This document shows positions 1 through 64,000 of a stretch of 64,000 bases of DNA, piece by piece (within the stretch, counting starts at the first letter, position 1; each line of letters begins with the position of its first letter). The DNA lies in NCBI GenBank assembly GCA_029259915.1, contig JAJDED010000028.1:62001-126000 (forward strand), given 5' to 3'. The translations under genes were made by a program, and so were the position numbers. This DNA comes from Planctomycetota bacterium. Its GTDB lineage: Bacteria; Planctomycetota; Planctomycetia; Pirellulales; Lacipirellulaceae. The notes beneath the pieces are model-generated. The model saw only the letters and a program-made list of their open reading frames with translations. It was not told the DNA's origin and did no database searches.

Positions 1-65
1 ACGCCAGCTCGGTCCAATGCAGTGATTCGCAGATTCCTTCCTAACTTCCTCGTCCAACTCCCGTT

Positions 66-2939
66 ATGCCCGCATCTTCCCGACAAACCTCATTACCCGG
101 CATGGAGCCCGACATTGCCTCCAGCGCGGCAAACGAGAACACCCAAGCCCCCCCGCCGGAGCAGAAGCAGCCAGAGTCACACGAAGACCAACCAGAATCG
201 CTCAAAGATTGGACCATCTATGCGGTCGACTCCCACTCGCTGATTTTTCAAGTTTTTCACGCCTTGCCCGAGATGACCAGCCCACAAGGCGAACCGGTGG
301 GGGCCGTCTATGGTTTTGTCCGCGACTTGTTGCAACTCCTGGAAACCAAGCAACCCGATGCGCTAGTTTGTGCCTTCGACCTGCCGGGAGGAACTTTCCG
401 ACACGAACTCTACTCCGGCTACAAAGCCGACCGCGGTTCGATGCCGGAGGATTTGGTGTCGCAAATCCCAAAAATTCGCGAAGTCCTCGCGGCGCTAGGA
501 ATCCCCATTCTCGATAGCCCCGGCTATGAAGCCGACGACGTACTGGCAACCATCGCCCACGAGTGCAACGCGCTCCAGGGCAATTGTCTGATAGTAACCG
601 GCGACAAAGATTGCCGGCAACTAATTACCGACCGCGTGGCGATTTACAACATCCGCAAAAACAGCGTGTACGATGCGTCCCACCTCGAAGCCGATTGGGG
701 AATCCGGCCCGACCAAGTCGTCGATTTCCAATCGCTAGTCGGCGACAAAGTCGACAACGTACCCGGCGTGCCACTGATTGGGCCCAAGTTCGCCCAGGAG
801 TTACTCGCCAAGTACGACAACCTCGAAGCGGTGCTCGACAACGCCGAGGAAGTCTCCGGCACGAAGCGGCGAGAAAATCTCACCAAGCATCGCGACGACG
901 CGCTACTCTCGCAAAAACTGGTCCGACTAGATACGGCTGTGCCAGTTACTCCCGATTGGAACGCCACCCGCGTCGGAGGATTCGACCACGAACGCTTGGC
1001 AAAGTTGTTCCAAGATTTCGGCTTCCGCTCGTTTGCGGAAAGAGCCTTGGCCATCGATGGCAAGGAAACTTCCGTTGTTTCAAAAGAGTCTGTCTCTGGC
1101 GATTACCAAATCGTCGATACACACGAGGCCATGGAAAAACTGGTCGCCACGCTTCGCGAGCAAACACTCATTTCCATCGACACCGAAACCACCGCCATCA
1201 ATCCTCGCACCGCCGAGATTGTCGGCTACGCGATTGCTTATCAAGCCGGTGAAGGTTTTTACATACCTGTCCGCGGGCCCGCAGGCGAACAATTTCTCGA
1301 CCCTCAGCTCGTCGCGGACCAACTTCGACCAATTTTAGAAGACCCCACAATCGCCAAGTTGGGACAGAATTTGAAATACGACATGGTCGTCTTGCGCAGC
1401 GCCGGAATCCGTTTGGCCGGGGCGTCGTTCGACACGATGGTCGCCAGCTATCTGCTCGACGCCGGTCAGCGAAGCCATAGTCTCGATCAACTCGCGTCCC
1501 GATACCTGGGACATACCACCATCAAAATCGATTCGCTAATCGGCACCGGCAAAGACCAGAAACGGATGGACGAAGTCCCCATTGCCCAAGTCGGCCCCTA
1601 CGCCGCCGAAGACGCCGATATCCCCTTACAACTTGCGCCAATTTTGTCCAAGCAATTGGTCGACAATGGCCTCGAAGAGCTCAATCAAACCGTGGAAGTA
1701 CCGCTGATCGAAATCCTGGCGGAGATGGAATTCCAAGGAATCAGCGTCAACCCGAAACGACTCGGCGAACTCAGCAAACAATACGGGGCAACGCTGAATG
1801 AGTTGGAAAAAGAAATCGAAGAGATGGCCGGCCATCCTTTGAACATCGGCTCACCGAAGCAATTGCGGGAACTCCTGTTTTCAGAACTCGGACTGCCTGT
1901 CATGAAGAAAACCAAGACGGGCCCCAGCACCGATGCGAGCGTGTTGGAGCAATTGGCCGAGCACCATCCGCTGCCGGCAAAAATCGTCGAGTACCGCAAA
2001 TACGCAAAACTGCTGAATACCTACGTCGACGCGTTGCCCGAATTGATCCATCCCGAAACCAAGCGAGTCCACGCTTCGTTCAACCAAGTGGTGGCCGCCA
2101 CGGGCCGGCTCAGTTCCAGCAACCCCAACCTGCAAAACATCCCCATCCGCACGGCCGAAGGCCGCGAAATCCGCTCGGCGTTTCGTGCCGGTTTCCCCGA
2201 TTGGCAACTGTTGGCTGCCGACTATTCGCAGATCGAATTGCGGGTGCTGGCACACGTTTGCAAAGACGACGCCCTCTGCACCGCGTTCGCCAACGACGAA
2301 GACATCCACGCACTGGTCGCCAGCCAGGTCGAAAACGTCGAGCTCGCGGAAGTCACTTCCGACATGCGCCGCCGGGCCAAGGCGGTAAATTTCGGCATCA
2401 TCTACGGCCAAAGCCCATTCGGTTTGGCCAAAGCGCTCGACATCCCGCAAGATGAAGCCGCCAAGTTCATCGAAACCTATTTCGCCCGCTACCCGGGAGT
2501 CCTCGACTTCTTCGTGCAAACACTCGACCAATGCCGAGAGCAAGGTTACGTCACCACATTGCTAGGACGTCGCCGCGAAGTGCAAGGGGTGCGCCCCGTG
2601 GTCCCCGGACTCCGCGAGGAAAAAACCGGCGCCTTGCGGCAATTGAATCTTCCCGAACGCACCGCAATCAACACCGTCATCCAAGGTTCCGCAGCTGATC
2701 TTATTAAGCTGGCAATGATTGGAGTCCACGGCAGATTACAAACGAAAGAACTGTCGGCAAACCTGCTGCTGCAAATTCACGACGAGTTGGTATTTGAAGT
2801 CGCCCCAGAAGAGGTCGACACCTTGGCAACCATGGTGGTCGAAGAAATGAGCCAGGTCATGCCGCTCGCCGTACCGCTGAAGATCGACGTTAAACACGGC
2901 AAAACCTGGGCCGACTGCGAACCCTGGCTGGAGGCGTAA
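66..2939 (+). CDS. polA: DNA polymerase I
   Basis: Replicative gap filling and repair polymerase, 957 residues, with all three classical domains. A low-complexity N-terminal tail of about 50 residues precedes the 5' nuclease domain (VDSHSLIF from residue 54, GYEADDVLA, GDKVDNVPGVP). The 3'-5' exonuclease motifs look intact: DTET (D372/E374), NLKYD (D439) and YAAED, so proofreading is expected, unlike Taq-type enzymes. The polymerase has motif A DYSQIELR (D719), motif B RRRAKAVNFGIIYG and motif C QIHDELVFE (D906). The start is the first ATG of the frame. No better internal start precedes the nuclease domain, so the tail is either real or contains the true start. It stands alone; the following gap carries a MITE-like repeat. 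Confidence 0.97.
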   Translation: MPASSRQTSLPGMEPDIASSAANENTQAPPPEQKQPESHEDQPESLKDWTIYAVDSHSLIFQVFHALPEMTSPQGEPVGAVYGFVRDLLQLLETKQPDALVCAFDLPGGTFRHELYSGYKADRGSMPEDLVSQIPKIREVLAALGIPILDSPGYEADDVLATIAHECNALQGNCLIVTGDKDCRQLITDRVAIYNIRKNSVYDASHLEADWGIRPDQVVDFQSLVGDKVDNVPGVPLIGPKFAQELLAKYDNLEAVLDNAEEVSGTKRRENLTKHRDDALLSQKLVRLDTAVPVTPDWNATRVGGFDHERLAKLFQDFGFRSFAERALAIDGKETSVVSKESVSGDYQIVDTHEAMEKLVATLREQTLISIDTETTAINPRTAEIVGYAIAYQAGEGFYIPVRGPAGEQFLDPQLVADQLRPILEDPTIAKLGQNLKYDMVVLRSAGIRLAGASFDTMVASYLLDAGQRSHSLDQLASRYLGHTTIKIDSLIGTGKDQKRMDEVPIAQVGPYAAEDADIPLQLAPILSKQLVDNGLEELNQTVEVPLIEILAEMEFQGISVNPKRLGELSKQYGATLNELEKEIEEMAGHPLNIGSPKQLRELLFSELGLPVMKKTKTGPSTDASVLEQLAEHHPLPAKIVEYRKYAKLLNTYVDALPELIHPETKRVHASFNQVVAATGRLSSSNPNLQNIPIRTAEGREIRSAFRAGFPDWQLLAADYSQIELRVLAHVCKDDALCTAFANDEDIHALVASQVENVELAEVTSDMRRRAKAVNFGIIYGQSPFGLAKALDIPQDEAAKFIETYFARYPGVLDFFVQTLDQCREQGYVTTLLGRRREVQGVRPVVPGLREEKTGALRQLNLPERTAINTVIQGSAADLIKLAMIGVHGRLQTKELSANLLLQIHDELVFEVAPEEVDTLATMVVEEMSQVMPLAVPLKIDVKHGKTWADCEPWLEA

Positions 2940-3022
2940 CGCCGCTGTTGCCGATTGTCATTCCCAGGTACCCGCTTCACACTGCCGGGCGATCTAACAT
3001 CAACACTTGGCGTAACTTGTGT

Positions 3023-3131
3023 CTAGTGCTTTGTCATTACTAAAAATTAGGGTGCAAGCTGTCAGAAGTTGTTTAATGCTAGGTCGTTCTGGCAGCTTGC
3101 ACCCTAATTCTAAGAGTTGTCAAAGCACTAG
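3023..3131. repeat. MITE-like inverted-repeat element
   Basis: Two 44-bp arms (3023-3066 and 3088-3131) are inverted copies matching at 37 of 44 positions. Both ends read CTAGTGCTTTG inward, and the loop is 21 bp. No coding capacity. It lies in the 409-bp gap between polA and the PEP-CTERM gene. It looks like a small non-autonomous mobile element or a long RNA hairpin. The rest of the gap (3132-3348) shows nothing else clear and must hold the promoter of the next gene. Confidence 0.7.
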
Positions 3132-3348
3132 GGTGGACCTTGTGCCGAGGTCCCGGGATATCCACCGACGACGTGTGAATCTGTACTCGGGGAGAAATCA
3201 TCGAAATCGGCCATTAATTTAGTTGCAACGCCTCCTGGAACTGTTACAGTAACTATTATGATATTCATTGCCGCATAGTTTTGCCAGCGATCATGTAGTT
3301 GTTGGCATTCATGCAACTTAGCGGGCGATACTGCCCAGGGAGAGTCTC

Positions 3349-3990
3349 ATGTTAAATGTAAGAGGGATCCTAACTGCCGGTTTGAGTCTGTTGATTTTGG
3401 GTGGTCTGAGTCTGAATGCTTCTGCCATCGAGCTGGCCGTTAATGGTGGTTTCGAGACGGGCGATTATACGGGTTGGACACAGTTCCCAACCGGCCCAGG
3501 TCAACAAACAGTGGACAGCGTGAATCCGTCGTCGGGAGTTTTTTCTGGCAAGATTTTCAATGACGCTCCCCCCAGCAATTCACTCATCAAACAAGCAAAT
3601 CTTAACCCCGGTCAATTCACTCCTGGCCAATTAGTCAGCGTTTCTTTCGACGCCCGGGGAACTTTTGGAATTGGTGGCGTTGCCTTCGCGGAGTTATTTT
3701 CCGAGCTCAGCGGTGGTGGTACTTCTGCAGCTTTTCTACATGTTGTGAGCGTGAATGGCGATCCGAACGTCTGGACGCCTAACAGTTTCTCTACCACGGT
3801 CGGACCTGACTCCAGCGGTGGCATAACTCTTCAGCTAGGCAACGTCCTTGGTGCGAACCCAGGTACGCAAAACACGGTTTGGTACGACAATGTATCGGTC
3901 TCGGTGGACTCGCTCATTGTTCCCGAACCGACTTCATTCGCACTGCTTGGCCTAGCCGGTCTGGCGCTGGTTGGCTATCGCCGCAAGTAG
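3349..3990 (+). CDS. PEP-CTERM sorting domain protein
   Basis: Secreted protein of 213 residues. It has an N-terminal signal peptide (hydrophobic stretch ending LNASA near residue 26), a body beginning NGGFETGDYTGW that resembles carbohydrate-binding jelly-roll modules, and a C-terminal sorting signal: VPEP, a hydrophobic helix and a final YRRK. Such tails are processed by exosortase, with the protein ending at or beyond the outer membrane; no exosortase is in the window. Monocistronic, closed by a strong terminator. The binding target is unknown. Confidence 0.85.
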   Translation: MLNVRGILTAGLSLLILGGLSLNASAIELAVNGGFETGDYTGWTQFPTGPGQQTVDSVNPSSGVFSGKIFNDAPPSNSLIKQANLNPGQFTPGQLVSVSFDARGTFGIGGVAFAELFSELSGGGTSAAFLHVVSVNGDPNVWTPNSFSTTVGPDSSGGITLQLGNVLGANPGTQNTVWYDNVSVSVDSLIVPEPTSFALLGLAGLALVGYRRK

Positions 3991-4042
3991 GCCATTTGGA
4001 TTACGCCTGCTGCTTCAACGAGCAACAATCGAAAAACCGAAC

Positions 4043-4077
4043 AGCGGGGTTGAGCTAAGCTCAGCCCCGCTTTTTTT
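4043..4077 (+). terminator. Rho-independent terminator
   Basis: A 13-bp stem AGCGGGGTTGAGC / GCTCAGCCCCGCT (one G-T pair) with a TAA loop is followed by a run of T to 4077. It lies 53 bp after the PEP-CTERM stop codon. Confidence 0.9.
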
Positions 4078-4178
4078 CTGATGCCCTGCAGTGAACCCCG
4101 GGTACTTGGGCTACACTGCTAGGAGATTTGCCAAACATTTACGCCGACGGCGTAATCAGATGCCTTAATCAAGTCTGA

Positions 4179-4258
4179 GCGGTTAGCCATTCGTTGTCAG
4201 CTTTGGTAGGCTAGTTTCATCTGAAAAAAACTAACTGCTAATCGCTAACAGCTACAAA
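4179..4258. repeat. heptad array with inverted arm before coaE
   Basis: Four 7-bp units CTAACTG, CTAATCG, CTAACAG and CTACAAA run from 4231 to 4258. A degenerate inverted arm (GCGGTTA, GCCATTC, GTTGTCA) lies at 4179-4199. The array ends three bases before the coaE start, where a Shine-Dalgarno sequence would be expected. Confidence 0.7.
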
Positions 4259-4261
4259 ACC

Positions 4262-4873
4262 ATGCACATCCTCGGACTCACCGGAGGCATCGCCAGCGGG
4301 AAATCGACGGTTGCCAGCGAATTGGCCGCGCTGGGGGCGGTTGTGCTTGTCGCGGACGAAGCGGCGCACCGGGCCATCAATCTTCCCCAAGTGAAAAGTG
4401 TTTTAGTCGAACGGTGGGGCAACGGATTTCTCGATTCGGTGGGCGACGTCGACCGTCAAAAGGTAGCCCAGCGAGTCTTTTCGCCTAACGATGAGAAGCT
4501 GGTAGAACTGAAATTTCTGCAGAGCGTCCTCCACCCACTGCTCCGGGAGCAATTCGAAGCCCGCCTAGAAACGCTGCGAGGGCAGGGCACTCCGGTCGCG
4601 GTGATCGACGCCCCGCTACTCATCGAGGCGGGATGGGAAGACCTGTGCGATAGTGTGCTTTTTGTCGATACGCCGGAAAATGTGCGGCTCGAGCGGACTC
4701 GGCAGCGTGGTTGGGCGGAGCAAGATTTTCTCCGGCGCGAGTCGGTCCAAATGCCGATAGAAGAAAAGCGGCGTCTGTCGACGCGAGCGATTGTAAATGA
4801 CGGTTCTCTCGAAGACTTACGAAAACAGGTGCGCGGAACCTACCACGAGCTGGCCGAGACAGACTCTCGGTAA
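4262..4873 (+). CDS. coaE: dephospho-CoA kinase
   Basis: Last step of coenzyme A synthesis: ATP-dependent phosphorylation of the 3'-hydroxyl of dephospho-CoA in the cytosol. 203 residues, normal for the family. A P-loop GLTGGIASGKST (residues 5-16) begins right after the start. Further family blocks are ADEAAHRA (D of the dephospho-CoA site), VLHPLLREQ and VIDAPLLIEAGW, then the lid-like R-rich segment ERTRQRGW. The ATG is placed by the P-loop position. No Shine-Dalgarno; a heptad array abuts the start. Transcribed ahead of rho but separated by 282 bp. Confidence 0.95.
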   Translation: MHILGLTGGIASGKSTVASELAALGAVVLVADEAAHRAINLPQVKSVLVERWGNGFLDSVGDVDRQKVAQRVFSPNDEKLVELKFLQSVLHPLLREQFEARLETLRGQGTPVAVIDAPLLIEAGWEDLCDSVLFVDTPENVRLERTRQRGWAEQDFLRRESVQMPIEEKRRLSTRAIVNDGSLEDLRKQVRGTYHELAETDSR

Positions 4874-4985
4874 GCCCCCCGCCAAAAAGGCCCAATCCTG
4901 CGACTAGCTAGACTTCCCAAACGGGCCTTGGCCTGCCATACTAATAGACCACGTCATTTGGTTTTGAGGGCGTCAATGCCTTCTC

Positions 4986-5007
4986 AGCTAAGCCGCAAGC
5001 GGCTAGC
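4986..5007. repeat. short palindrome with CCGCAAGCGG core
   Basis: AGCTAAGCCGCAAGCGGCTAGC forms a near-perfect dyad in the coaE-rho gap. Related cores occur at 8778-8814, 32773-32805 and 61949-61969, so this is a dispersed tag rather than a gene-specific site. Confidence 0.55.
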
Positions 5008-5155
5008 CCTGATGTGCGTTAACAAATAAAAAACCTTTTCCTGCTCCGCACGGAACACTACTTGCGAGCACCCACCTAAACCTTTAATCAGTAGCCCCGC
5101 CTTTTGGCGCCTTTCGTGCGCCGAGACCAAACGCTTCTTTTCCAGGAGTCCTTCG

Positions 5156-6634
5156 ATGTCTGAGACCAGCAACCGCGGTCCGCGGCACGGTCGTTCGCAT
5201 TCGCGCAAACGCCACGCGCCCAATAACCAGCAAGCCGACGGTATCGATAGCCAACGGCTTGCCGAGTTAGATCGCGAAGAGCCGCTTTCCATCGCGGAGG
5301 AACTCGACAAAGCCGCCGAACGCGTTCGGCGGGTTGGCAAGTCGATCGAGCGAACCGACAAGCCCGACCCTAACGTTCATATTGCCAAGCTACAACGCAT
5401 GAGCGTCCCGGAGCTTATCGAAGTTGCCAATCAAGAGGGCGTCGAAGAAACCACTGGGGTAAAAAAGCAAGATCTGATTTTCCGCATTCTCAAAAAGCGG
5501 GTGAAGCTCGACGGCATGATGTCCGGCGAGGGAACGCTCGAAATCCTGCCGGACGGCTTTGGGTTTCTGAGGAGCCCCGACTACCACTATTTGTCGTGCC
5601 CCGACGATATTTACGTTTCGCCCAGCCAGATTCGACGATTCGGGTTGCGGACCGGAGCGACTGTGGCGGGCACCATTCGGCCGCCCAAAGAAAACGAGCG
5701 TTACTTCGCCCTGTTGCGAGTCGAAGCGATCAACGGACAGGATCCAAATTTGCTGTCAAAGAAAATCTTCTTCGACAACCTCACGCCCAACCATCCCGAC
5801 GAACGCATCGTCATGGAAACCAGTGCCCAAGAAGTCGCAATGCGCGTGGTCGACATGATTGTCCCCATCGGCTTCGGACAGCGCGGTTTGATCGTGAGCC
5901 CTCCGCGTGCGGGAAAAACCATCCTGATGCAGAAGATGGCACAAAGCGTTCTGACTAATTATCCAGAAGCCCATGTCATCATGCTGCTGATCGACGAACG
6001 ACCCGAAGAAGTCACCGACATGGAGCGTCAGGTCAAAGGCACCCACTGCGAGGTGATTAGCTCCACCTTCGACGAACCCTCGTCGCGCCATATTCAAGTT
6101 GCAGACATGGTCATCGAAAAAGCCAAACGGATGGTCGAATACGGTCACGACGTCGTGATCTTTCTCGATTCCATCACACGGCTGGCCCGGGCGTGGAACG
6201 CCGAATGCCCCAGCTCGGGCAAAGTGCTCTCCGGGGGTATCGACGCCAATGCCATGCAGCGCCCCAAGCGGTTCTTCGGCTCCGCACGCAAAGTGGACGA
6301 AGGCGGGTCGCTCACCATCATCGCCACCGCATTGGTCGACACGGGCAGCCGGATGGATGAGGTGATTTTTGAAGAATTCAAAGGCACCGGCAACCAGGAA
6401 ATCGTGCTTGATCGCCGCTTGGTCGACAAACGCATCTGGCCGGCAATCGACATCACCCGTAGCGGAACGCGCCGCGAAGAGATGCTGATGGACCCCGAAG
6501 AACACCGCCGGGTATGCATGTTGCGGCGAGTGCTAAACGACATGGATTCGCCCGATGCCATGGAATTACTCACGACTCGGTTGGCAAAAACCAAGTCGAA
6601 CGCCGAATTTTTGATGAGCATTAAGGAGGAGTAG
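5156..6634 (+). CDS. rho: transcription termination factor Rho
   Basis: Hexameric RNA helicase that ends untranslated transcripts. 492 residues, longer than the roughly 420 of E. coli. An N-terminal charged extension of about 65 residues ([14 protein letters not shown]) precedes the Rho_N segment. The primary RNA-binding cold-shock-like fold follows ([15 protein letters not shown], then [10 protein letters not shown]). The ATPase core has VSPPRAGKT (Walker A, near residue 250), [26 protein letters not shown] (Walker B) and the R-loop region [11 protein letters not shown] good AGGAG lies before the ATG. It heads a rho-ribH-nusB-ftsY string in which each following junction carries a heptad array. 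Confidence 0.97.
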
Positions 6635-6689
6635 GGGGAAAGGAGGAAGGCGGAAGGCGGATTTCCCCCCTCCGCCTTCCTCCCTCCCC
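6634..6689. repeat. heptad hairpin array between rho and ribH
   Basis: Eight consecutive 7-bp units start at the last base of the rho stop codon: GGGGGAA, AGGAGGA, AGGCGGA, AGGCGGA, TTTCCCC, CCTCCGC, CTTCCTC, CCTCCCC. The purine-rich left half is nearly complementary to the pyrimidine-rich right half, giving a stem of about 20 bp. The ribH start follows 11 bp later without a Shine-Dalgarno. Confidence 0.75.
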
Positions 6690-6700
6690 CTTATGCAGGT

Positions 6701-7174
6701 TTGGCAAATACACTCAAATCCGAGGCAATTGACAACTCCGATCACTTCGCGATCGTGGTCGCCGAATGGAATCGTTCGATTACCGAAAAGCTGCTCGACG
6801 GAGCGCTGCAGATATTGCATGCCGCGGGAGTGCCCAAGGAAAATGTTACGGTCGCTTGGGTGCCGGGGGCGTGGGAAATACCGCTCGTGGCCCAACGTCT
6901 GGCAAGAAGTGGCCAGGTGGCCAGCGTCATTTGTTTAGGCGCAGTCATCCGTGGTGAAACGAGTCACGACCAACACATCAATCGAGGCGTGAGCCTCGCC
7001 CTGAGCCAGGTCGCCCTGGCGACGGATATCCCGGTTTTGTTCGGCATTTTGACCTGCGAATCGATGGAACAAGCGATCCACCGCGCGGGGGGGAACGTCG
7101 GCAACAAAGGAACCGAATGTGCCGAGGCAGCCCTACAAATGGTCGGATTGCTTAAGAGTTGTCCGAAAGAATAG
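6701..7174 (+). CDS. ribH: 6,7-dimethyl-8-ribityllumazine synthase
   Basis: Penultimate riboflavin step: condensation of 5-amino-6-ribitylaminouracil with dihydroxybutanone phosphate, usually in a 60-mer shell. 157 residues. Family blocks visible: HFAIVVAEWN (substrate-stacking Trp), VPGAWEIPL, CLGAVIRGETSHDQHIN (catalytic His region) and VLFGILTCESMEQA. The chosen start is TTG at 6701. The nearby ATG at 6693 is in another frame and no ATG or GTG precedes the first conserved block, so TTG initiation is inferred. No Shine-Dalgarno. Riboflavin synthase lies 35 kb away at 41551. Confidence 0.93.
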   Translation: MANTLKSEAIDNSDHFAIVVAEWNRSITEKLLDGALQILHAAGVPKENVTVAWVPGAWEIPLVAQRLARSGQVASVICLGAVIRGETSHDQHINRGVSLALSQVALATDIPVLFGILTCESMEQAIHRAGGNVGNKGTECAEAALQMVGLLKSCPKE

Positions 7175-7184
7175 AATGTGTGAA

Positions 7185-7273
7185 GCGGAGAGCTTAGTGC
7201 TAAGAGCTAACAGCCAGAATAATTGAAGCCTTCCCATCTGGCTCTTAGCTCTCTGCCCTTAGCTCTCAGCTGC
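7185..7273. repeat. heptad hairpin array between ribH and nusB
   Basis: Left arm 7185-7218 (GCGGAGA, GCTTAGT, GCTAAGA, GCTAACA, GCCAGA) and right arm 7237-7273 (TCTGGCT, CTTAGCT, CTCTGCC, CTTAGCT, CTCAGCT) are mutually complementary around an 18-bp loop. Confidence 0.8.
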
Positions 7274-7304
7274 CCCATCATCACCACCCCAAAAAGTCTC
7301 CCCC

Positions 7305-7727
7305 ATGCCCCCTCGTAGTCGCGCACGCGAAGTTGCACTGCAAGCGTTGTTTCAAGAGGATTTGAATCCTCGAGACTCGCGGGATCAGATTGCGCCTTTC
7401 TTGCAATCGCGGCTGCAACAACCGGAATTGCGCGTTTTTGCCGAATCGCTCGTCTTGGGGGTGTTGCGAAACCAAGCGGAGCTCGATGCGCTGCTCGAGT
7501 CGAAGGCCGACAATTGGAGTCTTGGCCGCATGGCCGCCACCGATCGAAACATCATGCGATTGGGAGCCTACGAGATTCGCTACGCCGACACCCCCGACCG
7601 GGTTGCCATCGACGAAGCGGTGGAACTCGCCAAGCGCTTCGGCTCCGCCCAATCGTCCCAATTCGTAAACGGAATTCTCGACAAGCTAATACTACGACAA
7701 GAAGACAAGGAGGAAAGTGAAGAATAG
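7305..7727 (+). CDS. nusB: transcription antitermination factor NusB
   Basis: All-helical protein that with NusE binds boxA RNA during rRNA antitermination. 140 residues, normal length. The N-terminal RSRAREVALQALFQ block and the C-terminal block DRNIMRLGAYEIRY…PDRVAIDEAVELAKRFG…FVNGILDKL are diagnostic. It sits between two heptad hairpins. The bases before its ATG are C-rich with no Shine-Dalgarno. The ribH-nusB pairing is common in bacteria. Confidence 0.95.
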   Translation: MPPRSRAREVALQALFQEDLNPRDSRDQIAPFLQSRLQQPELRVFAESLVLGVLRNQAELDALLESKADNWSLGRMAATDRNIMRLGAYEIRYADTPDRVAIDEAVELAKRFGSAQSSQFVNGILDKLILRQEDKEESEE

Positions 7728-7815
7728 CTAATAGCGGAGAGCTAAGAGCTGAGAGCCAGAGGAAAAGCTTCCAATCTTCTGGCTCTCAGCTCTCCGCTCT
7801 CAGCCCTCAGCTCTC
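7727..7815. repeat. heptad hairpin array between nusB and ftsY
   Basis: Left arm units GCTAATA, GCGGAGA, GCTAAGA, GCTGAGA, GCCAGAG (7727-7761) begin on the last base of the nusB stop. Right arm units TTCTGGC, TCTCAGC, TCTCCGC, TCTCAGC, CCTCAGC (7777-7811) are complementary. The array is very similar to the ribH-nusB one. Confidence 0.8.
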
Positions 7816-7825
7816 TTCCCCCATC

Positions 7826-8770
7826 ATGGGTTTGTTTGAAAAATTTCGTCGCGGATTGACCAAGACGGCCAATATCTTAAAGACCGACGTTCGCGATTTG
7901 TTCAAAAGCGAGGGCCGGCTGATCGACGATGCGTTTCTCGACGAAATGCGAGCCCTGTTGTTCAAAACCGATATGGGCTACGACTCCGTGGAAGAAATCG
8001 TTGACGAAGTCTCCGACAAATTGCGTGGCCGGGTGGTCACGCTCGAAGAAGTGGTCGCCACCTGGAAAAGCAAACTTGCCGCGCTGATGGCCCAGGATAG
8101 CTCGCCGATCAACTATGCCGCGAGTGGCCCCACGGTCATTATGGTTTGCGGCGTGAACGGCGCGGGAAAAACCACGTCGATTGCCAAGCTGGCGCACCTG
8201 ATCAAGTCGGAAGGAAAAACCGTGGTGCTCGGCGCCGGCGACACCTTCCGGGCAGCGGCCGTCCAGCAATTGACCATCTGGGCCGAGCGATTGGGTGTCG
8301 ACATCGTCACCGGCGAAGACGGAGCCCATCCCGCCTCGGTCGCTTACCGGGCCGTGGAGCAGTGCATTGCCACGGGAGCCGACGTTTGCATTGTCGACAC
8401 GGCAGGCCGTTTGCAGACACAAAAAAATCTGATGGCGGAGTTGACCAAGATCCAAGGTTCGATTCGCAAGCAAATCCCCGAAGCCCCACACGAAGTCCTC
8501 TTGGTTCTCGACGCCACCACAGGACAAAACGGTATCAGCCAAGCCAACAATTTTACCGACGCCGTGGATTGCACCGGAATCGTGCTGGCCAAACTCGACG
8601 GCACCGCCAAAGGGGGCGTCGTGGTCGCCATCCGCCAACAAGTGGGACTGCCCGTGAAATATGTGGGAGTCGGCGAAAGCCCCGAAGATTGGGCCCTCTT
8701 TAGCCCCAACGACTTCGTCGATGCCCTGTTCGCCGAAGTCGGCGCAGACGCCCCCGCTTCAGCCGGCTAG
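7826..8770 (+). CDS. ftsY: signal recognition particle receptor FtsY
   Basis: SRP receptor GTPase that docks ribosome-nascent chain complexes at the membrane. 314 residues: the N domain and G domain are complete, while the long acidic A domain of E. coli FtsY is absent. The amphipathic N-terminus (GLFEKFRRGLTKT) probably binds lipid. GTPase motifs: GVNGAGKTTSIAKLA (G1), DTFRAAAVQQL, DTAGRLQTQKNLM (G3), and AKLDGTAKGG (G4). It starts 10 bp after a heptad array with no Shine-Dalgarno. Followed by a dyad, not a T-rich terminator. Confidence 0.96.
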   Translation: MGLFEKFRRGLTKTANILKTDVRDLFKSEGRLIDDAFLDEMRALLFKTDMGYDSVEEIVDEVSDKLRGRVVTLEEVVATWKSKLAALMAQDSSPINYAASGPTVIMVCGVNGAGKTTSIAKLAHLIKSEGKTVVLGAGDTFRAAAVQQLTIWAERLGVDIVTGEDGAHPASVAYRAVEQCIATGADVCIVDTAGRLQTQKNLMAELTKIQGSIRKQIPEAPHEVLLVLDATTGQNGISQANNFTDAVDCTGIVLAKLDGTAKGGVVVAIRQQVGLPVKYVGVGESPEDWALFSPNDFVDALFAEVGADAPASAG

Positions 8771-8777
8771 TACCGCT

Positions 8778-8814
8778 AAACCGCAAGCGTTTGGCCAATC
8801 ACCGCTTGCGGTTT
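8778..8814. terminator. dyad downstream of ftsY
   Basis: AAACCGCAAGCG and CGCTTGCGGTTT form a perfect 12-bp stem around a 13-base loop, starting 8 bp after the ftsY stop. There is no T tract, so it may be an RNA-stabilising stem or a copy of the CCGCAAGCGG tag rather than a true terminator. Confidence 0.5.
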
Positions 8815-8952
8815 CGCCAATTCGTCCTTCACGTGCCTAGCTGCGCGTCAGTCGCTGATTAGTTCCCAGGCAATCTCTAACCGGCCGTTGAGTTCATACA
8901 AAAAACGATCTTTCAGACCGTTCGCTCAACCATCTATCTCATCAAGACTTGC

Positions 8953-9008
8953 AACAAAGTCTGCAACTCTGCGCACTTTGTTAACAAGGTTTGGCACAAC
9001 GGTTGCGT
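8953..9008 (+). promoter_or_regulatory. sigma-54-type promoter upstream of amt
   Basis: TTGGCACAACGGTTGCG at 8991-9007 matches the -24/-12 consensus (TGGCAC, five bases, TTGC) with exact spacing. Just upstream, AACAAAGT (8953-8960) and ACTTTGTT (8975-8982) form an inverted repeat that could bind an enhancer protein. The start of amt is about 105 bp downstream of the expected +1. The 351-bp gap 8771-9121 holds this and the ftsY dyad. Confidence 0.6.
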
Positions 9009-9121
9009 ATGCACCAATCGCATTAGTTTGTACTCACCGGAGACTCTTATGGCTGCACAAGAAGTTTGCCACCAGGCTCTCTGAACATCCTCCCTCCTGA
9101 CAATTTGCCAAGGACGTTTGC

Positions 9122-10516
9122 ATGCTTGCTTATTTTTCTGCGCCCAACGTGCGCAATCGGTTCGTTGCACTGTTTGTTTTGATTTGTCTGTTTGCATGCT
9201 CCTCAGGCGCAGCCTTCGCCGAGGAATCAGTAGCGGCAGCAGAAGTGGCGACCGAAGAAACCGCCGATTTGGGCGTCGGCTACGCCCTCGACAACGCGAT
9301 GCTGTTTCTCGCCGCCGTGCTGGTCTTCTTCATGCAAGCCGGCTTCGCGATGGTCGAAGCAGGTTTTAATTCCTCCAAAAACGCGGTGAACATCCTGTTC
9401 AAAAACTCGATGGATATCTGCGTCGGCGTCTTGCTGTTTTACCTGATTGGCTTCGGACTGATGTATCCGACGGTCTACGCCGGCAACTGGGAAAACGTGT
9501 CGGCATACTTCGCGTTTGGCGGATCGGGCCTTGAAAACTACGCCGCCACCGCAGATCGCACTTTCAGCCCGGAAGTCGATTGGCTGTTCCAAGCCGTATT
9601 TGCCGCGACTGCCGCGACCATTGTTTCCGGGGCCGTTGCCGGACGGATGAAAGTTGGCGCCTACTTGATTTACAGCGCAATACTCACCGGGCTGATCTAC
9701 CCAATCAGTGGTTATTGGAAGTGGGGCGGCGGTTTTCTGAACGAAATGGGCTTTCAAGATTTCGCCGGCTCGGCCGTCGTGCATGGCGTGGGCGGGTTCG
9801 CGGGACTGGCCGGTGCAATCGTACTTGGCCCGCGGTTGGGACGCTTTGTCGGCGGCAAATCAATTCCCATGCCGGGGCACAGTTTGCCAATCGCCGCGTT
9901 GGGCGTTTTTATTCTCTGGTTCGGTTGGTACGGCTTTAACCCGGGCAGCCAATTGGCTTTTCAGTCCACGAGCGATATCGATGCCACCATGCACATTGCC
10001 GTCACCACCACACTGGCCGCCGCGGCGGGCGGACTCTGTGCGACGCTCTTGAGTTGGTTTCTGTTTAGCAAACCCGATCTTTCGATGGGACTCAACGGCA
10101 TTCTCGGTGGATTAGTAGGCATCACCGCTTGCTGCGATTGCATGAGCGGTGGGATGGCAATCGTTGTCGGAATCGTCTCTGGATTGCTGATCATTGCCGG
10201 GGTACTCCTGCTGGACAAATTGAAAATCGACGACCCCGTTGGCGCTTGGCCCGTACATGGTTTGTGCGGAGTTTGGGGCTGCTTGGCCATCGGGATTTTG
10301 CCGAACTCCCATTTGGCGGCCGGCACCACGACGTTGGGAACGCAATTGATCGGTACTGCGGTCATCTGCGGTTGGTCGTTCGCAACGATGATTGCTCTGT
10401 TTTCTGCACTAAAACTTGCCGGAATCCTACGGGTCTCCGAATTCGAAGAGCAAAAAGGATTGGACATCAGCGAACACGGAATGCAGGCCTACGGCGGGGC
10501 CCCTGCACTGGCCTAG
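9122..10516 (+). CDS. amt: ammonium transporter
   Basis: Trimeric inner-membrane Amt/MEP/Rh channel for ammonium, 464 residues. An N-terminal hydrophobic segment ending GAAFAEES looks like a signal peptide, and about 11 membrane helices follow. The two pore histidines are visible in VVHGVGGFAGL and WPVHGLCGVWG. The FMQAGFAMVEAG helix and the GGFLNEMGFQDFAGS block are family hallmarks. The C-terminal cytosolic tail (VSEFEEQKGLDISEHG) is the part that PII proteins touch. The PII gene follows 243 bp later, and a sigma-54-type promoter precedes it, so nitrogen-limitation control is likely. Confidence 0.95.
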   Translation: MLAYFSAPNVRNRFVALFVLICLFACSSGAAFAEESVAAAEVATEETADLGVGYALDNAMLFLAAVLVFFMQAGFAMVEAGFNSSKNAVNILFKNSMDICVGVLLFYLIGFGLMYPTVYAGNWENVSAYFAFGGSGLENYAATADRTFSPEVDWLFQAVFAATAATIVSGAVAGRMKVGAYLIYSAILTGLIYPISGYWKWGGGFLNEMGFQDFAGSAVVHGVGGFAGLAGAIVLGPRLGRFVGGKSIPMPGHSLPIAALGVFILWFGWYGFNPGSQLAFQSTSDIDATMHIAVTTTLAAAAGGLCATLLSWFLFSKPDLSMGLNGILGGLVGITACCDCMSGGMAIVVGIVSGLLIIAGVLLLDKLKIDDPVGAWPVHGLCGVWGCLAIGILPNSHLAAGTTTLGTQLIGTAVICGWSFATMIALFSALKLAGILRVSEFEEQKGLDISEHGMQAYGGAPALA

Positions 10517-10598
10517 TGTACTGTTGTGTGTCGTAGCCCCCGGCGGAAGCCGGTGGGAACCGCTGGCTCCCGCCAGTAACTAGAAATTTGACCCAGCA

Positions 10599-10656
10599 GG
10601 ATACCCCAACGGCTTGGGCGGGTCTTCCGCCTATTCCTGTCCAGGCCGGGGTATCC
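10599..10656. terminator. dyad downstream of amt
   Basis: GGATACCCCAACGGCTTGG (10599-10617) pairs with CCAGGCCGGGGTATCC (10641-10656), leaving a three-base bulge. No T tract. It may end or protect the amt message before the PII gene. Confidence 0.45.
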
Positions 10657-10662
10657 TCATTC

Positions 10663-10752
10663 GATTTGGGATTTCGGAATGCGGAGTGCGGATTTATGAT
10701 ACAACACTAGCGGGACGTAAGTTAATTCCGCATTCCGAAATCCGCATTCCGA
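10663..10752. repeat. heptad hairpin array before the PII gene
   Basis: Left arm units GATTTGG, GATTTCG, GAATGCG, GAGTGCG, GATTTAT (10663-10697) and right arm units ATTCCGC, ATTCCGA, AATCCGC, ATTCCGA (10725-10752) are inverted copies. The array ends 7 bp before the ATG. Confidence 0.75.
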
Positions 10753-10759
10753 ACTCACC

Positions 10760-11107
10760 ATGAAACTCATCCTCGCCATTATTCAGCCGAGCAAACTGGA
10801 AGACGTGAAGGCGGCGCTTTCCAAAGTCGAGGTCGTGCGTCTGACGATTATGGACGTCCAAGGGTTCGGCCGCCAAAAGGGACAAACCGAGGTCTACCGC
10901 GGTCGGGAGATCACAGTCAACTTGCTCCGCAAAGTGCAATTGCAAATCGCCGTGAACGAGGACTTCGTCGAACCCACCATCGACGCAATTATTGCGGGAG
11001 GGCGCAGCGGAGAAGACGGGCAAATCGGCGACGGAAAAATCTTCGTGCTCCCCATGGACGATTGCATCCGCATACGCACCGGCGAACGCGGACCCGAAGC
11101 AATTTAG
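10760..11107 (+). CDS. glnB: nitrogen regulatory protein PII
   Basis: Small trimeric sensor of ATP/ADP and 2-oxoglutarate; partner of Amt. 115 residues, normal size. Signature blocks GFGRQKGQTEVYRG (T-loop base) and QIGDGKIFV, then CIRIRTGERG (nucleotide-binding end). Tyr51, the residue uridylylated by GlnD in proteobacteria, is Ile51 here, and the cyanobacterial phospho-Ser49 is Arg49. The B-loop segment (RSGEDGQ) is slightly longer than in E. coli GlnB. Its position after amt makes it GlnK-like in role. No Shine-Dalgarno. It converges on atpC with a 29-bp gap. Confidence 0.93.
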   Translation: MKLILAIIQPSKLEDVKAALSKVEVVRLTIMDVQGFGRQKGQTEVYRGREITVNLLRKVQLQIAVNEDFVEPTIDAIIAGGRSGEDGQIGDGKIFVLPMDDCIRIRTGERGPEAI

Positions 11108-11136
11108 CAGCATCTCGAAAGCATAGTCGAAAAAGA

Positions 11137-11556
11137 TTATTGAGGCCGGCGGGCGATGCGTAGCTGAGCCCGTGCCTGAGAAAGCGTGCGATCGCGGATG
11201 GCCAGTTGTTCTTCGCCGGCCACTTTGTGGCCCAGAGCGCTAGTGAGTTGCTCCTGGGCAGCGTCTTCATCTACCGCTTCTGACAAAATCGCTCGGTTGG
11301 TAAGCACCGAAACCAGATTGTCGGCCACCTGCACGAAACCACCGTCGACATAGTAGCGCGTGGTATCGTCCGCACCGCGAATCCGCAACTCGCCATATCC
11401 CAGCCGACCGATCATCGGGCTATGACCGAGGGCAACACCCAACTCGCCATCGAACAGCGGCAGCGCCACAAACGACGCCTCCGCCTCAAGCACCGTTTCC
11501 TCAGGCGTCACAACAATACAGCGAAGAGCAGAATTAGCAGAACTTTGTTTAGGCAT
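11137..11556 (-). CDS. atpC: ATP synthase F1 subunit epsilon
   Basis: Rotor-stalk subunit, 139 residues. The N-terminal beta-sandwich is clear (CIVVTPEETVLEAEASFVAL, LGVALGHSPMIGRLGYGELRI), followed by a helical hairpin (DEDAAQEQLTSALG…QARAQLRIARR). The N-terminus carries a short extra stretch, MPKQSSANSAL. Last gene of the atp operon, 95 bp after atpD. The heptad array in that gap abuts its start, and no Shine-Dalgarno is seen. Confidence 0.93.
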   Translation of the reverse strand: MPKQSSANSALRCIVVTPEETVLEAEASFVALPLFDGELGVALGHSPMIGRLGYGELRIRGADDTTRYYVDGGFVQVADNLVSVLTNRAILSEAVDEDAAQEQLTSALGHKVAGEEQLAIRDRTLSQARAQLRIARRPQ

Positions 11557-11562
11557 GATTTA

Positions 11563-13118
<1,556 letters not shown>

Positions 13119-13133
13119 CTATAAGATCATGGC

Positions 13134-13175
13134 TTAGTCAGTTGTCAATTGTTAGTTACTAGCGCCTAGCAACTA
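13134..13175. repeat. heptad array between atpG and atpD
   Basis: Six units: TTAGTCA, GTTGTCA, ATTGTTA, GTTACTA, GCGCCTA, GCAACTA. The last contains the atpG stop codon (CTA at 13173-13175, TAG on the minus strand). Confidence 0.75.
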
Positions 13176-14054
13176 GTTTAATGCCTCGACGCCGCCGATC
13201 AGGTCCATCAACTCTGAGGTGATGCGGCCTTGGCGGGCACGGTTGTATTGCATGCTGAGTTGTTTGATCAACTCGCCGGCGTTTTCGGTAGCGGCTTTCA
13301 TCGCCACCATCCGGGCTATTTGTTCGCTCACAGCCGAATCAAGAAAACATTTGAACAGTTTTACTTTGAAGCTCGTCGGCACGACCTCTTCAAGAATGCT
13401 TTCCGGCGAGGGCAAGAACTCGTATTGCGTTGCTGCGCCCGCGGCCTCTTCCTCCGCCGTGTCATCACCCAGAGAACCCAGCGGCAGCAATGTTTCCACA
13501 GTCAACTCCTGCCGCGAGATGCTTACAAATTTGGTGTAAACGACATCCAGCCGATCGAGTTTGCCTGTGATGTACTCTTCGAGATAGCGGCTTGCGATTT
13601 CGTCGACTTCGTCGAACGACGGTTTATCCTCGAACTGTGTAAATGCCCGATCGACCGCAACGTCGCGGTATCCGAAACCGGCAATGCCCTTCTTCCCGGA
13701 GATTTCCACCTGGACCTCGGGCAGTTCACTTTTCAATTCTCGGTAGCGCGCCAGACCCGCACGGATCAGCGTGCCATTGAACCCGCTACAAAAACCGCGA
13801 TTGGCCGTCAGCACCAGCAGCTTGCCTCGCTGCGGAGCATCGCGCGATTCCAACAGCGGATGGCTCACCTGCAGGCCACTCTTGGTCAGGTCCGACACCA
13901 ATTGCGTGATCCGATCGGTATACGAAGTGGCCGCCGAAGCGCGGTCCATGGCCTTCTTAAAACGGGCTGTCGCGATCAATTCCATCGTGCGCGTAATGCG
14001 GCGCATGTTGCGAATCGACTTGCGACGTTTATCAAGTTCCCTAGGATTGGCCAT
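13173..14054 (-). CDS. atpG: ATP synthase F1 subunit gamma
   Basis: Central rotor shaft, 293 residues. N-terminal coiled-coil helix (RELDKRRKSIRNMRRITRTM) and the C-terminal helix with MKAATENAGELIKQLSMQYN and RQGRITSELMDLIGG are the most conserved blocks. LTANRGFCSGFNGTLIR marks the middle Rossmann-like domain. The start follows directly from a heptad array, without a Shine-Dalgarno. The stop codon is likewise inside a heptad of the next array. Confidence 0.95.
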   Translation of the reverse strand: MANPRELDKRRKSIRNMRRITRTMELIATARFKKAMDRASAATSYTDRITQLVSDLTKSGLQVSHPLLESRDAPQRGKLLVLTANRGFCSGFNGTLIRAGLARYRELKSELPEVQVEISGKKGIAGFGYRDVAVDRAFTQFEDKPSFDEVDEIASRYLEEYITGKLDRLDVVYTKFVSISRQELTVETLLPLGSLGDDTAEEEAAGAATQYEFLPSPESILEEVVPTSFKVKLFKCFLDSAVSEQIARMVAMKAATENAGELIKQLSMQYNRARQGRITSELMDLIGGVEALN

Positions 14055-14055
14055 G

Positions 14056-14097
14056 TTTGTTAGTTGTTGGTTGCTAAATGCTAATTGCTAACTGCTA
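14056..14097. repeat. heptad array between atpA and atpG
   Basis: Six units: TTTGTTA, GTTGTTG, GTTGCTA, AATGCTA, ATTGCTA, ACTGCTA. It fills almost the whole gap between the atpA stop and the atpG start. Confidence 0.8.
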
Positions 14098-14098
14098 T

Positions 14099-15658
14099 TC
14101 AAGCAATCGCCGGTTCAGGTTCTGCCTTGGGAGCCGCCGGAGCCGTTCTGCCCGGGACAAACTGCGTGGTAAACTCCTTGAGCGACGCTTCGATCTTTTC
14201 GATCAGACCATCGTCCAAGTCCATCTTCTCCGCCAACTCGTCCCGTACCTCTGGTTTTTGATCCTTCATAAACGTGAGGAACTTGGCTTCCCATTCCCGG
14301 ACGTGCTCCACGTCGACCTTGTCCAAGTGCCCTCGCGTACCGGCGTAGATCACAAACACCTGGTCCACCACATCCAGCGGCATGTATTGGCCCTGTTTCA
14401 ACAGTTCGACCATGCGGTAACCACGGTCGAGCTTGGCCTGGGTGTCGGGGTCAAGCTCGGTACCCATCTGGGCAAATGCTTCCAGTTCGCGGAACGAGGC
14501 CAAATCCAAACGCAGACCGCCGGCCACCTTTTTCATCGCCTTGACCTGAGCGGCACCACCCACACGCGAAACCGAAATACCCGCGTTCATCGCCGGCTTG
14601 ATGCCCGCGAAAAACAGGTCCGGCTGCAGATAAATCTGGCCGTCGGTAATCGAAATCACGTTCGTAGGAATGTAAGCGGAAACCTCGCCTTCGAGCGTCT
14701 CGATAATCGGCAGCGAAGTAATCGACCCGCCGCCCAATGCGTCGGACAATTTCGAGGATCGTTCCAACAATCGGCTGTGACAGTAAAACACGTCGCCGGG
14801 AAACGCCTCGCGACCCGGCGGACGACGCATCAGCAGCGACAGTTCGCGATACGCGACCGCCTGCTTGCTCAAATCGTCGTACACAACCAGTGCGTGGCCA
14901 CCGTTGAACATGTACTCCTCGGCCATCGACGTGCCGGAGTAGGGGGCAACATACTGCAACGGGGCAGGGGCGCTGGCCCCCGCAACAATCACCGTGGTGT
15001 AATCCATCGCTCCCGAATCGCGGAGCTTCTCGATCACGCCAGCCACGGTCGATTCCTTTTGCCCGATAGCGACGTAAAAACATTTCACGCCCGAATCGCG
15101 TTGGTTGATAATCGCGTCGATGGCAATGGCCGTTTTACCGGTTTTGCGGTCGCCGATGATCAATTCGCGCTGTCCGCGACCAATGGGCGTCATCGCATCG
15201 ACGGCCTTCACGCCCGTTTGTAACGGTTCGCACACCGGCTGACGTTCGGCCACACCGGTAGCGATCACTTCGACATCGCGTCGCTTATTGGTGAGAATCG
15301 GTCCCTTGCCATCCATCGGATTGCCGAGCGGATCGACCACGCGACCCAAAAGTGCATCGCCCACGGGAACGCTAAGCAGCTTTCCGGTGCTACGGACTTC
15401 TTCGCCCTCGTTAATCTGCAAATAATTGCCGAGGATGATGATGCCGACCGAGTTTTCTTCCAGGTTGAATGCCAAGCCGTTCACACCATTGGCAAACTCG
15501 ACCATCTCGCCGGCCATCACGCCCGAGAGGCCATAAACTTGCGCAATGCCGTCGCCCACTTCCAACACACGGCCAACTTCCCGCACGTCGATCTGCGAAG
15601 CGTACTGCTCGATTTCTTTCTGGAGGACTGAAGCGATTTCGTCGCTATTGAACTTCAT
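14099..15658 (-). CDS. atpA: ATP synthase F1 subunit alpha
   Basis: Non-catalytic nucleotide-binding subunit, 519 residues. N-terminal [20 protein letters not shown]-loop [15 protein letters not shown], the [18 protein letters not shown] block and the arginine finger region are present. The C-terminus has an Ala/Pro-rich tail ([15 protein letters not shown]) beyond the usual end. ATG with a GGGAGAG ribosome site 5-12 bp upstream. A nine-unit heptad array lies between it and atpH. Confidence 0.97.
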
Positions 15659-15677
15659 AGAAGCTCTCCCAATGACT

Positions 15678-15733
15678 TTAGTTGCTAGTTTTTAGTTGCT
15701 AGTTTCTGATTGCTGATCGCTGACTGCTGATCG
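15678..15733. repeat. heptad array between atpH and atpA
   Basis: Eight uninterrupted units: TTAGTTG, CTAGTTT, TTAGTTG, CTAGTTT, CTGATTG, CTGATCG, CTGACTG, CTGATCG, the clearest array in the window. It ends one base before the atpH stop codon complement. Confidence 0.85.
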
Positions 15734-15734
15734 C

Positions 15735-16373
15735 TCAATTCTCCATAAACCGCTCTGGCCGATTCTGAATCGCCTCGGTGGCACGGGCCATCATCTGTGT
15801 GCGAGCACGTTCGAAACTAGAACGGGCCGAAGCATCGTAAACTCGGTCGCCCAGGCGGATCACAAAACCGGCAACCAAATCGGGATTGACCGACGTCTTG
15901 ACGACCGGTTCTGTCCCTAATGATTTTTGCAGCAATGCTACGATTTCCTGCAGCAGTTCTGGCGCCGGTTCCAGGGCCAGTTCGATCTGCACCGACGAGC
16001 GGTTGTTTCGCGACTGCCAAAGTCCTAACGCTGAACGTACTACTTGCCTAAGAAAACCAAGCCGACCGTGCATTGCCATCACTTTGAGAAAACTGAGCCC
16101 CGTCGTCGACAACCGCGTGCCAAACACGCGGTCGAGCATTTCGAGCTTTTCATCTTGCGACACCAAAGCCGAGCCTAGAATCTGCTCAAACTCAGGAAAC
16201 TTGTCGAGGACTTCCGAAACCAACGCTCCAAGCTCGTCGATCAGCGCGTCCTGATCCGCAGGACTTCCCGCGGCATCGAGCCCGGCCTGCGCATAAATCT
16301 TCGCCAGCTTTTCGACGTCGACGTCGAAAACTGTCTCGCGGGGCTTATGTTTGGTGGCACTCTCGGTCATCAA
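15735..16373 (-). CDS. atpH: ATP synthase F1 subunit delta
   Basis: Peripheral stator subunit (OSCP), 212 residues. Helical N-terminal domain (AKIYAQAGLDAAG, LGALVSEVLDKFPEF) and C-terminal domain with QIELALEPAPELLQEIVALLQ and the conserved VNPDLVAGFVIRLGDRVYDASARS end. The start overlaps the atpF stop by four bases, suggesting translational coupling. N-terminal residues 1-17 are an extra polar stretch. Confidence 0.93.
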   Translation of the reverse strand: MMTESATKHKPRETVFDVDVEKLAKIYAQAGLDAAGSPADQDALIDELGALVSEVLDKFPEFEQILGSALVSQDEKLEMLDRVFGTRLSTTGLSFLKVMAMHGRLGFLRQVVRSALGLWQSRNNRSSVQIELALEPAPELLQEIVALLQKSLGTEPVVKTSVNPDLVAGFVIRLGDRVYDASARSSFERARTQMMARATEAIQNRPERFMEN

Positions 16374-17011
16374 TTCTTACTCGGTTCGGCAATTGATAAT
16401 TGGCTCAGCGCATCGCGCACCAGTTGAGCCTGTTGGTCGGCCGTGATGTTTTGCTGAATCACTTTACTGGCCAGATCGACCGCCAGATTGGCGCTGGTCT
16501 CGGCCAGACTTTTCACAGCAAGATCCGCAGCCCGATCAACATCGCGAATCGCACGATCACGCTCTTGATCCGCGGCCTTTTTTGCCTCGGCAATAATCTG
16601 CGATTTGGTGTGCTCCGCATCGCGCCGGGCTTCCTCCAGCAAAGCACGCACCTCGTCGGCAGCATTGGCCAGCTTGGCTTCGTGCTGGGCCAACATCTGC
16701 TTCGACTCTTCGTGCTTCGCCAGAGCAGAGGCAATGTTGTCCTCAATACGCTTCTCACGCTCAACCAGTGCCGCCGTTACGGCGGGCCAGGCAAACTTAC
16801 TTAAGATGCCAAGTAGCAGCAAAAATACGACTACTGTGTAAATGGCCAAGTCGGTCTGAAACTCCGAAGCATCATCCAACTGCGCACCAGCATTGCCATG
16901 ACCCAAGTCCTCGTGACCGGCTCCCCCTGCAGCTACGCTAGGAGCAGCAAATGCCAACATCAGCACCACGGCCAAGAAACCACAACAGAATGTAAATATC
17001 CGTCCACGCAT
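16370..17011 (-). CDS. atpF: ATP synthase Fo subunit b
   Basis: Peripheral stalk, 213 residues. An N-terminal hydrophobic segment ending in Ala/Gly (MLAFAAPSVAAGG) looks like a cleavable signal peptide and precedes the usual membrane helix (DLAIYTVVVFLLLLGILSKF). A long charged coiled coil follows (LVEREKRIEDNIASALAKHE…). A signal sequence on subunit b is uncommon in model bacteria; atpE also has one. Overlaps atpH by four bases. Confidence 0.92.
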   Translation of the reverse strand: MRGRIFTFCCGFLAVVLMLAFAAPSVAAGGAGHEDLGHGNAGAQLDDASEFQTDLAIYTVVVFLLLLGILSKFAWPAVTAALVEREKRIEDNIASALAKHEESKQMLAQHEAKLANAADEVRALLEEARRDAEHTKSQIIAEAKKAADQERDRAIRDVDRAADLAVKSLAETSANLAVDLASKVIQQNITADQQAQLVRDALSQLSIAEPSKN

Positions 17012-17061
17012 GAGGCGTGATCCTCTTCGTTTAAGGGAAGGTTAGAACAATTCGCAGAGCA

Positions 17062-17364
17062 TTAACCCCATGGATTCTGCGTGGAGCAGATGTACAAACC
17101 GTAAAAGGTGAAACCTTCGATCAAAGCTGCGGCAATAATCATCGCCGTCTGGATATTGCCTGCTGCCTCCGGCTGACGGGACATGCCCTCGAGCGCATGA
17201 CCGGCCAAACGACCGATACCGTAACCTCCACCGATGGCCACTAGGCCCGCACCAATGGCTCCCGGAAGCAAAAAGGCTCCGCCGCCAGCTTCTGCGGCAG
17301 CCGCAGGCGCGGCGGTAATCAGAACAGTGACTACAGCCAGGGCAAAAAACTTCAGATAATTCAT
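17062..17364 (-). CDS. atpE: ATP synthase Fo subunit c
   Basis: Proteolipid of the rotor ring, 100 residues. An extra N-terminal hydrophobic segment (residues 1-24, ending AAAAEA) precedes the usual hairpin: helix one AIGAGLVAIGGGYGIG, polar loop ALEGMSRQPEAAGN, helix two with the ion-binding Glu83 in AALIEGFTFYG. The sodium-site Gln (position of I. tartaricus Q32) is Ile50, and the residue after Glu83 is Gly, not Ser, so proton coupling is predicted. Start ATG at 17364 with AAGGAGGA upstream; the longer TTG frame overlaps that site and is rejected. Confidence 0.95.
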   Translation of the reverse strand: MNYLKFFALAVVTVLITAAPAAAAEAGGGAFLLPGAIGAGLVAIGGGYGIGRLAGHALEGMSRQPEAAGNIQTAMIIAAALIEGFTFYGLYICSTQNPWG

Positions 17365-17429
17365 CACGAAAACGTCCTCCTTCAAATCATGAAAATGTGT
17401 TAACTGCCTTCACCCTCCATGGGCGTAGG

Positions 17430-18644
17430 TCAGTGGTGATGGATAGCCATTCCGATAAACAATGCGGATAGGAAAGTGAATATGTAAGCCTGTAAAAAAG
17501 CGACAAACAACTCTAAACAACTGAACAATGCCGAGCCGACGACTGCGATGACCGCCGTGGCACCCCATGTGCCGGTCCCAGCAGCGGCAACAGCTAATCC
17601 CATCACCGCCAACAGAACCAAGTGGCCTGCCACCATATTTGCCAGCAGTCGTACTCCCAACACACCGTGCTTGATCACCAATCCCAAGACCTCGATGGCG
17701 AAGATCATCGGCACAATCACGATCGCCATGTACCAGGGCAGTCCCATGTCGGGAACCTGATTTTTCCAGAAACCTATCACGCCGAACTTCTTCATGCCAA
17801 AAAACAGCACTGTACAAAACGTGACTATGGCCAAACCTAGCGTCACACCAAAAGCACCAGTGGGTGCGCCAACCCAAGGAATCATTCCCATGAGATTCAA
17901 ACCAAGGATGAACAAAAATAGAGTCCATAAGAATGGTACAAACTTGTCCGCCTCTTTGCCGCCAATGGCCGGTCGGGCCACTTCGTCACGGAAGTAGAGC
18001 AGCACCGCTTCAAACATGTTCCAGAGTTTGCCTCGAGGCTGAATGTCACCTCGCATTTTTTTGGCCAGCCAGATAAAGCTGCCTGCCACAATCAGGGCAA
18101 CCACAAATTCGATGATCATGAACTTCGAGATCGCAAAACCGGAATCTTTCTCGTATAGATTTTTTAATTGACCGAAGGGTTGCGGGATTAAAATCTTACC
18201 ATCGAGTTGATGGTTGTACTGCTCGATCTTCTCTTCCGACCAGGCAGGCGTGGAACTCTTATACTCCTCCACATTCTCGGCTTTTTCTCTAACGGTCTGC
18301 CATGCCTGCTGGACCGACTCGCTATTCAGTTGGTCTTGGAGCCACTCTTGCCCTTTTGCCTGTTCGAGAAATACGTCGAGCGGCTTCGCGAAATTGACGT
18401 GGTCGTGCCGCCAATGTTTGTACTGTTCCAGCAACTCTTCCCGGGCGGGCATAGCAGAGGTATCGATCGCACGAGACACCTCTAAGCCGTCGAGCAACCG
18501 CTCCGCTTCCCAGAATTGGTAGCCTTCGTCCAATCGGACCCAAAACTCGGGAAAGTCATCGCGACTTTCACGGTGCGAGCGTTTCAACGCCTTAGGCACC
18601 TCGAAGTAGTAGCCATCCTTGATATGCAGTAGGGAAGATGCCAT
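17430..18644 (-). CDS. atpB: ATP synthase Fo subunit a
   Basis: Stator channel, 404 residues, much longer than the roughly 250-270 of most bacteria. The first ~170 residues are a charged, aromatic-rich domain (WVRLDEGYQFWEAERLL, LLEQYKHWRHDHVNF) with no membrane helix and no motif I know. The a-subunit core begins with a helix at about 174-194. The essential Arg332 lies in LGVRLLANMVAGH, and the last helices (FVAFLQAYIFTFLSALFIGMAI) are typical. The protein ends IHHH. It follows the small membrane gene by three bases. Confidence 0.93.
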   Translation of the reverse strand: MASSLLHIKDGYYFEVPKALKRSHRESRDDFPEFWVRLDEGYQFWEAERLLDGLEVSRAIDTSAMPAREELLEQYKHWRHDHVNFAKPLDVFLEQAKGQEWLQDQLNSESVQQAWQTVREKAENVEEYKSSTPAWSEEKIEQYNHQLDGKILIPQPFGQLKNLYEKDSGFAISKFMIIEFVVALIVAGSFIWLAKKMRGDIQPRGKLWNMFEAVLLYFRDEVARPAIGGKEADKFVPFLWTLFLFILGLNLMGMIPWVGAPTGAFGVTLGLAIVTFCTVLFFGMKKFGVIGFWKNQVPDMGLPWYMAIVIVPMIFAIEVLGLVIKHGVLGVRLLANMVAGHLVLLAVMGLAVAAAGTGTWGATAVIAVVGSALFSCLELFVAFLQAYIFTFLSALFIGMAIHHH

Positions 18645-18647
18645 CGC

Positions 18648-19082
18648 TTAGCTTGTCGAAACTCTCTGACTGTAGGTAGAGACCATTCTCACCGCGATAC
18701 AGGTTTCCGCGAGCAGGCCAACGAGGTAGTGAACAAGGATCAAACCAAACAGTCCCACCTCGGCAAGTGGCCCACCAAATATATTGGCGGAAACACACAT
18801 TAGCAAAGGCAAACCGGTGCGAACGGCAATCGACAAAAACATTCCCGAAACGGCTTGCATTCCTCCGGTCGTATGGAGCGTAATGGCCAATGCCAAAGTT
18901 CCGCTGATCCAACAAATCGCAAACGCACAGAATGCTGCAAGTATGCCCATCATGCCGTGAGACTTGATAACCAGCACAGAGGCAAACAGCGCGGTCACTA
19001 ACAAGGCAGCGCCAAGCAAGAAGGAGCCCACCATCAACGAGCGGCTCTTGCTGGGTTGTACGACGGGAGGGCTATCAATCAC
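18648..19082 (-). CDS. membrane protein of atp operon (AtpI-like position)
   Basis: 144 residues with about four hydrophobic helices (SFLLGAALLVTALFASVLVI, GILAAFCAFAICWISG, IAVRTGLPLLMC, LFGLILVHYLVGLLAETC). It overlaps the upstream AtpZ-like gene by four bases and precedes atpB by three, the position of AtpI or the second I-type subunit. I do not recognise a specific family motif. A role in c-ring assembly or magnesium supply is inferred only from context. Confidence 0.7.
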   Translation of the reverse strand: MIDSPPVVQPSKSRSLMVGSFLLGAALLVTALFASVLVIKSHGMMGILAAFCAFAICWISGTLALAITLHTTGGMQAVSGMFLSIAVRTGLPLLMCVSANIFGGPLAEVGLFGLILVHYLVGLLAETCIAVRMVSTYSQRVSTS

Positions 19083-19345
19083 TTCAGGTCATCTCCGCGA
19101 GTGGAGTTCTGGTTAGAACCTTGATCGCCAGAGTTCATCGGAGGACGCGTAATCACAATCAGATAGTAGATCGAAACACTAATGCCAAACACGAAACCAA
19201 CCAGTACTAGCCAGTTGGTTCCTAGTTGTCGATCCAACCATTGGCCACCCAATCCGGGCAGCACCATCATCATTGCGGCCGCCATGACTCGAGCCACCAT
19301 CTCCATGCCACGTGCCATCGGAGAACGGCCATCTGATGAATTCAT
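19079..19345 (-). CDS. atpZ: AtpZ/AtpI family protein
   Basis: 88 residues with two membrane helices: VARVMAAAMMMVLPGLGGQWLD, then NWLVLVGFVFGISVSIYYLI. The helix-LDRQLGT-helix layout fits the AtpZ/AtpI group of c-ring assembly factors. First gene of the atp operon, with its stop overlapping the next gene. The promoter must lie in the 19346-19966 gap, but I see no convincing -35/-10 pair. The symbol is tentative. Confidence 0.7.
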   Translation of the reverse strand: MNSSDGRSPMARGMEMVARVMAAAMMMVLPGLGGQWLDRQLGTNWLVLVGFVFGISVSIYYLIVITRPPMNSGDQGSNQNSTRGDDLK

Positions 19346-19966
19346 GCCGCGCGGAGACCTTCCCTTGCAATGAGAATCGATCTAGGCAATCCCAAAGGGG
19401 CAATAAGCAGCCTTTAGGCCCAAATACACTTCTCAAGCTAGGCACTCAGCCCCACGAACTTCGCAATAATCTAATTGGCCCGGTTGAGTGCGCAAAGGGG
19501 AATTCGTGCATTTTTTCACAAAGTCTTCGGTCATTGTCCTAAGTTAAATTCCAAAAAGCACTTATTGAAATCCAACTGGAATATCAGATGACTTCTCACA
19601 ACTCCAAATACCTGTTAAAAAGCCAAGACGCGAGGCCAAGGCGGAAAACCGATCAGTTATCCATAAAGCATTATTACAAAACAACTTATGAGATTTTCTG
19701 ATGGCCAAAAATTTGCATTTTCTACCGTTTTCGTCTATTATCGATTATGACAATTGTGCAGCTGCGAAAAACGCTGCTAGGCCGTTGTCGAGACTCCTGA
19801 CTGGTTATGGAAGCCCGGCGGGCTTCCTAGCGTTGGCAAACTAGCTCGGGCATTCCCCGGCGGGTTTCCGCTAGGGCAACATTCTGTCAGGGACGATTCC
19901 CCCCCTCTCCGGGGTGCAAATCATCGTCCTGGAGAACCTCGGAACTTCTGGAGGTTTGGCAACCTA
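19346..19966. other. 621-bp divergent intergenic region
   Basis: Lies between the minus-strand atp operon and the plus-strand DUF4912 gene. The 19540-19760 part is clearly more AT-rich than its surroundings and contains one DnaA-box-like TTATCCATA (19657). A short hairpin GGAAGCCCG/CGGGCTTCC lies near 19809-19827. Both flanking promoters should be here. No protein-coding frame or RNA gene is convincing. Confidence 0.5.
19949..19966 (+). promoter_or_regulatory. hairpin covering the ribosome site of the DUF4912 gene
   Basis: AGGTT (19952-19956) and AACCT (19961-19965) form a tight stem with loop TGGC immediately before the ATG at 19967, hiding part of the GGAGG. Possible translational control. 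Confidence 0.4.
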
Positions 19967-21061
19967 ATGACTGCAGAAAAATTGCGATCGCATACCGCTC
20001 GAGATCTTGCCCAAATGGCGCGACAAAATGGTGTCGCTGGTTGGCACTCGATGCGTAAAGAAGAGCTTATTGGTTCACTCGTGAAATTGGCTCGTAAACG
20101 GGTTTTGAAAACTAACGTTGCCCATGCAAGTGGAGTCCAAAATCTTTCTTCCAGCAACGGAGCATCTGCATCTACCGATCCCCAAGCGCTCAAAAGCATT
20201 CATCACTTACAGCAAAAACTCGCCACAATAAAAAATCTGGCATCCTCCACATCAGGCAAAAACTCCTCGGAGGTTGTTGATGATCGGCTAGTGGTAATGG
20301 TCCGCGATCCGTATTGGCTGCATGCCTATTGGGAATTGTCCCAAAGAAGCGTCGATCGCGCACAAGCCGCCATGGGACAGCATTGGCACACAGCGAAGCC
20401 TGTATTACGAATCTTCCGCTTGATGGAAGCGGGAACCTCGGTCCATCAGCGCGATATCGCGATCCATGGCGGTGTAAGCAACTGGTACATCGATGTCAAC
20501 GATCCCCCCGCCGAATTTCGCCTGGCAATTGGCTACCTGTCCGAGAATGGCACTTTTCATTGCTTAGCGCGAAGCAACAGCGTGCAAACTCCGCCCGCAG
20601 GTACCAGCGACGCGGTCGACGAAAACTGGGCCGACGTAGCTGAAAATGCAGATCGCATCTACGCAATGAGCGGCGGCTACTCCCATCGCGGCACCAGCCG
20701 CGAACTCCAAGAGTTGCTCGAAGAGCGATTGCAACGCCCGCTCGGAACGCCAATGAGCACCCGCTTCGGTCATGGAGCTTCGAGCCTCGACGACACGAAC
20801 AATCAAATGCGATTCGTCATCGATGCCGAGCTGATCATTTTCGGCGCCGCCGACCGTGGAGCCCACGTAACGCTCCAAGGCGAACCCGTTCAATTGCGCA
20901 GCGACGGCACATTCGCCGTCCGCTTAAACCTTCCCGACCGGCGCCAAGTAATCCCCATCGTCGCCAGCACAGCCGACGGCGTGGAACAACGCACCGTCAT
21001 CCTGGCCGTGGAGCGAAACACCAAAACTATGGAACCGGTGGTTCGCGATCTGCCGCGGTGA
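19967..21061 (+). CDS. DUF4912 protein with N-terminal Rho_N-like domain
   Basis: 364 residues. The N-terminus (TAEKLRSHTARDLAQMARQN, MRKEELIGSLVKLARK) resembles the Rho_N/SAP-like helix-extended-loop-helix found in Rho. The centre carries the DUF4912 signature DRLVVMVRDPYWLHAYWEL and WYIDVNDPPAEFRLAIGYL. The C-terminal region (FVIDAELIIFGAADRGAHVTLQG…VRLNLPDRRQVIPIVA) looks like a small beta domain. Function is not established. The combination suggests a nucleic-acid-linked or regulatory protein. Monocistronic. Confidence 0.8.
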   Translation: MTAEKLRSHTARDLAQMARQNGVAGWHSMRKEELIGSLVKLARKRVLKTNVAHASGVQNLSSSNGASASTDPQALKSIHHLQQKLATIKNLASSTSGKNSSEVVDDRLVVMVRDPYWLHAYWELSQRSVDRAQAAMGQHWHTAKPVLRIFRLMEAGTSVHQRDIAIHGGVSNWYIDVNDPPAEFRLAIGYLSENGTFHCLARSNSVQTPPAGTSDAVDENWADVAENADRIYAMSGGYSHRGTSRELQELLEERLQRPLGTPMSTRFGHGASSLDDTNNQMRFVIDAELIIFGAADRGAHVTLQGEPVQLRSDGTFAVRLNLPDRRQVIPIVASTADGVEQRTVILAVERNTKTMEPVVRDLPR

Positions 21062-21300
21062 TTTGGGATGAACATTCGCTACGGCTGCTATCTTGACAGC
21101 AGCAAAGTCTTCTCTCTATGAACACCAGAGATGTGAAACTTTTAAGATTCTTCCGATTCTCCTAATAGTTTGGGTCATTAGGGTCCGACAGACTATGCGG
21201 GGACTGGCATACCGTCATGTTATTGCCAGCATGGAATCTCGAATCGGCACAACCAAAGGGTTTCTGCCCTATAATGTGCCTTCGCAAAAAGGAAGAAGCT

Positions 21301-22440
21301 ATGCGGATTCAATCAAAAATTGGGGCGGCAGTTTGCCTGATCGCCATTGGCACACTTCCCGCTATCACCTTCGGCCAAAGGGTAAGCCCGGCGTCTTATG
21401 GGGGCATGCAGCCGAACGTCCAACAAGCTGGGTTTCAGGCTCAGGGTCAACAAGAACAGATAAGACCAATCTCGTACGAGTTCGGCGGTGGAGCATGTCA
21501 AGGCGGGTGCGACTCTTGCACCGGCTGCGGTAGTGGATGTGGCAATGGTTGCAATTGTGGCTGTGGTTGTGGCGGCGGGTTCTACGCGATTTACGAGAGT
21601 GTAATCGTTCAGCCCTTCTTTACCCGCAATACAGCATATCTTCTTAGTGACCCACCACCTCTTAATGATGGCTATCAAGAAGTTCCGTTTGATTGGGACT
21701 TCAGTTACTCTCCTCGCATCGAATTCGGTGTGCTCGTTGATCGTGGCTTAGGTGGGCGAGTTCGCTACTGGTACTTCGATGACGAAACAGCGCTGAACGC
21801 AACCGACGCGAACGGCGACATCTTTTCCGCTTTTGGCGAAGACAGCATCACTGACATCGCCATAGACAACGCAACCGCGGCACTGTTTACGCACAGTCTA
21901 AGAATGCACGTTCTCGATATCGAGGCAGCAGTTCAAAAATCCAACTTGCTTTACTCAGGTGGATTTCGCTACGCGCAGATGGAACAGCTGTACACGGGCA
22001 CCGAAACCGCTCCGGGTACCGACGCGTTTAGCTCCGGACACGACTTTGAAGGTTGGGGCCTGACCGTCGCTGCCGAAGCGCGGGGACCTTCGTACGGTGG
22101 AATCTCCGTCTTCGCTAAAGTGCGGGGATCGTACCTTTACGGAACTTCGAATTTCTTTGCAACCAATAGTGCCAATACGGCCCTTTTGGTGAATGACAAC
22201 AACGACGATTTGATCTCTGTCGGAGAGATTCAGATTGGTCTTGATTCGCGGTTCGATCTCGAATCTGGTGCCACAATGTTCCTCACCGTGGCAGCCGAGG
22301 GCCAATACTGGAACAACGCGGGAACCGGCGCACCAGCGAACAATGCTCCTTTCGACGAAGGGAACTATCAGAACGCTCGTCCCCAAGACGCCGACTTGGG
22401 CTTCTTCGGGCTAAACTTTGGGACAGGTCTGATTTACTAG
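21301..22440 (+). CDS. secreted Cys/Gly-rich outer-membrane-like protein
   Basis: 379 residues. Signal peptide MRIQSKIGAAVC… ending ITFGQ. A cysteine-glycine cluster of about 40 residues follows (CQGGCDSCTGCGSGCG, then CNCGCGCGGG). The remainder has alternating aromatic/polar strands (RIEFGVLVDRGLGGRVRYWYF, SLRMHVLDIEAAVQ, LGFFGLNFGTGLIY) ending in a hydrophobic residue plus Tyr, like a planctomycete beta-barrel surface protein. Start chosen at 21301 because AGGAAGAAG precedes it; the longer frame from 21217 adds a non-signal stretch. A strong terminator follows. Function unknown. Confidence 0.75.
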   Translation: MRIQSKIGAAVCLIAIGTLPAITFGQRVSPASYGGMQPNVQQAGFQAQGQQEQIRPISYEFGGGACQGGCDSCTGCGSGCGNGCNCGCGCGGGFYAIYESVIVQPFFTRNTAYLLSDPPPLNDGYQEVPFDWDFSYSPRIEFGVLVDRGLGGRVRYWYFDDETALNATDANGDIFSAFGEDSITDIAIDNATAALFTHSLRMHVLDIEAAVQKSNLLYSGGFRYAQMEQLYTGTETAPGTDAFSSGHDFEGWGLTVAAEARGPSYGGISVFAKVRGSYLYGTSNFFATNSANTALLVNDNNDDLISVGEIQIGLDSRFDLESGATMFLTVAAEGQYWNNAGTGAPANNAPFDEGNYQNARPQDADLGFFGLNFGTGLIY

Positions 22441-22471
22441 GTGCACTCTGATTTCGATGTTGAAGCCAATG

Positions 22472-22511
22472 CGGGGGCAGGGCCAATGGGCCCTGCCCCC
22501 GTTTCTCGTTT
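22472..22511 (+). terminator. Rho-independent terminator
   Basis: CGGGGGCAGGGCC pairs perfectly with GGCCCTGCCCCCG around a four-base loop AATG (22472-22501), followed by the T-rich TTTCTCGTTTT. It lies 31 bp after the Cys-rich gene. Confidence 0.85.
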
Positions 22512-22517
22512 TCGCCC

Positions 22518-22555
22518 GGGTGGCATGCACTCGGAGGTCCGCCGACGTGGGCATG
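22518..22555. repeat. GGGTGGCATG dispersed repeat, copy 1
   Basis: GGGTGGCATGCACTCGGAGG and the following GTCCGCCGACGTGGGCATG. An inverted copy lies at 23633-23670, on the other side of larE. Related pieces occur at 26428-26450 and 44305-44390. Confidence 0.7.
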
Positions 22556-22616
22556 TCCGCTGCTGGTACCCCAAACTTCTGTAGACCGCCCCGCGCTCTA
22601 TTGGTCCAATGGGGCC

Positions 22617-23489
22617 ATGAATGGGCCCCACCAAACTTGTCAGTTCAATTCTGAATTGCCAGAGGAATTGCGCGACCGTTTGGTGCACCGCTTGGCAACT
22701 CTGGAGAGCTGTGTCGTGGCATTTTCCGGGGGCGTCGACAGCGCGGTTGTGGCCAAGGCTGCTTATCTAGCGCTGGGCGACAACGCGATTGCGGTCACCG
22801 GCGTAAGCGACAGCCTGGCACAGGGCGAACTCGAATTGGCCCAAAACGTCGCCCGAGCGATTGGCATTCGGCATGAAACTTTGCAGACCGATGAACTCCA
22901 GGACGCGGAATATCTGGAAAACAACCCCAACCGCTGTTGGCATTGCAAGGATGAACTCTATCGGCAGTTAAGACGCCTGGCAGATCGCAAAAACGTAAAA
23001 CACATCGCCAACGGCGCGAATGCCGACGATTTGCACGATTTCCGCCCCGGGTTGCGAGCCGCTGACGAATATCACGTGCATAGCCCCTTGGCCGATTGCG
23101 GCTTCGATAAGTCGACGGTCCGAGAACTAGCCCGGCATTGGCAACTAGAAGTCTGGGACAAGCCGGCAACGCCGTGCCTTTCCAGCCGTGTTGTTTACGG
23201 TTTGGAAATCACTCCCGAACGACTGTCGCGCATCGATCAGGCCGAAAAATTTCTGCGAGAAAACGGATTCACAAACGTCCGTGTCCGTTGCCACCATGAC
23301 GAACTAGCTCGGTTGGAAGTATCGGTCGAGGACCTGGCAAAGTTTGTCGACGACGACGTTCGCCAAGCAATCGTCACCCGGCTCGGCGAGCTAGGTTTCC
23401 GCTACGTGACAATCGACCTGGAAGGTTTCCGCTCGGGCAGTTTTCAGCAATTGGTGACGATAGAAGAGCTCCAAAAACACTTTCGTTAG
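22617..23489 (+). CDS. larE: LarE-type ATP-dependent sacrificial sulfur transferase
   Basis: 290 residues. PP-loop pyrophosphatase signature VVAFSGGVDSAVVAKAA near residue 40, then VTGVSDSLAQGELELA and NRCWHCKDELYRQL. LarE adenylates and donates sulfur to pyridinium dicarboxylate in synthesis of the nickel-pincer cofactor of lactate racemase. Cysteine C176 of the Lactobacillus enzyme is probably the Cys of KPATPCLSSRVVYG here. No larB, larC or racemase is in the window, so the substrate is uncertain. Flanked by inverted copies of a dispersed repeat. Confidence 0.88.
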   Translation: MNGPHQTCQFNSELPEELRDRLVHRLATLESCVVAFSGGVDSAVVAKAAYLALGDNAIAVTGVSDSLAQGELELAQNVARAIGIRHETLQTDELQDAEYLENNPNRCWHCKDELYRQLRRLADRKNVKHIANGANADDLHDFRPGLRAADEYHVHSPLADCGFDKSTVRELARHWQLEVWDKPATPCLSSRVVYGLEITPERLSRIDQAEKFLRENGFTNVRVRCHHDELARLEVSVEDLAKFVDDDVRQAIVTRLGELGFRYVTIDLEGFRSGSFQQLVTIEELQKHFR

Positions 23490-23521
23490 AGCACTTTTAT
23501 TAGTTCGAGTTTGCACATTTT

Positions 23522-23589
23522 GAAACGCAGATTATCGCAGACATGGTGACGGATCGCTAATCTGCGAATCTCTGCGTAATCTGCGTTTC
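23522..23589. repeat. inverted repeat downstream of larE
   Basis: GAAACGCAGATTATCGCAGA (23522-23541) pairs with TCTGCGTAATCTGCGTTTC (23571-23589). Directly repeated CGCAGATTA-like units lie in both arms. Probably an RNA stem or small repeat element. Confidence 0.6.
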
Positions 23590-23632
23590 CAGTTTTTTTT
23601 AGTCCAGTTTCTTGGGGGCCCTTGGTGTATTC

Positions 23633-23670
23633 CATGCCCATGTCGGCAGACCTCCGAGGGCATGCCACCC
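23633..23670. repeat. GGGTGGCATG dispersed repeat, copy 2 (inverted)
   Basis: Reverse complement of 22518-22555 with only a few mismatches (CATGCCCATGTCGGCAGACC…GGCATGCCACCC). It ends about 20 bp from the 3' end of the next minus-strand gene. Confidence 0.7.
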
Positions 23671-23691
23671 GCCGAGGCAAAAGCACTACGA

Positions 23692-24264
23692 CTATCGGCG
23701 ACCGCCACCGCCAAACATTCCCCGAAATCCGCGGACTGGATCCAAGCCGCGCTCTTCGCGTCGGTCGTTGAGCATGTCTCTAAAACGGTCGACTTTGGCA
23801 CGCAGTTCCGGCGTTGTACGATCAAGGCGCTCCTTGCTTCGTTGGTCACGCTGCCCGGGGGTCATGTTTCCGCGGTTCCCACCACGCCGACCTTCGCCGC
23901 CATTCGCTTCGCGTTGCTTGCGTCGCTCTTCCATGCGGTCGATCATGTCGTCAAGTTTTTTTTGCTGTTCTTCCGGTGGCAACGCGAAGAACTCGTCGAC
24001 TCGGTTGAGCATCATGGTTTGGAAACGCTCTCGGCTCGAATCGAAAAACTGTTGCCGCTGCTCGGGCGACAACTGCTCCACCCGATCGCGGAAACCACGC
24101 CGCTGCTCTTCCGGCATCTGATCCATCTTCTGGATATTCTCGTCGCGCAGTTGCTGCAACTCGGCAACCTGCGGATCGGTCTTTTCGAAAAATCCCATAG
24201 CCCATCCCACTCCAACTACCAAAGTGATAACGACCGCCGAAATTGCTAACTTATGATTTTTCAT
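23692..24264 (-). CDS. membrane-anchored helical protein, Gln/Arg-rich
   Basis: 190 residues from ATG at 24264, which has AAGGAAC upstream; a longer frame to 24333 lacks this site. One N-terminal membrane helix (ISAVVITLVVGVGWAMGFF), then a long charged helical region with repeats such as PEEQRRGFRDRVEQLSPEQR and PPEEQQKKLDDMIDRME, and a Gly/Arg-rich tail FRGMFGGGGRR. Periplasmic location expected. Resembles LTXXQ/Spy-like or heavy-metal-sensor helical proteins only in general character. Function unknown. Confidence 0.65.
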   Translation of the reverse strand: MKNHKLAISAVVITLVVGVGWAMGFFEKTDPQVAELQQLRDENIQKMDQMPEEQRRGFRDRVEQLSPEQRQQFFDSSRERFQTMMLNRVDEFFALPPEEQQKKLDDMIDRMEERRKQREANGGEGRRGGNRGNMTPGQRDQRSKERLDRTTPELRAKVDRFRDMLNDRREERGLDPVRGFRGMFGGGGRR

Positions 24265-24335
24265 GGGTAGGGTTCCTTTTATTAGTTTTACTACTTCAGT
24301 AGTTCTATTCAGGTGGGGAAAAATGCCGTCCAAAC

Positions 24336-24398
24336 TGAGCCGTAGGCGCTAGCCTCGGGTTTTTCGGTACTCCACCCGACGCTAGCGCATTCGGCTCA
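24336..24398. repeat. TGAGCCG…CGGCTCA inverted repeat
   Basis: TGAGCCGTAGGCGCTAGCCT (24336-24355, continuing CGGGT) pairs with ACCCGACGCTAGCGCATTCG and GCTCA to 24398. It separates two minus-strand genes and may act as a terminator-like stem; no T tract on the minus strand. Confidence 0.6.
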
Positions 24399-24417
24399 TA
24401 GGGCATACTGTATTTCC

Positions 24418-25053
24418 CTATTCCGCAACGATCAAAGCATCGACGTGCCCGTCGAGGTAGAGAAAATTCCGCGAACCATTGTCGCCCGGCGAGCCGTGGA
24501 ACGATTCGAAATCGTAAACGATCCACACCTCCGTCGAGCCGCGGGTTTCTCCCCTGCGACGTTCTAAAACTTGCTGGCGCGTTTTCCCCTCCAGTCGAAA
24601 CGAGGGATACTCGTAGCTCAGCCCCTCGTTGGCAAAATAACTGTCGCCGTTTTGATAAGGGGCCGCATCGAACGGACGTTCATACCCGTCATAAGCGGCC
24701 TGATCCGAAGCAGATCGCAACGGGCCATAGTCACTGGGGCACTGGTAGATTTCCTGATTCCCCTCCCCAAAATCGGCCAAGATTTTATAAATCGGCCAAG
24801 TACTACGATCCTTCGGGTCCAGCGGCGTTACCGAAGGCAAAATCGCTGCTTCGGGAAATTCGCCCCGTTCGCCCTGTTGATCCAAATACTGGGTAAGTGC
24901 CAAACCGATCTGCCGAAGGTTCGATTTACACTGCGTCCGCCGAGCCGCTTCGCGCGCGCTTTGCACCGCTGGAAGAATCATGCCGATCAACAGACCGATG
25001 ATGGCGATCACCACCAGGAGTTCCACCAGAGTAAAAGCGTTTTGGCGTTTCAT
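24418..25053 (-). CDS. DUF1559-type prepilin-like protein
   Basis: 211 residues, short for a family that usually runs to about 300. Type IV prepilin-like leader with cleavage before F in [22 protein letters not shown]1559 blocks follow: [20 protein letters not shown] and a shortened body ending in [16 protein letters not shown]. Processed by a prepilin peptidase and probably part of a pseudopilus or secreted surface protein; planctomycetes carry many copies. The minus-strand promoter lies in the gap before padR. Confidence 0.85.
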
Positions 25054-25214
25054 GTGTGCTTCTCAGGGGACTGCCCCACTCAGACGCAAGATTTCAGCAT
25101 GCTACGGGAACCTGTGCATACCACCCCGTAAAGTTGAAACCCCGCTGCTATTCCCGAAGTTTCGCAGATTCCGGCGGAAGCTGGAATGAATATCTTCCTG
25201 CCGTGATTTTGAGG

Positions 25215-25260
25215 TTGCAAGTAAGCCGTTCAAGTTATATACATCGATAGTCGATGTATA
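25215..25260 (+). promoter_or_regulatory. PadR operator overlapping a promoter
   Basis: TTGCAA (25215-25220), 17 bp, TATACA (25238-25243) forms a good sigma-70-type promoter. A perfect palindrome with 10-bp arms, TATACATCGA / TCGATGTATA around TAG (25238-25260), covers the -10 box, 38 bp before the padR start. PadR proteins bind such ATGT/ACAT dyads, so autorepression is inferred. Confidence 0.65.
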
Positions 25261-25297
25261 TTGATATTCGAGGCATCTTAAGCATCTGGGTGATCGC

Positions 25298-25636
25298 GTG
25301 GAATTCTCAAAAAAGCTAGTGGGTTCGACCACTTCGACATTGATTCTGGCCGTAATCGGCGAGAAAGATCGCCATGGATACGAGATTGTCCAGCGCGTTA
25401 ATCAACTTTCCAACGGGGCCTTCCAGTGGCGCGAGGGAACCGTCTACCCGGCACTCCATCGCCTCGAAAAACAAGGGCTGATCGCAGGCGAGTGGCATTC
25501 GGCAAAGTCGGGTCGTCAGCGGAGAGTGTACGCACTGACGCCGCAGGGCCGGCACGAACTGAGTCGGCAAGAGCAGCAGTGGTCGGAGTTTGCAACGAGT
25601 GTGAACCGTGTGCTGGAGGGATGCTATGCAACGTAA
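25298..25636 (+). CDS. PadR family transcriptional regulator
   Basis: 112 residues, starting with GTG. Winged-helix DNA-binding protein: LILAVIGEKDRHGYEIVQRV, the wing region WREGTVYPALHRLEKQGLI and RQRRVYALTPQG are the PadR signature. Normally a dimeric repressor of a linked membrane or stress gene. The start lies 38 bp after a perfect palindrome. The next gene begins inside its last codons, so the two are co-translated. Confidence 0.93.
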   Translation: MEFSKKLVGSTTSTLILAVIGEKDRHGYEIVQRVNQLSNGAFQWREGTVYPALHRLEKQGLIAGEWHSAKSGRQRRVYALTPQGRHELSRQEQQWSEFATSVNRVLEGCYAT

Positions 25637-26414
25637 GGTCATCCGCAGAATCGAGCGTTACCTCGACGAGCAACTCGGCCTATGGACACGCCTGCTACCA
25701 TGGCGACGAGAAATTGCAGTTCACATCGAAGAGGCGTATCAGACAGCGCAAGCCGAGGCGCCAGAATCTACGGTCGACGACGCAAATTGGCAAAGGGCCT
25801 TGGCCGACTTTGGCGACGTGCAAGACGTAGCGCGCAAGTTACAAAAAGAGCATTGGCCGCAGCACCTCGGCTGGCGGATCCTTGCCGTGGTGGTTTCAGC
25901 ATGGATCGTTATTTCTATATTACATCCCTGGCGTTTTTTGACACTATCTGCATTAGGCTTTAGCATGCGGAGCGCATTGTACTGCGTCCTGTTCTTCACG
26001 CCACGACGATCGATCGTTATAGCATTGGTCACTATTGTGGTCGTCGACATGGGCCTTGTCATCTTACCCATATACGACTACTCCGTCGTCGTTGATTCGG
26101 CGACCGCACTCGAACGTTTTCTACCTGGATACTGGAACGTCGACGGCTGGTTCGTGATGCGAGTCCTGGCGATCTGTAGCGCTGGCATCTGCGCTGGAAT
26201 TTCTCGCTTCGGATTCCATGGAATGACTCGACATGCACCGTCCATCGGTGCGGGGATATTCTTGATGAGCTTGATCCTACAATTTGGCGACATGAGCGAT
26301 CCCGGCAAAATGATCGCCCATTTCCTCGTCGCAATTGGCGCGATGGCTCTGGCGATCGCCGGTAGCTACTGTATCAGCGATTCCTCACGATTTGTCCGTC
26401 GCATACCCAGCTGA
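25626..26414 (+). CDS. integral membrane protein coupled to PadR
   Basis: 262 residues. ATG at 25626 with a perfect GGAGG upstream, overlapping padR by 11 bp. N-terminal cytosolic domain (VIRRIERYLDEQLGLW…HIEEAYQTAQ…WQRALADFGDVQDVARKL) resembles the HAAS-type signalling domain that often follows PadR genes. Then about six membrane helices. It probably interacts with or is controlled by PadR. The substrate is unknown. Confidence 0.8.
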   Translation: MQRKVIRRIERYLDEQLGLWTRLLPWRREIAVHIEEAYQTAQAEAPESTVDDANWQRALADFGDVQDVARKLQKEHWPQHLGWRILAVVVSAWIVISILHPWRFLTLSALGFSMRSALYCVLFFTPRRSIVIALVTIVVVDMGLVILPIYDYSVVVDSATALERFLPGYWNVDGWFVMRVLAICSAGICAGISRFGFHGMTRHAPSIGAGIFLMSLILQFGDMSDPGKMIAHFLVAIGAMALAIAGSYCISDSSRFVRRIPS

Positions 26415-26427
26415 AAGCCACAGCCGG

Positions 26428-26450
26428 GGGTGGCATGATCTCGGAGGTGC
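26428..26450. repeat. GGGTGGCATG dispersed repeat, partial copy
   Basis: GGGTGGCATGATCTCGGAGG and three more bases match the first part of the repeat at 22518. Located between two convergent genes. Confidence 0.55.
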
Positions 26451-26463
26451 GTCAAAAACAAAA

Positions 26464-28227
26464 TCACCGAGGCCGCTGGCGCAGCCAGACCACGCCCAGC
26501 AGCGCCGTTGCCAACATCAGCACCGAACTCGGCTCAGGAACAATCTTCAACCGCACCTTCTGCAAACTGTTCGAATCGTTGCGAATGTATTGAATCTGGA
26601 ATGGTTTGCCGATACTGGTTGTCGGCAACGAGCCAGGAAAGCCGCCGGTTTGTTGGAACAGGATTTGATTGAACGTGCCGGTAAGTGTTCCCTTGGATAC
26701 CACCAAATCAATGAAGTCGCCCGCCTGCACGCTGAGGCTGCTGTCGACGTGCAGAATCAGGTCGCCTGCCAGCGAGGCCGTACCACCCGGCGACCCAATC
26801 ACGTTGACTCTGAGTTGATCGGTCGTGACAAAGTTAGCACCAGAAAGCACCATGTGCAGATCGCCGCCCAGTTCCTGCGTGTAGTTGCCGACGATATCGA
26901 GCACATCCTTGGTCGCATCCGCAGATGAGCCGATGTAAAGTTCGCCATCATCAAATACGTCCGCTTCAATTTGGCCGCGCCCAACCAAAAGACCGGTGTT
27001 GAAATCGACCGTCGTCGCCTTGAGTACGCCGCTGGGTTCGATTCGGTTTATGAGACCGAGAGATTTTGCGTCGATGGTGACCGTGCCGGCGACGTCAAGG
27101 CTCGCGGCACTGCCGACGGCGTTGCTAATCCTGAACGCGCCGCCTTTGTTGGCAACGCTGCCTACGGTCACATCGCCGTCCACCACCATGTTGCCGGACT
27201 TCAGTCCAAGCGAGGAGTCCCGGTTAATCGCCAGATTGCCCGATATCGCCCCATTGCCCCCATCGATTTCCATCAGGCTGCTTCCGCCCGCATTGAGCGA
27301 GACATTCCCCAACGAATTGAAGAATCCCCCATTTGTCACAGTGACCTTCCCTGTCACATTCAACCCGCCGGTGCCCACATTCCATGTGGAGGGTTCAACA
27401 GGCGGGCCACTGAACTTACCATCAACCCCGACGGTGGCGCCAGCCGCAACCGTTGCCGTCCCCGTGCGAAACAAGCTGCCACTTTTGACCAGCACATCGC
27501 CGTCGATAGTGGCCGTCCCCTTGAACAGTGCCTGGCCGCCCCTTTTTAGATCAAGCTCGGTCGTGCCCGCCGATTGAGTTACGAGCAGGTTGCCGGTACT
27601 GGTGGCCAAATCCGCGTTCAGCGCAGCCTTGTCGCCAAAGTTATTCGCATCGACAACGATCCGTCCCTTCAAGCCGATGGTCGTATCGCCGGTCAATTCT
27701 ACTTTCCCGTTACCGCCGACATGAAAAAAGTTGGTCGTACCGCCGACGAGTTCCAACGAGTGGCGTTCGATACGCCCGCCGGTGGCGGCAAGTACATCAC
27801 CGACGAATACATTTCCGGCGTTGTCGACAAACATATCGCCGCCCCCTCCGATCGTCGCGCCGTCGCCAACGCCCAACAGACTGGTATCCACCATCACGTC
27901 GCCGGAAACCGTTAGCAAGCCCGTGGAGAATGAGGTCACACCAGCGCCCTGAAGCAGCAATGACTTAGCCACGGGAACATCCGGAATGGGAGGCACAGGG
28001 GGCGACAAGTCTAGCGCCGGCCCGGCATCGATGATCACATCCTCCGCCGGCAACGGCACATGACCGGTTGGCAAACCGCCGATCACAAACTCCCACTTGG
28101 TCGCATCCAGCCAAAGCCCACCACCGCCAACCCTCTTGACCGTGACTGCCAAAGCCGACTGACAACAGACCGACCCCAACACAAAAGCCACAACAGTGGC
28201 CCCCCATCGACTCTGGCGGCAATTCAT
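26464..28227 (-). CDS. large PEP-CTERM protein, autotransporter-like repeats
   Basis: 587 residues. Signal peptide (VAFVLGSVCCQSALA), then repeated short beta-strands with Gly/Asp/Val-rich motifs (TVNVSGDVMVDTS-like, e.g. GNLAINRDSSLGLKSGNMVV, DGDVTVGSV), typical of beta-helix passenger-like surface proteins. The region GGLWLDATKWEFVIGG is the classic start of planctomycete autotransporter-like repeats. C-terminal VPEPSSVLMLATALLGVVWL plus RQRPR is the sorting tail. Presumably secreted through the exosortase route. Ligand unknown. Confidence 0.82.
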   Translation of the reverse strand: MNCRQSRWGATVVAFVLGSVCCQSALAVTVKRVGGGGLWLDATKWEFVIGGLPTGHVPLPAEDVIIDAGPALDLSPPVPPIPDVPVAKSLLLQGAGVTSFSTGLLTVSGDVMVDTSLLGVGDGATIGGGGDMFVDNAGNVFVGDVLAATGGRIERHSLELVGGTTNFFHVGGNGKVELTGDTTIGLKGRIVVDANNFGDKAALNADLATSTGNLLVTQSAGTTELDLKRGGQALFKGTATIDGDVLVKSGSLFRTGTATVAAGATVGVDGKFSGPPVEPSTWNVGTGGLNVTGKVTVTNGGFFNSLGNVSLNAGGSSLMEIDGGNGAISGNLAINRDSSLGLKSGNMVVDGDVTVGSVANKGGAFRISNAVGSAASLDVAGTVTIDAKSLGLINRIEPSGVLKATTVDFNTGLLVGRGQIEADVFDDGELYIGSSADATKDVLDIVGNYTQELGGDLHMVLSGANFVTTDQLRVNVIGSPGGTASLAGDLILHVDSSLSVQAGDFIDLVVSKGTLTGTFNQILFQQTGGFPGSLPTTSIGKPFQIQYIRNDSNSLQKVRLKIVPEPSSVLMLATALLGVVWLRQRPR

Positions 28228-28410
28228 TAGACTCCCCCACTAAGCTGATCGTGAAACGGCGGCACTATCGCGCATCCATTGTAATAACCTCTTCAGGGTA
28301 ATGCCAGAATTCTGCGGTATTTGCCCAGGAAAACTGCAACGGAGATTCCTCGGAAGACCTCGGAATGACACGAGCGGACAAATGCCGCCAGATACCTGCC
28401 TAGCAGAGAA

Positions 28411-28430
28411 AAGTAGGCAAAAGCCTACTT
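28411..28430 (-). terminator. short hairpin at the zincin-like gene end
   Basis: AAGTAGGC and GCCTACTT pair across an AAAA loop. The stop codon of the minus-strand gene (28425) lies inside the hairpin. Weak as a terminator. Confidence 0.35.
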
Positions 28431-29120
28431 CCGATGATGCCGACGGCGAACCTGGGGGCGACGCGCCTCGCGGCCACCCGAGGTTTGATAGCCGTAGCGG
28501 ATTGCAAACCACTCGGCATATCGTTCCCGGTCGGTATAGCCACTGTTCCGATCGTCGAGCAGATGGCCCAATTCGTGGATCAAAATGTTGTTGAGGTAGA
28601 AATCTTCAATCGCACTGGGGCTCCAGGTGAGCCTCCAAACTCCCACAGAGGGCCTGTCCCAGCGGCCACCGAACATTTTGGCTTCGTTGATAACCTCCGG
28701 TCGCGGCGGGGCGTAAAAAATCTCTTCGAGCGATTCTTCCAATGGATAGAGATAAAGGGTCGCTCCCCACTGCATCCCGTAGCAAGGGAAACTCTGCTTC
28801 TTACGTGTCATCCGGCTAAGCTGCACGACTTCCAAATCATTGAGGAAATGGGCAGGAAGCTCGGCTAGGCGGTCGCGAATCTGGTCAGGTGTGAGGATAT
28901 GGCGATAGCCATCACCAGGAGATTGAACCACAATTTCGTAATCGGTGTTTTCTCCCGTCGGTTCATGCCAGTCTTCAGGAGGAGAAAACGGAGCTTGTTC
29001 GTTGCGAGTGCCAAGTTGAACTCGCCGAGCCCTTTGAGACCAACTAATCTGCGTTTTAGCGGCTTGGCGTTTCGCCTGGCGAACCACAACCTTTGTCGTG
29101 TATTTTCGATTAGCGCGCAT
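28425..29120 (-). CDS. zincin-like protein (HELGH motif)
   Basis: 231 residues, very basic at both ends (RRxRR tail). Contains HELGHLLDD (H182, E183, H186), the zinc-binding HExxH of a metallopeptidase, with a downstream AEWFAIRYG helix whose Glu203 could be the third ligand, as in gluzincins. The sequence between (MFGGRWDRPSVGVWRLTWSP, YLNNILIHELGH) suggests a catalytic domain. No signal peptide. I cannot name the family. Could be a processing peptidase or an inactive relative. Confidence 0.65.
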   Translation of the reverse strand: MRANRKYTTKVVVRQAKRQAAKTQISWSQRARRVQLGTRNEQAPFSPPEDWHEPTGENTDYEIVVQSPGDGYRHILTPDQIRDRLAELPAHFLNDLEVVQLSRMTRKKQSFPCYGMQWGATLYLYPLEESLEEIFYAPPRPEVINEAKMFGGRWDRPSVGVWRLTWSPSAIEDFYLNNILIHELGHLLDDRNSGYTDRERYAEWFAIRYGYQTSGGREARRPQVRRRHHRK

Positions 29121-29436
29121 TGCAGAACCTTAATGCAGTACTGGAGTTACTGCGTTTATGCTGTTGTTTTCCGTTAAGCCGAAACGCAGGTGGGTAAACG
29201 TTCGACTGTTGGCGACCCCTAGAGAAGCTCGACGGGCCGCAACTGGCTACTACCATCCTAGGCAGACGGGAAGAAGGGCGTAAAATAGAAGGCGTAAGTG
29301 CAATCTATAATTAGAGTTACACACCCAATGAATACCCCTCTAGTGGGTGGGGTGTCGGGATTAGACAAGGCTCGGCAGGTCCGACAAGTTCTCGTTCGTT
29401 GGCCCATCGACTCGCAAAGAACAGAAACAGTCGAGT
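29121..29436. other. 316-bp gap with promoters only
   Basis: Between the minus-strand zincin-like gene and the plus-strand glutaredoxin. It has a TATAAT at 29306 without a good -35 box and a small dyad ACCCCTCTAGTGGGTGGGGT near 29333. Nothing else recognised. Confidence 0.4.
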
Positions 29437-29664
29437 ATGAACGTAACACTTTACACACGCAAAGGTTGCCACTTATGCGACGATGCTTATCAGGTACTCG
29501 CTCAACATGGAATCGAGCCGAGTGTCATCGATGTAGATACCAATGCGCTGCTCCGCGAAAAATTCGATACCTGCGTTCCCGTTGTTGAAATCGATGGGAA
29601 AGTTCGTTTCCGAGGCCGGATCGATCCGGTCCTACTAAAGCGTCTTCTCTCGAATAGATCGTAA
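29437..29664 (+). CDS. glutaredoxin-like protein (DUF836)
   Basis: 75 residues, one thioredoxin-fold domain. Redox centre CHLC in TRKGCHLCDDAYQVL, cis-Pro region CVPVVEIDG. The size and layout fit the small glutaredoxin-like DUF836 group, which reduces thiols or delivers electrons. The next gene follows after 9 bp, so the two are probably one operon. Confidence 0.85.
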   Translation: MNVTLYTRKGCHLCDDAYQVLAQHGIEPSVIDVDTNALLREKFDTCVPVVEIDGKVRFRGRIDPVLLKRLLSNRS

Positions 29665-29673
29665 CAATCGAAA

Positions 29674-30336
29674 ATGTCCGAAAAATGCCTGGGAATATTT
29701 GCGAAGTATTGGCAGCCGGGACAGGTAAAAACCCGCCTGGCGGCAACGATTGGCGAGCAGCGGTCCGCGCAGGTTTACCAATGGTTTCTCGAGACCCTGC
29801 TCGATCGACTGACACATTGCGGCGATCGACACATTCTTGTCTATAGCCCGCCCGAGCGAGTTGCCGACTTCGAGCAAATTGCCCCTGCCCAGTGGCAAAT
29901 CGCACCCCAAGCCGAGGGAAACCTGGGGCAAAGGATGCAAGCCTTCTTTCAGCAGCAGCACGAGTCGGGTTGTCAACGCGTGGTGTTGGTGGGCAGCGAC
30001 AGCCCGAACCTGCCGTTAGAATATGTCCGCCAGGCTTTCGAATTGCTCAACGATCATCCCGTGGTCTTGGGTCCTACCGAAGATGGAGGGTATTGGCTCA
30101 TCGGCACATCGGGCAGGGTGCAACCGATTTTCGAGAATATCCCTTGGAGCACTCCTCAGGTTTGGCCAGCCACGCTGGCGGCCCTCGACGCGGCCCAGCT
30201 TTCGCACGCAACGCTCCCCACTTGGTACGATGTGGACGTAGCAGAGGATTTAGATCGCCTAATCGATGAGCTTCAAAAAGATTGCCACAAAGATCAAGCC
30301 CTGATCAGGCTTTTGAAAAAACTCGATGAGAAATAA
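29674..30336 (+). CDS. DUF2064/TIGR04282 glycosyltransferase-like protein
   Basis: 220 residues. Nucleotide-diphospho-sugar transferase fold: N-terminal GIFAKYWQPGQVKTRLAATIG, the DSPNLPLEYVRQAF block with the conserved Asp, LGPTEDGGYWLIG and the DVDVAEDLDRLI end. This family was linked to arsenosugar biosynthesis and other small-molecule glycosylation. The substrate here is unknown. Paired with the glutaredoxin 9 bp upstream. Confidence 0.88.
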   Translation: MSEKCLGIFAKYWQPGQVKTRLAATIGEQRSAQVYQWFLETLLDRLTHCGDRHILVYSPPERVADFEQIAPAQWQIAPQAEGNLGQRMQAFFQQQHESGCQRVVLVGSDSPNLPLEYVRQAFELLNDHPVVLGPTEDGGYWLIGTSGRVQPIFENIPWSTPQVWPATLAALDAAQLSHATLPTWYDVDVAEDLDRLIDELQKDCHKDQALIRLLKKLDEK

Positions 30337-30470
30337 GTTTCTTCAGGAGTTTTCGTGACTGAATTTCAAAACAGAGTTTGCACTAAAATCATTAGTCCCA
30401 AAGGGCAATTCCTTGGCACCTGTTGGCTATATTTCGGCCCACAAAAATTCCTGACGAACCAGAATTAGCA

Positions 30471-31682
30471 ATGCCATTCTCACCAACGAAACATTTCGAC
30501 GTCCTGATCGTTGGCGGCGGTGTCGTAGGGCTTTCGATGGCTTGGGAACTGGCCCAATCGGGCACGAAAGTTTGCATTGTCGATCGGGGGGAATTCGGCA
30601 GGGAAGCGTCCTGGGCAGGCGCGGGGATGGTTCCTCCCGGGCCTACCAAAGAACATTGGCATCGCGCCACAACCATGGAACAGTTGGCAGGCCTCAGTCA
30701 GCAGTTGCACCAACCCTGGAGCGACTCGCTTCAAGAGAAAACAGGCATCGACACCGGCTATCGAATTTGCGGCTCATTGCGGTTGGCAAATACGGCAGAC
30801 GAAGAAATTCTATTGCGTAAACAAGCGGAACGCTGGAAAGCACTCGGCGTCGATTGCCAGGAGCTCGACACGCTCCAACTGGGCGAACTGGAACCGGCGC
30901 TCGCCGACCATGCCGACCAATTCACAACCGCGTTTGCGGTTCCAGGAGAATCCCAGATCCGTAATCCCAGGCATCTGCGCGCACTTGTGGCTGCTTGCCG
31001 ATTGGCAAAAGTGGACCTTCGCCCCGCCACGGCAGTTTGTCAGTTCCAAATTTCCGGAGAACGCGTGGCGGTCGCAATGACGGCTGAGGGCCCAATCGTC
31101 GCCGACAAGTTTTGCTTGACCGCCGGTTGTTGGACAGGGGAATTAGTCCAGTCGCTTGGCCTGTCTCTGCCGATTCGGCCCATACGTGGGCAGATCGCAT
31201 TGCTGGAAGGTTCCCCCGGTTTGATCCGCCGCAACATTTACGTCGGTTTGCGTTATCTTGCCCCACGCGATGATGGTCGGATTCTTGTTGGTTCGACGAT
31301 GGAAGATGCCGGATTCGTCAAACAAAATACGGTTGCCGGCACCGCGGAGTTGCTGCACTTCGCAGAAAAGTTCGGCCGCCCATTCGCGCAATTGCCACTC
31401 GCCACGTGCTGGTCAGGTTTGCGACCCGCCACCGCAGACGGCTTGCCCTACTTGGGCCGGCTGCCAGAACTAGAAAACGCCTGGATCGCCGCAGGCCATG
31501 CTCGCTCGGGTTTGCAGCTTTCGTCCGCAACGGCAGTAGTAATGCGCTCGCTGATGTTAGAAGAAGCCCCGCCGATCGACATTTCAGAACTCGGCGTTAC
31601 TAGAGAACACTCGTCGCTTGATGAATGTTCAACTTCGGACCATCCCTCCTCCAAAAATAAAGCAGAACCTTCAACTATGTAG
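30471..31682 (+). CDS. thiO: glycine oxidase ThiO
   Basis: 403 residues from ATG at 30471; a TTG-started frame at 30423 is possible but adds an uncharacteristic tail. FAD dinucleotide motif VLIVGGGVVGLSMAWELAQS, then GREASWAGAGMVPPG, typical of ThiO/D-amino-acid oxidases that make iminoglycine for the thiamine thiazole. C-terminal WSGLRPATADGLPYLGRLP and the AAGHARSGLQLSSA block close the FAD site. A polar 30-residue tail follows. No other thiamine gene is nearby. Confidence 0.9.
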   Translation: MPFSPTKHFDVLIVGGGVVGLSMAWELAQSGTKVCIVDRGEFGREASWAGAGMVPPGPTKEHWHRATTMEQLAGLSQQLHQPWSDSLQEKTGIDTGYRICGSLRLANTADEEILLRKQAERWKALGVDCQELDTLQLGELEPALADHADQFTTAFAVPGESQIRNPRHLRALVAACRLAKVDLRPATAVCQFQISGERVAVAMTAEGPIVADKFCLTAGCWTGELVQSLGLSLPIRPIRGQIALLEGSPGLIRRNIYVGLRYLAPRDDGRILVGSTMEDAGFVKQNTVAGTAELLHFAEKFGRPFAQLPLATCWSGLRPATADGLPYLGRLPELENAWIAAGHARSGLQLSSATAVVMRSLMLEEAPPIDISELGVTREHSSLDECSTSDHPSSKNKAEPSTM

Positions 31683-31713
31683 CCACAGAGATCACCGAGA
31701 CGTAGGACAGAAT

Positions 31714-32778
31714 ATGACAATCAAACTGGCAATCATTGGCGCAGGGGCAATCGGAGCGGAACACGCAAAAGCCGCGCATGCGATCGGCGCAACCGTGGCG
31801 CAAGTCGTTGATGCCGACGCCGACAAGGCCCGGCAATTTGCCGAGAAATATGCGACAACGCACACCACCGACCTCCAAGCGACGTTGACCGACGATTCAA
31901 TCAACGCCGTCATCATTGGGGTCCCCAATAAATTTCACAAGGAGCTGGCTATCGCCGCAATGGAAGCGGGAAAGGATGTCTTGCTCGAAAAACCGATGGC
32001 CATGAATGTTGCCGAGTGCGAAGAGATCAACACCGTCGCCAACCGCACGAACCGGGTTTTGCAAATTGGGCTCGTACACCGATATTCGGCAGTGGCGGTC
32101 GCCGCAAAACAATTATTGGCTGAAGAAAAGTTAGGGAAAATTTATCACGCCAAAGCACACTTATACCGTCGGCGTAGCGTACCCGGCCTGGGTCGTTGGT
32201 TCACCACCAAAGAAATAGCCGGGGGCGGCGCGTTGATCGACATAGGCGTTCACCTGTTGGACCTCTCGCTGCATCTGCTCGATTTCCCCCAAGCCACAGA
32301 AGTCTGCGGACAGGTCTACTCAAATTTTGGGGTCAAGATGCGTGATTACGTATACGAAGACATGTGGGCTGGCCCGCCCAACTTCGAGGGCATCTGCGAT
32401 GTCGACGACTCGGCCCACGCCATGGTTCGATTTGCCAACGGTGCAACCTTGGACTTGCACGTTACCTGGGCAGGAAATTTTCCCGAAGAAAGTCTTCCCG
32501 ACTCGATGATGGGCATCTTCGGGGACCAAGGGGGCATGGCCTTCAAGCTGTTTGCAGATTCCATCCAAACCACGCTTGAAAAAGCAGGCCGCGTCGAAGA
32601 CGCCGATATTCCGGCACCGAAGACCGACGCATTCCAGGATCAGTTGTCCGATTTTCTTCGCAGTATCGAATCACGCGAAGTCTACGGCGCAAACGGTGAA
32701 CAAGCCCAACAAGTGCAATCGCTGATCGATGCGATTTATCGTTCCAGCGCCGCGAAGAACTCTGTTTCGCTTCGCTAA
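31714..32778 (+). CDS. Gfo/Idh/MocA family oxidoreductase
   Basis: 354 residues. NAD(P)-binding N-terminus IKLAIIGAGAIGAEHAKAAH, the EKPMAMNVAECEE active-site Lys block, and GGGALIDIGVHLLDLSLHLL of the substrate half. Sugar or inositol dehydrogenase in general; exact substrate unknown. The start is ATG at 31714 with TAGGACAG upstream; the longer frame to 31618 overlaps thiO and is rejected. It converges on queD across a dyad. Confidence 0.92.
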   Translation: MTIKLAIIGAGAIGAEHAKAAHAIGATVAQVVDADADKARQFAEKYATTHTTDLQATLTDDSINAVIIGVPNKFHKELAIAAMEAGKDVLLEKPMAMNVAECEEINTVANRTNRVLQIGLVHRYSAVAVAAKQLLAEEKLGKIYHAKAHLYRRRSVPGLGRWFTTKEIAGGGALIDIGVHLLDLSLHLLDFPQATEVCGQVYSNFGVKMRDYVYEDMWAGPPNFEGICDVDDSAHAMVRFANGATLDLHVTWAGNFPEESLPDSMMGIFGDQGGMAFKLFADSIQTTLEKAGRVEDADIPAPKTDAFQDQLSDFLRSIESREVYGANGEQAQQVQSLIDAIYRSSAAKNSVSLR

Positions 32779-32805
32779 GCCGCGAGCGGCCGCTCCGGTT
32801 TAGCG
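32773..32805. terminator. dyad between convergent genes
   Basis: CGCTAAGCCGCGAGCGG and CCGCTCCGGTTTAGCG form a stem in the 33-bp gap, overlapping the oxidoreductase stop codon. May serve both messages; it has no T tract. Shares the CCGC(A/G)AGCGG core. Confidence 0.45.
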
Positions 32806-32811
32806 CGCAAA

Positions 32812-33216
32812 CTATTCAGGCGTATATGTCGCAAAGCAGCGTGGCGTCTCCCAGAGACGAACTTCCACTATTGGCACGCCCTGCGATCGGTTCTCTTCGA
32901 AAATCAGCTTCGCGATATTCTCTGCCGTGGGATTTTCGTCGATCAAACATAAAGGCTCCCCCATCTCTTCAAGAATGGGTACCACTGGATCGGCCCGATT
33001 GAGAATCATGCGATGGTCGAGGTGATCGTCAATCCAAGTGCTGACCGCCCGCTTGATGTCGGCAAAGTCCAAAACCATGCCGCGATGGTCAAGTTTGCTG
33101 CCTTCGATGGAAATCACAGCCCGACCATTATGCCCATGCAAATGACGGCACTTCCCCTCGTAGTTTAGGAGCCGATGGCCGTAACAAAAGTCGATTTCAC
33201 GAGTCACTCGAAACAT
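32812..33216 (-). CDS. queD: 6-carboxy-5,6,7,8-tetrahydropterin synthase
   Basis: 134 residues. Converts dihydroneopterin triphosphate to 6-carboxytetrahydropterin, first committed queuosine/7-deazaguanine step. Zinc-binding CRHLHGHNGR with catalytic Cys, the upstream FCYGHRL His, and the VRLWETP end are diagnostic. The N-terminus FRVTREIDF fits the family start. It diverges from the peptidase gene. No queE/queC/queF in the window. Confidence 0.92.
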   Translation of the reverse strand: MFRVTREIDFCYGHRLLNYEGKCRHLHGHNGRAVISIEGSKLDHRGMVLDFADIKRAVSTWIDDHLDHRMILNRADPVVPILEEMGEPLCLIDENPTAENIAKLIFEENRSQGVPIVEVRLWETPRCFATYTPE

Positions 33217-33429
33217 GGTAATGCGCTATCTTTCCAGGCAGACGTATTGCCCGAATGTGTCATGCGGTAAATGGCGAAAAACTCAGCCTAGCAAATCTCG
33301 CTACCGTTGCAATAAAGGCCTTGGCAATTGCCTGGCTGAAAGCTGCGAGCAACCCGTATTGCAATCTTCGCTTACCAGCCCGATATTAGGCGGTTCCCAG
33401 CCAGGTCCTTATGTCTTGAAAGAGCCTCC

Positions 33430-34521
33430 ATGACGTCCCATGCCAAACGTCGCGACAAAATCCGCAGCAAACTTCGCAAGAACCGACTCGACGCGATGTT
33501 GGTTACCAATTTCACGAACGTCGGCTATCTTACCGGCTTCACGGGGGATGACAGCTACCTGCTGGTCACCTGTTCAAACGACATCGTGTTAAGCGACGAA
33601 CGCTACACAACCCAGCTTGAAGAAGAATGCCCCGAACTCGAACTCGCGATTCGCGGGCCTGGAAAGAAAATGCTCTCAAGTGTGGAAGAGCAAATTAGTA
33701 GTTGCAAAATAAAGCTGCTTGGCTGCGAAGCCGATTCAATGTCGATCGCCTTGCACGAAGCATTGCATCGTGCTGTGCCCAACTGCCGCTTGGCCTCATG
33801 CCTGGGTTGGGTGGAAGAGCTGCGTGTCGTCAAAGACCGTCACGAAATCGCTCGTACGCGCGTGGCTTGCGATCAAGCCCGGCGAGCCTTCGACGTGGTG
33901 CGCGCGGCGCTGACTACCGACATGACCGAACTACAGGTAGCCGCCGATTTGGAGTACCAAGCCAGACGTTTCGGAGGAAAGTGTCTAAGTTTTCCCGCAA
34001 TCGTGGCCACGGGTGCCCGCTCGGCTTTGCCGCATGCGAGTCCTACATTGCAGCAAATTGGCGCAAGCGACTTCACCCTAATCGACTGGGGAGTGAACGA
34101 AGGGCAGTATGTGAGCGACTTGACGCGAATTTTGGTGACCGGTAAAATTTCGCCCAAACTCCGCAAAGTGTATGGAGTTGTGCTCAAGGCACAGTTGGCG
34201 GCGATTCGATCCATTCGGCCTGGAGTGGCCTGTGAGGCGGTGGACCGCAAAGCACGAAACATTATCAGCCAGGCTGGATTCGGCAAACAGTTCGGCCATG
34301 GATTGGGACACGGCACAGGACTCGATATTCACGAAGCCCCGCGACTGAGCCAAGGGCAGTCGACAAAGTTGAAGCCGGGGATGATCGTTACCGTCGAGCC
34401 GGGCATCTATCTTCCAGGTTGGGGCGGCGTGCGGATCGAGGATGATATATTAGTCACGAAGTCGGGACACGAAGTGCTGACCTCGGTTCCCAAACAATTA
34501 GAAGAGTGCGTGGTTGGGTAA
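33430..34521 (+). CDS. pepP: Xaa-Pro aminopeptidase-like M24 peptidase
   Basis: 363 residues. Creatinase-like N-terminal domain, then M24 'pita-bread' catalytic domain with five metal ligands visible: LIDWGVNEGQYVSDLTRIL (two Asp), HGLGHGTGLDIHEAP (His), TVEPGIYL (Glu) and GVRIEDDIL (Glu). Trp replaces the usual Phe in DWG. Proline-specific dipeptide cleavage expected. Could equally be pepQ-like. Placed 55 bp before accB, a common arrangement. Start ATG at 33430. Confidence 0.88.
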   Translation: MTSHAKRRDKIRSKLRKNRLDAMLVTNFTNVGYLTGFTGDDSYLLVTCSNDIVLSDERYTTQLEEECPELELAIRGPGKKMLSSVEEQISSCKIKLLGCEADSMSIALHEALHRAVPNCRLASCLGWVEELRVVKDRHEIARTRVACDQARRAFDVVRAALTTDMTELQVAADLEYQARRFGGKCLSFPAIVATGARSALPHASPTLQQIGASDFTLIDWGVNEGQYVSDLTRILVTGKISPKLRKVYGVVLKAQLAAIRSIRPGVACEAVDRKARNIISQAGFGKQFGHGLGHGTGLDIHEAPRLSQGQSTKLKPGMIVTVEPGIYLPGWGGVRIEDDILVTKSGHEVLTSVPKQLEECVVG

Positions 34522-34576
34522 TAAGCTTGTTTTACTTTCAAACGTTTGAATAGAAATTGGTGAAGGGATATTCTTC

Positions 34577-35056
34577 ATGGCCGACGGTGGTTCTGGACAG
34601 AGCGATGTGTTCGACGTGCGCAAAGTGCGTCGGCTCGTCGAATTGATGAACGAGCACGAGCTGGCCGAAGTCGATCTGCGACAGGGCGACCAGCGAATTC
34701 GCTTGCGAAGGGGACAAGAACCTGTGGTCGCCCTTGCTCCCCCTCCCGCACATGCTGCGCCTGCCCCTGCTCCTGCAACTTCAGCACCGGCCGAAGGCGA
34801 TGCCAGTGCCGAGGACCCCAATGCCACATACATTACCAGCCCCATGGTTGGCACCTTTTACACCTCCCCAAGTCCAGATGCCGCTCCGCTTATCAACGTG
34901 GGTGACCAAGTCGGACCGGAGACAGTCGTCTGTATTATCGAGGCCATGAAAGTCTTTAACGAGATCCCGGCCGAGCGTTCCGGGTCGATTGCAACCGTGC
35001 TCGTGGGAAATGGCGACTCGGTCGAGTTTGGACAGAAGCTGTTCCTGCTTAAATAA
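34577..35056 (+). CDS. accB: acetyl-CoA carboxylase biotin carboxyl carrier protein
   Basis: 159 residues. N-terminal helical segment ([22 protein letters not shown]), Ala/Pro-rich linker ([17 protein letters not shown]), biotinyl domain ending [19 protein letters not shown]. The biotin-accepting Lys is in [10 protein letters not shown] (about residue 125). AccC follows 37 bp downstream. First enzyme of fatty acid synthesis. Confidence 0.95.
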
Positions 35057-35093
35057 TTCCTTTCCTCGATCGCAAAATCTTTCGCAAGGTGCC

Positions 35094-36440
35094 ATGTACC
35101 AAAGAATTCTTGTAGCCAACCGGGGTGAAATTGCCTTGCGAATTTTTCGCGCGTGTCGCGAACTTGGCATAGAATCTGTCGCGATCTTTAGCGAAGCAGA
35201 TCGAGGGGCCCATTATCTCGATCTCGCCGACGAAGCGTACTGCGTGGGTCCGGCAAAACCGGCAGACAGCTACCTGCGAATCGCCAACGTAATTAGCGCT
35301 GCCGAGGTCGGCAATGTCCAGGCTATCCATCCTGGTTACGGTTTTCTGGCGGAAAACGCGCATTTCAACGAGGTGTGCCGCAGTTGCAAGATCGACTTTA
35401 TCGGGCCAAGTCCCGAAGCGATGGCCAAGCTGGGTGACAAAAACGTGGCCCGCTCTTTAGCGAAAAAAGCGAATGTCCCCGTCGTGCCGGGAAGCGACGG
35501 GCTGATCGCAGATGCCGGCGAGGCATTGCAATTCGCCCACAAAGTTGGTTTTCCCGTCTTGATCAAGGCAGTGGCAGGCGGTGGCGGCAAGGGAATGCGC
35601 GTGGCAGCGAACGACTTGTCGCTGAAGTCGGCTCTTCAACAAGCCCAGCAAGAAGCGGAAGCCGCCTTCGGCAATGGGGCCGTGTACTTAGAAAAGTACA
35701 TCGAACAGCCGCGGCACGTGGAAGTGCAGATCCTGGCCGATCACCATGGTAACGTCGTCCATCTATGGGAACGCGATTGCAGTGTGCAACGGCGCCATCA
35801 AAAATTGATCGAAGAAAGCCCTAGTACCAGCATCAATCAAAAAACTCGCGATGCCATGTGCGAAGCGGCCCGGCGGCTCATTCAACAGGCCGATTACACC
35901 AACGCAGCCACGGTCGAGTTTATTGTCGACAAAGACGGCAAGTACTACTTCATCGAAGTCAACGCGCGTATCCAGGTCGAACATCCCGTCACCGAAATGA
36001 TTACTGGCATCGACCTTATCAAACAGCAAATTTTAATCGCTAGCGGCGAACCTCTGGGCATACGTCAAAAAGAAATCAAGCAAAATGGCGCTGCTATCGA
36101 GTGCCGCATTAATGCCGAGAACCCTGCGAAAAACTTCCAACCCTCGCCTGGCAAGATTGATCGGCTTATCGTTCCAGGAGGGTACGGGGTGCGCTTCGAT
36201 TCGCATGCCCACAGTGGCTACGTCGTGCCGCCCTATTACGATTCGATGATCGGCAAACTAATCGTCCACCAGCCCACCCGTGCCGAGGCCATCAGTACCA
36301 TGCAGCGGGCTCTCGCCGAATTGCGCGTCGACGGCATCCACACCACCACTCCGCTGCACAAGGACATCCTCAGCCACAGTGCCTTTGTCGAGGGTCAAAT
36401 CGATACGACTTTTGTCGAACGCATGTTTTCTTTTGGCTGA
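35094..36440 (+). CDS. accC: acetyl-CoA carboxylase biotin carboxylase subunit
   Basis: 448 residues, normal. ATP-grasp enzyme: start [23 protein letters not shown]-binding [26 protein letters not shown], and [14 protein letters not shown] motif with catalytic Glu/Asn/Arg. Start ATG at 35094 with GCAAGG nearby; the longer frame from 34989 overlaps accB and is rejected. Forms the carboxylase with AccB; AccA/D are not in the window. Confidence 0.97.
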
Positions 36441-36712
36441 ATAACGCTTGTCCAAAAACGATGGTGCGATCAGTTATTAGCCGCTGGCGGAAGCGAGTGG
36501 TCTCCCCCCCCCGGCTACCGCCGGAGGCTAGGACGCAAATCTTGCAAAGCAGTGTTAAACGGTCGACCTTGCGAAACACTCATGCGAGAACGGTTCAAAT
36601 TGGGCCGTTTCCGATGCGACACTTACAAGATACAATGGCGGGTTACCAATTTTTCAGTTCAGGAACCCCTGATTGATCTTTCCCTATCAACCCACTGAAC
36701 CAACAGCAACCC

Positions 36713-38041
36713 ATGCCCGATAGCACACTTTCCCGTCCCCCACGAATGGCGCACAATTTTCGTCGTGCGGCAATTCTTTTTTCCGGAGGCCCCGCACCGG
36801 CAGCGAACGCGGTGATTTCCGCGGCAGCCACCGCATTTTTGCGAAACGATATTGAAGTCGTTGGCATCAAACACGGCTATTCCGGCTTGCAGAACTTCAG
36901 CAAAGACAATCCCCTTGTCGAAGGCCGCGACTACGTGATGGTCAATCACAAGATGCTGGGTCGCACGCGTAATTCCTCCGGAATCATGATCGGTACCGCA
37001 CGTTCCAATCCAGGTAAGTTGATTTCGCATCCGTCCCACTTATCGGACGAAGAACGAAGCGCGCCGCTTAAAACTGTTTATGAAGCTTTGCGATCTATCG
37101 GGGTAGATCTCCTCGTATCGATCGGCGGTGACGACACACTGAAAACGGCCAACAAACTGAAGATGTTTCAAGAGCGGCTGCCCATCGATGCCCACCGAAT
37201 CCCCATCGTCCACTTGCCCAAAACAATCGACAACGATTACCGCGGCATCGATTTCACCTTCGGTTATTTCACCGCAGTCGATTTCCTGGCATCCGAAGTC
37301 CGCAATTTGCTCGCCGATGCCGAGGCCAATCGCAATTACTTTCTTGTCGAATCGATGGGCCGTAGTGCCGGCTGGCTAGCTTACGGAGTCGCGATTGCTG
37401 GCGAAGCGAGTTTAGTAGTAAGTGTGGAAGACATCGTCGGCAAATACCGTGCGATCGAGGAAACAGTAAATCCACAAACGGGCGAAAAAACCTCGCGCCC
37501 CGTCATGAATATGGAGGAGGTCATCCCGCGGATTGTTGCCACCATGACCACCCGCGAGTTGGAAGGCAAAGAATATGGCGTCATCGTGATCGCCGAAGGA
37601 CTTGCCGAGTTTCTACCAAACAGCTATCTCGAAGGCATCGGTCGTGACGATCATGGCCATATCAACATCTCGGCAATCAATCTGCACGATATTTTCACGG
37701 AGCTGATCACCAAAGAATATCACAAACAGACCGGTCGAAAACGTGTGATCAAGGGCCTGCAGCTTGGCTACGAAGCACGATGTGCCAGACCTCACGCCTT
37801 CGACGTGATGCTGGGCAGTCAGTTGGGAGTCGGCGCCTATCGAGCTCTCGTGGAAAAAGGGCTCAATGGGGTGATGATCTCCGTTTCGGGCCAGTTGCAA
37901 TTGGAGTATGTCCCCTTCGACACGTTGGTCGACCCAGAAACCTTGGTTACCGTTGTGCGATACATCGAGCCTGAAAGCGATTTCCAGAAGTTGACCCGCT
38001 TCCTAGAAACGTACGTCGATGGGGGAGAAGAACTGCGCTAG
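36713..38041 (+). CDS. pfp: 6-phosphofructokinase, pyrophosphate-dependent type
   Basis: 442 residues. N-terminal AAILFSGGPAPAANAVISAA, catalytic LPKTIDNDYRGID. Two specificity positions point to pyrophosphate: IGGDDTLKTA has Asp where ATP enzymes have Gly (GGDGS), and PKTIDND has Lys where ATP enzymes have Gly (PGTIDND). This is inferred from the known family rule. It would make glycolysis reversible at this step. Monocistronic, upstream gap 272 bp with an imperfect dyad (36479-36535). Start ATG at 36713. Confidence 0.9.
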   Translation: MPDSTLSRPPRMAHNFRRAAILFSGGPAPAANAVISAAATAFLRNDIEVVGIKHGYSGLQNFSKDNPLVEGRDYVMVNHKMLGRTRNSSGIMIGTARSNPGKLISHPSHLSDEERSAPLKTVYEALRSIGVDLLVSIGGDDTLKTANKLKMFQERLPIDAHRIPIVHLPKTIDNDYRGIDFTFGYFTAVDFLASEVRNLLADAEANRNYFLVESMGRSAGWLAYGVAIAGEASLVVSVEDIVGKYRAIEETVNPQTGEKTSRPVMNMEEVIPRIVATMTTRELEGKEYGVIVIAEGLAEFLPNSYLEGIGRDDHGHINISAINLHDIFTELITKEYHKQTGRKRVIKGLQLGYEARCARPHAFDVMLGSQLGVGAYRALVEKGLNGVMISVSGQLQLEYVPFDTLVDPETLVTVVRYIEPESDFQKLTRFLETYVDGGEELR

Positions 38042-38051
38042 CACCGCAGCA

Positions 38052-38645
38052 CTATCCATCCAGAGTTCCCTTGGTACTCGGCACCCCGGGCATGCGCGGA
38101 TCGTCCTCGACGGCCATGCGCATCGCGCGCGCCGCTGCTTTGAACACCGCCTCGGATATGTGATGGCTGTTGCGCCCGTAGTGAAGCAGCACGTGCAGAT
38201 TGCAAAGGGTATTGGCGGCAACCGATTGCCAAAAGTCTTCCAATAGCTCGCTATCGAAGTCGCCAATTTTTGCCGCAGGAACGTCCGCTTGATATGCCAG
38301 AGCAAACCGTCCGCTAAAGTCGACCGCCACAGTCACCAAGGTTTCTTCCATCGGCAGCGTGAAGTGTCCGTAACGTCGGATCCCTTTTTTGTCCCCCAGC
38401 GCCTCGCGCAATGCCAATCCCAAACAGATCCCGGTGTCTTCCACCGTATGGTGCTGATCGACGTGCAAATCGCCATCGGCTCGCACCTTCAGGTCGAAAG
38501 CCGCATGTTTGGTAAGCAATTCCAGCATGTGATCGAAGAAACCGATGCCGGTTTCCACGTCGGCACTTCCCGAGCCGTCGAGGCATAGCTCAAGCTCGAT
38601 CTTGGTTTCCGTAGTCTGGCGCTGGATCCGGGCGGTACGCGTCAT
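38052..38645 (-). CDS. hisB: imidazoleglycerol-phosphate dehydratase
   Basis: 197 residues, dehydratase alone, without the histidinol-phosphatase half of the enterobacterial fusion. Manganese-binding histidines in [40 protein letters not shown] and the SGRFALAYQ block are typical. Histidine biosynthesis. It converges on pfp by only 10 bp, so transcripts meet. No other his gene is in the window. Confidence 0.96.
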
Positions 38646-38783
38646 TTTTTAAGGACTGAATTGGGTTGCTTGGCAAAATAGGGAAATTCAGACACGCTGT
38701 CAGGGGGCCTCTCCATCCTATCACGGACACACACTCCAGAGGGGAAGTTCCCTGGCACTTTGCCACGGAAGCGTGAGCTTGTT

Positions 38784-38813
38784 TTGCCGACCAGACGGTC
38801 TGTTTGATATAAT
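38784..38813 (+). promoter_or_regulatory. promoter before the small HTH gene
   Basis: TTGCCG (38784-38789), 18 bp, consensus TATAAT (38808-38813). A palindrome AGACGGTCT (38793-38801) lies between the boxes and could be an operator. The gene starts 60 bp later. Confidence 0.55.
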
Positions 38814-38872
38814 CGTTGTGGACATCCCAAAACGGGCCCAAACGCTCGGTCACGACACGAGAGGAACTTCCC

Positions 38873-39082
38873 ATGGCTCCCATGAAATGTCCTTCACACC
38901 GACCGCCAGCCGACGCCATCGAAGACAGCGTCACGCTCACCCACCTGGCTCACCGTTGGCATACAACTCGCCGACAGATTCGAAAAATGTTGCAGCAGGG
39001 GATACTGCCATTTGTCGAAATCCGCGGCCAACTTCGCGTGCCCTCCCCGGCAGTCCGGCAGTACGAAGCTACAAAGGGGTGA
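38873..39082 (+). CDS. small helix-turn-helix DNA-binding protein
   Basis: 69 residues from ATG at 38873, which has AGAGGAA before it; the longer frame begins at an unsupported codon. The core LTHLAHRWHTTRRQIRKMLQ…ILPFVEIRGQLRVPSPAVRQYEA resembles an excisionase/MerR-like winged helix. It may bind DNA or be a lone regulator. Its promoter has a central palindrome, suggesting self-regulation. Followed by a short terminator. Confidence 0.7.
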   Translation: MAPMKCPSHRPPADAIEDSVTLTHLAHRWHTTRRQIRKMLQQGILPFVEIRGQLRVPSPAVRQYEATKG

Positions 39083-39133
39083 AAGTGTACAAAGGTACTG
39101 AATCCCTCATAGAATTTAACAGCCACATCCGAC

Positions 39134-39156
39134 GAAAACCCCATCGCGGGTTTTTT
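39134..39156 (+). terminator. Rho-independent terminator
   Basis: AAAACCC and GGGTTTT pair across a 6-base loop (39135-39154), with two further T. Located 52 bp after the small HTH gene. Confidence 0.65.
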
Positions 39157-39254
39157 CGATAAGGATTCTTGCTCAATATCAGAGTCTTTTATCGAAGGAT
39201 GCTTATCGTAGGTACGTTCGTATTTACGAAAGTACAGGAGCCCTCAAAACTACG

Positions 39255-39704
39255 TTGGACGATGAATCTTGTGCAGTTTTGGGGGATCGAAAACACGTGT
39301 CCGAAATGTATAATAGCCCTGTGCTAGTGCTTAATGACACGAATGTTCAGCAACATGCAGCAAAGATGACCTATCAAGAATACAGAGCTTTGAGGGCGGA
39401 AGGTAAGGTCAAAGCTGGTATCTCAGTAAGCCGTGCATTGCAACTTGGGCAGCACCTACCGCCGAGATACCAGTATGAAACAGCTTTCTTCAATATTCTG
39501 TCCTTCCTGACGATCCCGGCTGCTATCGTTGTAATGTACTTCCACACTTGGTGGTCAAGTTTACTGATTCTGTTTCTCGTTACGCCTGCATGTTTCTCCG
39601 GCACGAAGAAGGGAGCAGTGAACAACGTTTTGAGACACGCTGAAGAGGATGAGCAGTTCTTCAACGCACTGAAGGAAATGAACCTTCTTACTTTTCGAAG
39701 ATGA
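39255..39704 (+). CDS. hypothetical membrane protein
   Basis: 149 residues if TTG at 39255 is used; ATG at 39306 would give 132 and is equally plausible. Polar N-terminal half (QQHAAKMTYQEYRALRAEGKVKAG), then two hydrophobic segments (NILSFLTIPAAIVVMYFH, LLILFLVTPACFSG) and a charged tail (HAEEDEQFFNALKEMN). No family recognised. The sequence is visibly more AT-rich than the neighbouring housekeeping genes. Confidence 0.55.
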   Translation: MDDESCAVLGDRKHVSEMYNSPVLVLNDTNVQQHAAKMTYQEYRALRAEGKVKAGISVSRALQLGQHLPPRYQYETAFFNILSFLTIPAAIVVMYFHTWWSSLLILFLVTPACFSGTKKGAVNNVLRHAEEDEQFFNALKEMNLLTFRR

Positions 39705-39854
39705 GAGTTAGAAGTCGCTGTACGTTCGAATGTGGTATTTATCCGACCGATTGCAAAGTAGAAAGACCCCAAGTCATTCTTTCAAGAAACTCGAAAAACA
39801 GAGCAGTAATATGCTTTGGATCCTTAAAACGTTGCTTAAGTATACAATGTAACA

Positions 39855-40313
39855 ATGCAAAATACTCGCACGATCTTGCTCGCCGTCGTGATCGGCTCTG
39901 CTCTACTTTGGATGTACAATTGCGGCGGATCAACTACCGTATCCCGCAGTACTATCCCATATCGGTTTCATGCGACTTGGAAGCTGATTGAGGATATCTC
40001 CGGTGAAGTCAGCGGTGTTTACAAGATTTCTCTGTCTGCTCGTGCTGTCGTGCTCGAAATTCGCCACCTAGATGAACAGCCCTTCCAGCAACGTTATACA
40101 GTGCAGAATGTGGACTACACGACATACAAAGATTCCTACGGCGGAAGCATGGTCGTAGCCTACGTCGATCCTGATGATGCAGACAAAGACCCTAAAAGAT
40201 TTGAAATCTGGTTTGGCGAGACGGAAAAACTCCGCGTCTCAGAAATTGTTCCGACCGGCTGGGGTGAGGATCGTTGGTTCGAGGTAGGTGAGTTCGTGAG
40301 GGGCGATCCGTAA
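39855..40313 (+). CDS. hypothetical secreted or lipoprotein-like protein
   Basis: 152 residues. N-terminal hydrophobic segment (TILLAVVIGSALLWMY) followed directly by NCGG, so anchoring or lipid modification is possible but no clean lipobox is seen. The rest is beta-rich polar sequence (YRFHATWKLIEDISGEVSG, FEIWFGETEKLRVSEIVP). No family recognised. Like its neighbour, base composition is lower in GC. Confidence 0.5.
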   Translation: MQNTRTILLAVVIGSALLWMYNCGGSTTVSRSTIPYRFHATWKLIEDISGEVSGVYKISLSARAVVLEIRHLDEQPFQQRYTVQNVDYTTYKDSYGGSMVVAYVDPDDADKDPKRFEIWFGETEKLRVSEIVPTGWGEDRWFEVGEFVRGDP

Positions 40314-40328
40314 AATGTGGCAGCCCGC

Positions 40329-40512
40329 GGGTGGCACGGACAGTTGGCCGCGATTAACGTGGCCAGCAGATGAGATTCGTTCGGCCGATTGTCCGTGTGC
40401 GAAGCACAGAAGGCATACGGCTTACCTCTTGTCGCAAAGCGACACCGACACTTGTCCGAATCACGTAGAACAGGTGGCTAGGCGTATTCCGGACAAGTGT
40501 CGCTGCCACCCA
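40329..40512. repeat. composite two-hairpin repeat, GGGTGGCAC-bounded
   Basis: Starts GGGTGGCACGGACAG and ends GCTGCCACCC. Inside are a GGACAGTTGGCCG / CGGCCGATTGTCC pair and a CACTTGTCCG / CGGACAAGTG pair. A second copy with the two hairpins in the opposite order lies at 45033-45231. Confidence 0.6.
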
Positions 40513-40583
40513 TAAGATTGTCCAAAACAGCGAGGGTGGCATCGCTCGCTATGACGGATTGGGTGCCTTTGTACGGTTGCTCC

Positions 40584-41489
40584 CTACAGCTTCCAATCGG
40601 GAACCTGCGCGCGAACCAACTCCGTAAGTTTCAGCAGCGTGGGCACGTCGATCTGCTCAGTTCGCGCATCGGGTTTGAACTCCATTTCGTTGAGAATCTG
40701 ATCGATTTGCTCTTTGGAGAGATCCCGCTTCAAAGCGCTAACCATGTTGGCACGCAAAAACTTGCGGCGATGCAAGAACAATGATTTCACGAATTGGTGG
40801 AAAAACCGAAGATCGGGAATCGCCGCACGCCGATCGTCATCCACACGGATGCGCACAATCGCCGAGTCGACCTTCGGAGCGGGCCAAAACACGTTGGGCG
40901 GCATCAGCCGGACAATCTCCGTGCTCGCTTGGCACTGCATCCAAGCGCTGAGCGCACCATAATCTTTCGACCACGGCTTGGCCACGATCCGATCGCCCAG
41001 TTCCTTCTGGATCGTTGCCACCATCATGCTGGGGACATGCTCGCAAAGTAACAAATTGGAGAGCACCGGCGTGGCGATGTTGTAAGGCAAATTTGCCACA
41101 AGCTTGAGGCGTCGCCCGTTATGTTCGGCGAGTCGCTCGCCAATCGCATCCATGACTCCCGCATCAAAATTGTTTTTGTTTTTCAGCGCGTCTTGCCGCA
41201 ACATCGTGACATTGTCCAGATCGAGCAACAACTCGCTAGCCAATTCGAACAAATGCCCGTCGATTTCAACGGTCACCACATGTGCCGCACGCTCTGCGAT
41301 CAGCGCAGTCATTCCGCCGGTACCTGTGCCAATTTCTAGCACGACATCTTGGTCCGTCAATTCCGCAGAGTCGACAATCATTCGCTGCAAGTTGAGATCG
41401 ATTAGAAAATTCTGCCCATGCCGCGTCGCCGGTTCGATGCCCATCTCTCGAAACCGCGCCATCAGAAAAGTTTTTGTTTGTCGATTCAT
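40584..41489 (-). CDS. rsmA: 16S rRNA dimethyladenosine transferase
   Basis: 301 residues. SAM-dependent dimethylation of A1518/A1519 in small-subunit rRNA (KsgA). SAM motif LEIGTGTGGMTALI, catalytic NLPYNIATP, N-terminal RHGQNFLIDLNLQRMI. Start ATG at 41489 (MNRQTKTFL); the longer frame to 41591 is unsupported. A three-unit heptad array lies just upstream, and no Shine-Dalgarno is visible. Confidence 0.95.
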   Translation of the reverse strand: MNRQTKTFLMARFREMGIEPATRHGQNFLIDLNLQRMIVDSAELTDQDVVLEIGTGTGGMTALIAERAAHVVTVEIDGHLFELASELLLDLDNVTMLRQDALKNKNNFDAGVMDAIGERLAEHNGRRLKLVANLPYNIATPVLSNLLLCEHVPSMMVATIQKELGDRIVAKPWSKDYGALSAWMQCQASTEIVRLMPPNVFWPAPKVDSAIVRIRVDDDRRAAIPDLRFFHQFVKSLFLHRRKFLRANMVSALKRDLSKEQIDQILNEMEFKPDARTEQIDVPTLLKLTELVRAQVPDWKL

Positions 41490-41493
41490 AAGA

Positions 41494-41514
41494 TAGGCGA
41501 TAGGGGCTAGTTGG
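41494..41514. repeat. short heptad array before rsmA
   Basis: Three units TAGGCGA, TAGGGGC, TAGTTGG (41494-41514) just upstream of the minus-strand rsmA start. Confidence 0.55.
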
Positions 41515-41550
41515 GGAGAAGGGTTGAGAGAGGAAGAAAAAATTTGGGGC

Positions 41551-42153
41551 TCACTGTTTGCGATTTTCCCAGTGCAATTGCCGTTCGACATATTTGGCTA
41601 GGACGTCGGTTTCCAAATTCACGCGGTCACCCACTTTTCGCATTCCTAGGGTCGTGACATGCAATGTATGGGGGATCAAAGCAACACTAAAGCAATCGTC
41701 CTCGACGTCGACCAGCGTGAGACTCACCCCATCGATCGCGACAGAACCCTTGCTGGCCATTTGACGGGACAACCCTTCAGGAACCTTAAACCAAAAATTC
41801 GACCACTCCTCGTCGTCCTCGCGTCGCTCGACAGTACCGACCGCATCGATATGCCCCGTGACCAAATGCCCACCCAGTTCGTCTCCCACTCGGAGCGACG
41901 ATTCTAAATTCACCCGATCCCCTGCGACCAAACCGCCAAGCGTAGTCCGGGCAAGCGTTTCCGCGCCCGCTTCAAATGCAAGAAAATCTTCCCCCACGGT
42001 TACCACCGTCAGGCAACACCCACTCACCGCGATACTATCGCCCACGGCAGAGCGCTGTGCGAACATGGGATCGGAGATTTCCAATCTCACGCCGGGTCCC
42101 TCGGGCACAATCTGCCGCACTTTTGCCAAACTTTGGACCAAACCCGTAAACAT
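41551..42153 (-). CDS. ribE: riboflavin synthase, alpha subunit
   Basis: 200 residues. Dismutates two lumazines into riboflavin. Two similar lumazine-binding halves: MFTGLVQSLAKV…GCCLTVVTVGEDFLAFEAG and GHLVTGHIDAVG…VAIDGVSLTLVDVEDD. Trimer expected. It follows pssA by 3 bp on the minus strand and probably shares its message. Complements ribH at 6701, although the genes are 35 kb apart. Confidence 0.95.
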   Translation of the reverse strand: MFTGLVQSLAKVRQIVPEGPGVRLEISDPMFAQRSAVGDSIAVSGCCLTVVTVGEDFLAFEAGAETLARTTLGGLVAGDRVNLESSLRVGDELGGHLVTGHIDAVGTVERREDDEEWSNFWFKVPEGLSRQMASKGSVAIDGVSLTLVDVEDDCFSVALIPHTLHVTTLGMRKVGDRVNLETDVLAKYVERQLHWENRKQ

Positions 42154-42156
42154 CGC

Positions 42157-43017
42157 TCAAACCGCCTTGTCAGGAACTTGGGTACCTTTTGCACGACGAA
42201 TCCACGACCACATCTGTCGCAAAGCAGGAAAAGCCGCGTAGAGAAAGCAAATCATTGGAATCGCGTACCAACGCACAGTAAGCAGCGCCATCAAAGCAAA
42301 CACAACAGCCACGAGATGGGCAAAGCTTCGCTTGCCTCGCAACAATTGGGTTACTGTGTGCGGATAAGGTATCCGCGAAACCATCAACAACGCAAGCAAG
42401 ATCGTAAACGGAGGCATCACTCGCTGGAGCCAATAGTCGTAGCCAATAAAAGCTTCAAAATTAATCTCGTTGCGGAGCGAATACGACAACATCGCGGTAC
42501 TCGCAATAACCGCCGCCGCCGCGGGAGTTGGCAGCCCGGCGAATGTGCCGTGATCGTCGTTCTCGTCCGTTTCTACATTAAACCGGGCCAGCCTCAACGC
42601 AGCGCAACTGACAAACAATGCCGCGATAGCCCACACCGCTTCGCGATGTACGCTAGTAAATTGCGGACACATTTTTACGAGTAAGTACGCTGGCGCCACT
42701 CCAAAAGAGACAATATCGCTCAAACTGTCCAACTGACCACCAAAATCACTCGTCGTGCGAGTGATGCGCGCCACCTGGCCGTCGATCGTATCGAACAGCA
42801 TCGCGATAAATATGAGAGTACCGCACAACATGAGATTGTGCGTCGGGTCGAGACTCCCAATCAGTTGGCGTGCTGTCTCTAGCCTTGGTGCAGGAACAAA
42901 ATCAAACGTGCCCGACTTGGCGATCCGCGATGCCACCACAATCGCAAAAAACCCGCACACCAGATTGCCCAGCGTAAACAGGGTCGGCAACACAGCAACA
43001 GCACGAATCGGTTTCAT
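42157..43017 (-). CDS. pssA: CDP-diacylglycerol-serine O-phosphatidyltransferase
   Basis: 286 residues, membrane enzyme making phosphatidylserine. The CDP-alcohol transferase motif is complete: DGQVAR, eight residues, G, three, D, three, D in DGQVARITRTTSDFGGQLDS (Asp after LDSLSD). About eight hydrophobic helices. A cytosolic basic C-terminus follows. Located downstream of psd, so both steps of phosphatidylethanolamine synthesis are adjacent. Confidence 0.93.
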   Translation of the reverse strand: MKPIRAVAVLPTLFTLGNLVCGFFAIVVASRIAKSGTFDFVPAPRLETARQLIGSLDPTHNLMLCGTLIFIAMLFDTIDGQVARITRTTSDFGGQLDSLSDIVSFGVAPAYLLVKMCPQFTSVHREAVWAIAALFVSCAALRLARFNVETDENDDHGTFAGLPTPAAAAVIASTAMLSYSLRNEINFEAFIGYDYWLQRVMPPFTILLALLMVSRIPYPHTVTQLLRGKRSFAHLVAVVFALMALLTVRWYAIPMICFLYAAFPALRQMWSWIRRAKGTQVPDKAV

Positions 43018-43067
43018 AAAAACTCAGCAAAACAAAAGGATTCTTGGCACTTGCACAGTTGAAATGT

Positions 43068-43144
43068 CTCTCGCAAAGGCGCTAAGGCGCAAAAAACAGA
43101 TATTTATTCTTGATATGCTTTGCGCCTTAGCGCCTTTGCGAGAG
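43068..43144. repeat. perfect 26-bp inverted repeat between psd and pssA
   Basis: 43068-43093 and 43119-43144 are exact reverse complements (CTCTCGCAAAGGCGCTAAGG…), loop 25 bp. The arms contain 8-bp direct units GCAAAGGC and GCTAAGGC. Could be an RNA stem or small repeat element. Confidence 0.75.
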
Positions 43145-43213
43145 TTCTCAAAAATACCAAGAAAACGGTAAAACTAATTTCCTTGAATCACGCCCAAAGG
43201 ACTCGGTTTCTAA

Positions 43214-44179
43214 TTAACAATGAACGTCCACATACCGTGCCAAAACCGTGCTGCCCGCTTTTACTTTTTGGCCGACGACTACCTCGACCCCGACTGCATC
43301 GCGGGGCAAAATCAGCTCAGTCCGCGAACCAAGTTTGATCATACCAAATTTCTCCCCCCGCCGGACCTCCTGCCCAGGCCGCAGAACGCAGACAATTCGC
43401 CGCGCGATCAGCCCCGAAATCGCTCTCACCGCCAAACGCCGATGCGGCGCGGCGGTTTCTTCCAGACCGATCCACATATATTCGTTGCGCAACGCACTCT
43501 CCGGATTCATCGCATTGAGAAACTCACCCGGCTTGTAGTGCATCGCCACCACCCGGGCGGCGCGCGGCGACCGATTGACGTGCACGTTAAAAATCGAAAG
43601 AAAAATGCCTATTCTCACCGCTGGGCCATCCAGAAATTCGTAGTGCTCTAACTCCGTAACCTCGGCAATCGTGCCGTCCGCGGGGGAGACAATGGCCCAG
43701 GGATCCTGAGGAATTTCCCGATGCGGGTCGCGAAAGAAATACACCACCAGCCCCAACAGAACCAGCGTCACTGCGGCAAACCATTGCCAGGGCGGACCGA
43801 GAGCTATCAGCAAGATCGACAATCCAAACAGCGGCCAGCCCATAATCTGCAACTCGGCCAACCCCCAGCGCGCAAATGGCAACCGCTCGCGACATCGAAA
43901 TGGATCGTCTTCCGCAGCCCAATGGGCCGTGCATTGGTTACAACAAAATTTCAAATCGCGCGGATCAAGAATTTCGTGCGGAGCGCTAGTTGCATCCCCC
44001 AGTCGACACTCCGCCATCCGGCGAACGTACCCGGCCCGAAATGTGCGCAACCACCACCGACGCCAACGCCCCCAGGCAAGTTCCAACTGATAACAAACCC
44101 CACCCCCCGGTTGCACGCTACGGATATTCTCCGGCAACACGGGCAAAGAATCGCCTTGGTCAGAATCGGGCAAGCTCAT
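43214..44179 (-). CDS. psd: phosphatidylserine decarboxylase with N-terminal Cys-rich segment
   Basis: 321 residues. Membrane helices (WPLFGLSILLIALG, FAAVTLVLLGLVVYF) precede the core: FFRDPHREIPQDPWAIVSPADG, FLSIFNVHVNRSP, and the self-cleavage site in MIKLGSRTEL (Gly-Ser, giving the pyruvoyl group). The first ~100 residues carry an unusual CCNQCTAHW plus FRCRE cluster (C79, C80, C83, H86, C96) that could bind a metal. Makes phosphatidylethanolamine from the PssA product. Start is the ATG at 44179. Confidence 0.9.
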   Translation of the reverse strand: MSLPDSDQGDSLPVLPENIRSVQPGGGVCYQLELAWGRWRRWWLRTFRAGYVRRMAECRLGDATSAPHEILDPRDLKFCCNQCTAHWAAEDDPFRCRERLPFARWGLAELQIMGWPLFGLSILLIALGPPWQWFAAVTLVLLGLVVYFFRDPHREIPQDPWAIVSPADGTIAEVTELEHYEFLDGPAVRIGIFLSIFNVHVNRSPRAARVVAMHYKPGEFLNAMNPESALRNEYMWIGLEETAAPHRRLAVRAISGLIARRIVCVLRPGQEVRRGEKFGMIKLGSRTELILPRDAVGVEVVVGQKVKAGSTVLARYVDVHC

Positions 44180-44304
44180 TCAAATCTCAAACAGGGCACA
44201 CAATAAACGGCACAAAAACCCAAGCCCCACAGCGTACACCGACGGGTGCTCGACACAAGTGGTCCTGACACCAGAGCCTTTGACTTTTTGAAGCTACCTA
44301 GAAT

Positions 44305-44390
44305 GGGTGGCATGCCCTCGTCTGCGTGGGCATGGGTCAAGTGTGCTGCAATCATGGCCACGTCGGCAGACCTCCGAGGCCATGCCACCC
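44305..44390. repeat. GGGTGGCATG dispersed repeat, inverted pair
   Basis: GGGTGGCATGCCCTCG (44305-44320, continuing to 44334) and an inverted full copy CATGGCCACGTCGGCAGACC…GGCCATGCCACCC (44353-44390). Located between the VanZ-like gene and psd. Confidence 0.7.
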
Positions 44391-44395
44391 ACTAA

Positions 44396-44980
44396 CTACG
44401 AGCGACGGAATCTACCCACCCGTCGCCGTGCCCAACCCAGCACCACGCACGCGACGACCGCCATCACGCCTGCCAGGACGTTGAACAGGATATCGAGGGG
44501 ATCGAACACACGGCTGGGCAGAAACCACTGGATGCATTCATCGAACACTCCGACCAGCGATGCCGCCAGGACGGCGAGCAGGGCGGGCACCGGGACGCGG
44601 CGACCCTGGCTCGCTCGCTCCGTAATCGCTTCATAAATGAGAACGGCCACCACGCTGTACTCGATGAGATGGCTGCGCTCCGGGATCGCCATCCGAAAGA
44701 ACACCATAAGGTAGACAACCGCGATGCCCAATGCGACGCCGATCTCAACGCCTCCCGGCCGCGTCTTCAGCCCTTGTGTCAGGATGCTCAATCCGACCAG
44801 GAGCATTGCGACGAGGAAGCCGACCGCGGCCTGGCCATCGGACAATGCACCAGCCAGAGTCGACGCCAAACCAAGAGTCGCATAGATCGCCCCCACGACG
44901 GCCAGCGTCCAAGCCCAGAGTCGCCGCTCTCGATCGGAGGAGAAAAAGGGCAAGGACGCATCTGATTGACGTCGGGCCAT
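44396..44980 (-). CDS. VanZ-like membrane protein
   Basis: 194 residues. About five hydrophobic helices. VanZ hallmark blocks ERSHLIEYSVVAVLIYEA and GVFDECIQWFLPSR followed by FDPLDILFNVLAGVMA. Family members occur in glycopeptide-resistance clusters and in many bacteria with unknown roles. Base composition is GC-richer than the surrounding intergenic DNA. Monocistronic. Confidence 0.82.
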   Translation of the reverse strand: MARRQSDASLPFFSSDRERRLWAWTLAVVGAIYATLGLASTLAGALSDGQAAVGFLVAMLLVGLSILTQGLKTRPGGVEIGVALGIAVVYLMVFFRMAIPERSHLIEYSVVAVLIYEAITERASQGRRVPVPALLAVLAASLVGVFDECIQWFLPSRVFDPLDILFNVLAGVMAVVACVVLGWARRRVGRFRRS

Positions 44981-45032
44981 ATGCTTGATCCAGTTCAGTG
45001 GACAGATTAACTATGCTGCAGGACTGATCTGA

Positions 45033-45231
45033 AGGGTGGCACTGACACTTGCCCGCAAAACGCGTGGCCCTTGTTGTTGACATTGCCGGGCAAGTGTCGG
45101 TGTTGCTTGCAACAAGAGGCTTGACCGTGTGGTAAATGGATTATTTGCCTCCTGTGCTGCGCACACGGACAGTCGTTCGAATATGCTTCTTGAGATGGCT
45201 AAGCAAACTCCGAACGACTGTCCGTGCCACC
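45033..45231. repeat. composite two-hairpin repeat, second copy
   Basis: Starts GGGTGGCACTGACACTTG and ends CCGTGCCACCC. Contains the pair GACACTTGCCCG / CGGGCAAGTGTC and the pair CACGGACAGTCGTTCG (45164-45179) / CGAACGACTGTCCGTG (45211-45226, perfect). Same architecture as 40329-40512. Confidence 0.65.
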
Positions 45232-45247
45232 CGCGGAACCTCCTACC

Positions 45248-45772
45248 CTACCGACTAATTTTAGACAAGAATTCTGACTTATGGGAATCTGAGTCGAATA
45301 CCCGCGATGGAATAGTGCAAAGTCCGCGCTTACCGAATGACAATTCAACGTACCCGTTCTCTTCATTCACCTGATCGATGTCGTCCAAGGAGAATGTGAT
45401 TTCAACTCCAGCGCTTCTACAGACTAGCTGGCTTGATTCCACAGCATATGATGCCATTGCTGGAATCTCGTCTGCGATCTCTCGTTCAACATACTTAAGT
45501 ATTCTATGGGCTACGATGTGCTTATATGCCCAATACGTGATGGCCGCTATAAGAAAGCCGAAAGGTATTATCGATAGGGCTAACACGATTCCGGAATGAG
45601 GTCCAGAATAGGTGAGGTAAAGAAAGGCGATCAAAACGATGCCACTGACAAGAGATGAATTCAACCGTTGCTTCCGAAACGTATCGCTACGTAAAAAGAG
45701 GCGGATATGAGGTTCAGCAAGCTCGGGAAGTGTCGATTCGTATTCAAGTTTCATTATGATTGGAGTAGCCAT
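45248..45772 (-). CDS. YcxB-like membrane protein
   Basis: 174 residues from ATG at 45772; a longer frame to 46147 overlaps zwf and is rejected. Polar N-terminus, two hydrophobic helices (SLVSGIVLIAFLYLTY, IVLALSIIPFGFLIAAITYW), then a domain with SYAVESSQLVCRSAGVEITF and CTIPSRVF that resembles YcxB-like C-terminal domains. Function unknown. AT-rich compared with zwf. Confidence 0.6.
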   Translation of the reverse strand: MATPIIMKLEYESTLPELAEPHIRLFLRSDTFRKQRLNSSLVSGIVLIAFLYLTYSGPHSGIVLALSIIPFGFLIAAITYWAYKHIVAHRILKYVEREIADEIPAMASYAVESSQLVCRSAGVEITFSLDDIDQVNEENGYVELSFGKRGLCTIPSRVFDSDSHKSEFLSKISR

Positions 45773-45950
45773 GACAAATCCACTAAAAGGGGTTGGATGA
45801 CCGATGCCGTTCTTCGAGGTCACAGCGACGGTTTGCATCATAACTATGATATCAGCCGAAACCCAGAGTGCGTAGCTGCGCCACGACCCTGGGCAGCGGT
45901 GTGAAACGTTCGTGCCAAAGTCATTTTTGGGCCACCAATAAATTGAGCCT

Positions 45951-47405
45951 TCACCCCAAAACCGGGCAGTTATCAAACCACTCACGACCCTGGGCGAGCA
46001 TCCACTCGCGGCATTCGTCGGGGCCCCAGAAGCCTGGGTCGTACATGTAAAGCGTCGGCCGATCGTTTTGTTGCCACGCCTGTAGAATCGGATCGCAAAT
46101 CCGCCAGGCGGCTTCGACTTCGTCCGCCCGGGCGAACAGGCTTGCATCGCCTTCCAGAGCGTCCAGCAGCAAGCGTTCGTAGGCTTCCGGCATGGCGCCG
46201 CGGAATTCGCGTTGATAATTAAAACTCAAATCGGTTTGCCGCATGCGCATTTCCGCATCAGGCACTTTGGTTTGAAAGTGCAACTGGATACCCTCGGCTG
46301 GCTGAACCTGAATGACTAGGCGGTTCGCTTCGCCCAAATCGCGCGGGCTATCGGCGAAAAGTTTATGCGGCGGGGCGTGAAATTGGATCACAATCTGCGT
46401 CGTCCGACACGACATCGCCTTCCCGCTGCGCAAATAAAACGGCACGCCCTGCCAACGCCAATTGTCGATCCCCAATTTTAGTGCCGCAAAAGTTGCCGTG
46501 TGACTGGTTGGCTCGACCCCGTCCGAAGAGGTATAGCCACGGTACTGCCCACGAAAAGTATCCGAGCCGACATCCTCCAATTGCAAGGACTGAATCGCAT
46601 CGAGCACTTTGACTTTTTCATTGCGGATCGCGTCGGCTTCGTAACGGACCGGCGACTCCATGGCAGTGACCATCAGCAATTGCAGCAAATGGTTCTGCAC
46701 CATATCGCGCACCACCCCGGCGGTATCGTAGTACCCAGCTCGGCTGCCGACGTCGACCGCTTCGGCAACGGTGATCTGAACGTGATCGATATAATTGCGA
46801 TTCCAAATCGGTTCGAAAATAGAATTGCCAAATCGCAACACCAACAGGTTTTGCACGGTTTCCTTACCCAAGTAATGATCGATGCGATAAACCTGGTGTT
46901 CAGAAAACACTTGATGCACACAGCGATTCAGCTCCTTGGCAGAAGCGAGATCGGTGCCAAACGGTTTTTCGATGATGATACGCCGGAAGGATTCGCCTTC
47001 CTCGGCAAGCCCGGCACGGCCCAATTGTTCGATCGCCTGTTCGTAAAACCGTGGTGCCGTCGACAAATAGTAAACGCGCCCACTTGGCTCACTCCCTTCG
47101 ATCTCGTCAAGAAATCGCGATAACGAGCTGAAGTCGTCCGCCTGGCTGATGTCGCCGGGGTGATAATAAATTTGCTGGGCAAATGTTTCCCAACGTTCCG
47201 CGTCGAAATGTTCGCCGGCAAATTCAGCTGTCGACTCGGCAAGGCTCGTCCGCCACTCGTCATGAGAAAACTTACTACGCGAGAATCCCACGATGCGCAC
47301 CGGTTTTTTCAATCGGCCCTTACGATGCAATTGGTACAACGCAGGAATCAACTTGCGGCTGGTCAAATCACCGGAGGCGCCAAATATGACAATCGTGTCA
47401 GACAT
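45951..47405 (-). CDS. zwf: glucose-6-phosphate 1-dehydrogenase
   Basis: 484 residues. First enzyme of the oxidative pentose phosphate route, making NADPH. NADP motif IVIFGASGDLTSRKLIPAL, catalytic RIDHYLGKETVQNLLVLRFGN and the EPIWNRNYIDHVQI block. Start ATG at 47405. Downstream of gnd in the same orientation with a 235-bp repeat-bearing gap. The C-terminal GFWGPDECREWMLAQGREW fits the family end. Confidence 0.96.
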   Translation of the reverse strand: MSDTIVIFGASGDLTSRKLIPALYQLHRKGRLKKPVRIVGFSRSKFSHDEWRTSLAESTAEFAGEHFDAERWETFAQQIYYHPGDISQADDFSSLSRFLDEIEGSEPSGRVYYLSTAPRFYEQAIEQLGRAGLAEEGESFRRIIIEKPFGTDLASAKELNRCVHQVFSEHQVYRIDHYLGKETVQNLLVLRFGNSIFEPIWNRNYIDHVQITVAEAVDVGSRAGYYDTAGVVRDMVQNHLLQLLMVTAMESPVRYEADAIRNEKVKVLDAIQSLQLEDVGSDTFRGQYRGYTSSDGVEPTSHTATFAALKLGIDNWRWQGVPFYLRSGKAMSCRTTQIVIQFHAPPHKLFADSPRDLGEANRLVIQVQPAEGIQLHFQTKVPDAEMRMRQTDLSFNYQREFRGAMPEAYERLLLDALEGDASLFARADEVEAAWRICDPILQAWQQNDRPTLYMYDPGFWGPDECREWMLAQGREWFDNCPVLG

Positions 47406-47460
47406 AAAGAACAGCTTTCCTGGTGTTCGAGTGGTGGTAATTATTCAGACAAAAGGAAAT

Positions 47461-47615
47461 AATAGAACGCCGATGAACGCGGATTCAGCGGATCAACGCA
47501 GATCCGAAAGCTTTTTCTTATAGTTTTTCGAGCCAGCATAGTCTTTTATGGCATGTGGGTTCGACCATTTAGAACTGTGGGAATCAGCCTCATCGGCGTT
47601 CATCCGTGTTCTATT
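47461..47615. repeat. inverted repeat between gnd and zwf
   Basis: AATAGAACGCCGATGAACGC (47461-47480) is complementary with few mismatches to GGCGTTCATCCGTGTTCTATT (near 47595-47615). The loop is long. A repeat-element remnant or RNA stem. Confidence 0.5.
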
Positions 47616-47640
47616 CCTGCAGAGTGAGTCCTTGAAAAAC

Positions 47641-49077
<1,437 letters not shown>

Positions 49078-49189
49078 GTGCAGAGTTCCTTCTTCCTTGG
49101 TATTTAGGCCGAGCGGTATTCTATCTTGAGACCCTTGCTCCCACAATCGCAGGGGGGGGTTGCAAGAATTCTAGCGGCTGGACGTAGAG

Positions 49190-51004
49190 CTATTTCCGGT
49201 AGATCGGCAATTCCAACACGCGCTGCTCGATTCGGCGCAGTTCGTCTTGCAACGATTTGTTGTCAGCGTCTCCAAAGCGATCTTTCAAAACCTCTGCCGA
49301 CAGTCCTTCTTCCAAATCGTCGATGGGTGGCAAGAATTCACGTGTGTCAAATCGCTGAGACAATTGCTCCAGCGTAATATCGCCCGCCAACACACGCTGG
49401 GCAAACTCGATGCCCGCCCGATTGGCGGCCATGTCGACAAAACTGAATCCCGTTCCGCCGGCAGCATCGTTCATTTCTTTGGCAAACCCGAGACTCTTAG
49501 CCGCCTCAACCCCCAGTGCCACGGTAATATGCGCCGAAACAAAAAAATGTTTGACCAAATCCGCGCGATCAAGCATCGTGGGAGAACCCAAAATGTTCAG
49601 ACGCTGGCGAAGCGCTGCATCATGTTCGATGCTTGCCGCCAATGCACTTGTACCGGGAAACTCTCGCAGAGCGTTGCTATCGTCGATAAACAGTCCCAGC
49701 GCGAGCAAGAACGCTTGCTCCGGATTGGCAGGCTCGATTTGAATAGTTGCCAATGCCGCCTGCTTCACATAAAAACTGGTCAGCGTGTCTCCACTCAGCC
49801 AAGAGTCCTTCGGCTCGCCGTCCGCAGACGACTTTCGAGATTCCGCAATGCGTCGGCGACTCGTGGTCACGCGCACCAATTGCTGCAAAACCCGTCGAGC
49901 GCTGCTGACAAACTGCTGCGGCGGTGAAGATTTTGGTCGGGACAAAATCCGCAAATACTGTCCCGCCGCCGGATCTTGTGGAAGCGCCTGCCGAAGAACA
50001 GCATAAATGGCTTCCAATCGCTGCCGCGTAGGCACCGTGATGCTGGTGAGTTTTGTCACGTCACGACGACGCATCTCATCTCCCAGCATGGCCATCAACA
50101 ACGTGTTCACCGGATCGAATTGGATGCGTGATCCGACACTTCGTTGCAATCCACCGGTAAGCAGCGGACGCATTACACTTTGCGGCTCTGGGCTGTGCGA
50201 GGCGCCTAAGTAGTGTCCCAGTTCGTGCACCAACAGTTCCAGTTTCTCGGTCTCTCGCATACTACGAGAACGCTCTTTGAGCAAAATATAAGGATGCAGC
50301 GCACCTCGAGTGCCTCCCATGTGAACCCTTCCTCGGGTCAACTGATATTGGCTGCTAAAACCGATCGCCAAACTGGCGGGCTGAGGATTCACTTCGCGCT
50401 CGAACTCAAGCAGCGACTGATTCAAGTCATGCTGACGGCTGTTGGAATCCCAAGTCTCGACGGCAACCACGTTCAGTTTCACGCCGCTATGTCGCTCCAG
50501 GACTTTCGACGCCTCCGCAACACGCTTGCGAAGCTTCGGTTCCCAGAGACGGCGATGCGTTGGTTCATCATCATCAACCAGAATTTTGACCGGTACTACC
50601 TTTGCTGAGAAGGGGGTTTTGAAATCACGCGGAGCTGCAGAAAATTTTGCTGGGAATTTTTTTCCTAGGCCGATCTCTTCCAGGAACAACTCTTGACTTG
50701 TCTTGTCCTCAGCAAAAAAATACGCGCTCTGCGGTTCGAGTTGATGCTCTTGCTCGGCCCCGCCACCTCGATAACGCACCCGCAAAGTTCGCTGGAAAAA
50801 AATGGGCCGCGAGTCGCCGACCGCGAGCGCTATGGGCTGGGGAAGCGAACCATCAAACAATATCTCGACATTCACACTTGCCTGGGTTCGATTCGACAGA
50901 ACAGCAACTTCCGCCACAGCGGGAGAAATACCCACAAAGCACACTCCGCACAGCGCTAAAAGCAGCCGCGGAAAAAATAGCCATAAACAAGTTGTTCGAG
51001 CCAA
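49190..51004 (-). CDS. secreted matrixin-like zinc metalloprotease
   Basis: 604 residues from a TTG at 51004. This start gives a clean signal peptide (FFPRLLLALCGVCFVGISPAVA) with AAGGGAAC upstream; the longer 679-residue frame overlaps the next gene. Zinc motif HELGHYLGASH near residue 260 followed by MRP, matching the HExxHxxGxxH metzincin pattern with a Met-turn. A C-terminal helical part of about 250 residues has no assigned family. Secreted; substrate unknown. Confidence 0.78.
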   Translation of the reverse strand: MARTTCLWLFFPRLLLALCGVCFVGISPAVAEVAVLSNRTQASVNVEILFDGSLPQPIALAVGDSRPIFFQRTLRVRYRGGGAEQEHQLEPQSAYFFAEDKTSQELFLEEIGLGKKFPAKFSAAPRDFKTPFSAKVVPVKILVDDDEPTHRRLWEPKLRKRVAEASKVLERHSGVKLNVVAVETWDSNSRQHDLNQSLLEFEREVNPQPASLAIGFSSQYQLTRGRVHMGGTRGALHPYILLKERSRSMRETEKLELLVHELGHYLGASHSPEPQSVMRPLLTGGLQRSVGSRIQFDPVNTLLMAMLGDEMRRRDVTKLTSITVPTRQRLEAIYAVLRQALPQDPAAGQYLRILSRPKSSPPQQFVSSARRVLQQLVRVTTSRRRIAESRKSSADGEPKDSWLSGDTLTSFYVKQAALATIQIEPANPEQAFLLALGLFIDDSNALREFPGTSALAASIEHDAALRQRLNILGSPTMLDRADLVKHFFVSAHITVALGVEAAKSLGFAKEMNDAAGGTGFSFVDMAANRAGIEFAQRVLAGDITLEQLSQRFDTREFLPPIDDLEEGLSAEVLKDRFGDADNKSLQDELRRIEQRVLELPIYRK

Positions 51005-51129
51005 TTCAAGTTCCCTTGTGCTTGAGTACACTGCACAGATTTGTCGAGGCAGGGGAGGGCGGGTCCATTCATCATACTCCAGACCCGCAAACCGGGCGAA
51101 CCTCGCAAAGAACAGGCTAAAAACGACTC

Positions 51130-51813
51130 TTACAACAAAGCCTGCAATTCCTGCATCGCGCACACATTGCGCTGCTGACCGCTCGCGGCGAAAGAAGCTT
51201 GAAGATTCATCAACATGCGGGACAGCCAACCTCGTGGAGTGGCCCGTTCCAGCAATGTGCGACTGGGCGCGATAGATTGGCCTGTGGTTTGAGCAATGAG
51301 CTCAAACACTTCACGTTCGTCAAGCACGGTACCGCCAGCAAAAGGGTCGACGAACATCGAATTCTTCCCGCCATCATTAATGCCGACAACTTCCGCCAAA
51401 AAATGCCCAGGGGAATTGATTCCGTGCACAGTCAAACCCAACGGCTCCGCCACGCGCTTGTAAATCAACACTAAGGTGATCGGTATTCCCCGCCGCGTAT
51501 GCAGCACGTTCGGCAAGTAACTGTTCGAGGGGTGATAGTAGTTTTCTCGATTCCCCTGCAAACCGAAAACGTCGAACAACACGTCGTGCAAATGCGCCAA
51601 CCGCGCTTCGCCGGAACGCGATTGCACACGATTGAGAACCGTAATGGCAAGATTCTCGACAATCGTTTCTGTCTGTTCCCAACTCGCTTCAGGCCGCTCG
51701 TGCAAAGCGATTGCAAAAGCCGCGTGGAACAAACCCGAGGTTGTGTCGAGTTCGGCTAAACTTTGGCGAAATTCCGAGTAAGCCTCGGGACGGCAATAAA
51801 CAGGTGTGGACAT
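51130..51813 (-). CDS. SirB1/transglutaminase-like protein
   Basis: 227 residues from ATG at 51813. Blocks NYYHPSNSYLPNVLHTRRGIPITLVLIY, GLTVHGINSPGHFLAEVVG and MFVDPFAGG fit the SirB1 / transglutaminase-like group (possible Cys-less relative). Role unknown. Longer starts to 51891 run into the repeat upstream. A second frame of the neighbouring protease would overlap its 3' end. Confidence 0.82.
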   Translation of the reverse strand: MSTPVYCRPEAYSEFRQSLAELDTTSGLFHAAFAIALHERPEASWEQTETIVENLAITVLNRVQSRSGEARLAHLHDVLFDVFGLQGNRENYYHPSNSYLPNVLHTRRGIPITLVLIYKRVAEPLGLTVHGINSPGHFLAEVVGINDGGKNSMFVDPFAGGTVLDEREVFELIAQTTGQSIAPSRTLLERATPRGWLSRMLMNLQASFAASGQQRNVCAMQELQALL

Positions 51814-51837
51814 GCGACGCGCTAAAGATTTCGGATT

Positions 51838-51971
51838 CACCACAAAGGCACGGAGAACACAGAGAAGAAATGTTTCGACACTTATCTTCACTAATCTGAA
51901 GGTATTAGCGCAGATAAGTGAAGATAAGTGTTCTTAATTCTCTCCTCCGTGACCTCTGTGTCTCCGCGGTA
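51838..51971. repeat. nested inverted repeats between mdh and the SirB1-like gene
   Basis: Outer arms 51838-51869 (CACCACAAAGGCACGGAGAA…) and 51941-51971. Inner arms GACACTTATCTTCACTAATC (51877-51896) and CAGATAAGTGAAGATAAGTG (51911-51930). Both pairs are imperfect. Looks like one repeat nested in another. Confidence 0.65.
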
Positions 51972-52009
51972 ATTTTCCAGAGAAAACTTTGAGTCTTATT
52001 GATCTATTG

Positions 52010-52966
<957 letters not shown>

Positions 52967-53102
52967 TTAATGATCTTCTTATATTGATCGTGAATCGCTG
53001 CTAGGACCCAAACCTGAAAAGTGAGTATCGTGCGACAAGCATAACGACGCAAGTGCCTCAATTGGCAAGCTAGGTAATAGACGTTCTCCGCCAAAAGAAG
53101 TC

Positions 53103-53639
53103 TCAACGCAGCTCCGACGCTCCGTATTGCAGCCAGGCAAAACGCTCGCTTGCCGCCTGCATCCCCGCGACGAGCTTGCTTGCCGACTGGCGACCGACCA
53201 GCTTCTCGAGAGGTTGCCCGTCCGACGAGACGAATTGAACCGTCGGAAATCCAGAAACTTCGAAGTGACGGCAGATTTTCGGCTGGCGGTCGGCATTGAT
53301 CAAGATACAGACAAATTCGTCTGCCAATTTGGAGACCGTCTTGTCGGAAAACGCAGTTTGTTCCATTTGATGGCAATACGTACACCATTCCGCAGTAAAA
53401 AACAGCAAGCACGGCATACGATGTTTCGCTGCAAGCTCGAAACCTAACCGGGCATCGCGAACAAAGACCAGATTGCCGTGGCGCTGGAGTTGTTGTGAGG
53501 GGACATCGCGCAGGGCGGTTGGGAGCGTGACTGGGGGTTGGTCGATACACCCCAACGATGCCAGCAGCAGGATGCCCGCCATCAACGCCCGAGAGCGTAA
53601 GAACCGCGATTTCCACCAATGGTTGTTCGCTGCTAGCAA
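53103..53639 (-). CDS. thioredoxin-fold lipoprotein
   Basis: 178 residues, TTG start at 53639 inferred because it gives a positive N-region before the hydrophobic stretch. LLASLGC near residue 31 resembles a lipobox, though the residue at -3 is not ideal. Redox centre WCTYC in FFTAEWCTYCHQM, cis-Pro region GFPTVQFVS. Periplasmic thiol-disulfide exchange expected. Divergent from flhA; the 218-bp gap holds both promoters. ATG at 53582 is an alternative start. Confidence 0.82.
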   Translation of the reverse strand: MLAANNHWWKSRFLRSRALMAGILLLASLGCIDQPPVTLPTALRDVPSQQLQRHGNLVFVRDARLGFELAAKHRMPCLLFFTAEWCTYCHQMEQTAFSDKTVSKLADEFVCILINADRQPKICRHFEVSGFPTVQFVSSDGQPLEKLVGRQSASKLVAGMQAASERFAWLQYGASELR

Positions 53640-53857
53640 AAAGCGTGCCCCACAGAGTTATTGATAGTCGCCAACCTCCTTCTGGTTATCGCCATTTTGC
53701 TCTGAATTCCTTTGTCTTTGTCCACGAAACTCCTACCGCTTCGCTTGCGGATTCGCGAATTGGCCATGCCAAGCGGCCTGGACAGCCAGGGTGGGTTTCC
53801 ATACTATCCCGCCGCTCTTCTACCAAATTCTTTTCATTACGACGTTCGGAGGCCAGG

Positions 53858-55939
53858 ATGGCTTCAGAGGTGTCGAACGCTCCGGGCTGGCTCCGTCGCG
53901 TTCAAGATCTCATATTGCCGGTTGCGATTATCGCCAGCGTGCTGGTGATTCTCGTGCCACTGCCGCCTGCGCTGATGGACGTGCTGTTGGCAGGCAACAT
54001 CACCATCGCGGTGATCGTGTTGCTAACGACTATCTACGTGCGTTCGCCGCTCGATTTTAGCATTTTCCCATCGCTCCTGTTGGCAACGACCCTTGCGCGG
54101 CTGGTGTTGAACGTCGCTACCACACGCTTGATCCTCACGCGCGCCGCCACCGACAAACTGGAAGCCGCAGGGGGTGTCATCACGGCTTTCTCAGAGTTTG
54201 TCGCCGGGGACGGGAAAATCGTCGTCGGACTGATCATCTTCGTCATTATCGTGGTCATCCAATTTGTCGTGATCACCAAAGGTGCTACGCGCATTAGTGA
54301 AGTCGCCGCACGATTTGCCTTGGATGGAATGCCGGGCAAACAGATGGCCATCGACGCCGACCTCAACGCCGGCATTATCGACGAACACGAGGCCCAAGGG
54401 CGCCGCGAAGAAATCACCCAACAGGCCGACTTCTACGGGGCCATGGATGGTGCCAGCAAGTTCGTCCGCGGCGACGCGGTTGCCGGTATTATTATTACTG
54501 TAATCAACATTGTCGGTGGCCTGGTGATCGGCATGGCCGAGCACGGCATGCCGATGATGGAAGCAGGTTCGCTGTTCACGCGGCTCACCATTGGCGACGG
54601 CTTGGTAAGCCAGGTCCCTGCTTTCTTGATTTCACTAGCCGCTGGTTTGCTGGTAACGCGCAGCACGCAAAAAAGCAATTTGCCGCAGGAATTCATCGAA
54701 CAACTTTTCTCGCGCCCCCAGGCGATGGCCGTCACCGGTGTGTTCCTGGCGGTTCTAGTAACAACCGATTTGCCACGGGTGCCGTTAACGGTGCTGGGGA
54801 TTTCCTGCCTGGGCATGGCGCGGGTGCTTTCGAAAAAAGAGGCGAACAAGCAAATCGCCGAGCAAAAGGCCCAGGCGGATGAAAAACCGGTAGCCGAAGA
54901 GCGGATCGAAGACTTCCTGACCATCGACCCCATGGAAGTCGAAGTTGGCGTCGGGCTCATTCGATTGGCCGACCCCAAACGGGGCGGCGATCTTTTGGAA
55001 CGCATTCAGCGCGTACGGCAAAGCGTTGCCGGCGAAATCGGCATCATCATGCCAAAAGTTCGAATTCGCGACAACATGCGCCTTGAGCCAACCGAATATC
55101 GAATCAAGATCGCAGATATGCCGGTTGCCCATGACATGATCGAACCCGGACATCTCTTGGCGATCGACTCGGGAATGACCACCGGCACAATCGACGGCAT
55201 CACAACCAAAGATCCAGCTTTCGGCACCGATGCACGCTGGATCGTCCCAGGGCTGCAAGACCAGGCGGAGATCATGGGATACACAGTCGTCGAGCCCGGT
55301 GCAGTATTGGCAACGCATCTCACCGAGATTTGCCGTCGACACGCCGACGAGATTTTGACCCGCGATTCAACCAAACACTTGATCGACGAGTTGAAACAGT
55401 CGCAGCCGGCAGTCGTGGAAGAACTGATCCCCACTGCTATGTCGCTCGCAGAAGTGCAGGGCGTGTTGCACTTGCTACTGCGCGAGCAGGTGCCGATCCG
55501 CCAGTTGGCTCTGATTCTTGAAACGCTCGGCGATTATGCCGGCCGCACCAAGGACCCGATTCTGCTGGCCGAATATGTGCGTCACCGTTTGGCACGACAA
55601 ATTTGCACAAAGTACCGCGACACCGAAGGGAAGCTGCATGTCGTGGCCCTCGACCCGGCGATGGAAGACCGCATTCGCGCTGGATTCGAGCACAACGAGC
55701 GCGGTTTGTTCGTCCGCATGTCGCCACAAGCTGTCGAAGCAACGTGCAACGCGATTGCAGAAGAAATTCAAAAACTCACAACCGCCCAACATACGCCCGT
55801 ACTCCTGGTAAGCCCACAGATTCGCGCCGCCTTGAAGCAGATTACAGAAAACCACCTACCACAACTGGTAGTACTCAGCTTCAACGAAATCACCCGAGAC
55901 ACCCAAATCGTAACCCTAGGCCTAGCAAGCGACACTTAA
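53858..55939 (+). CDS. flhA: flagellar biosynthesis protein FlhA
   Basis: 693 residues. Type III export gate. N-terminal membrane half (ILPVAIIASVLVILVPLPPALMDVLLAGNI, FPSLLLATTLARLVLNVATT RL region: TLARLVLNVATTR) and C-terminal cytosolic half with the FlhA/InvA signature RGDAVAGIIITVINIVGG and DPAFGTDARWI. Start ATG at 53858 with GGAGG upstream; the longer frame to 53558 is unsupported. First of a run of flagellar genes. Its stop codon begins the following heptad array. Confidence 0.96.
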   Translation: MASEVSNAPGWLRRVQDLILPVAIIASVLVILVPLPPALMDVLLAGNITIAVIVLLTTIYVRSPLDFSIFPSLLLATTLARLVLNVATTRLILTRAATDKLEAAGGVITAFSEFVAGDGKIVVGLIIFVIIVVIQFVVITKGATRISEVAARFALDGMPGKQMAIDADLNAGIIDEHEAQGRREEITQQADFYGAMDGASKFVRGDAVAGIIITVINIVGGLVIGMAEHGMPMMEAGSLFTRLTIGDGLVSQVPAFLISLAAGLLVTRSTQKSNLPQEFIEQLFSRPQAMAVTGVFLAVLVTTDLPRVPLTVLGISCLGMARVLSKKEANKQIAEQKAQADEKPVAEERIEDFLTIDPMEVEVGVGLIRLADPKRGGDLLERIQRVRQSVAGEIGIIMPKVRIRDNMRLEPTEYRIKIADMPVAHDMIEPGHLLAIDSGMTTGTIDGITTKDPAFGTDARWIVPGLQDQAEIMGYTVVEPGAVLATHLTEICRRHADEILTRDSTKHLIDELKQSQPAVVEELIPTAMSLAEVQGVLHLLLREQVPIRQLALILETLGDYAGRTKDPILLAEYVRHRLARQICTKYRDTEGKLHVVALDPAMEDRIRAGFEHNERGLFVRMSPQAVEATCNAIAEEIQKLTTAQHTPVLLVSPQIRAALKQITENHLPQLVVLSFNEITRDTQIVTLGLASDT

Positions 55940-55971
55940 TAACTAGCGCCTAACAACTAACAACTAGCAAC
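55937..55971. repeat. heptad array between flhA and flhF
   Basis: Five units TAATAAC, TAGCGCC, TAACAAC, TAACAAC, TAGCAAC, beginning at the flhA stop codon and ending 6 bp before the flhF start. Every unit holds a stop triplet. Confidence 0.85.
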
Positions 55972-55976
55972 TAACT

Positions 55977-57131
55977 ATGAAAATCAAAACCTTTCGCGCA
56001 AAAACGATGCAGCAAGCCCTCAACCTGGTCCGCCACGAAATGGGGGCCGAGGCAACCGTGTTGCACACTCGCGAACTCAACACCGGTCTGTTGGGCAGAT
56101 TTCTGCGCGGACGAGAGTTCGAAATAGCAGCTTCCGTCGAAATGGAAGTTCCCGCGCGTCTCGCCACCATAGAAGGCATTCCCACGCTCCCAGAATGGAA
56201 TTCTGCATTCTCCGATGCACAACTTGATGACGTCGGTCGCGACTATCACAGCCCAATCCTACAGCAACAATCCGACCGCTTCGAATTACAGACTCTCGTC
56301 ACACAGCTCCAACAACGGCAAAATCACGCTGCCTTGGACCAGTCGCCCGAGTCACTCTTCCAGGCATATACCGACCTGATCGAATCCGACATTGAAGAAC
56401 GCATAGCGCAAGAACTTATCGACCGCTTGCGCAGCCAACCGGGCCTGGAGCTACACGACCGCTTCGCTTTGCGTGCGGAACTCGAACACATGTTGGCCGA
56501 CGACTTGCAGGTTGCCGGTCCGATTGAGATCACTCCTGGTCAAAAGCGCATTGTCGCACTGGTCGGTCCAACGGGAGTTGGAAAAACAACTACGATTGCC
56601 AAATTAGCAGCAAACTATCGCCTTCGCGAAAATCAACGCGTCGGTCTGATCACGGTCGACACCTACCGAATTGCCGCCGTCGAGCAGCTCCGTACGTATG
56701 CCGACATCATCGATCTGCCAATGGAAGTGGTAAGCACACCCCGCGAGATGCGCGAAGCCAAAGCGCGTCTAGGCGATCTGGATCTCGTGTTGATGGACAC
56801 CGCCGGCCGCAGCCCGCGCGATGAAGTACGCATCCAAGAGCTCAAATCGATGCTGGCCGAAGCCGAGCCGGACGAAGTCCATCTGGTGCTCAGTGCCGTG
56901 GGCAGTGCGCGCAGCATGATATCGACAGCCGAGCGATTCGCGACCGTGGGTACGACTGGCATGGTCGTTACCAAACTCGACGAAGCGACCGGCCTCGGAA
57001 ACCTAGTCTCGGTCGCCCGCAGCTCCAAGTTGCCACTAAGCTACGTAACCGACGGCCAAAACGTCCCCGACGACATCCAAGTAGCCAAAAGCAAAACACT
57101 AGCGCAACAGATCCTAAACACCAATCCGTAA
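55977..57131 (+). CDS. flhF: flagellar biosynthesis GTPase FlhF
   Basis: 384 residues. SRP-type GTPase that places polar flagella. N-terminal KTFRAKTMQQALNLVRHEMG, G-domain motifs LVGPTGVGKTTTIAKLA (G1), TVDTYRIAAVEQL, DTAGRSPRDEV (G3) and TKLDEATGLGNL (G4). All catalytic motifs look intact, unlike the following FlhG-like gene. No Shine-Dalgarno. A heptad array precedes the start. Confidence 0.94.
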   Translation: MKIKTFRAKTMQQALNLVRHEMGAEATVLHTRELNTGLLGRFLRGREFEIAASVEMEVPARLATIEGIPTLPEWNSAFSDAQLDDVGRDYHSPILQQQSDRFELQTLVTQLQQRQNHAALDQSPESLFQAYTDLIESDIEERIAQELIDRLRSQPGLELHDRFALRAELEHMLADDLQVAGPIEITPGQKRIVALVGPTGVGKTTTIAKLAANYRLRENQRVGLITVDTYRIAAVEQLRTYADIIDLPMEVVSTPREMREAKARLGDLDLVLMDTAGRSPRDEVRIQELKSMLAEAEPDEVHLVLSAVGSARSMISTAERFATVGTTGMVVTKLDEATGLGNLVSVARSSKLPLSYVTDGQNVPDDIQVAKSKTLAQQILNTNP

Positions 57132-57154
57132 AAACAAGCGGTAAGCCAAACAAC

Positions 57155-57182
57155 TAGCCCCTAGCTCCTAACTCCTAACTCC
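57155..57182. repeat. heptad array between flhF and flhG-like
   Basis: Four units TAGCCCC, TAGCTCC, TAACTCC, TAACTCC. A related fifth unit, TCATCC, leads to the ATG. Confidence 0.75.
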
Positions 57183-57188
57183 TCATCC

Positions 57189-58133
57189 ATGTCCGACCAA
57201 GCCGATCAACTCCGCCAACTCGTACAAGAAAAGGTGCAATCCCGACCGAACCAAGGTCCCGGGCTGCCGTTAGTTGTTTTAAGCGGCGGAACCACTGGCG
57301 TAGGAACCACAACTTTGACGATTCAACTGGCCCGCGAGCTGGCAATGCTTGGCAAGAGGTCGGTACTCGTCGACGCCAACCTCGCGAAACCTTCCCTTGC
57401 GCAGCGCATGAATGTTTCAGTCGATAGTTCATTGGCCGACGTCCTTAACGGGCATCGCACGGCTGCCGAGGTTTTGCAGCCGGTGGGCGAATCGATCCGA
57501 TTGATTGCCGGTCGGTTGACGCCCCAATCGCCTCCCGACATGAGCCACGCCGCCTTAGACCGGGCTTACACTGAAATACGCCATCTGCAATCTCATGCCG
57601 ATGTAGCTCTGGTGGAAGTGGGCAGTGGCATGAATCCTTGGGTCCAACATTGGTGGCAAGCTGCCGAGCAAGTGTTCCTGGTCTCCACCACCGAAAAAAA
57701 ATCGCTAATGGATAGCTACACCGCCGTAAAAATTGCCGCGAGAAGCGTTGCTCATGAAAAGGTCTGTTTGGTAATCAATCGGTGCGAAGATCGCGGTTTG
57801 GGAAAGCGAGTCGCCGAACGGTTTTCCTCGACTTGCCAAAAATTCCTAGAACTACACGTCAACACAACCGTCTCGGCGCCACCATTCGAAGAGCAACAGC
57901 ATGCAGGAAGACTCCCGGAATACTCAAGCACCCGCGATGTCGACTTTCGCCACGCAGTGCGACTGCTAGCAACCGAGGTCATCAGCCGATCGCTGATAAT
58001 CAGCGGCCGAGTCCCCGCGCGGCATGCTCAAAAAACTGTAGCACATACGCTTGCAACAGCGCATCAGGCAGCCGCTCTCCAAGAACGGCAAATGGAAGCA
58101 AAAGCGGTGTCAAAAAACCCTAGGGTTACCTAG
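57189..58133 (+). CDS. flhG: FlhG/MinD-like protein with degenerate ATPase motifs
   Basis: 314 residues, P-loop family partner of FlhF. The Walker A region reads LSGGTTGVGTTTLTIQLA: the catalytic Lys (GKT) is Thr40 and the signature Lys of the MinD group is also missing. The Walker B Asp position is Glu143 (LVEVGSG rather than IDTGAG). VDANLAKPSL retains the switch Asp. It is probably a pseudo-ATPase that can still bind FlhF. Basic N-terminus and C-terminal tail. Symbol by context. Confidence 0.8.
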   Translation: MSDQADQLRQLVQEKVQSRPNQGPGLPLVVLSGGTTGVGTTTLTIQLARELAMLGKRSVLVDANLAKPSLAQRMNVSVDSSLADVLNGHRTAAEVLQPVGESIRLIAGRLTPQSPPDMSHAALDRAYTEIRHLQSHADVALVEVGSGMNPWVQHWWQAAEQVFLVSTTEKKSLMDSYTAVKIAARSVAHEKVCLVINRCEDRGLGKRVAERFSSTCQKFLELHVNTTVSAPPFEEQQHAGRLPEYSSTRDVDFRHAVRLLATEVISRSLIISGRVPARHAQKTVAHTLATAHQAAALQERQMEAKAVSKNPRVT

Positions 58134-58200
58134 TTGCAAAAAAATCTCATAACAAAAAATGACTTTGACTCATAGTTGGATGACTCAATGACGATAAGAA

Positions 58201-58536
58201 ATGAAAGTCGGATCGTTCGCAAACAGCCGTCAAGATGGCGCGTTTGCAGAAAGTTTGTCGCCTCCAGGAGACCAGATTTTGGCACGCACTTATGCGGTCG
58301 TGATGGCCCTGCTGGCAATGCTTGTCGTGTTACTGCGAGCAATGAAAAACGGCGCGGGTGTCGAGGGCACCATTGCCAACGCATTTGCTTGGATGGGACT
58401 TCTAGGAGTCGTCGGCTTAGTCGTAGGACTCATCGCCCAGGCGACGGTTGACCAATCGGTACTCTCTACTGTCCAGGCCGAATTGGCTTCCACATCCAGT
58501 AGCGATCCTGACGTCCAACCAGCCGACGCAAACTAG
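58201..58536 (+). CDS. small membrane protein between flhG and the sigma gene
   Basis: 111 residues. Polar N-terminus, then two hydrophobic helices (TYAVVMALLAMLVVLLRAM, FAWMGLLGVVGLVVGLIAQA) and an Ala/Ser/Asp-rich tail. Flagellar clusters often contain such small membrane proteins. No family recognised. Start ATG at 58201; the 67-bp gap after flhG shows no clear ribosome site. Confidence 0.55.
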   Translation: MKVGSFANSRQDGAFAESLSPPGDQILARTYAVVMALLAMLVVLLRAMKNGAGVEGTIANAFAWMGLLGVVGLVVGLIAQATVDQSVLSTVQAELASTSSSDPDVQPADAN

Positions 58537-58679
58537 TCGACAAGAAGAACACTCGACAAGAAGAACACCAAAACACGCCAATTAGCTAAAAAACATAGAG
58601 AACGGACTCTCGATCACACAACTTCATGAGTCGGCCGACCAAAGCGGCGCGACGACCGAAGAGCATCACGGAGGATTGC

Positions 58680-59465
58680 ATGGCTACGACTCTCGCCGCA
58701 AAAGAGGAAATCGTTGAGGTTTGGCAACAGTTCAAAAAGGACCAAAGCCGTCGCGATTTGCGAAACCGGCTCGTAGAAAACTACCTGCCATTAGTGAAAT
58801 ACAACGGCGAGCGCATCTGGTCGCGTTTACCTGACGGCGTCGAACTCGACGATTTAATCTCCGCAGGCGTCTTCGGGTTGATGGATGCCATCAAGGCCTT
58901 CGATCTTTCGCGCGGAGTGAAGTTCGAAACCTACTGCGTCCCTCGTATCCGCGGAGCCATGCTCGACGAACTCCGAAGCATGGACTGGGTCCCTCGGCTA
59001 GTACGCTCGAAAGCCAGCAAACTCAACGAGGCCGTAAGACAACTCGAAGCCCAACTGGGCCGACATCCCACCGAGATCGAGTTGGCTGCGAAAATGGAAC
59101 TGACCGTTGCCGAGTTGGAAAAGCTCATTTCCGATGCCAATGCGGTCGGACTGATCAGTCTCAACAAAAAATGGTACGAGACCGACAGCTACAAAGACGT
59201 CCGCGAAATCGACATTCTCGAAGATAAAAAAGGCGAAGATCCCACACGTCGCATTCAAAAGTCGGACCTCATGCGGCTAGTGACCAGAGGCCTCAACCGC
59301 AACGAACGGCTGATCATCATTCTCTACTACTACGAAGAGATGACGATGAAAGAAATCGGCTCCACCTTGGATTTGAGCGAAAGCCGCGTGAGCCAAATGC
59401 ACAGCGCAATTGTCCAACGCCTTCAAGGCCAACTCGGCCGCCGCCGCCCCGAGTTTGGAACGTGA
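58680..59465 (+). CDS. fliA: FliA/WhiG family RNA polymerase sigma factor
   Basis: 261 residues from ATG at 58680, which has a perfect GGAGG before it; the 58626 frame adds 18 unsupported residues. Region 2 contains NRLVENYLPLVKYNGERI and DDLISAGVFGLMDAIKAFDL; region 3 LGRHPTEIELAAKM; region 4 ends with ERLIIILYYYEEMTMKEIGS and LDLSESRVSQMHSAIVQRL. Drives late flagellar genes. Terminated by a hairpin inside a heptad array. Confidence 0.94.
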   Translation: MATTLAAKEEIVEVWQQFKKDQSRRDLRNRLVENYLPLVKYNGERIWSRLPDGVELDDLISAGVFGLMDAIKAFDLSRGVKFETYCVPRIRGAMLDELRSMDWVPRLVRSKASKLNEAVRQLEAQLGRHPTEIELAAKMELTVAELEKLISDANAVGLISLNKKWYETDSYKDVREIDILEDKKGEDPTRRIQKSDLMRLVTRGLNRNERLIIILYYYEEMTMKEIGSTLDLSESRVSQMHSAIVQRLQGQLGRRRPEFGT

Positions 59466-59470
59466 GGAAA

Positions 59471-59582
59471 GTCAAGAGACAAGAGACAAGAGTCCAGAGT
59501 CTAGGGCGAAAACACACTAGCCGCGACGCTTTGCGTCGCGGCTTTTCTCTTGCTCTGGACGCTAGACTCTTGACTCTTGTCT
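59471..59582. repeat. heptad hairpin array with embedded terminator after fliA
   Basis: Left arm GTCAAGA, GACAAGA, GACAAGA, GTCCAGA, GTCTAGG (59471-59505) and right arm TCTTGCT, CTGGACG, CTAGACT, CTTGACT, CTTGTCT (59548-59582) are complementary. Between them lies an unrelated stem. Confidence 0.85.
59519..59546 (+). terminator. Rho-independent terminator after fliA
   Basis: CCGCGACGC / GCGTCGCGG with loop TTT (59521-59541), followed by CTTTT. Nested in the loop of the heptad hairpin. Confidence 0.8.
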
Positions 59583-59660
59583 CTCCACGAGGTGCAATAG
59601 AGGTATCTGGCAGGTTTTCGCGTTGGGGCCGAAACTTGCCGAGGAACAGAGAGCACCGGC

Positions 59661-61259
59661 ATGAACTTTTCTACTGAAAGAATTTCGAATCAAACCGTCA
59701 TTCGTCATTCGTCATTCGTCATTGCCTCCCGCGGCCTAACATTGATCGAAATGCTAGTCGGCCTGGCAATCACATTGGTGATGATGGCTGCCGTGGTCAA
59801 CCTGTTTGCCAACATCGGCGGCGGCGTGAAGTTGCGCCAAGCATCAATGGAAATGGGCGGCCAAATCCGCATCGCCCGCGCCCAACTCTACAACGACCTA
59901 ACCGCCGCCACCTGCCGCGCACTCCCCTGGCGACACCCGGCCGACGCCGAGGGGTATATCGAAATCGTCGAAGGGCTGCACTCTGATAAACAGCCGTCTG
60001 CGCAATTTCCTAAAACTACCGCCGACGTCACATTTGTACCCAGCAGCCAAGAAGCGGATCCTGTGACTGACGTTGTGCTCGGGCTAGATGGCATGGGCCT
60101 TGGTGATTACGACGACATTTTGGCACTGACTGTTCGCAGCGAACTGGCACCGTTCACCGGACGAGCGCTAGATACCGCCGGTAGCACGATAACCATCGAG
60201 TCGTCGCTGGCCGAAGTGATTTGGTATGCAGTCGAAAACCCTGACGATCGTTCCCTCGGCGAACCCGGAATGCGATCCGTCTATCGCCGCGAGTTGCTGA
60301 TTGCACCGTGGGTCGAACCCATAGATTTAACCATCCTACCTGGAGGAATCGCTGCCGACGACGCGACTAGGTTTTATCAACGTTATGACATATCCGCACG
60401 ATTTGATAATGCGACGAACAAATGGATACCCAACTCGCTTAGCGATTTGACCAAACGAGAGAATAGGTTTGCGCACTTCTTTGACAACGCCGTGCCAAAT
60501 AGAGGTTATCCACACGCATTGCTGCAGGATTCCATTACTCCGAATGCTTCGTCCCCAGCGTTTCCTGCGGTAGGAGCAACAAGTCCTCTTCACCCGTTTG
60601 GTTTACCTTTCGAATGGGATCCAGCCGATCCGAATCCAGCAGATCCGACTTTGCCGCCGACGACAGACCGCCAGGGGGAAGACCTGATGCTTAATGACGT
60701 ACTAGCGTTTGACGTACGGGTATTTGATCCAGGTGCACCGCTTTATGACAGCGGAGTTGCAATTGTTGGGCCTAGCGATTTCGGATGGGATATTACGTAT
60801 CTTAATATTGTTAATGAGCCGGCTGACGGCGATTTCGATGACATGGTAGGTCAGGGGGCATATGTGGACCTTGGGTATGGTACTTCTGCAGGAGTTAGCC
60901 CTTTCCCGAACAATCCCCTCCTGCCAGCACCTCAACCTCTTCGCCCAGCCTTTGATGATGGAACTGCCGGTAAACTGATTAATGGTTCGGCAGTGTATGA
61001 CACTTGGTCGTTCCACTACGAAAATGATGGACTAAATCAGGATGGTGATACTAACCCGGATGGCACTCCGCTGATCGACGAAGGTACAAACGGCTTGGAC
61101 GACGACGGAATCAACGGCGTCGACGACATCGGCGAGCGCGAAACCGCGCCGCCTTATGATGTACCCTTGCGAGGAATGCAAGTAAAACTGCGCATCTACG
61201 AAACCGAAACCCGCCAAATCCGCGAAGCCACCGTCACCCGCAGTTTTGTACAGCAGTAG
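59661..61259 (+). CDS. prepilin-type surface protein
   Basis: 532 residues. Type IV prepilin-like leader with cleavage before Leu in SRGLTLIEMLVGLAITLVMM, then a long polar body rich in Asp/Asn/Pro (DPADPNPADPTLPPTTDRQ). The first ~25 residues are partly encoded by four exact GTCATTC-type heptamers (59697-59724, translating RHSSFVI). The true start may therefore lie after the array or the array may be coding. Extracellular or pseudopilus minor subunit expected. Distinct from the DUF1559 group. Confidence 0.72.
   Translation: MNFSTERISNQTVIRHSSFVIASRGLTLIEMLVGLAITLVMMAAVVNLFANIGGGVKLRQASMEMGGQIRIARAQLYNDLTAATCRALPWRHPADAEGYIEIVEGLHSDKQPSAQFPKTTADVTFVPSSQEADPVTDVVLGLDGMGLGDYDDILALTVRSELAPFTGRALDTAGSTITIESSLAEVIWYAVENPDDRSLGEPGMRSVYRRELLIAPWVEPIDLTILPGGIAADDATRFYQRYDISARFDNATNKWIPNSLSDLTKRENRFAHFFDNAVPNRGYPHALLQDSITPNASSPAFPAVGATSPLHPFGLPFEWDPADPNPADPTLPPTTDRQGEDLMLNDVLAFDVRVFDPGAPLYDSGVAIVGPSDFGWDITYLNIVNEPADGDFDDMVGQGAYVDLGYGTSAGVSPFPNNPLLPAPQPLRPAFDDGTAGKLINGSAVYDTWSFHYENDGLNQDGDTNPDGTPLIDEGTNGLDDDGINGVDDIGERETAPPYDVPLRGMQVKLRIYETETRQIREATVTRSFVQQ
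59697..59724. repeat. heptad array inside the prepilin leader
   Basis: Three exact GTCATTC units and one GTCATTG. Lies in frame within the predicted leader, unlike all other arrays here. Confidence 0.8.
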
Positions 61260-61332
61260 GCGCTAGTTGCTAGGCGCTAGGGACTAGTTTTAGGATTGGA
61301 ATCTAGCAACTAGCGCCTAGCCAACTAACAAC
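61257..61332. repeat. heptad hairpin array after the prepilin gene
   Basis: Units TAGGCGC, TAGTTGC, TAGGCGC, TAGGGAC, TAGTTTT (61257-61291), then TAGCAAC, TAGCGCC, TAGCCAAC, TAACAAC (61304-61332). The first TAG is the stop codon of the prepilin gene. 61257-61273 and 61303-61319 are exact reverse complements (17 bp). Confidence 0.85.
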
Positions 61333-61337
61333 TACTC

Positions 61338-61652
61338 ATGCACTCCATCCGCTTACGCCATCCGTGGGACTGTGAAGTAGGGGAGGGCAGGGCGGTGTGG
61401 TCGCGCGTTTTCAATTGGCCCAATGAGCTCAATTCACAGGAAACGCTTTGGCTGGCTGTGGAGCCGCTGCCAGACGCGGCTCAAATCAGGCTTAATGGCC
61501 AGTTGCTTGACACCGCGAACCCCTCGGGCCGTTTCGACATCTCTCAAATAGTGTCGAAATCGAATCACCTGGAAATCGTGCTTCCTGACACACTCGGTGC
61601 CGACGAGAGCGAATGCCCCCTGGACGTGCGATTAGAAGTCCACGAAGGGTAG
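61338..61652 (+). CDS. hypothetical protein, beta-rich
   Basis: 104 residues. LWLAVEPLPDAAQIRLNGQLL and GRFDISQIVSKSNHLEIVLPD resemble a single galactose-binding-like or glycosidase-associated beta-sandwich. No signal peptide. Start ATG 5 bp after a heptad array, no Shine-Dalgarno. Function unknown. Confidence 0.6.
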   Translation: MHSIRLRHPWDCEVGEGRAVWSRVFNWPNELNSQETLWLAVEPLPDAAQIRLNGQLLDTANPSGRFDISQIVSKSNHLEIVLPDTLGADESECPLDVRLEVHEG

Positions 61653-61673
61653 GGGGGGCTCATCTAAACTTGC

Positions 61674-61895
61674 AGTGGGTCAGGATCAGTTTACGTTTTT
61701 TTGGCCAAAGGCCATTGTCACCGTAGCCTGGGGCAACGCCCCAGGTCTGAAGATGATCCAGAGGTTCGGCTGAAGGCCGTACTCACTCGCGCTCAAGGTG
61801 AATATGGCCTTTAGCCAAAAATGTTCTGCCTCTTGATTCCTGGGGCGTTGCCCCAGGCTACGGTGAAACAAGGCCTTCGGCCAAATTGACCCACT
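61674..61895. repeat. MITE-like inverted-repeat element
   Basis: Begins AGTGGGT and ends ACCCACT. Contains a perfect 27-bp inverted pair (61719-61745 and 61839-61865, CACCGTAGCCTGGGGCAACG…) and outer TTGGCCAAAGGCC / GGCCTTCGGCCAA arms. It fills most of the 354-bp gap between the hypothetical gene and asd. No coding frame. Confidence 0.75.
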
Positions 61896-61948
61896 ACGCG
61901 TAAACTTGGCACGTTGCCGAGCCGGGCGGTGCAATTTATAATGCTGGG

Positions 61949-61969
61949 CTACCGCTTGCGGTTTAGCGG
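61949..61969. repeat. CCGCTTGCGG tag upstream of asd
   Basis: CTACCGCTTGCGGTTTAGCGG, the inverse of the cores at 4986, 8778 and 32773. 38 bp before the asd start. Confidence 0.5.
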
Positions 61970-62006
61970 TAACATTGCAATTTTTTTTACAATTGGGAGT
62001 AATACT

Positions 62007-63020
62007 GTGATCGAGTCGATTGCCATCGTTGGTGCCACCGGTGCTGTGGGACGTCTTATCCGCGAGCTGTTGGAGCAACGTGATTTTCCGTACGAAAAAA
62101 TCACGTTCCTGGCATCAAAACGATCGGCCGGCACGACAATTTCCTACAAAGGCGAAGATCACGAAGTCAAACTGCTGTGCCCGGAAGCGTTCGACGATAT
62201 CGATCTGGCCATCGGCAGCACGCCCGACCCCGTGGCAGCGGAATTCTGTCCCTGGGCCGTGGAACGTGATTGCGTTGTGGTCGACGAAAGCGGCTACTAC
62301 CGCATGGATCCCAAAGTGCCGTTGGTGGTGCCGGAAATCAATCCCGAAGCCGCGCTAAAACATGAGGGCATCATTTCCAGCCCGAATTGTTCGACTACTC
62401 AAATGGTGTTAGCGATGAAGCCGTTGCACGACGCGGGAAAAATTCGCCGCGTCATCGTCAGCACTTACCAGGCAACCAGCGGAGCAGGGGTGCAAGGGCA
62501 GGAAGATCTCATCGCGGGCAGCCGGGCATTTCTGGAAAACGAAGACTACGCCTATCAGGCATTTTCCCATCCGATCGCATTCAATCTGATCCCGCAGATC
62601 GGCTCCGAAAAGCATGCCGGCTACACGAGCGAAGAAATGAAAATGGTGGTCGAAACTCAGAAGATCTTCAACGACGAATCGATTCGAGTATGTCCCACCT
62701 GTGTGAGGGTGCCGGTAGAAAATTGCCATAGCGAAAGTATTCTCGTGGAAACCGAGAAGAAAATCAGTGTTGCCGAAGCGCGTGAACTTTTTGCCGCTAC
62801 GCCGGGTATTACCGTCGTCGACGATTTGGCAGCAGGCGCGTATCCTATGCCGGCCGACTGCAGCGGGGACGACGCTGTGTTTATCGGCCGCATTCGCGAA
62901 GACCTGTCCTGCAACAATGGCTTGGCATTCTGGTGCGTCAGCGACAACCTCCGCAAAGGCGCAGCCACCAACGCCGTGCAAATTGCCGAATTGCTGGTCA
63001 AAAGCCAAGCGACCGTGTGA
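62007..63020 (+). CDS. asd: aspartate-semialdehyde dehydrogenase
   Basis: 337 residues, starting with GTG at 62007 (GGGAGT upstream); the longer frame to 61914 is noncoding in character. Makes aspartate semialdehyde for lysine, threonine and methionine. NADP motif IAIVGATGAVGRLIRELL, active-site Cys in SSPNCSTTQMVLAM, and the FNLIPQIG substrate block. Monocistronic or first of asd-truA. Confidence 0.95.
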   Translation: MIESIAIVGATGAVGRLIRELLEQRDFPYEKITFLASKRSAGTTISYKGEDHEVKLLCPEAFDDIDLAIGSTPDPVAAEFCPWAVERDCVVVDESGYYRMDPKVPLVVPEINPEAALKHEGIISSPNCSTTQMVLAMKPLHDAGKIRRVIVSTYQATSGAGVQGQEDLIAGSRAFLENEDYAYQAFSHPIAFNLIPQIGSEKHAGYTSEEMKMVVETQKIFNDESIRVCPTCVRVPVENCHSESILVETEKKISVAEARELFAATPGITVVDDLAAGAYPMPADCSGDDAVFIGRIREDLSCNNGLAFWCVSDNLRKGAATNAVQIAELLVKSQATV

Positions 63021-63093
63021 GTGAAACTCTTGCAATAAAAAAGATGAACCGCAAGGACGCCAAGAGCGCCAAGAAATGATTAAAGAGATCAGG

Positions 63094-63167
63094 AATCAGA
63101 GGTCGGAGGTCAGAAAACTGGTTTACAAATCCCCTCCGACCTCTGACCTCTGACCTCTGACCTCTAA
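63094..63167. repeat. heptad hairpin array between asd and truA
   Basis: Left arm AATCAGA, GGTCGGA, GGTCAGA (63094-63114) and right arm CCTCCGA, CCTCTGA, CCTCTGA, CCTCTGA, CCTCTAA (63133-63167) are complementary. Outer flanks ACGCCAAGAGCGCCAAG and TTGGCGCCCTTGGCG extend the stem. Confidence 0.85.
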
Positions 63168-63204
63168 GACGCTTTTGGCGCCCTTGGCGGTTTAATTCTT
63201 CACT

Positions 63205-63951
63205 ATGCCAACTTTCAAGCTCACACTGGCGTACGACGGCACCAACTTTTCTGGTTGGCAGTTTCAACCCGAGCAACGAACCGTGCAAAATGAGTTGCAA
63301 CGGGCTTGGAACGAAATCACCGGCGAGGCGGCGCGCATGACCGCCACCAGCCGCACCGACGCCGGCGTACACGCACTAGGACAGGTGGTCGGCATCGACA
63401 CCGAGAGTCCGTTATCCGCCAAAAAACTAATGGGCGGCATCAATGCCAAACTGCCCGATGACATCGTCCTGTTGAGCATCGAGGATGCACCGGCCGAGTT
63501 TCACGCCACACACGATGCCCGGCGGAAACGGTATCGGTATCAGATTTATAACGCATGTCATCGGCCGTTGTTCGAGCGAACTCGCGTTTGGCATGTGCCG
63601 CTAGCGCTCGATGTCGCCGCCATGCATCAAGCGGGGCAAGCGCTGGTGGGAACCCATGATTTTGCCAGCTTCCAGTCCGCCGGCAGCGAGCGCGAATCGA
63701 CAGTTCGAACTATCTTTTCCGTCGAAGTGTATTACGAGGCAGGGGACAATTCGCCACAAGTCGTGGTCGAAGTGGAGGGGGACGGTTTTCTTTACAACAT
63801 GGTACGAATCATCGTTGGCACCTTGGTAGAAGTGGGGCTCGGACGCCGCGAAAAGGATTCGCTTGAAATTGTGTTGGCCAGTTGCGATCGTCGCCAGGCA
63901 GGCCGAACCGCTCCGCCACAAGGATTGGCACTATTGCGGGTCGAGTTCTGA
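63205..63951 (+). CDS. truA: tRNA pseudouridine synthase A
   Basis: 248 residues. Makes pseudouridine at tRNA 38-40. Catalytic Asp in TSRTDAGVHALGQ, N-terminal LTLAYDGTNFSGWQ, and YNMVRIIVGTLVEVGLG of the family. Start ATG at 63205 with no clear Shine-Dalgarno, 37 bp after the heptad hairpin. Ends 49 bp before the window end. Complete. Confidence 0.95.
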   Translation: MPTFKLTLAYDGTNFSGWQFQPEQRTVQNELQRAWNEITGEAARMTATSRTDAGVHALGQVVGIDTESPLSAKKLMGGINAKLPDDIVLLSIEDAPAEFHATHDARRKRYRYQIYNACHRPLFERTRVWHVPLALDVAAMHQAGQALVGTHDFASFQSAGSERESTVRTIFSVEVYYEAGDNSPQVVVEVEGDGFLYNMVRIIVGTLVEVGLGRREKDSLEIVLASCDRRQAGRTAPPQGLALLRVEF

Positions 63952-64000
63952 CTTCCGCTATGGAGCTTCGACAACTACACTGGAAGCTTGTTTTTACCTG

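Follow-up and report, generated by a model that had tools for sequence, protein, structure and literature searches.

Heptamer hairpins in the operon gaps of a planctomycete genome and their relation to known intergenic repeats

The heptanucleotide repeats of Calothrix go by the name of STRR. Three intergenic heptanucleotide repeats in Calothrix, GGGAATC in Xanthomonas and GGGGA(C/T)T in Nostoc are described in PMC4692102. In Beggiatoaceae, direct repeats of TAACTGA, two to six heptamers long, lie a few nucleotides before start codons, over the expected site of the Shine-Dalgarno (SD) motif, and the downstream genes are enriched in translation genes; the passages of PMC4679880 that deal with them give one heptamer per genome in direct orientation (one indirect case is reported) and no predicted hairpin. 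REP/BIME palindromic repeats, often tied to RAYT (TnpA_REP) transposases, have been reported in Planctomycetes too (PMC3733652). An earlier note on the DNA studied here, a stretch of 64,000 nt (the window), had named no described system with its period-7 pattern, which was too strong, since heptanucleotide repeats between genes have been published for cyanobacteria, Xanthomonas, Beggiatoaceae and Chloroflexus.

Period-7 arrays of the window

The period-7 bias claimed for the window is real. At score cuts 9, 10, 11 and 12 we found 22, 21, 18 and 18 lag-7 segments, of which 21, 20, 17 and 17 were noncoding, against means of 1.0, 0.5, 0.1 and 0.0 in ten dinucleotide shuffles of the entire window. 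In 742 kb of the 4.2-Mb genome, 52 arrays were seen versus ~0.05 in shuffled gaps. The arrays thus stand far above the dinucleotide-shuffle level both in the window and in the gaps of its own genome, and the shuffles rule out a chance origin. At cut 11, lags 4-6 and 8-13 gave 0-1 segments each and lags 4-20 other than 7 gave 0-2, with the exception of lag 14 (15 segments); lag 21 gave three. A stricter run test over lags 4-30 retrieved eight runs at lag 7, four at lag 14, one at lag 16 and none elsewhere. No lag-7 array was detected in 100 kb of E. coli DNA that included ribosomal operons, and Rfam returned no match for the window, L248 or L249. An assembly artefact was judged unlikely, since similar arrays occur in contigs of the named isolates Rubripirellula obstinata (L095), Rhodopirellula rubra (L067) and Aporhodopirellula aestuarii (L070).

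On the forward strand, a weak array of CTAACTG/CTAATCG/CTAACAG units lies directly 5′ of coaE (4231-4254; lag-7 score 9, seen at cut 9 only), with a lone AGCGGTTAGCC unit ~50 nt upstream. The rho-ribH gap (6628-6692) holds an AAGGCGG-type 5′ arm (6628-6661) and a complementary TCCGCCTTCC arm (6663-6692), predicted to fold into a compact RNA hairpin (-46.8 kcal/mol, z -5.2); this array had no second copy in the ~0.8 Mb of own-genome DNA compared. Two hairpins of one family, AGAGCNN, were recognized by dispersed copies and alignment: one in the ribH-nusB gap (7184-7271; arms 7184-7214 and 7241-7271, tip GCCAGA..TCTGGC, fold z -5.5) and the other, also detected at lag 7, in the nusB-ftsY gap (7723-7815; arms 7723-7756 and 7782-7815, -53.6 kcal/mol, z -7.2). 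In the amt-glnB gap (10663-10756), the lag-7 scan found a GGATTTC/GCGGAAT arm (10663-10692) and an ATTCCGC arm (10725-10756); only the upstream part of this gap (about 10519-10589), and not the arms, matches own-genome loci (80-91% over 46-72 nt).

Four atp gaps, on the reverse strand, hold lag-7 arrays. The atpD-atpC gap (11564-11664) contains a GGTCAGA-type array after the atpD stop and a CCTAGAT-type array before the atpC start, which pair poorly (fold z -0.5) and have 39-40-nt heptamer-level matches elsewhere in the genome; it was the one gap out of five folded that was no better than shuffles, the other four being stable. CTAGTTG/CTAACAA-like units occupy the atpG-atpD gap (13137-13176), the atpA-atpG gap is filled from stop to start (14057-14097), and the atpH-atpA gap carries GCGATCA and then GCAACTA units without an inverted arm (15679-15746). 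Between 15746 and 55943, no lag-7 segment was found at cut 9.

The remaining arrays are on the forward strand. By lag 7, CTAACAA units fill the flhA-flhF gap (55943-55973), and CTAACTC/CTAGCCC units lie between flhF and the flhG-like gene (57154-57183), with a 32-nt match (84%) adjoining one of the genome's Y1 genes. The fliA-prepilin gap (59470-59584) has an AGAGTCN arm (59470-59504) and a CTCTTGA arm (59555-59584) that match at 22 of 23 positions and enclose a loop with a GCCGCGAC..GTCGCGGC hairpin; the predicted fold, loop hairpin included, reaches -72.6 kcal/mol (z -8.4), and arm-length copies occur elsewhere. The prepilin-like ORF carries four perfect CGTCATT units at its 5′ end (59696-59723), and from residue 24 on it has a weak match of XpsH-like type (E 7e-4) that stays under the curated cut-off; 3′ of this gene the lag-7 scan found TAGGCGC/CTAGTTG units (61257-61287). 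In the asd-truA gap (63088-63165), a GGTCAGA arm (63088-63114, score 10) and a CCTCTGA arm (63133-63165) sit within a mosaic element that extends further (about 63039-63193) and whose outer arms have period 9.

The earlier list of array gaps was thereby recovered (coaE weakly; ribH, nusB, ftsY, glnB, atpD/C, atpG/D, atpA/G, atpH/A, flhF, the flhG-like gene, after fliA, the prepilin leader, the 61338 gene and truA), except for rsmA, to whose gap the scan of the window assigned no array. The claim of a distinct heptamer for every gap is true in part: by eye, there are about seven kinds in the window, AGAGCNN recurring in two gaps, CCTCTGA in two, and CTAGTTG/CTAACAA-like units in about six. The strict 7-base period likewise applies to the arrays themselves but not to sister hairpins with period-8 arms (43072-43140) or to the outer arms that flank the truA hairpin, which have period 9.

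Build, dispersal and recurrence of the hairpins

The inverted arms noted earlier were borne out. Among 36 two-array gaps, the two arrays agree at 6-7 of 7 positions in 24, and the inverted match is better in 31, the direct one in 3. Units of the commonest families have 4-5 steady and 2-3 variable positions, a pattern that is clear for TTAG, TCAG and AGAG cores (40, 43 and 21 arrays); GAGG, GAGT, AATG and GATT cores (11, 12, 11 and 9 arrays) show no clear steady core, their variable positions lying elsewhere or being spread. In the pattern TTAGCN{1,4}TTAGCN{1,4}TTAGC, spacers were 2+2 in 145 of 150 among the matches listed (hand count). Counting distinct letters gave no signal of uneven variation (1 of 141 arrays); since that test saturates, we preferred counting distinct units, which gave a modest, consistent one (7 of 141 arrays with p<0.05 singly, overall p 1e-9). 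Identity declines weakly with unit distance. Unit-by-unit mirrored copying of arms was not seen (1 of 57 pairs with p<0.05; mirroring 12.47 versus 12.55 expected, one gap being counted twice). The 5′ arm has more G than C in 43 of 56 pairs; a palindrome's polarity is equal on both strands and is therefore no proof of dependence on transcription. Close opposite-strand TTAGC pairs of relatives are TTAGC-first in 14 of 14 among the matches listed, and a distant phylum member has the reverse order in three pairs among the matches listed.

The claim that no single mobile sequence underlies the units was contradicted for three gaps (ribH-nusB, nusB-ftsY and asd-truA), whose entire hairpins, arms with loop, are copied elsewhere in the genome. 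A comparison of the ribH-nusB hairpin with its own genome retrieved 26 rows, among them the hairpin itself, matches to its arms alone and some palindromes counted on each strand; the longer rows cover arms and loop over 65-88 nt at 73-86% identity. As can be seen from an alignment of 11 AGAGCNN copies, two of them from the window, the GCCAGA..TCTGGC tip is invariant and the flanks are unrelated; at least nine other copies in the genome share the tip of the two window hairpins. Eight further AGAGC-type matches outside the alignment have the exact tip in three cases and a deviating tip in five (by eye). The asd-truA element, with its period-9 outer arms and heptamer inner arms, was copied as a unit (156 nt at 88%, and a partial copy of 127 nt at 82%). 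Seven window gaps had no further full copy in the ~0.8 Mb compared, and dispersal therefore holds for some gaps only.

An array signal only between co-oriented genes had been expected. Co-oriented gaps are indeed preferred in pooled counts (111/1063, against 13/167 convergent and 9/197 divergent gaps, p 0.012; duplicates from two pairs of overlapping stretches, G017 and G013, left out), but the other two classes are not free of arrays. The same stretches enter twice in the tests on stop triplets, heptamer sharing within genomes, arm mirroring, unit variation and ribosomal-protein loci; a recount of the main figures without them shifted none of the odds. The 742 kb of own genome gave 31/277, 3/67 and 4/77, respectively, and arrays are denser in the window than elsewhere in the genome (13/26 versus 10/158 co-oriented gaps of 30-250 nt). 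The 133 array gaps of the 29-genome set yielded 69 canonical heptamers, with a weak preference for one heptamer per genome (12.4% of within-genome pairs alike versus 8.6% between genomes, p 0.017).

Recurrence at orthologous gaps, also anticipated, was found at the atp, nusB-ftsY and ribosomal-protein loci but is uneven. Among 111 relatives, arrays occupy 34/285 atp gaps versus 8/363 other co-oriented gaps of equal length range (p 5e-7), and the nusB-ftsY gap of relatives carries them more often than other gaps. Ribosomal-protein loci have arrays in 49/313 gaps versus a background of 5/137 from two genomes (p 1e-4), or in 26/269 without the three richest genomes (p 0.03). The distribution is patchy: arrays are absent from 7 of 29 ribosomal-protein loci, the locus of the genome under study is at background level, and in two congeners, G024 and G032, 13/19 and 8/12 co-oriented gaps of at least 40 nt at this locus are filled. 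The rho-ribH array recurs in 4/18 relatives, the ribH-nusB array in 1/20 and the atpH-atpA array in 1/45, and the heptamer at orthologous gaps usually differs. Two congeners, aligned by eye at one orthologous gap, differ by unit indels of 7, 7 and 14 nt; MAFFT placed the gaps of this pair differently.

Origin and possible role

The arrays are probably the arms of REP/BIME-like mobile intergenic hairpins with degenerate-heptamer stems, altered by 7-nt slippage and tolerated or used in operon gaps. A REP/BIME-like route would spread the hairpins, and slippage may then lengthen and shorten the arms; of the earlier slippage proposal, whole-unit change was supported by the one alignable congener pair. 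Copies would persist best in gaps within co-oriented, conserved operons, presumably since they break no promoter at such sites and since a stop codon followed by a hairpin, with a C/A-rich, G-poor leader ahead of the next start, may be harmless or useful for translation of the next gene. Replication slippage of a purely local kind that favours a 7-nt step, each gap growing its own array and hairpins arising by fold-back or chance, is unlikely; a polymerase-contact idea for such a step goes back to Mrazek 2007, as cited in PMC4679880 and PMC4692102. It would account for the prominence of period 7 and its multiple 14, for the turnover of array sequences between species and for the 7/14-nt length differences of the congener pair, and in three sets of relatives the gaps devoid of arrays hold two-copy 7-nt runs at 2-3 times the shuffled level (8 vs 2.9, 11 vs 3.8 and 18 vs 8.4). 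However, such runs are barely in excess in array-free gaps of the own genome (9 vs 6.2 expected), and in each of the four sets certain other lags show an excess as large or larger. Against local slippage stand also the dispersal of complete hairpins with a common tip, the variation that falls on fixed positions of the unit in the commonest families, and the inverted arms, which outnumber direct ones by 31 to 3.

Arrays end a median of 10 nt before the start codon (111 gaps), a distance that is approximate since gene starts came from our own codon-bias caller. SD-like motifs occur in 6/64 array gaps versus 213/855 array-free gaps. Array gaps are G-poor ahead of the start codon, which explains the low SD content in part: ATG-start array gaps have an SD in 5/60 cases versus 3.5 expected on shuffling their bases. 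A selected intercistronic RNA element, whose hairpin and G-poor 3′ arm would insulate genes or serve initiation without an SD motif, possibly with S1-/Csp-like proteins bound to it at ~7 nt each, seems rather improbable. The scarcity of SD motifs, the concentration of arrays in ribosomal-protein, atp and nusB-ftsY gaps, the filled loci of G024 and G032 and the stable predicted folds in four of five gaps agree with it, as does the comparable pre-start placement of TAACTGA repeats, for which PMC4679880 proposes translational regulation. Against it stand the unmirrored unit variants of the arms, the absence of arrays from the same gaps of many relatives (as at atpH-atpA and seven of the ribosomal loci) and the atpD-atpC fold. 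We also rejected, as very improbable, the idea that, 7 being 1 mod 3, an array presents a stop codon in every reading frame and so acts as a translation stop ahead of the next gene. Stop triplets in consensus heptamers do exceed the letter-shuffled level (78/145, expected 47.4), but the antisense excess is equal (83/145, expected 47.0) and 37/145 heptamers contain a stop on neither strand; both excesses are probably inflated, since the gene caller hides stop-free arrays. Such arrays may be read as coding and so spoil gene calls.

More tentatively, in some lineages, with G024 and G032 as the best cases, heptad hairpins may be the usual ribosomal-protein spacer: the heptamer would be free to change. 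What the translation machinery, or else a protein that binds the repeats, reads would be periodic architecture rather than sequence, and this would preserve the 7-nt build with its steady and its variable positions, the polarity of the arms and a 3′ arm poor in SD motifs and rich in C/A. Should the hairpins in operon gaps prove functional, they would offer a means of starting translation within core operons without SD motifs, the architecture being conserved and the sequence not.

Comparison with described repeats

Like REP/BIME elements as presented in PMC3733652, these hairpins are dispersed, intergenic and palindromic, with several families per genome and mosaic composites; dispersed palindromic units in one genome are exemplified by AGAGCNN and a mosaic of palindromic modules by one element, asd-truA. 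They differ in that the stems are tandem heptamers. The AGAGCNN alignment showed no GTAG/CGTC foot, that is, no conserved tetranucleotide outside the stem, and surveys of Y1 genes at eight own loci and in 35 relatives gave no clear link and no mobilizer: Y1_Tnp is present in 30/35 relatives without visible relation to array richness, and heptamer arrays lie within 0.9 kb of 1/8 own loci (a C-rich contig end at another left uncounted). A further difference is their concentration in gaps within core operons. With the TAACTGA repeats they share heptamers that adjoin start codons in place of an SD motif, as we indeed observed; here, however, the heptamers are many and often form inverted arms.

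The repeats of Calothrix, Xanthomonas and Nostoc, as PMC4692102 describes them, are likewise intergenic, degenerate 7-nt units, sometimes inverted, that vary in length and sequence among related species. Tandem intergenic 7-nt units above chance, as in STRR/LSSR, are present here, but not one or few fixed heptamers per genome, given the 69 canonical heptamers of the genome set and the several kinds in the window. Many unlike families coexist in a genome, arms are paired and inverted with a common tip in some families, and orthologous gaps are filled by other heptamers. The heptamer hairpins of many families in core operons look like a new variety of known intergenic repeats. They offer a natural test case for the 7-nt preference of bacterial intergenic repeats and join in one element type the tandem heptamer repeats and dispersed palindromes that have so far been treated apart.

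Period-7 arrays in the window and their gene context

The window, probably from a member of Lacipirellulaceae, comes from a draft assembly of 4.2 Mb in 64 contigs, and the named relatives that match it best are Planctomycetota, Lacipirellula limnantheis among them. When segments were scored at lag 7 (match +1, mismatch −1), the window yielded 22 of them at a cut of 9 and 18 at a cut of 12, compared with 1.0 and 0.0 in dinucleotide shuffles. At a cut of 11, lag 14 gave 15 segments and lag 21 gave 3, while each remaining lag between 4 and 20 (lag 7 apart) gave 0–2. The earlier note had listed about 15 gaps with period-7 units; arrays were recovered in all of them except the rsmA gap, for which none was found; the array before coaE is weak.

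Of the 51 called genes, 28 were put through profile scans, as was an extra ORF at 61338. NCBIfam scans identify polA, coaE, rho, ribH, nusB, ftsY, amt, glnB (P-II), flhA, flhF, asd and truA, as well as a MinD/FlhG-like ATPase and a FliA/WhiG sigma factor; the atp genes were named from PF00006 matches, gene order and the labels of the earlier note. The prepilin-like ORF gave only a weak profile match. Near its start, within 59661–59730, it holds four perfect CGTCATT units in frame, and the true start codon may lie downstream of this array.

Repeats with other periods were also seen. A perfect two-copy 16-bp tandem repeat (58537–58568) lies immediately past an ORF ending at 58536, and the intergenic stretch 51879–51930 holds two short neighbouring period-10 tandem duplicates, CACTAATCTT and AGATAAGTGA, that are roughly inverted. 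Period-8 arrays at 43072–43140 form an inverted pair (CGCAAAGG-type and CTTTGCGC), a hairpin built like the heptamer ones; similar period-8 hairpins fill the atpG-atpD gap in Lacipirellula limnantheis (L030) and at two other loci (L121 and L122).

Frequency and recurrence in the genome and its relatives

Across 742 kb of the source genome, arrays were present in 31 of the 277 gaps between co-oriented genes, compared with 3 of the 67 between convergent genes and 4 of the 77 between divergent ones; the corresponding numbers for a set of 29 genomes were 111/1063, 13/167 and 9/197 (co-oriented versus the rest, p = 0.012). At a cut of 12, background density was 0.63 arrays per 10 kb in the source genome, 0.28 in genome G006, 0.61 in genome G030 and 0 in 100 kb of E. 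coli. Seven of the 36 arrays found in the first 368 kb of the source genome (cut 13) lay within called ORFs, in some cases probably because an array without stops was taken for coding sequence. One stretch of this assembly (G000:C1:1-20000) has a GC content of 0.41 compared with ~0.54 in the rest of the draft and is possibly a foreign or mis-binned contig; a contig of 2992 bp (G000:C8), whose G+C count by script was zero, is probably masked N.

In 111 relatives, arrays occupied 34 of 285 atp gaps of 30–250 nt compared with 8 of 363 other co-oriented gaps (p = 5e-7, a value that overstates independence, since the genomes are related and a few supply several gaps). They were distributed as 1/45 for atpH-A, 9/72 for A-G, 11/99 for G-D and 13/69 for D-C, and the heptamers were unlike between genomes (e.g., GGTCAGA/CCTAGAT in the source genome, CGTCATT in G001, CCCTGAA in G022, CCGAATC in G042). 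Upstream of ftsY (cut 11), relatives carried arrays at nusB-ftsY in 7 of 18 cases, at rho-ribH in 4 of 18 and at ribH-nusB in 1 of 20; none was found in the coaE-rho gap of 17 relatives. At one pair of loci (L067 and L070, atpD identity 92%), the array adjoining the atpD start is unchanged over ~40 nt, with divergence confined to the gap's first half; this is one case.

Ribosomal-protein loci of 29 genomes contained 116 arrays in 506 kb, or 2.29 per 10 kb. Their distribution was uneven, with 22 in G024, 19 in G032 and 14 in G027; seven loci had none, and that of the source genome was at background level. Counted by gap, 49 of 313 held an array (26 of 269 leaving out these three genomes) versus 5 of 137 background gaps from G006 and G030; with the count restricted to the latter two genomes, the comparison was 4/27 versus 5/137 (p = 0.04). 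Arrays were present in 13 of 19 (G024) and 8 of 12 (G032) co-oriented gaps of at least 40 nt at the ribosomal-protein locus of these two members of one genus, and several corresponding gaps held quite different heptamers. Aligned by eye, one alignable gap of this pair differs by 7, 7 and 14 nt and two single bases, with MAFFT placing the gaps at other positions; this one pair suggests that arrays may change length by whole units.

Hairpin anatomy and unit structure

A strong inverted repeat (score at least 14) was found in 18 of 53 co-oriented array gaps and 58 of 760 array-free gaps, in locus sets that overlap slightly and with a non-heptameric best repeat in a few gaps. Among 36 gaps with two arrays, the units had at least 6 of 7 positions in common in 24 pairs, and the better fit was inverted in 31 and direct in 3. 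In the sense of the mRNA, the usual order is the stop codon, a G-richer heptamer arm, a loop (median 20 nt), a C-richer arm and the start codon, the arrays lying a median of 9 nt past the stop and 10 nt short of the start (111 gaps). RNA folding of five window gaps gave z values of −7.2, −5.5, −5.2 and −8.4, but only −0.5 for atpD-atpC. Unit-level variants were not mirrored between the two arms (57 pairs, one gap entered twice), and the stems therefore consist mostly of short paired blocks with mismatches between them.

In arrays of the TTAG, TCAG and AGAG types, 4–20% of distinct units depart from the array's own consensus at the four core positions, compared with 21–37% at the last two; arrays with GAGG, GAGT, AATG and GATT cores (9–12 each) did not show the same pattern of steady core and variable end. 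A TTAGC pattern with free spacers of 1–4 nt was present in 25 of 59 genomes, the source genome included, and spacers were exactly 2 and 2 in 145 of the 150 matches listed (a hand count; more than 150 exist). The reversed pattern, used as a control, occurred 0–4 times per genome, except for 29 in G022. A phylum-wide search found the TTAGC pattern in 27 of 199 genomes. One phylum member carries a long perfect TTAGCTG run of at least 17 consecutive units (G234:C1:499027-499157). In the relative G009, the exact string TTAGCTTTTAGCCGTTAGC accounts for 13 of the 33 TTAGC-pattern matches listed, spread over 11 contigs, which suggests a dispersed repeat family of recent origin.

Dispersal, translation start and known repeats

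A search of the source genome with the ribH-nusB hairpin returned 26 rows, the longer of which span 65–88 nt at 73–86% identity, loop included; the remaining ones are arm-only or the other strand of one palindrome. The copies considered numbered 19, two from the window and 17 from elsewhere. Eleven were aligned and share an invariant GCCAGA..TCTGGC tip between unrelated flanks; by eye, the tip is exact in three of the other eight and deviates in five. The asd-truA element, in which heptamer inner arms lie within period-9 outer arms, recurs elsewhere in the genome over 156 nt at 88% and, in part, over 127 nt at 82%. As judged from such copies, dispersal is shown for two families. Matches of the fliA-prepilin hairpin beyond itself were of arm length only, and no further full copy was found in the ~0.8 Mb compared for the rho-ribH, atpG-D (whose sole row was the window's own DNA), atpA-G, atpH-A, flhA-flhF, flhF-flhG and post-prepilin gaps. 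A recurrent hairpin module, AGCCGCGAC..GTCGCGGCT or near-identical, lies inside a heptamer hairpin loop at ~59515–59550 and also in operon gaps of relatives (e.g., loci L107, L109, L163 and L249).

A Shine-Dalgarno (SD) motif was present in 6 of 64 array gaps versus 213 of 855 array-free gaps. Relative to expectation from shuffled bases, array gaps had 5 of 60 versus 3.5 and array-free gaps 153 of 564 versus 78.3, and part of the low count in array gaps follows from low G alone. Because SD content is low and the leader is G-poor, the 3′ arm is perhaps tied to SD-free initiation: the data suggest that it is compatible with, or used for, such initiation.

The open-access literature searched yielded no account of heptamer hairpins of several families in the operons of planctomycetes. 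TAACTGA repeats are reported before start codons (PMC4679880, which also cites Mrazek for heptanucleotides outnumbering other long repeats in most genomes). GGGAATC repeats, inverted in some cases, are described in PMC4692102, and tandem repeats are surveyed in PMC12699852 and PMC6749651; palindromic REPs and Y1 proteins are likewise reported from Planctomycetes (PMC3733652, PMC6006769). In our reading, the elements are mobile hairpins that resemble REP/BIME and have stems made of heptamers. They would be moved by a putative mobiliser, and would survive in co-oriented core operons because promoters are not needed in such gaps.
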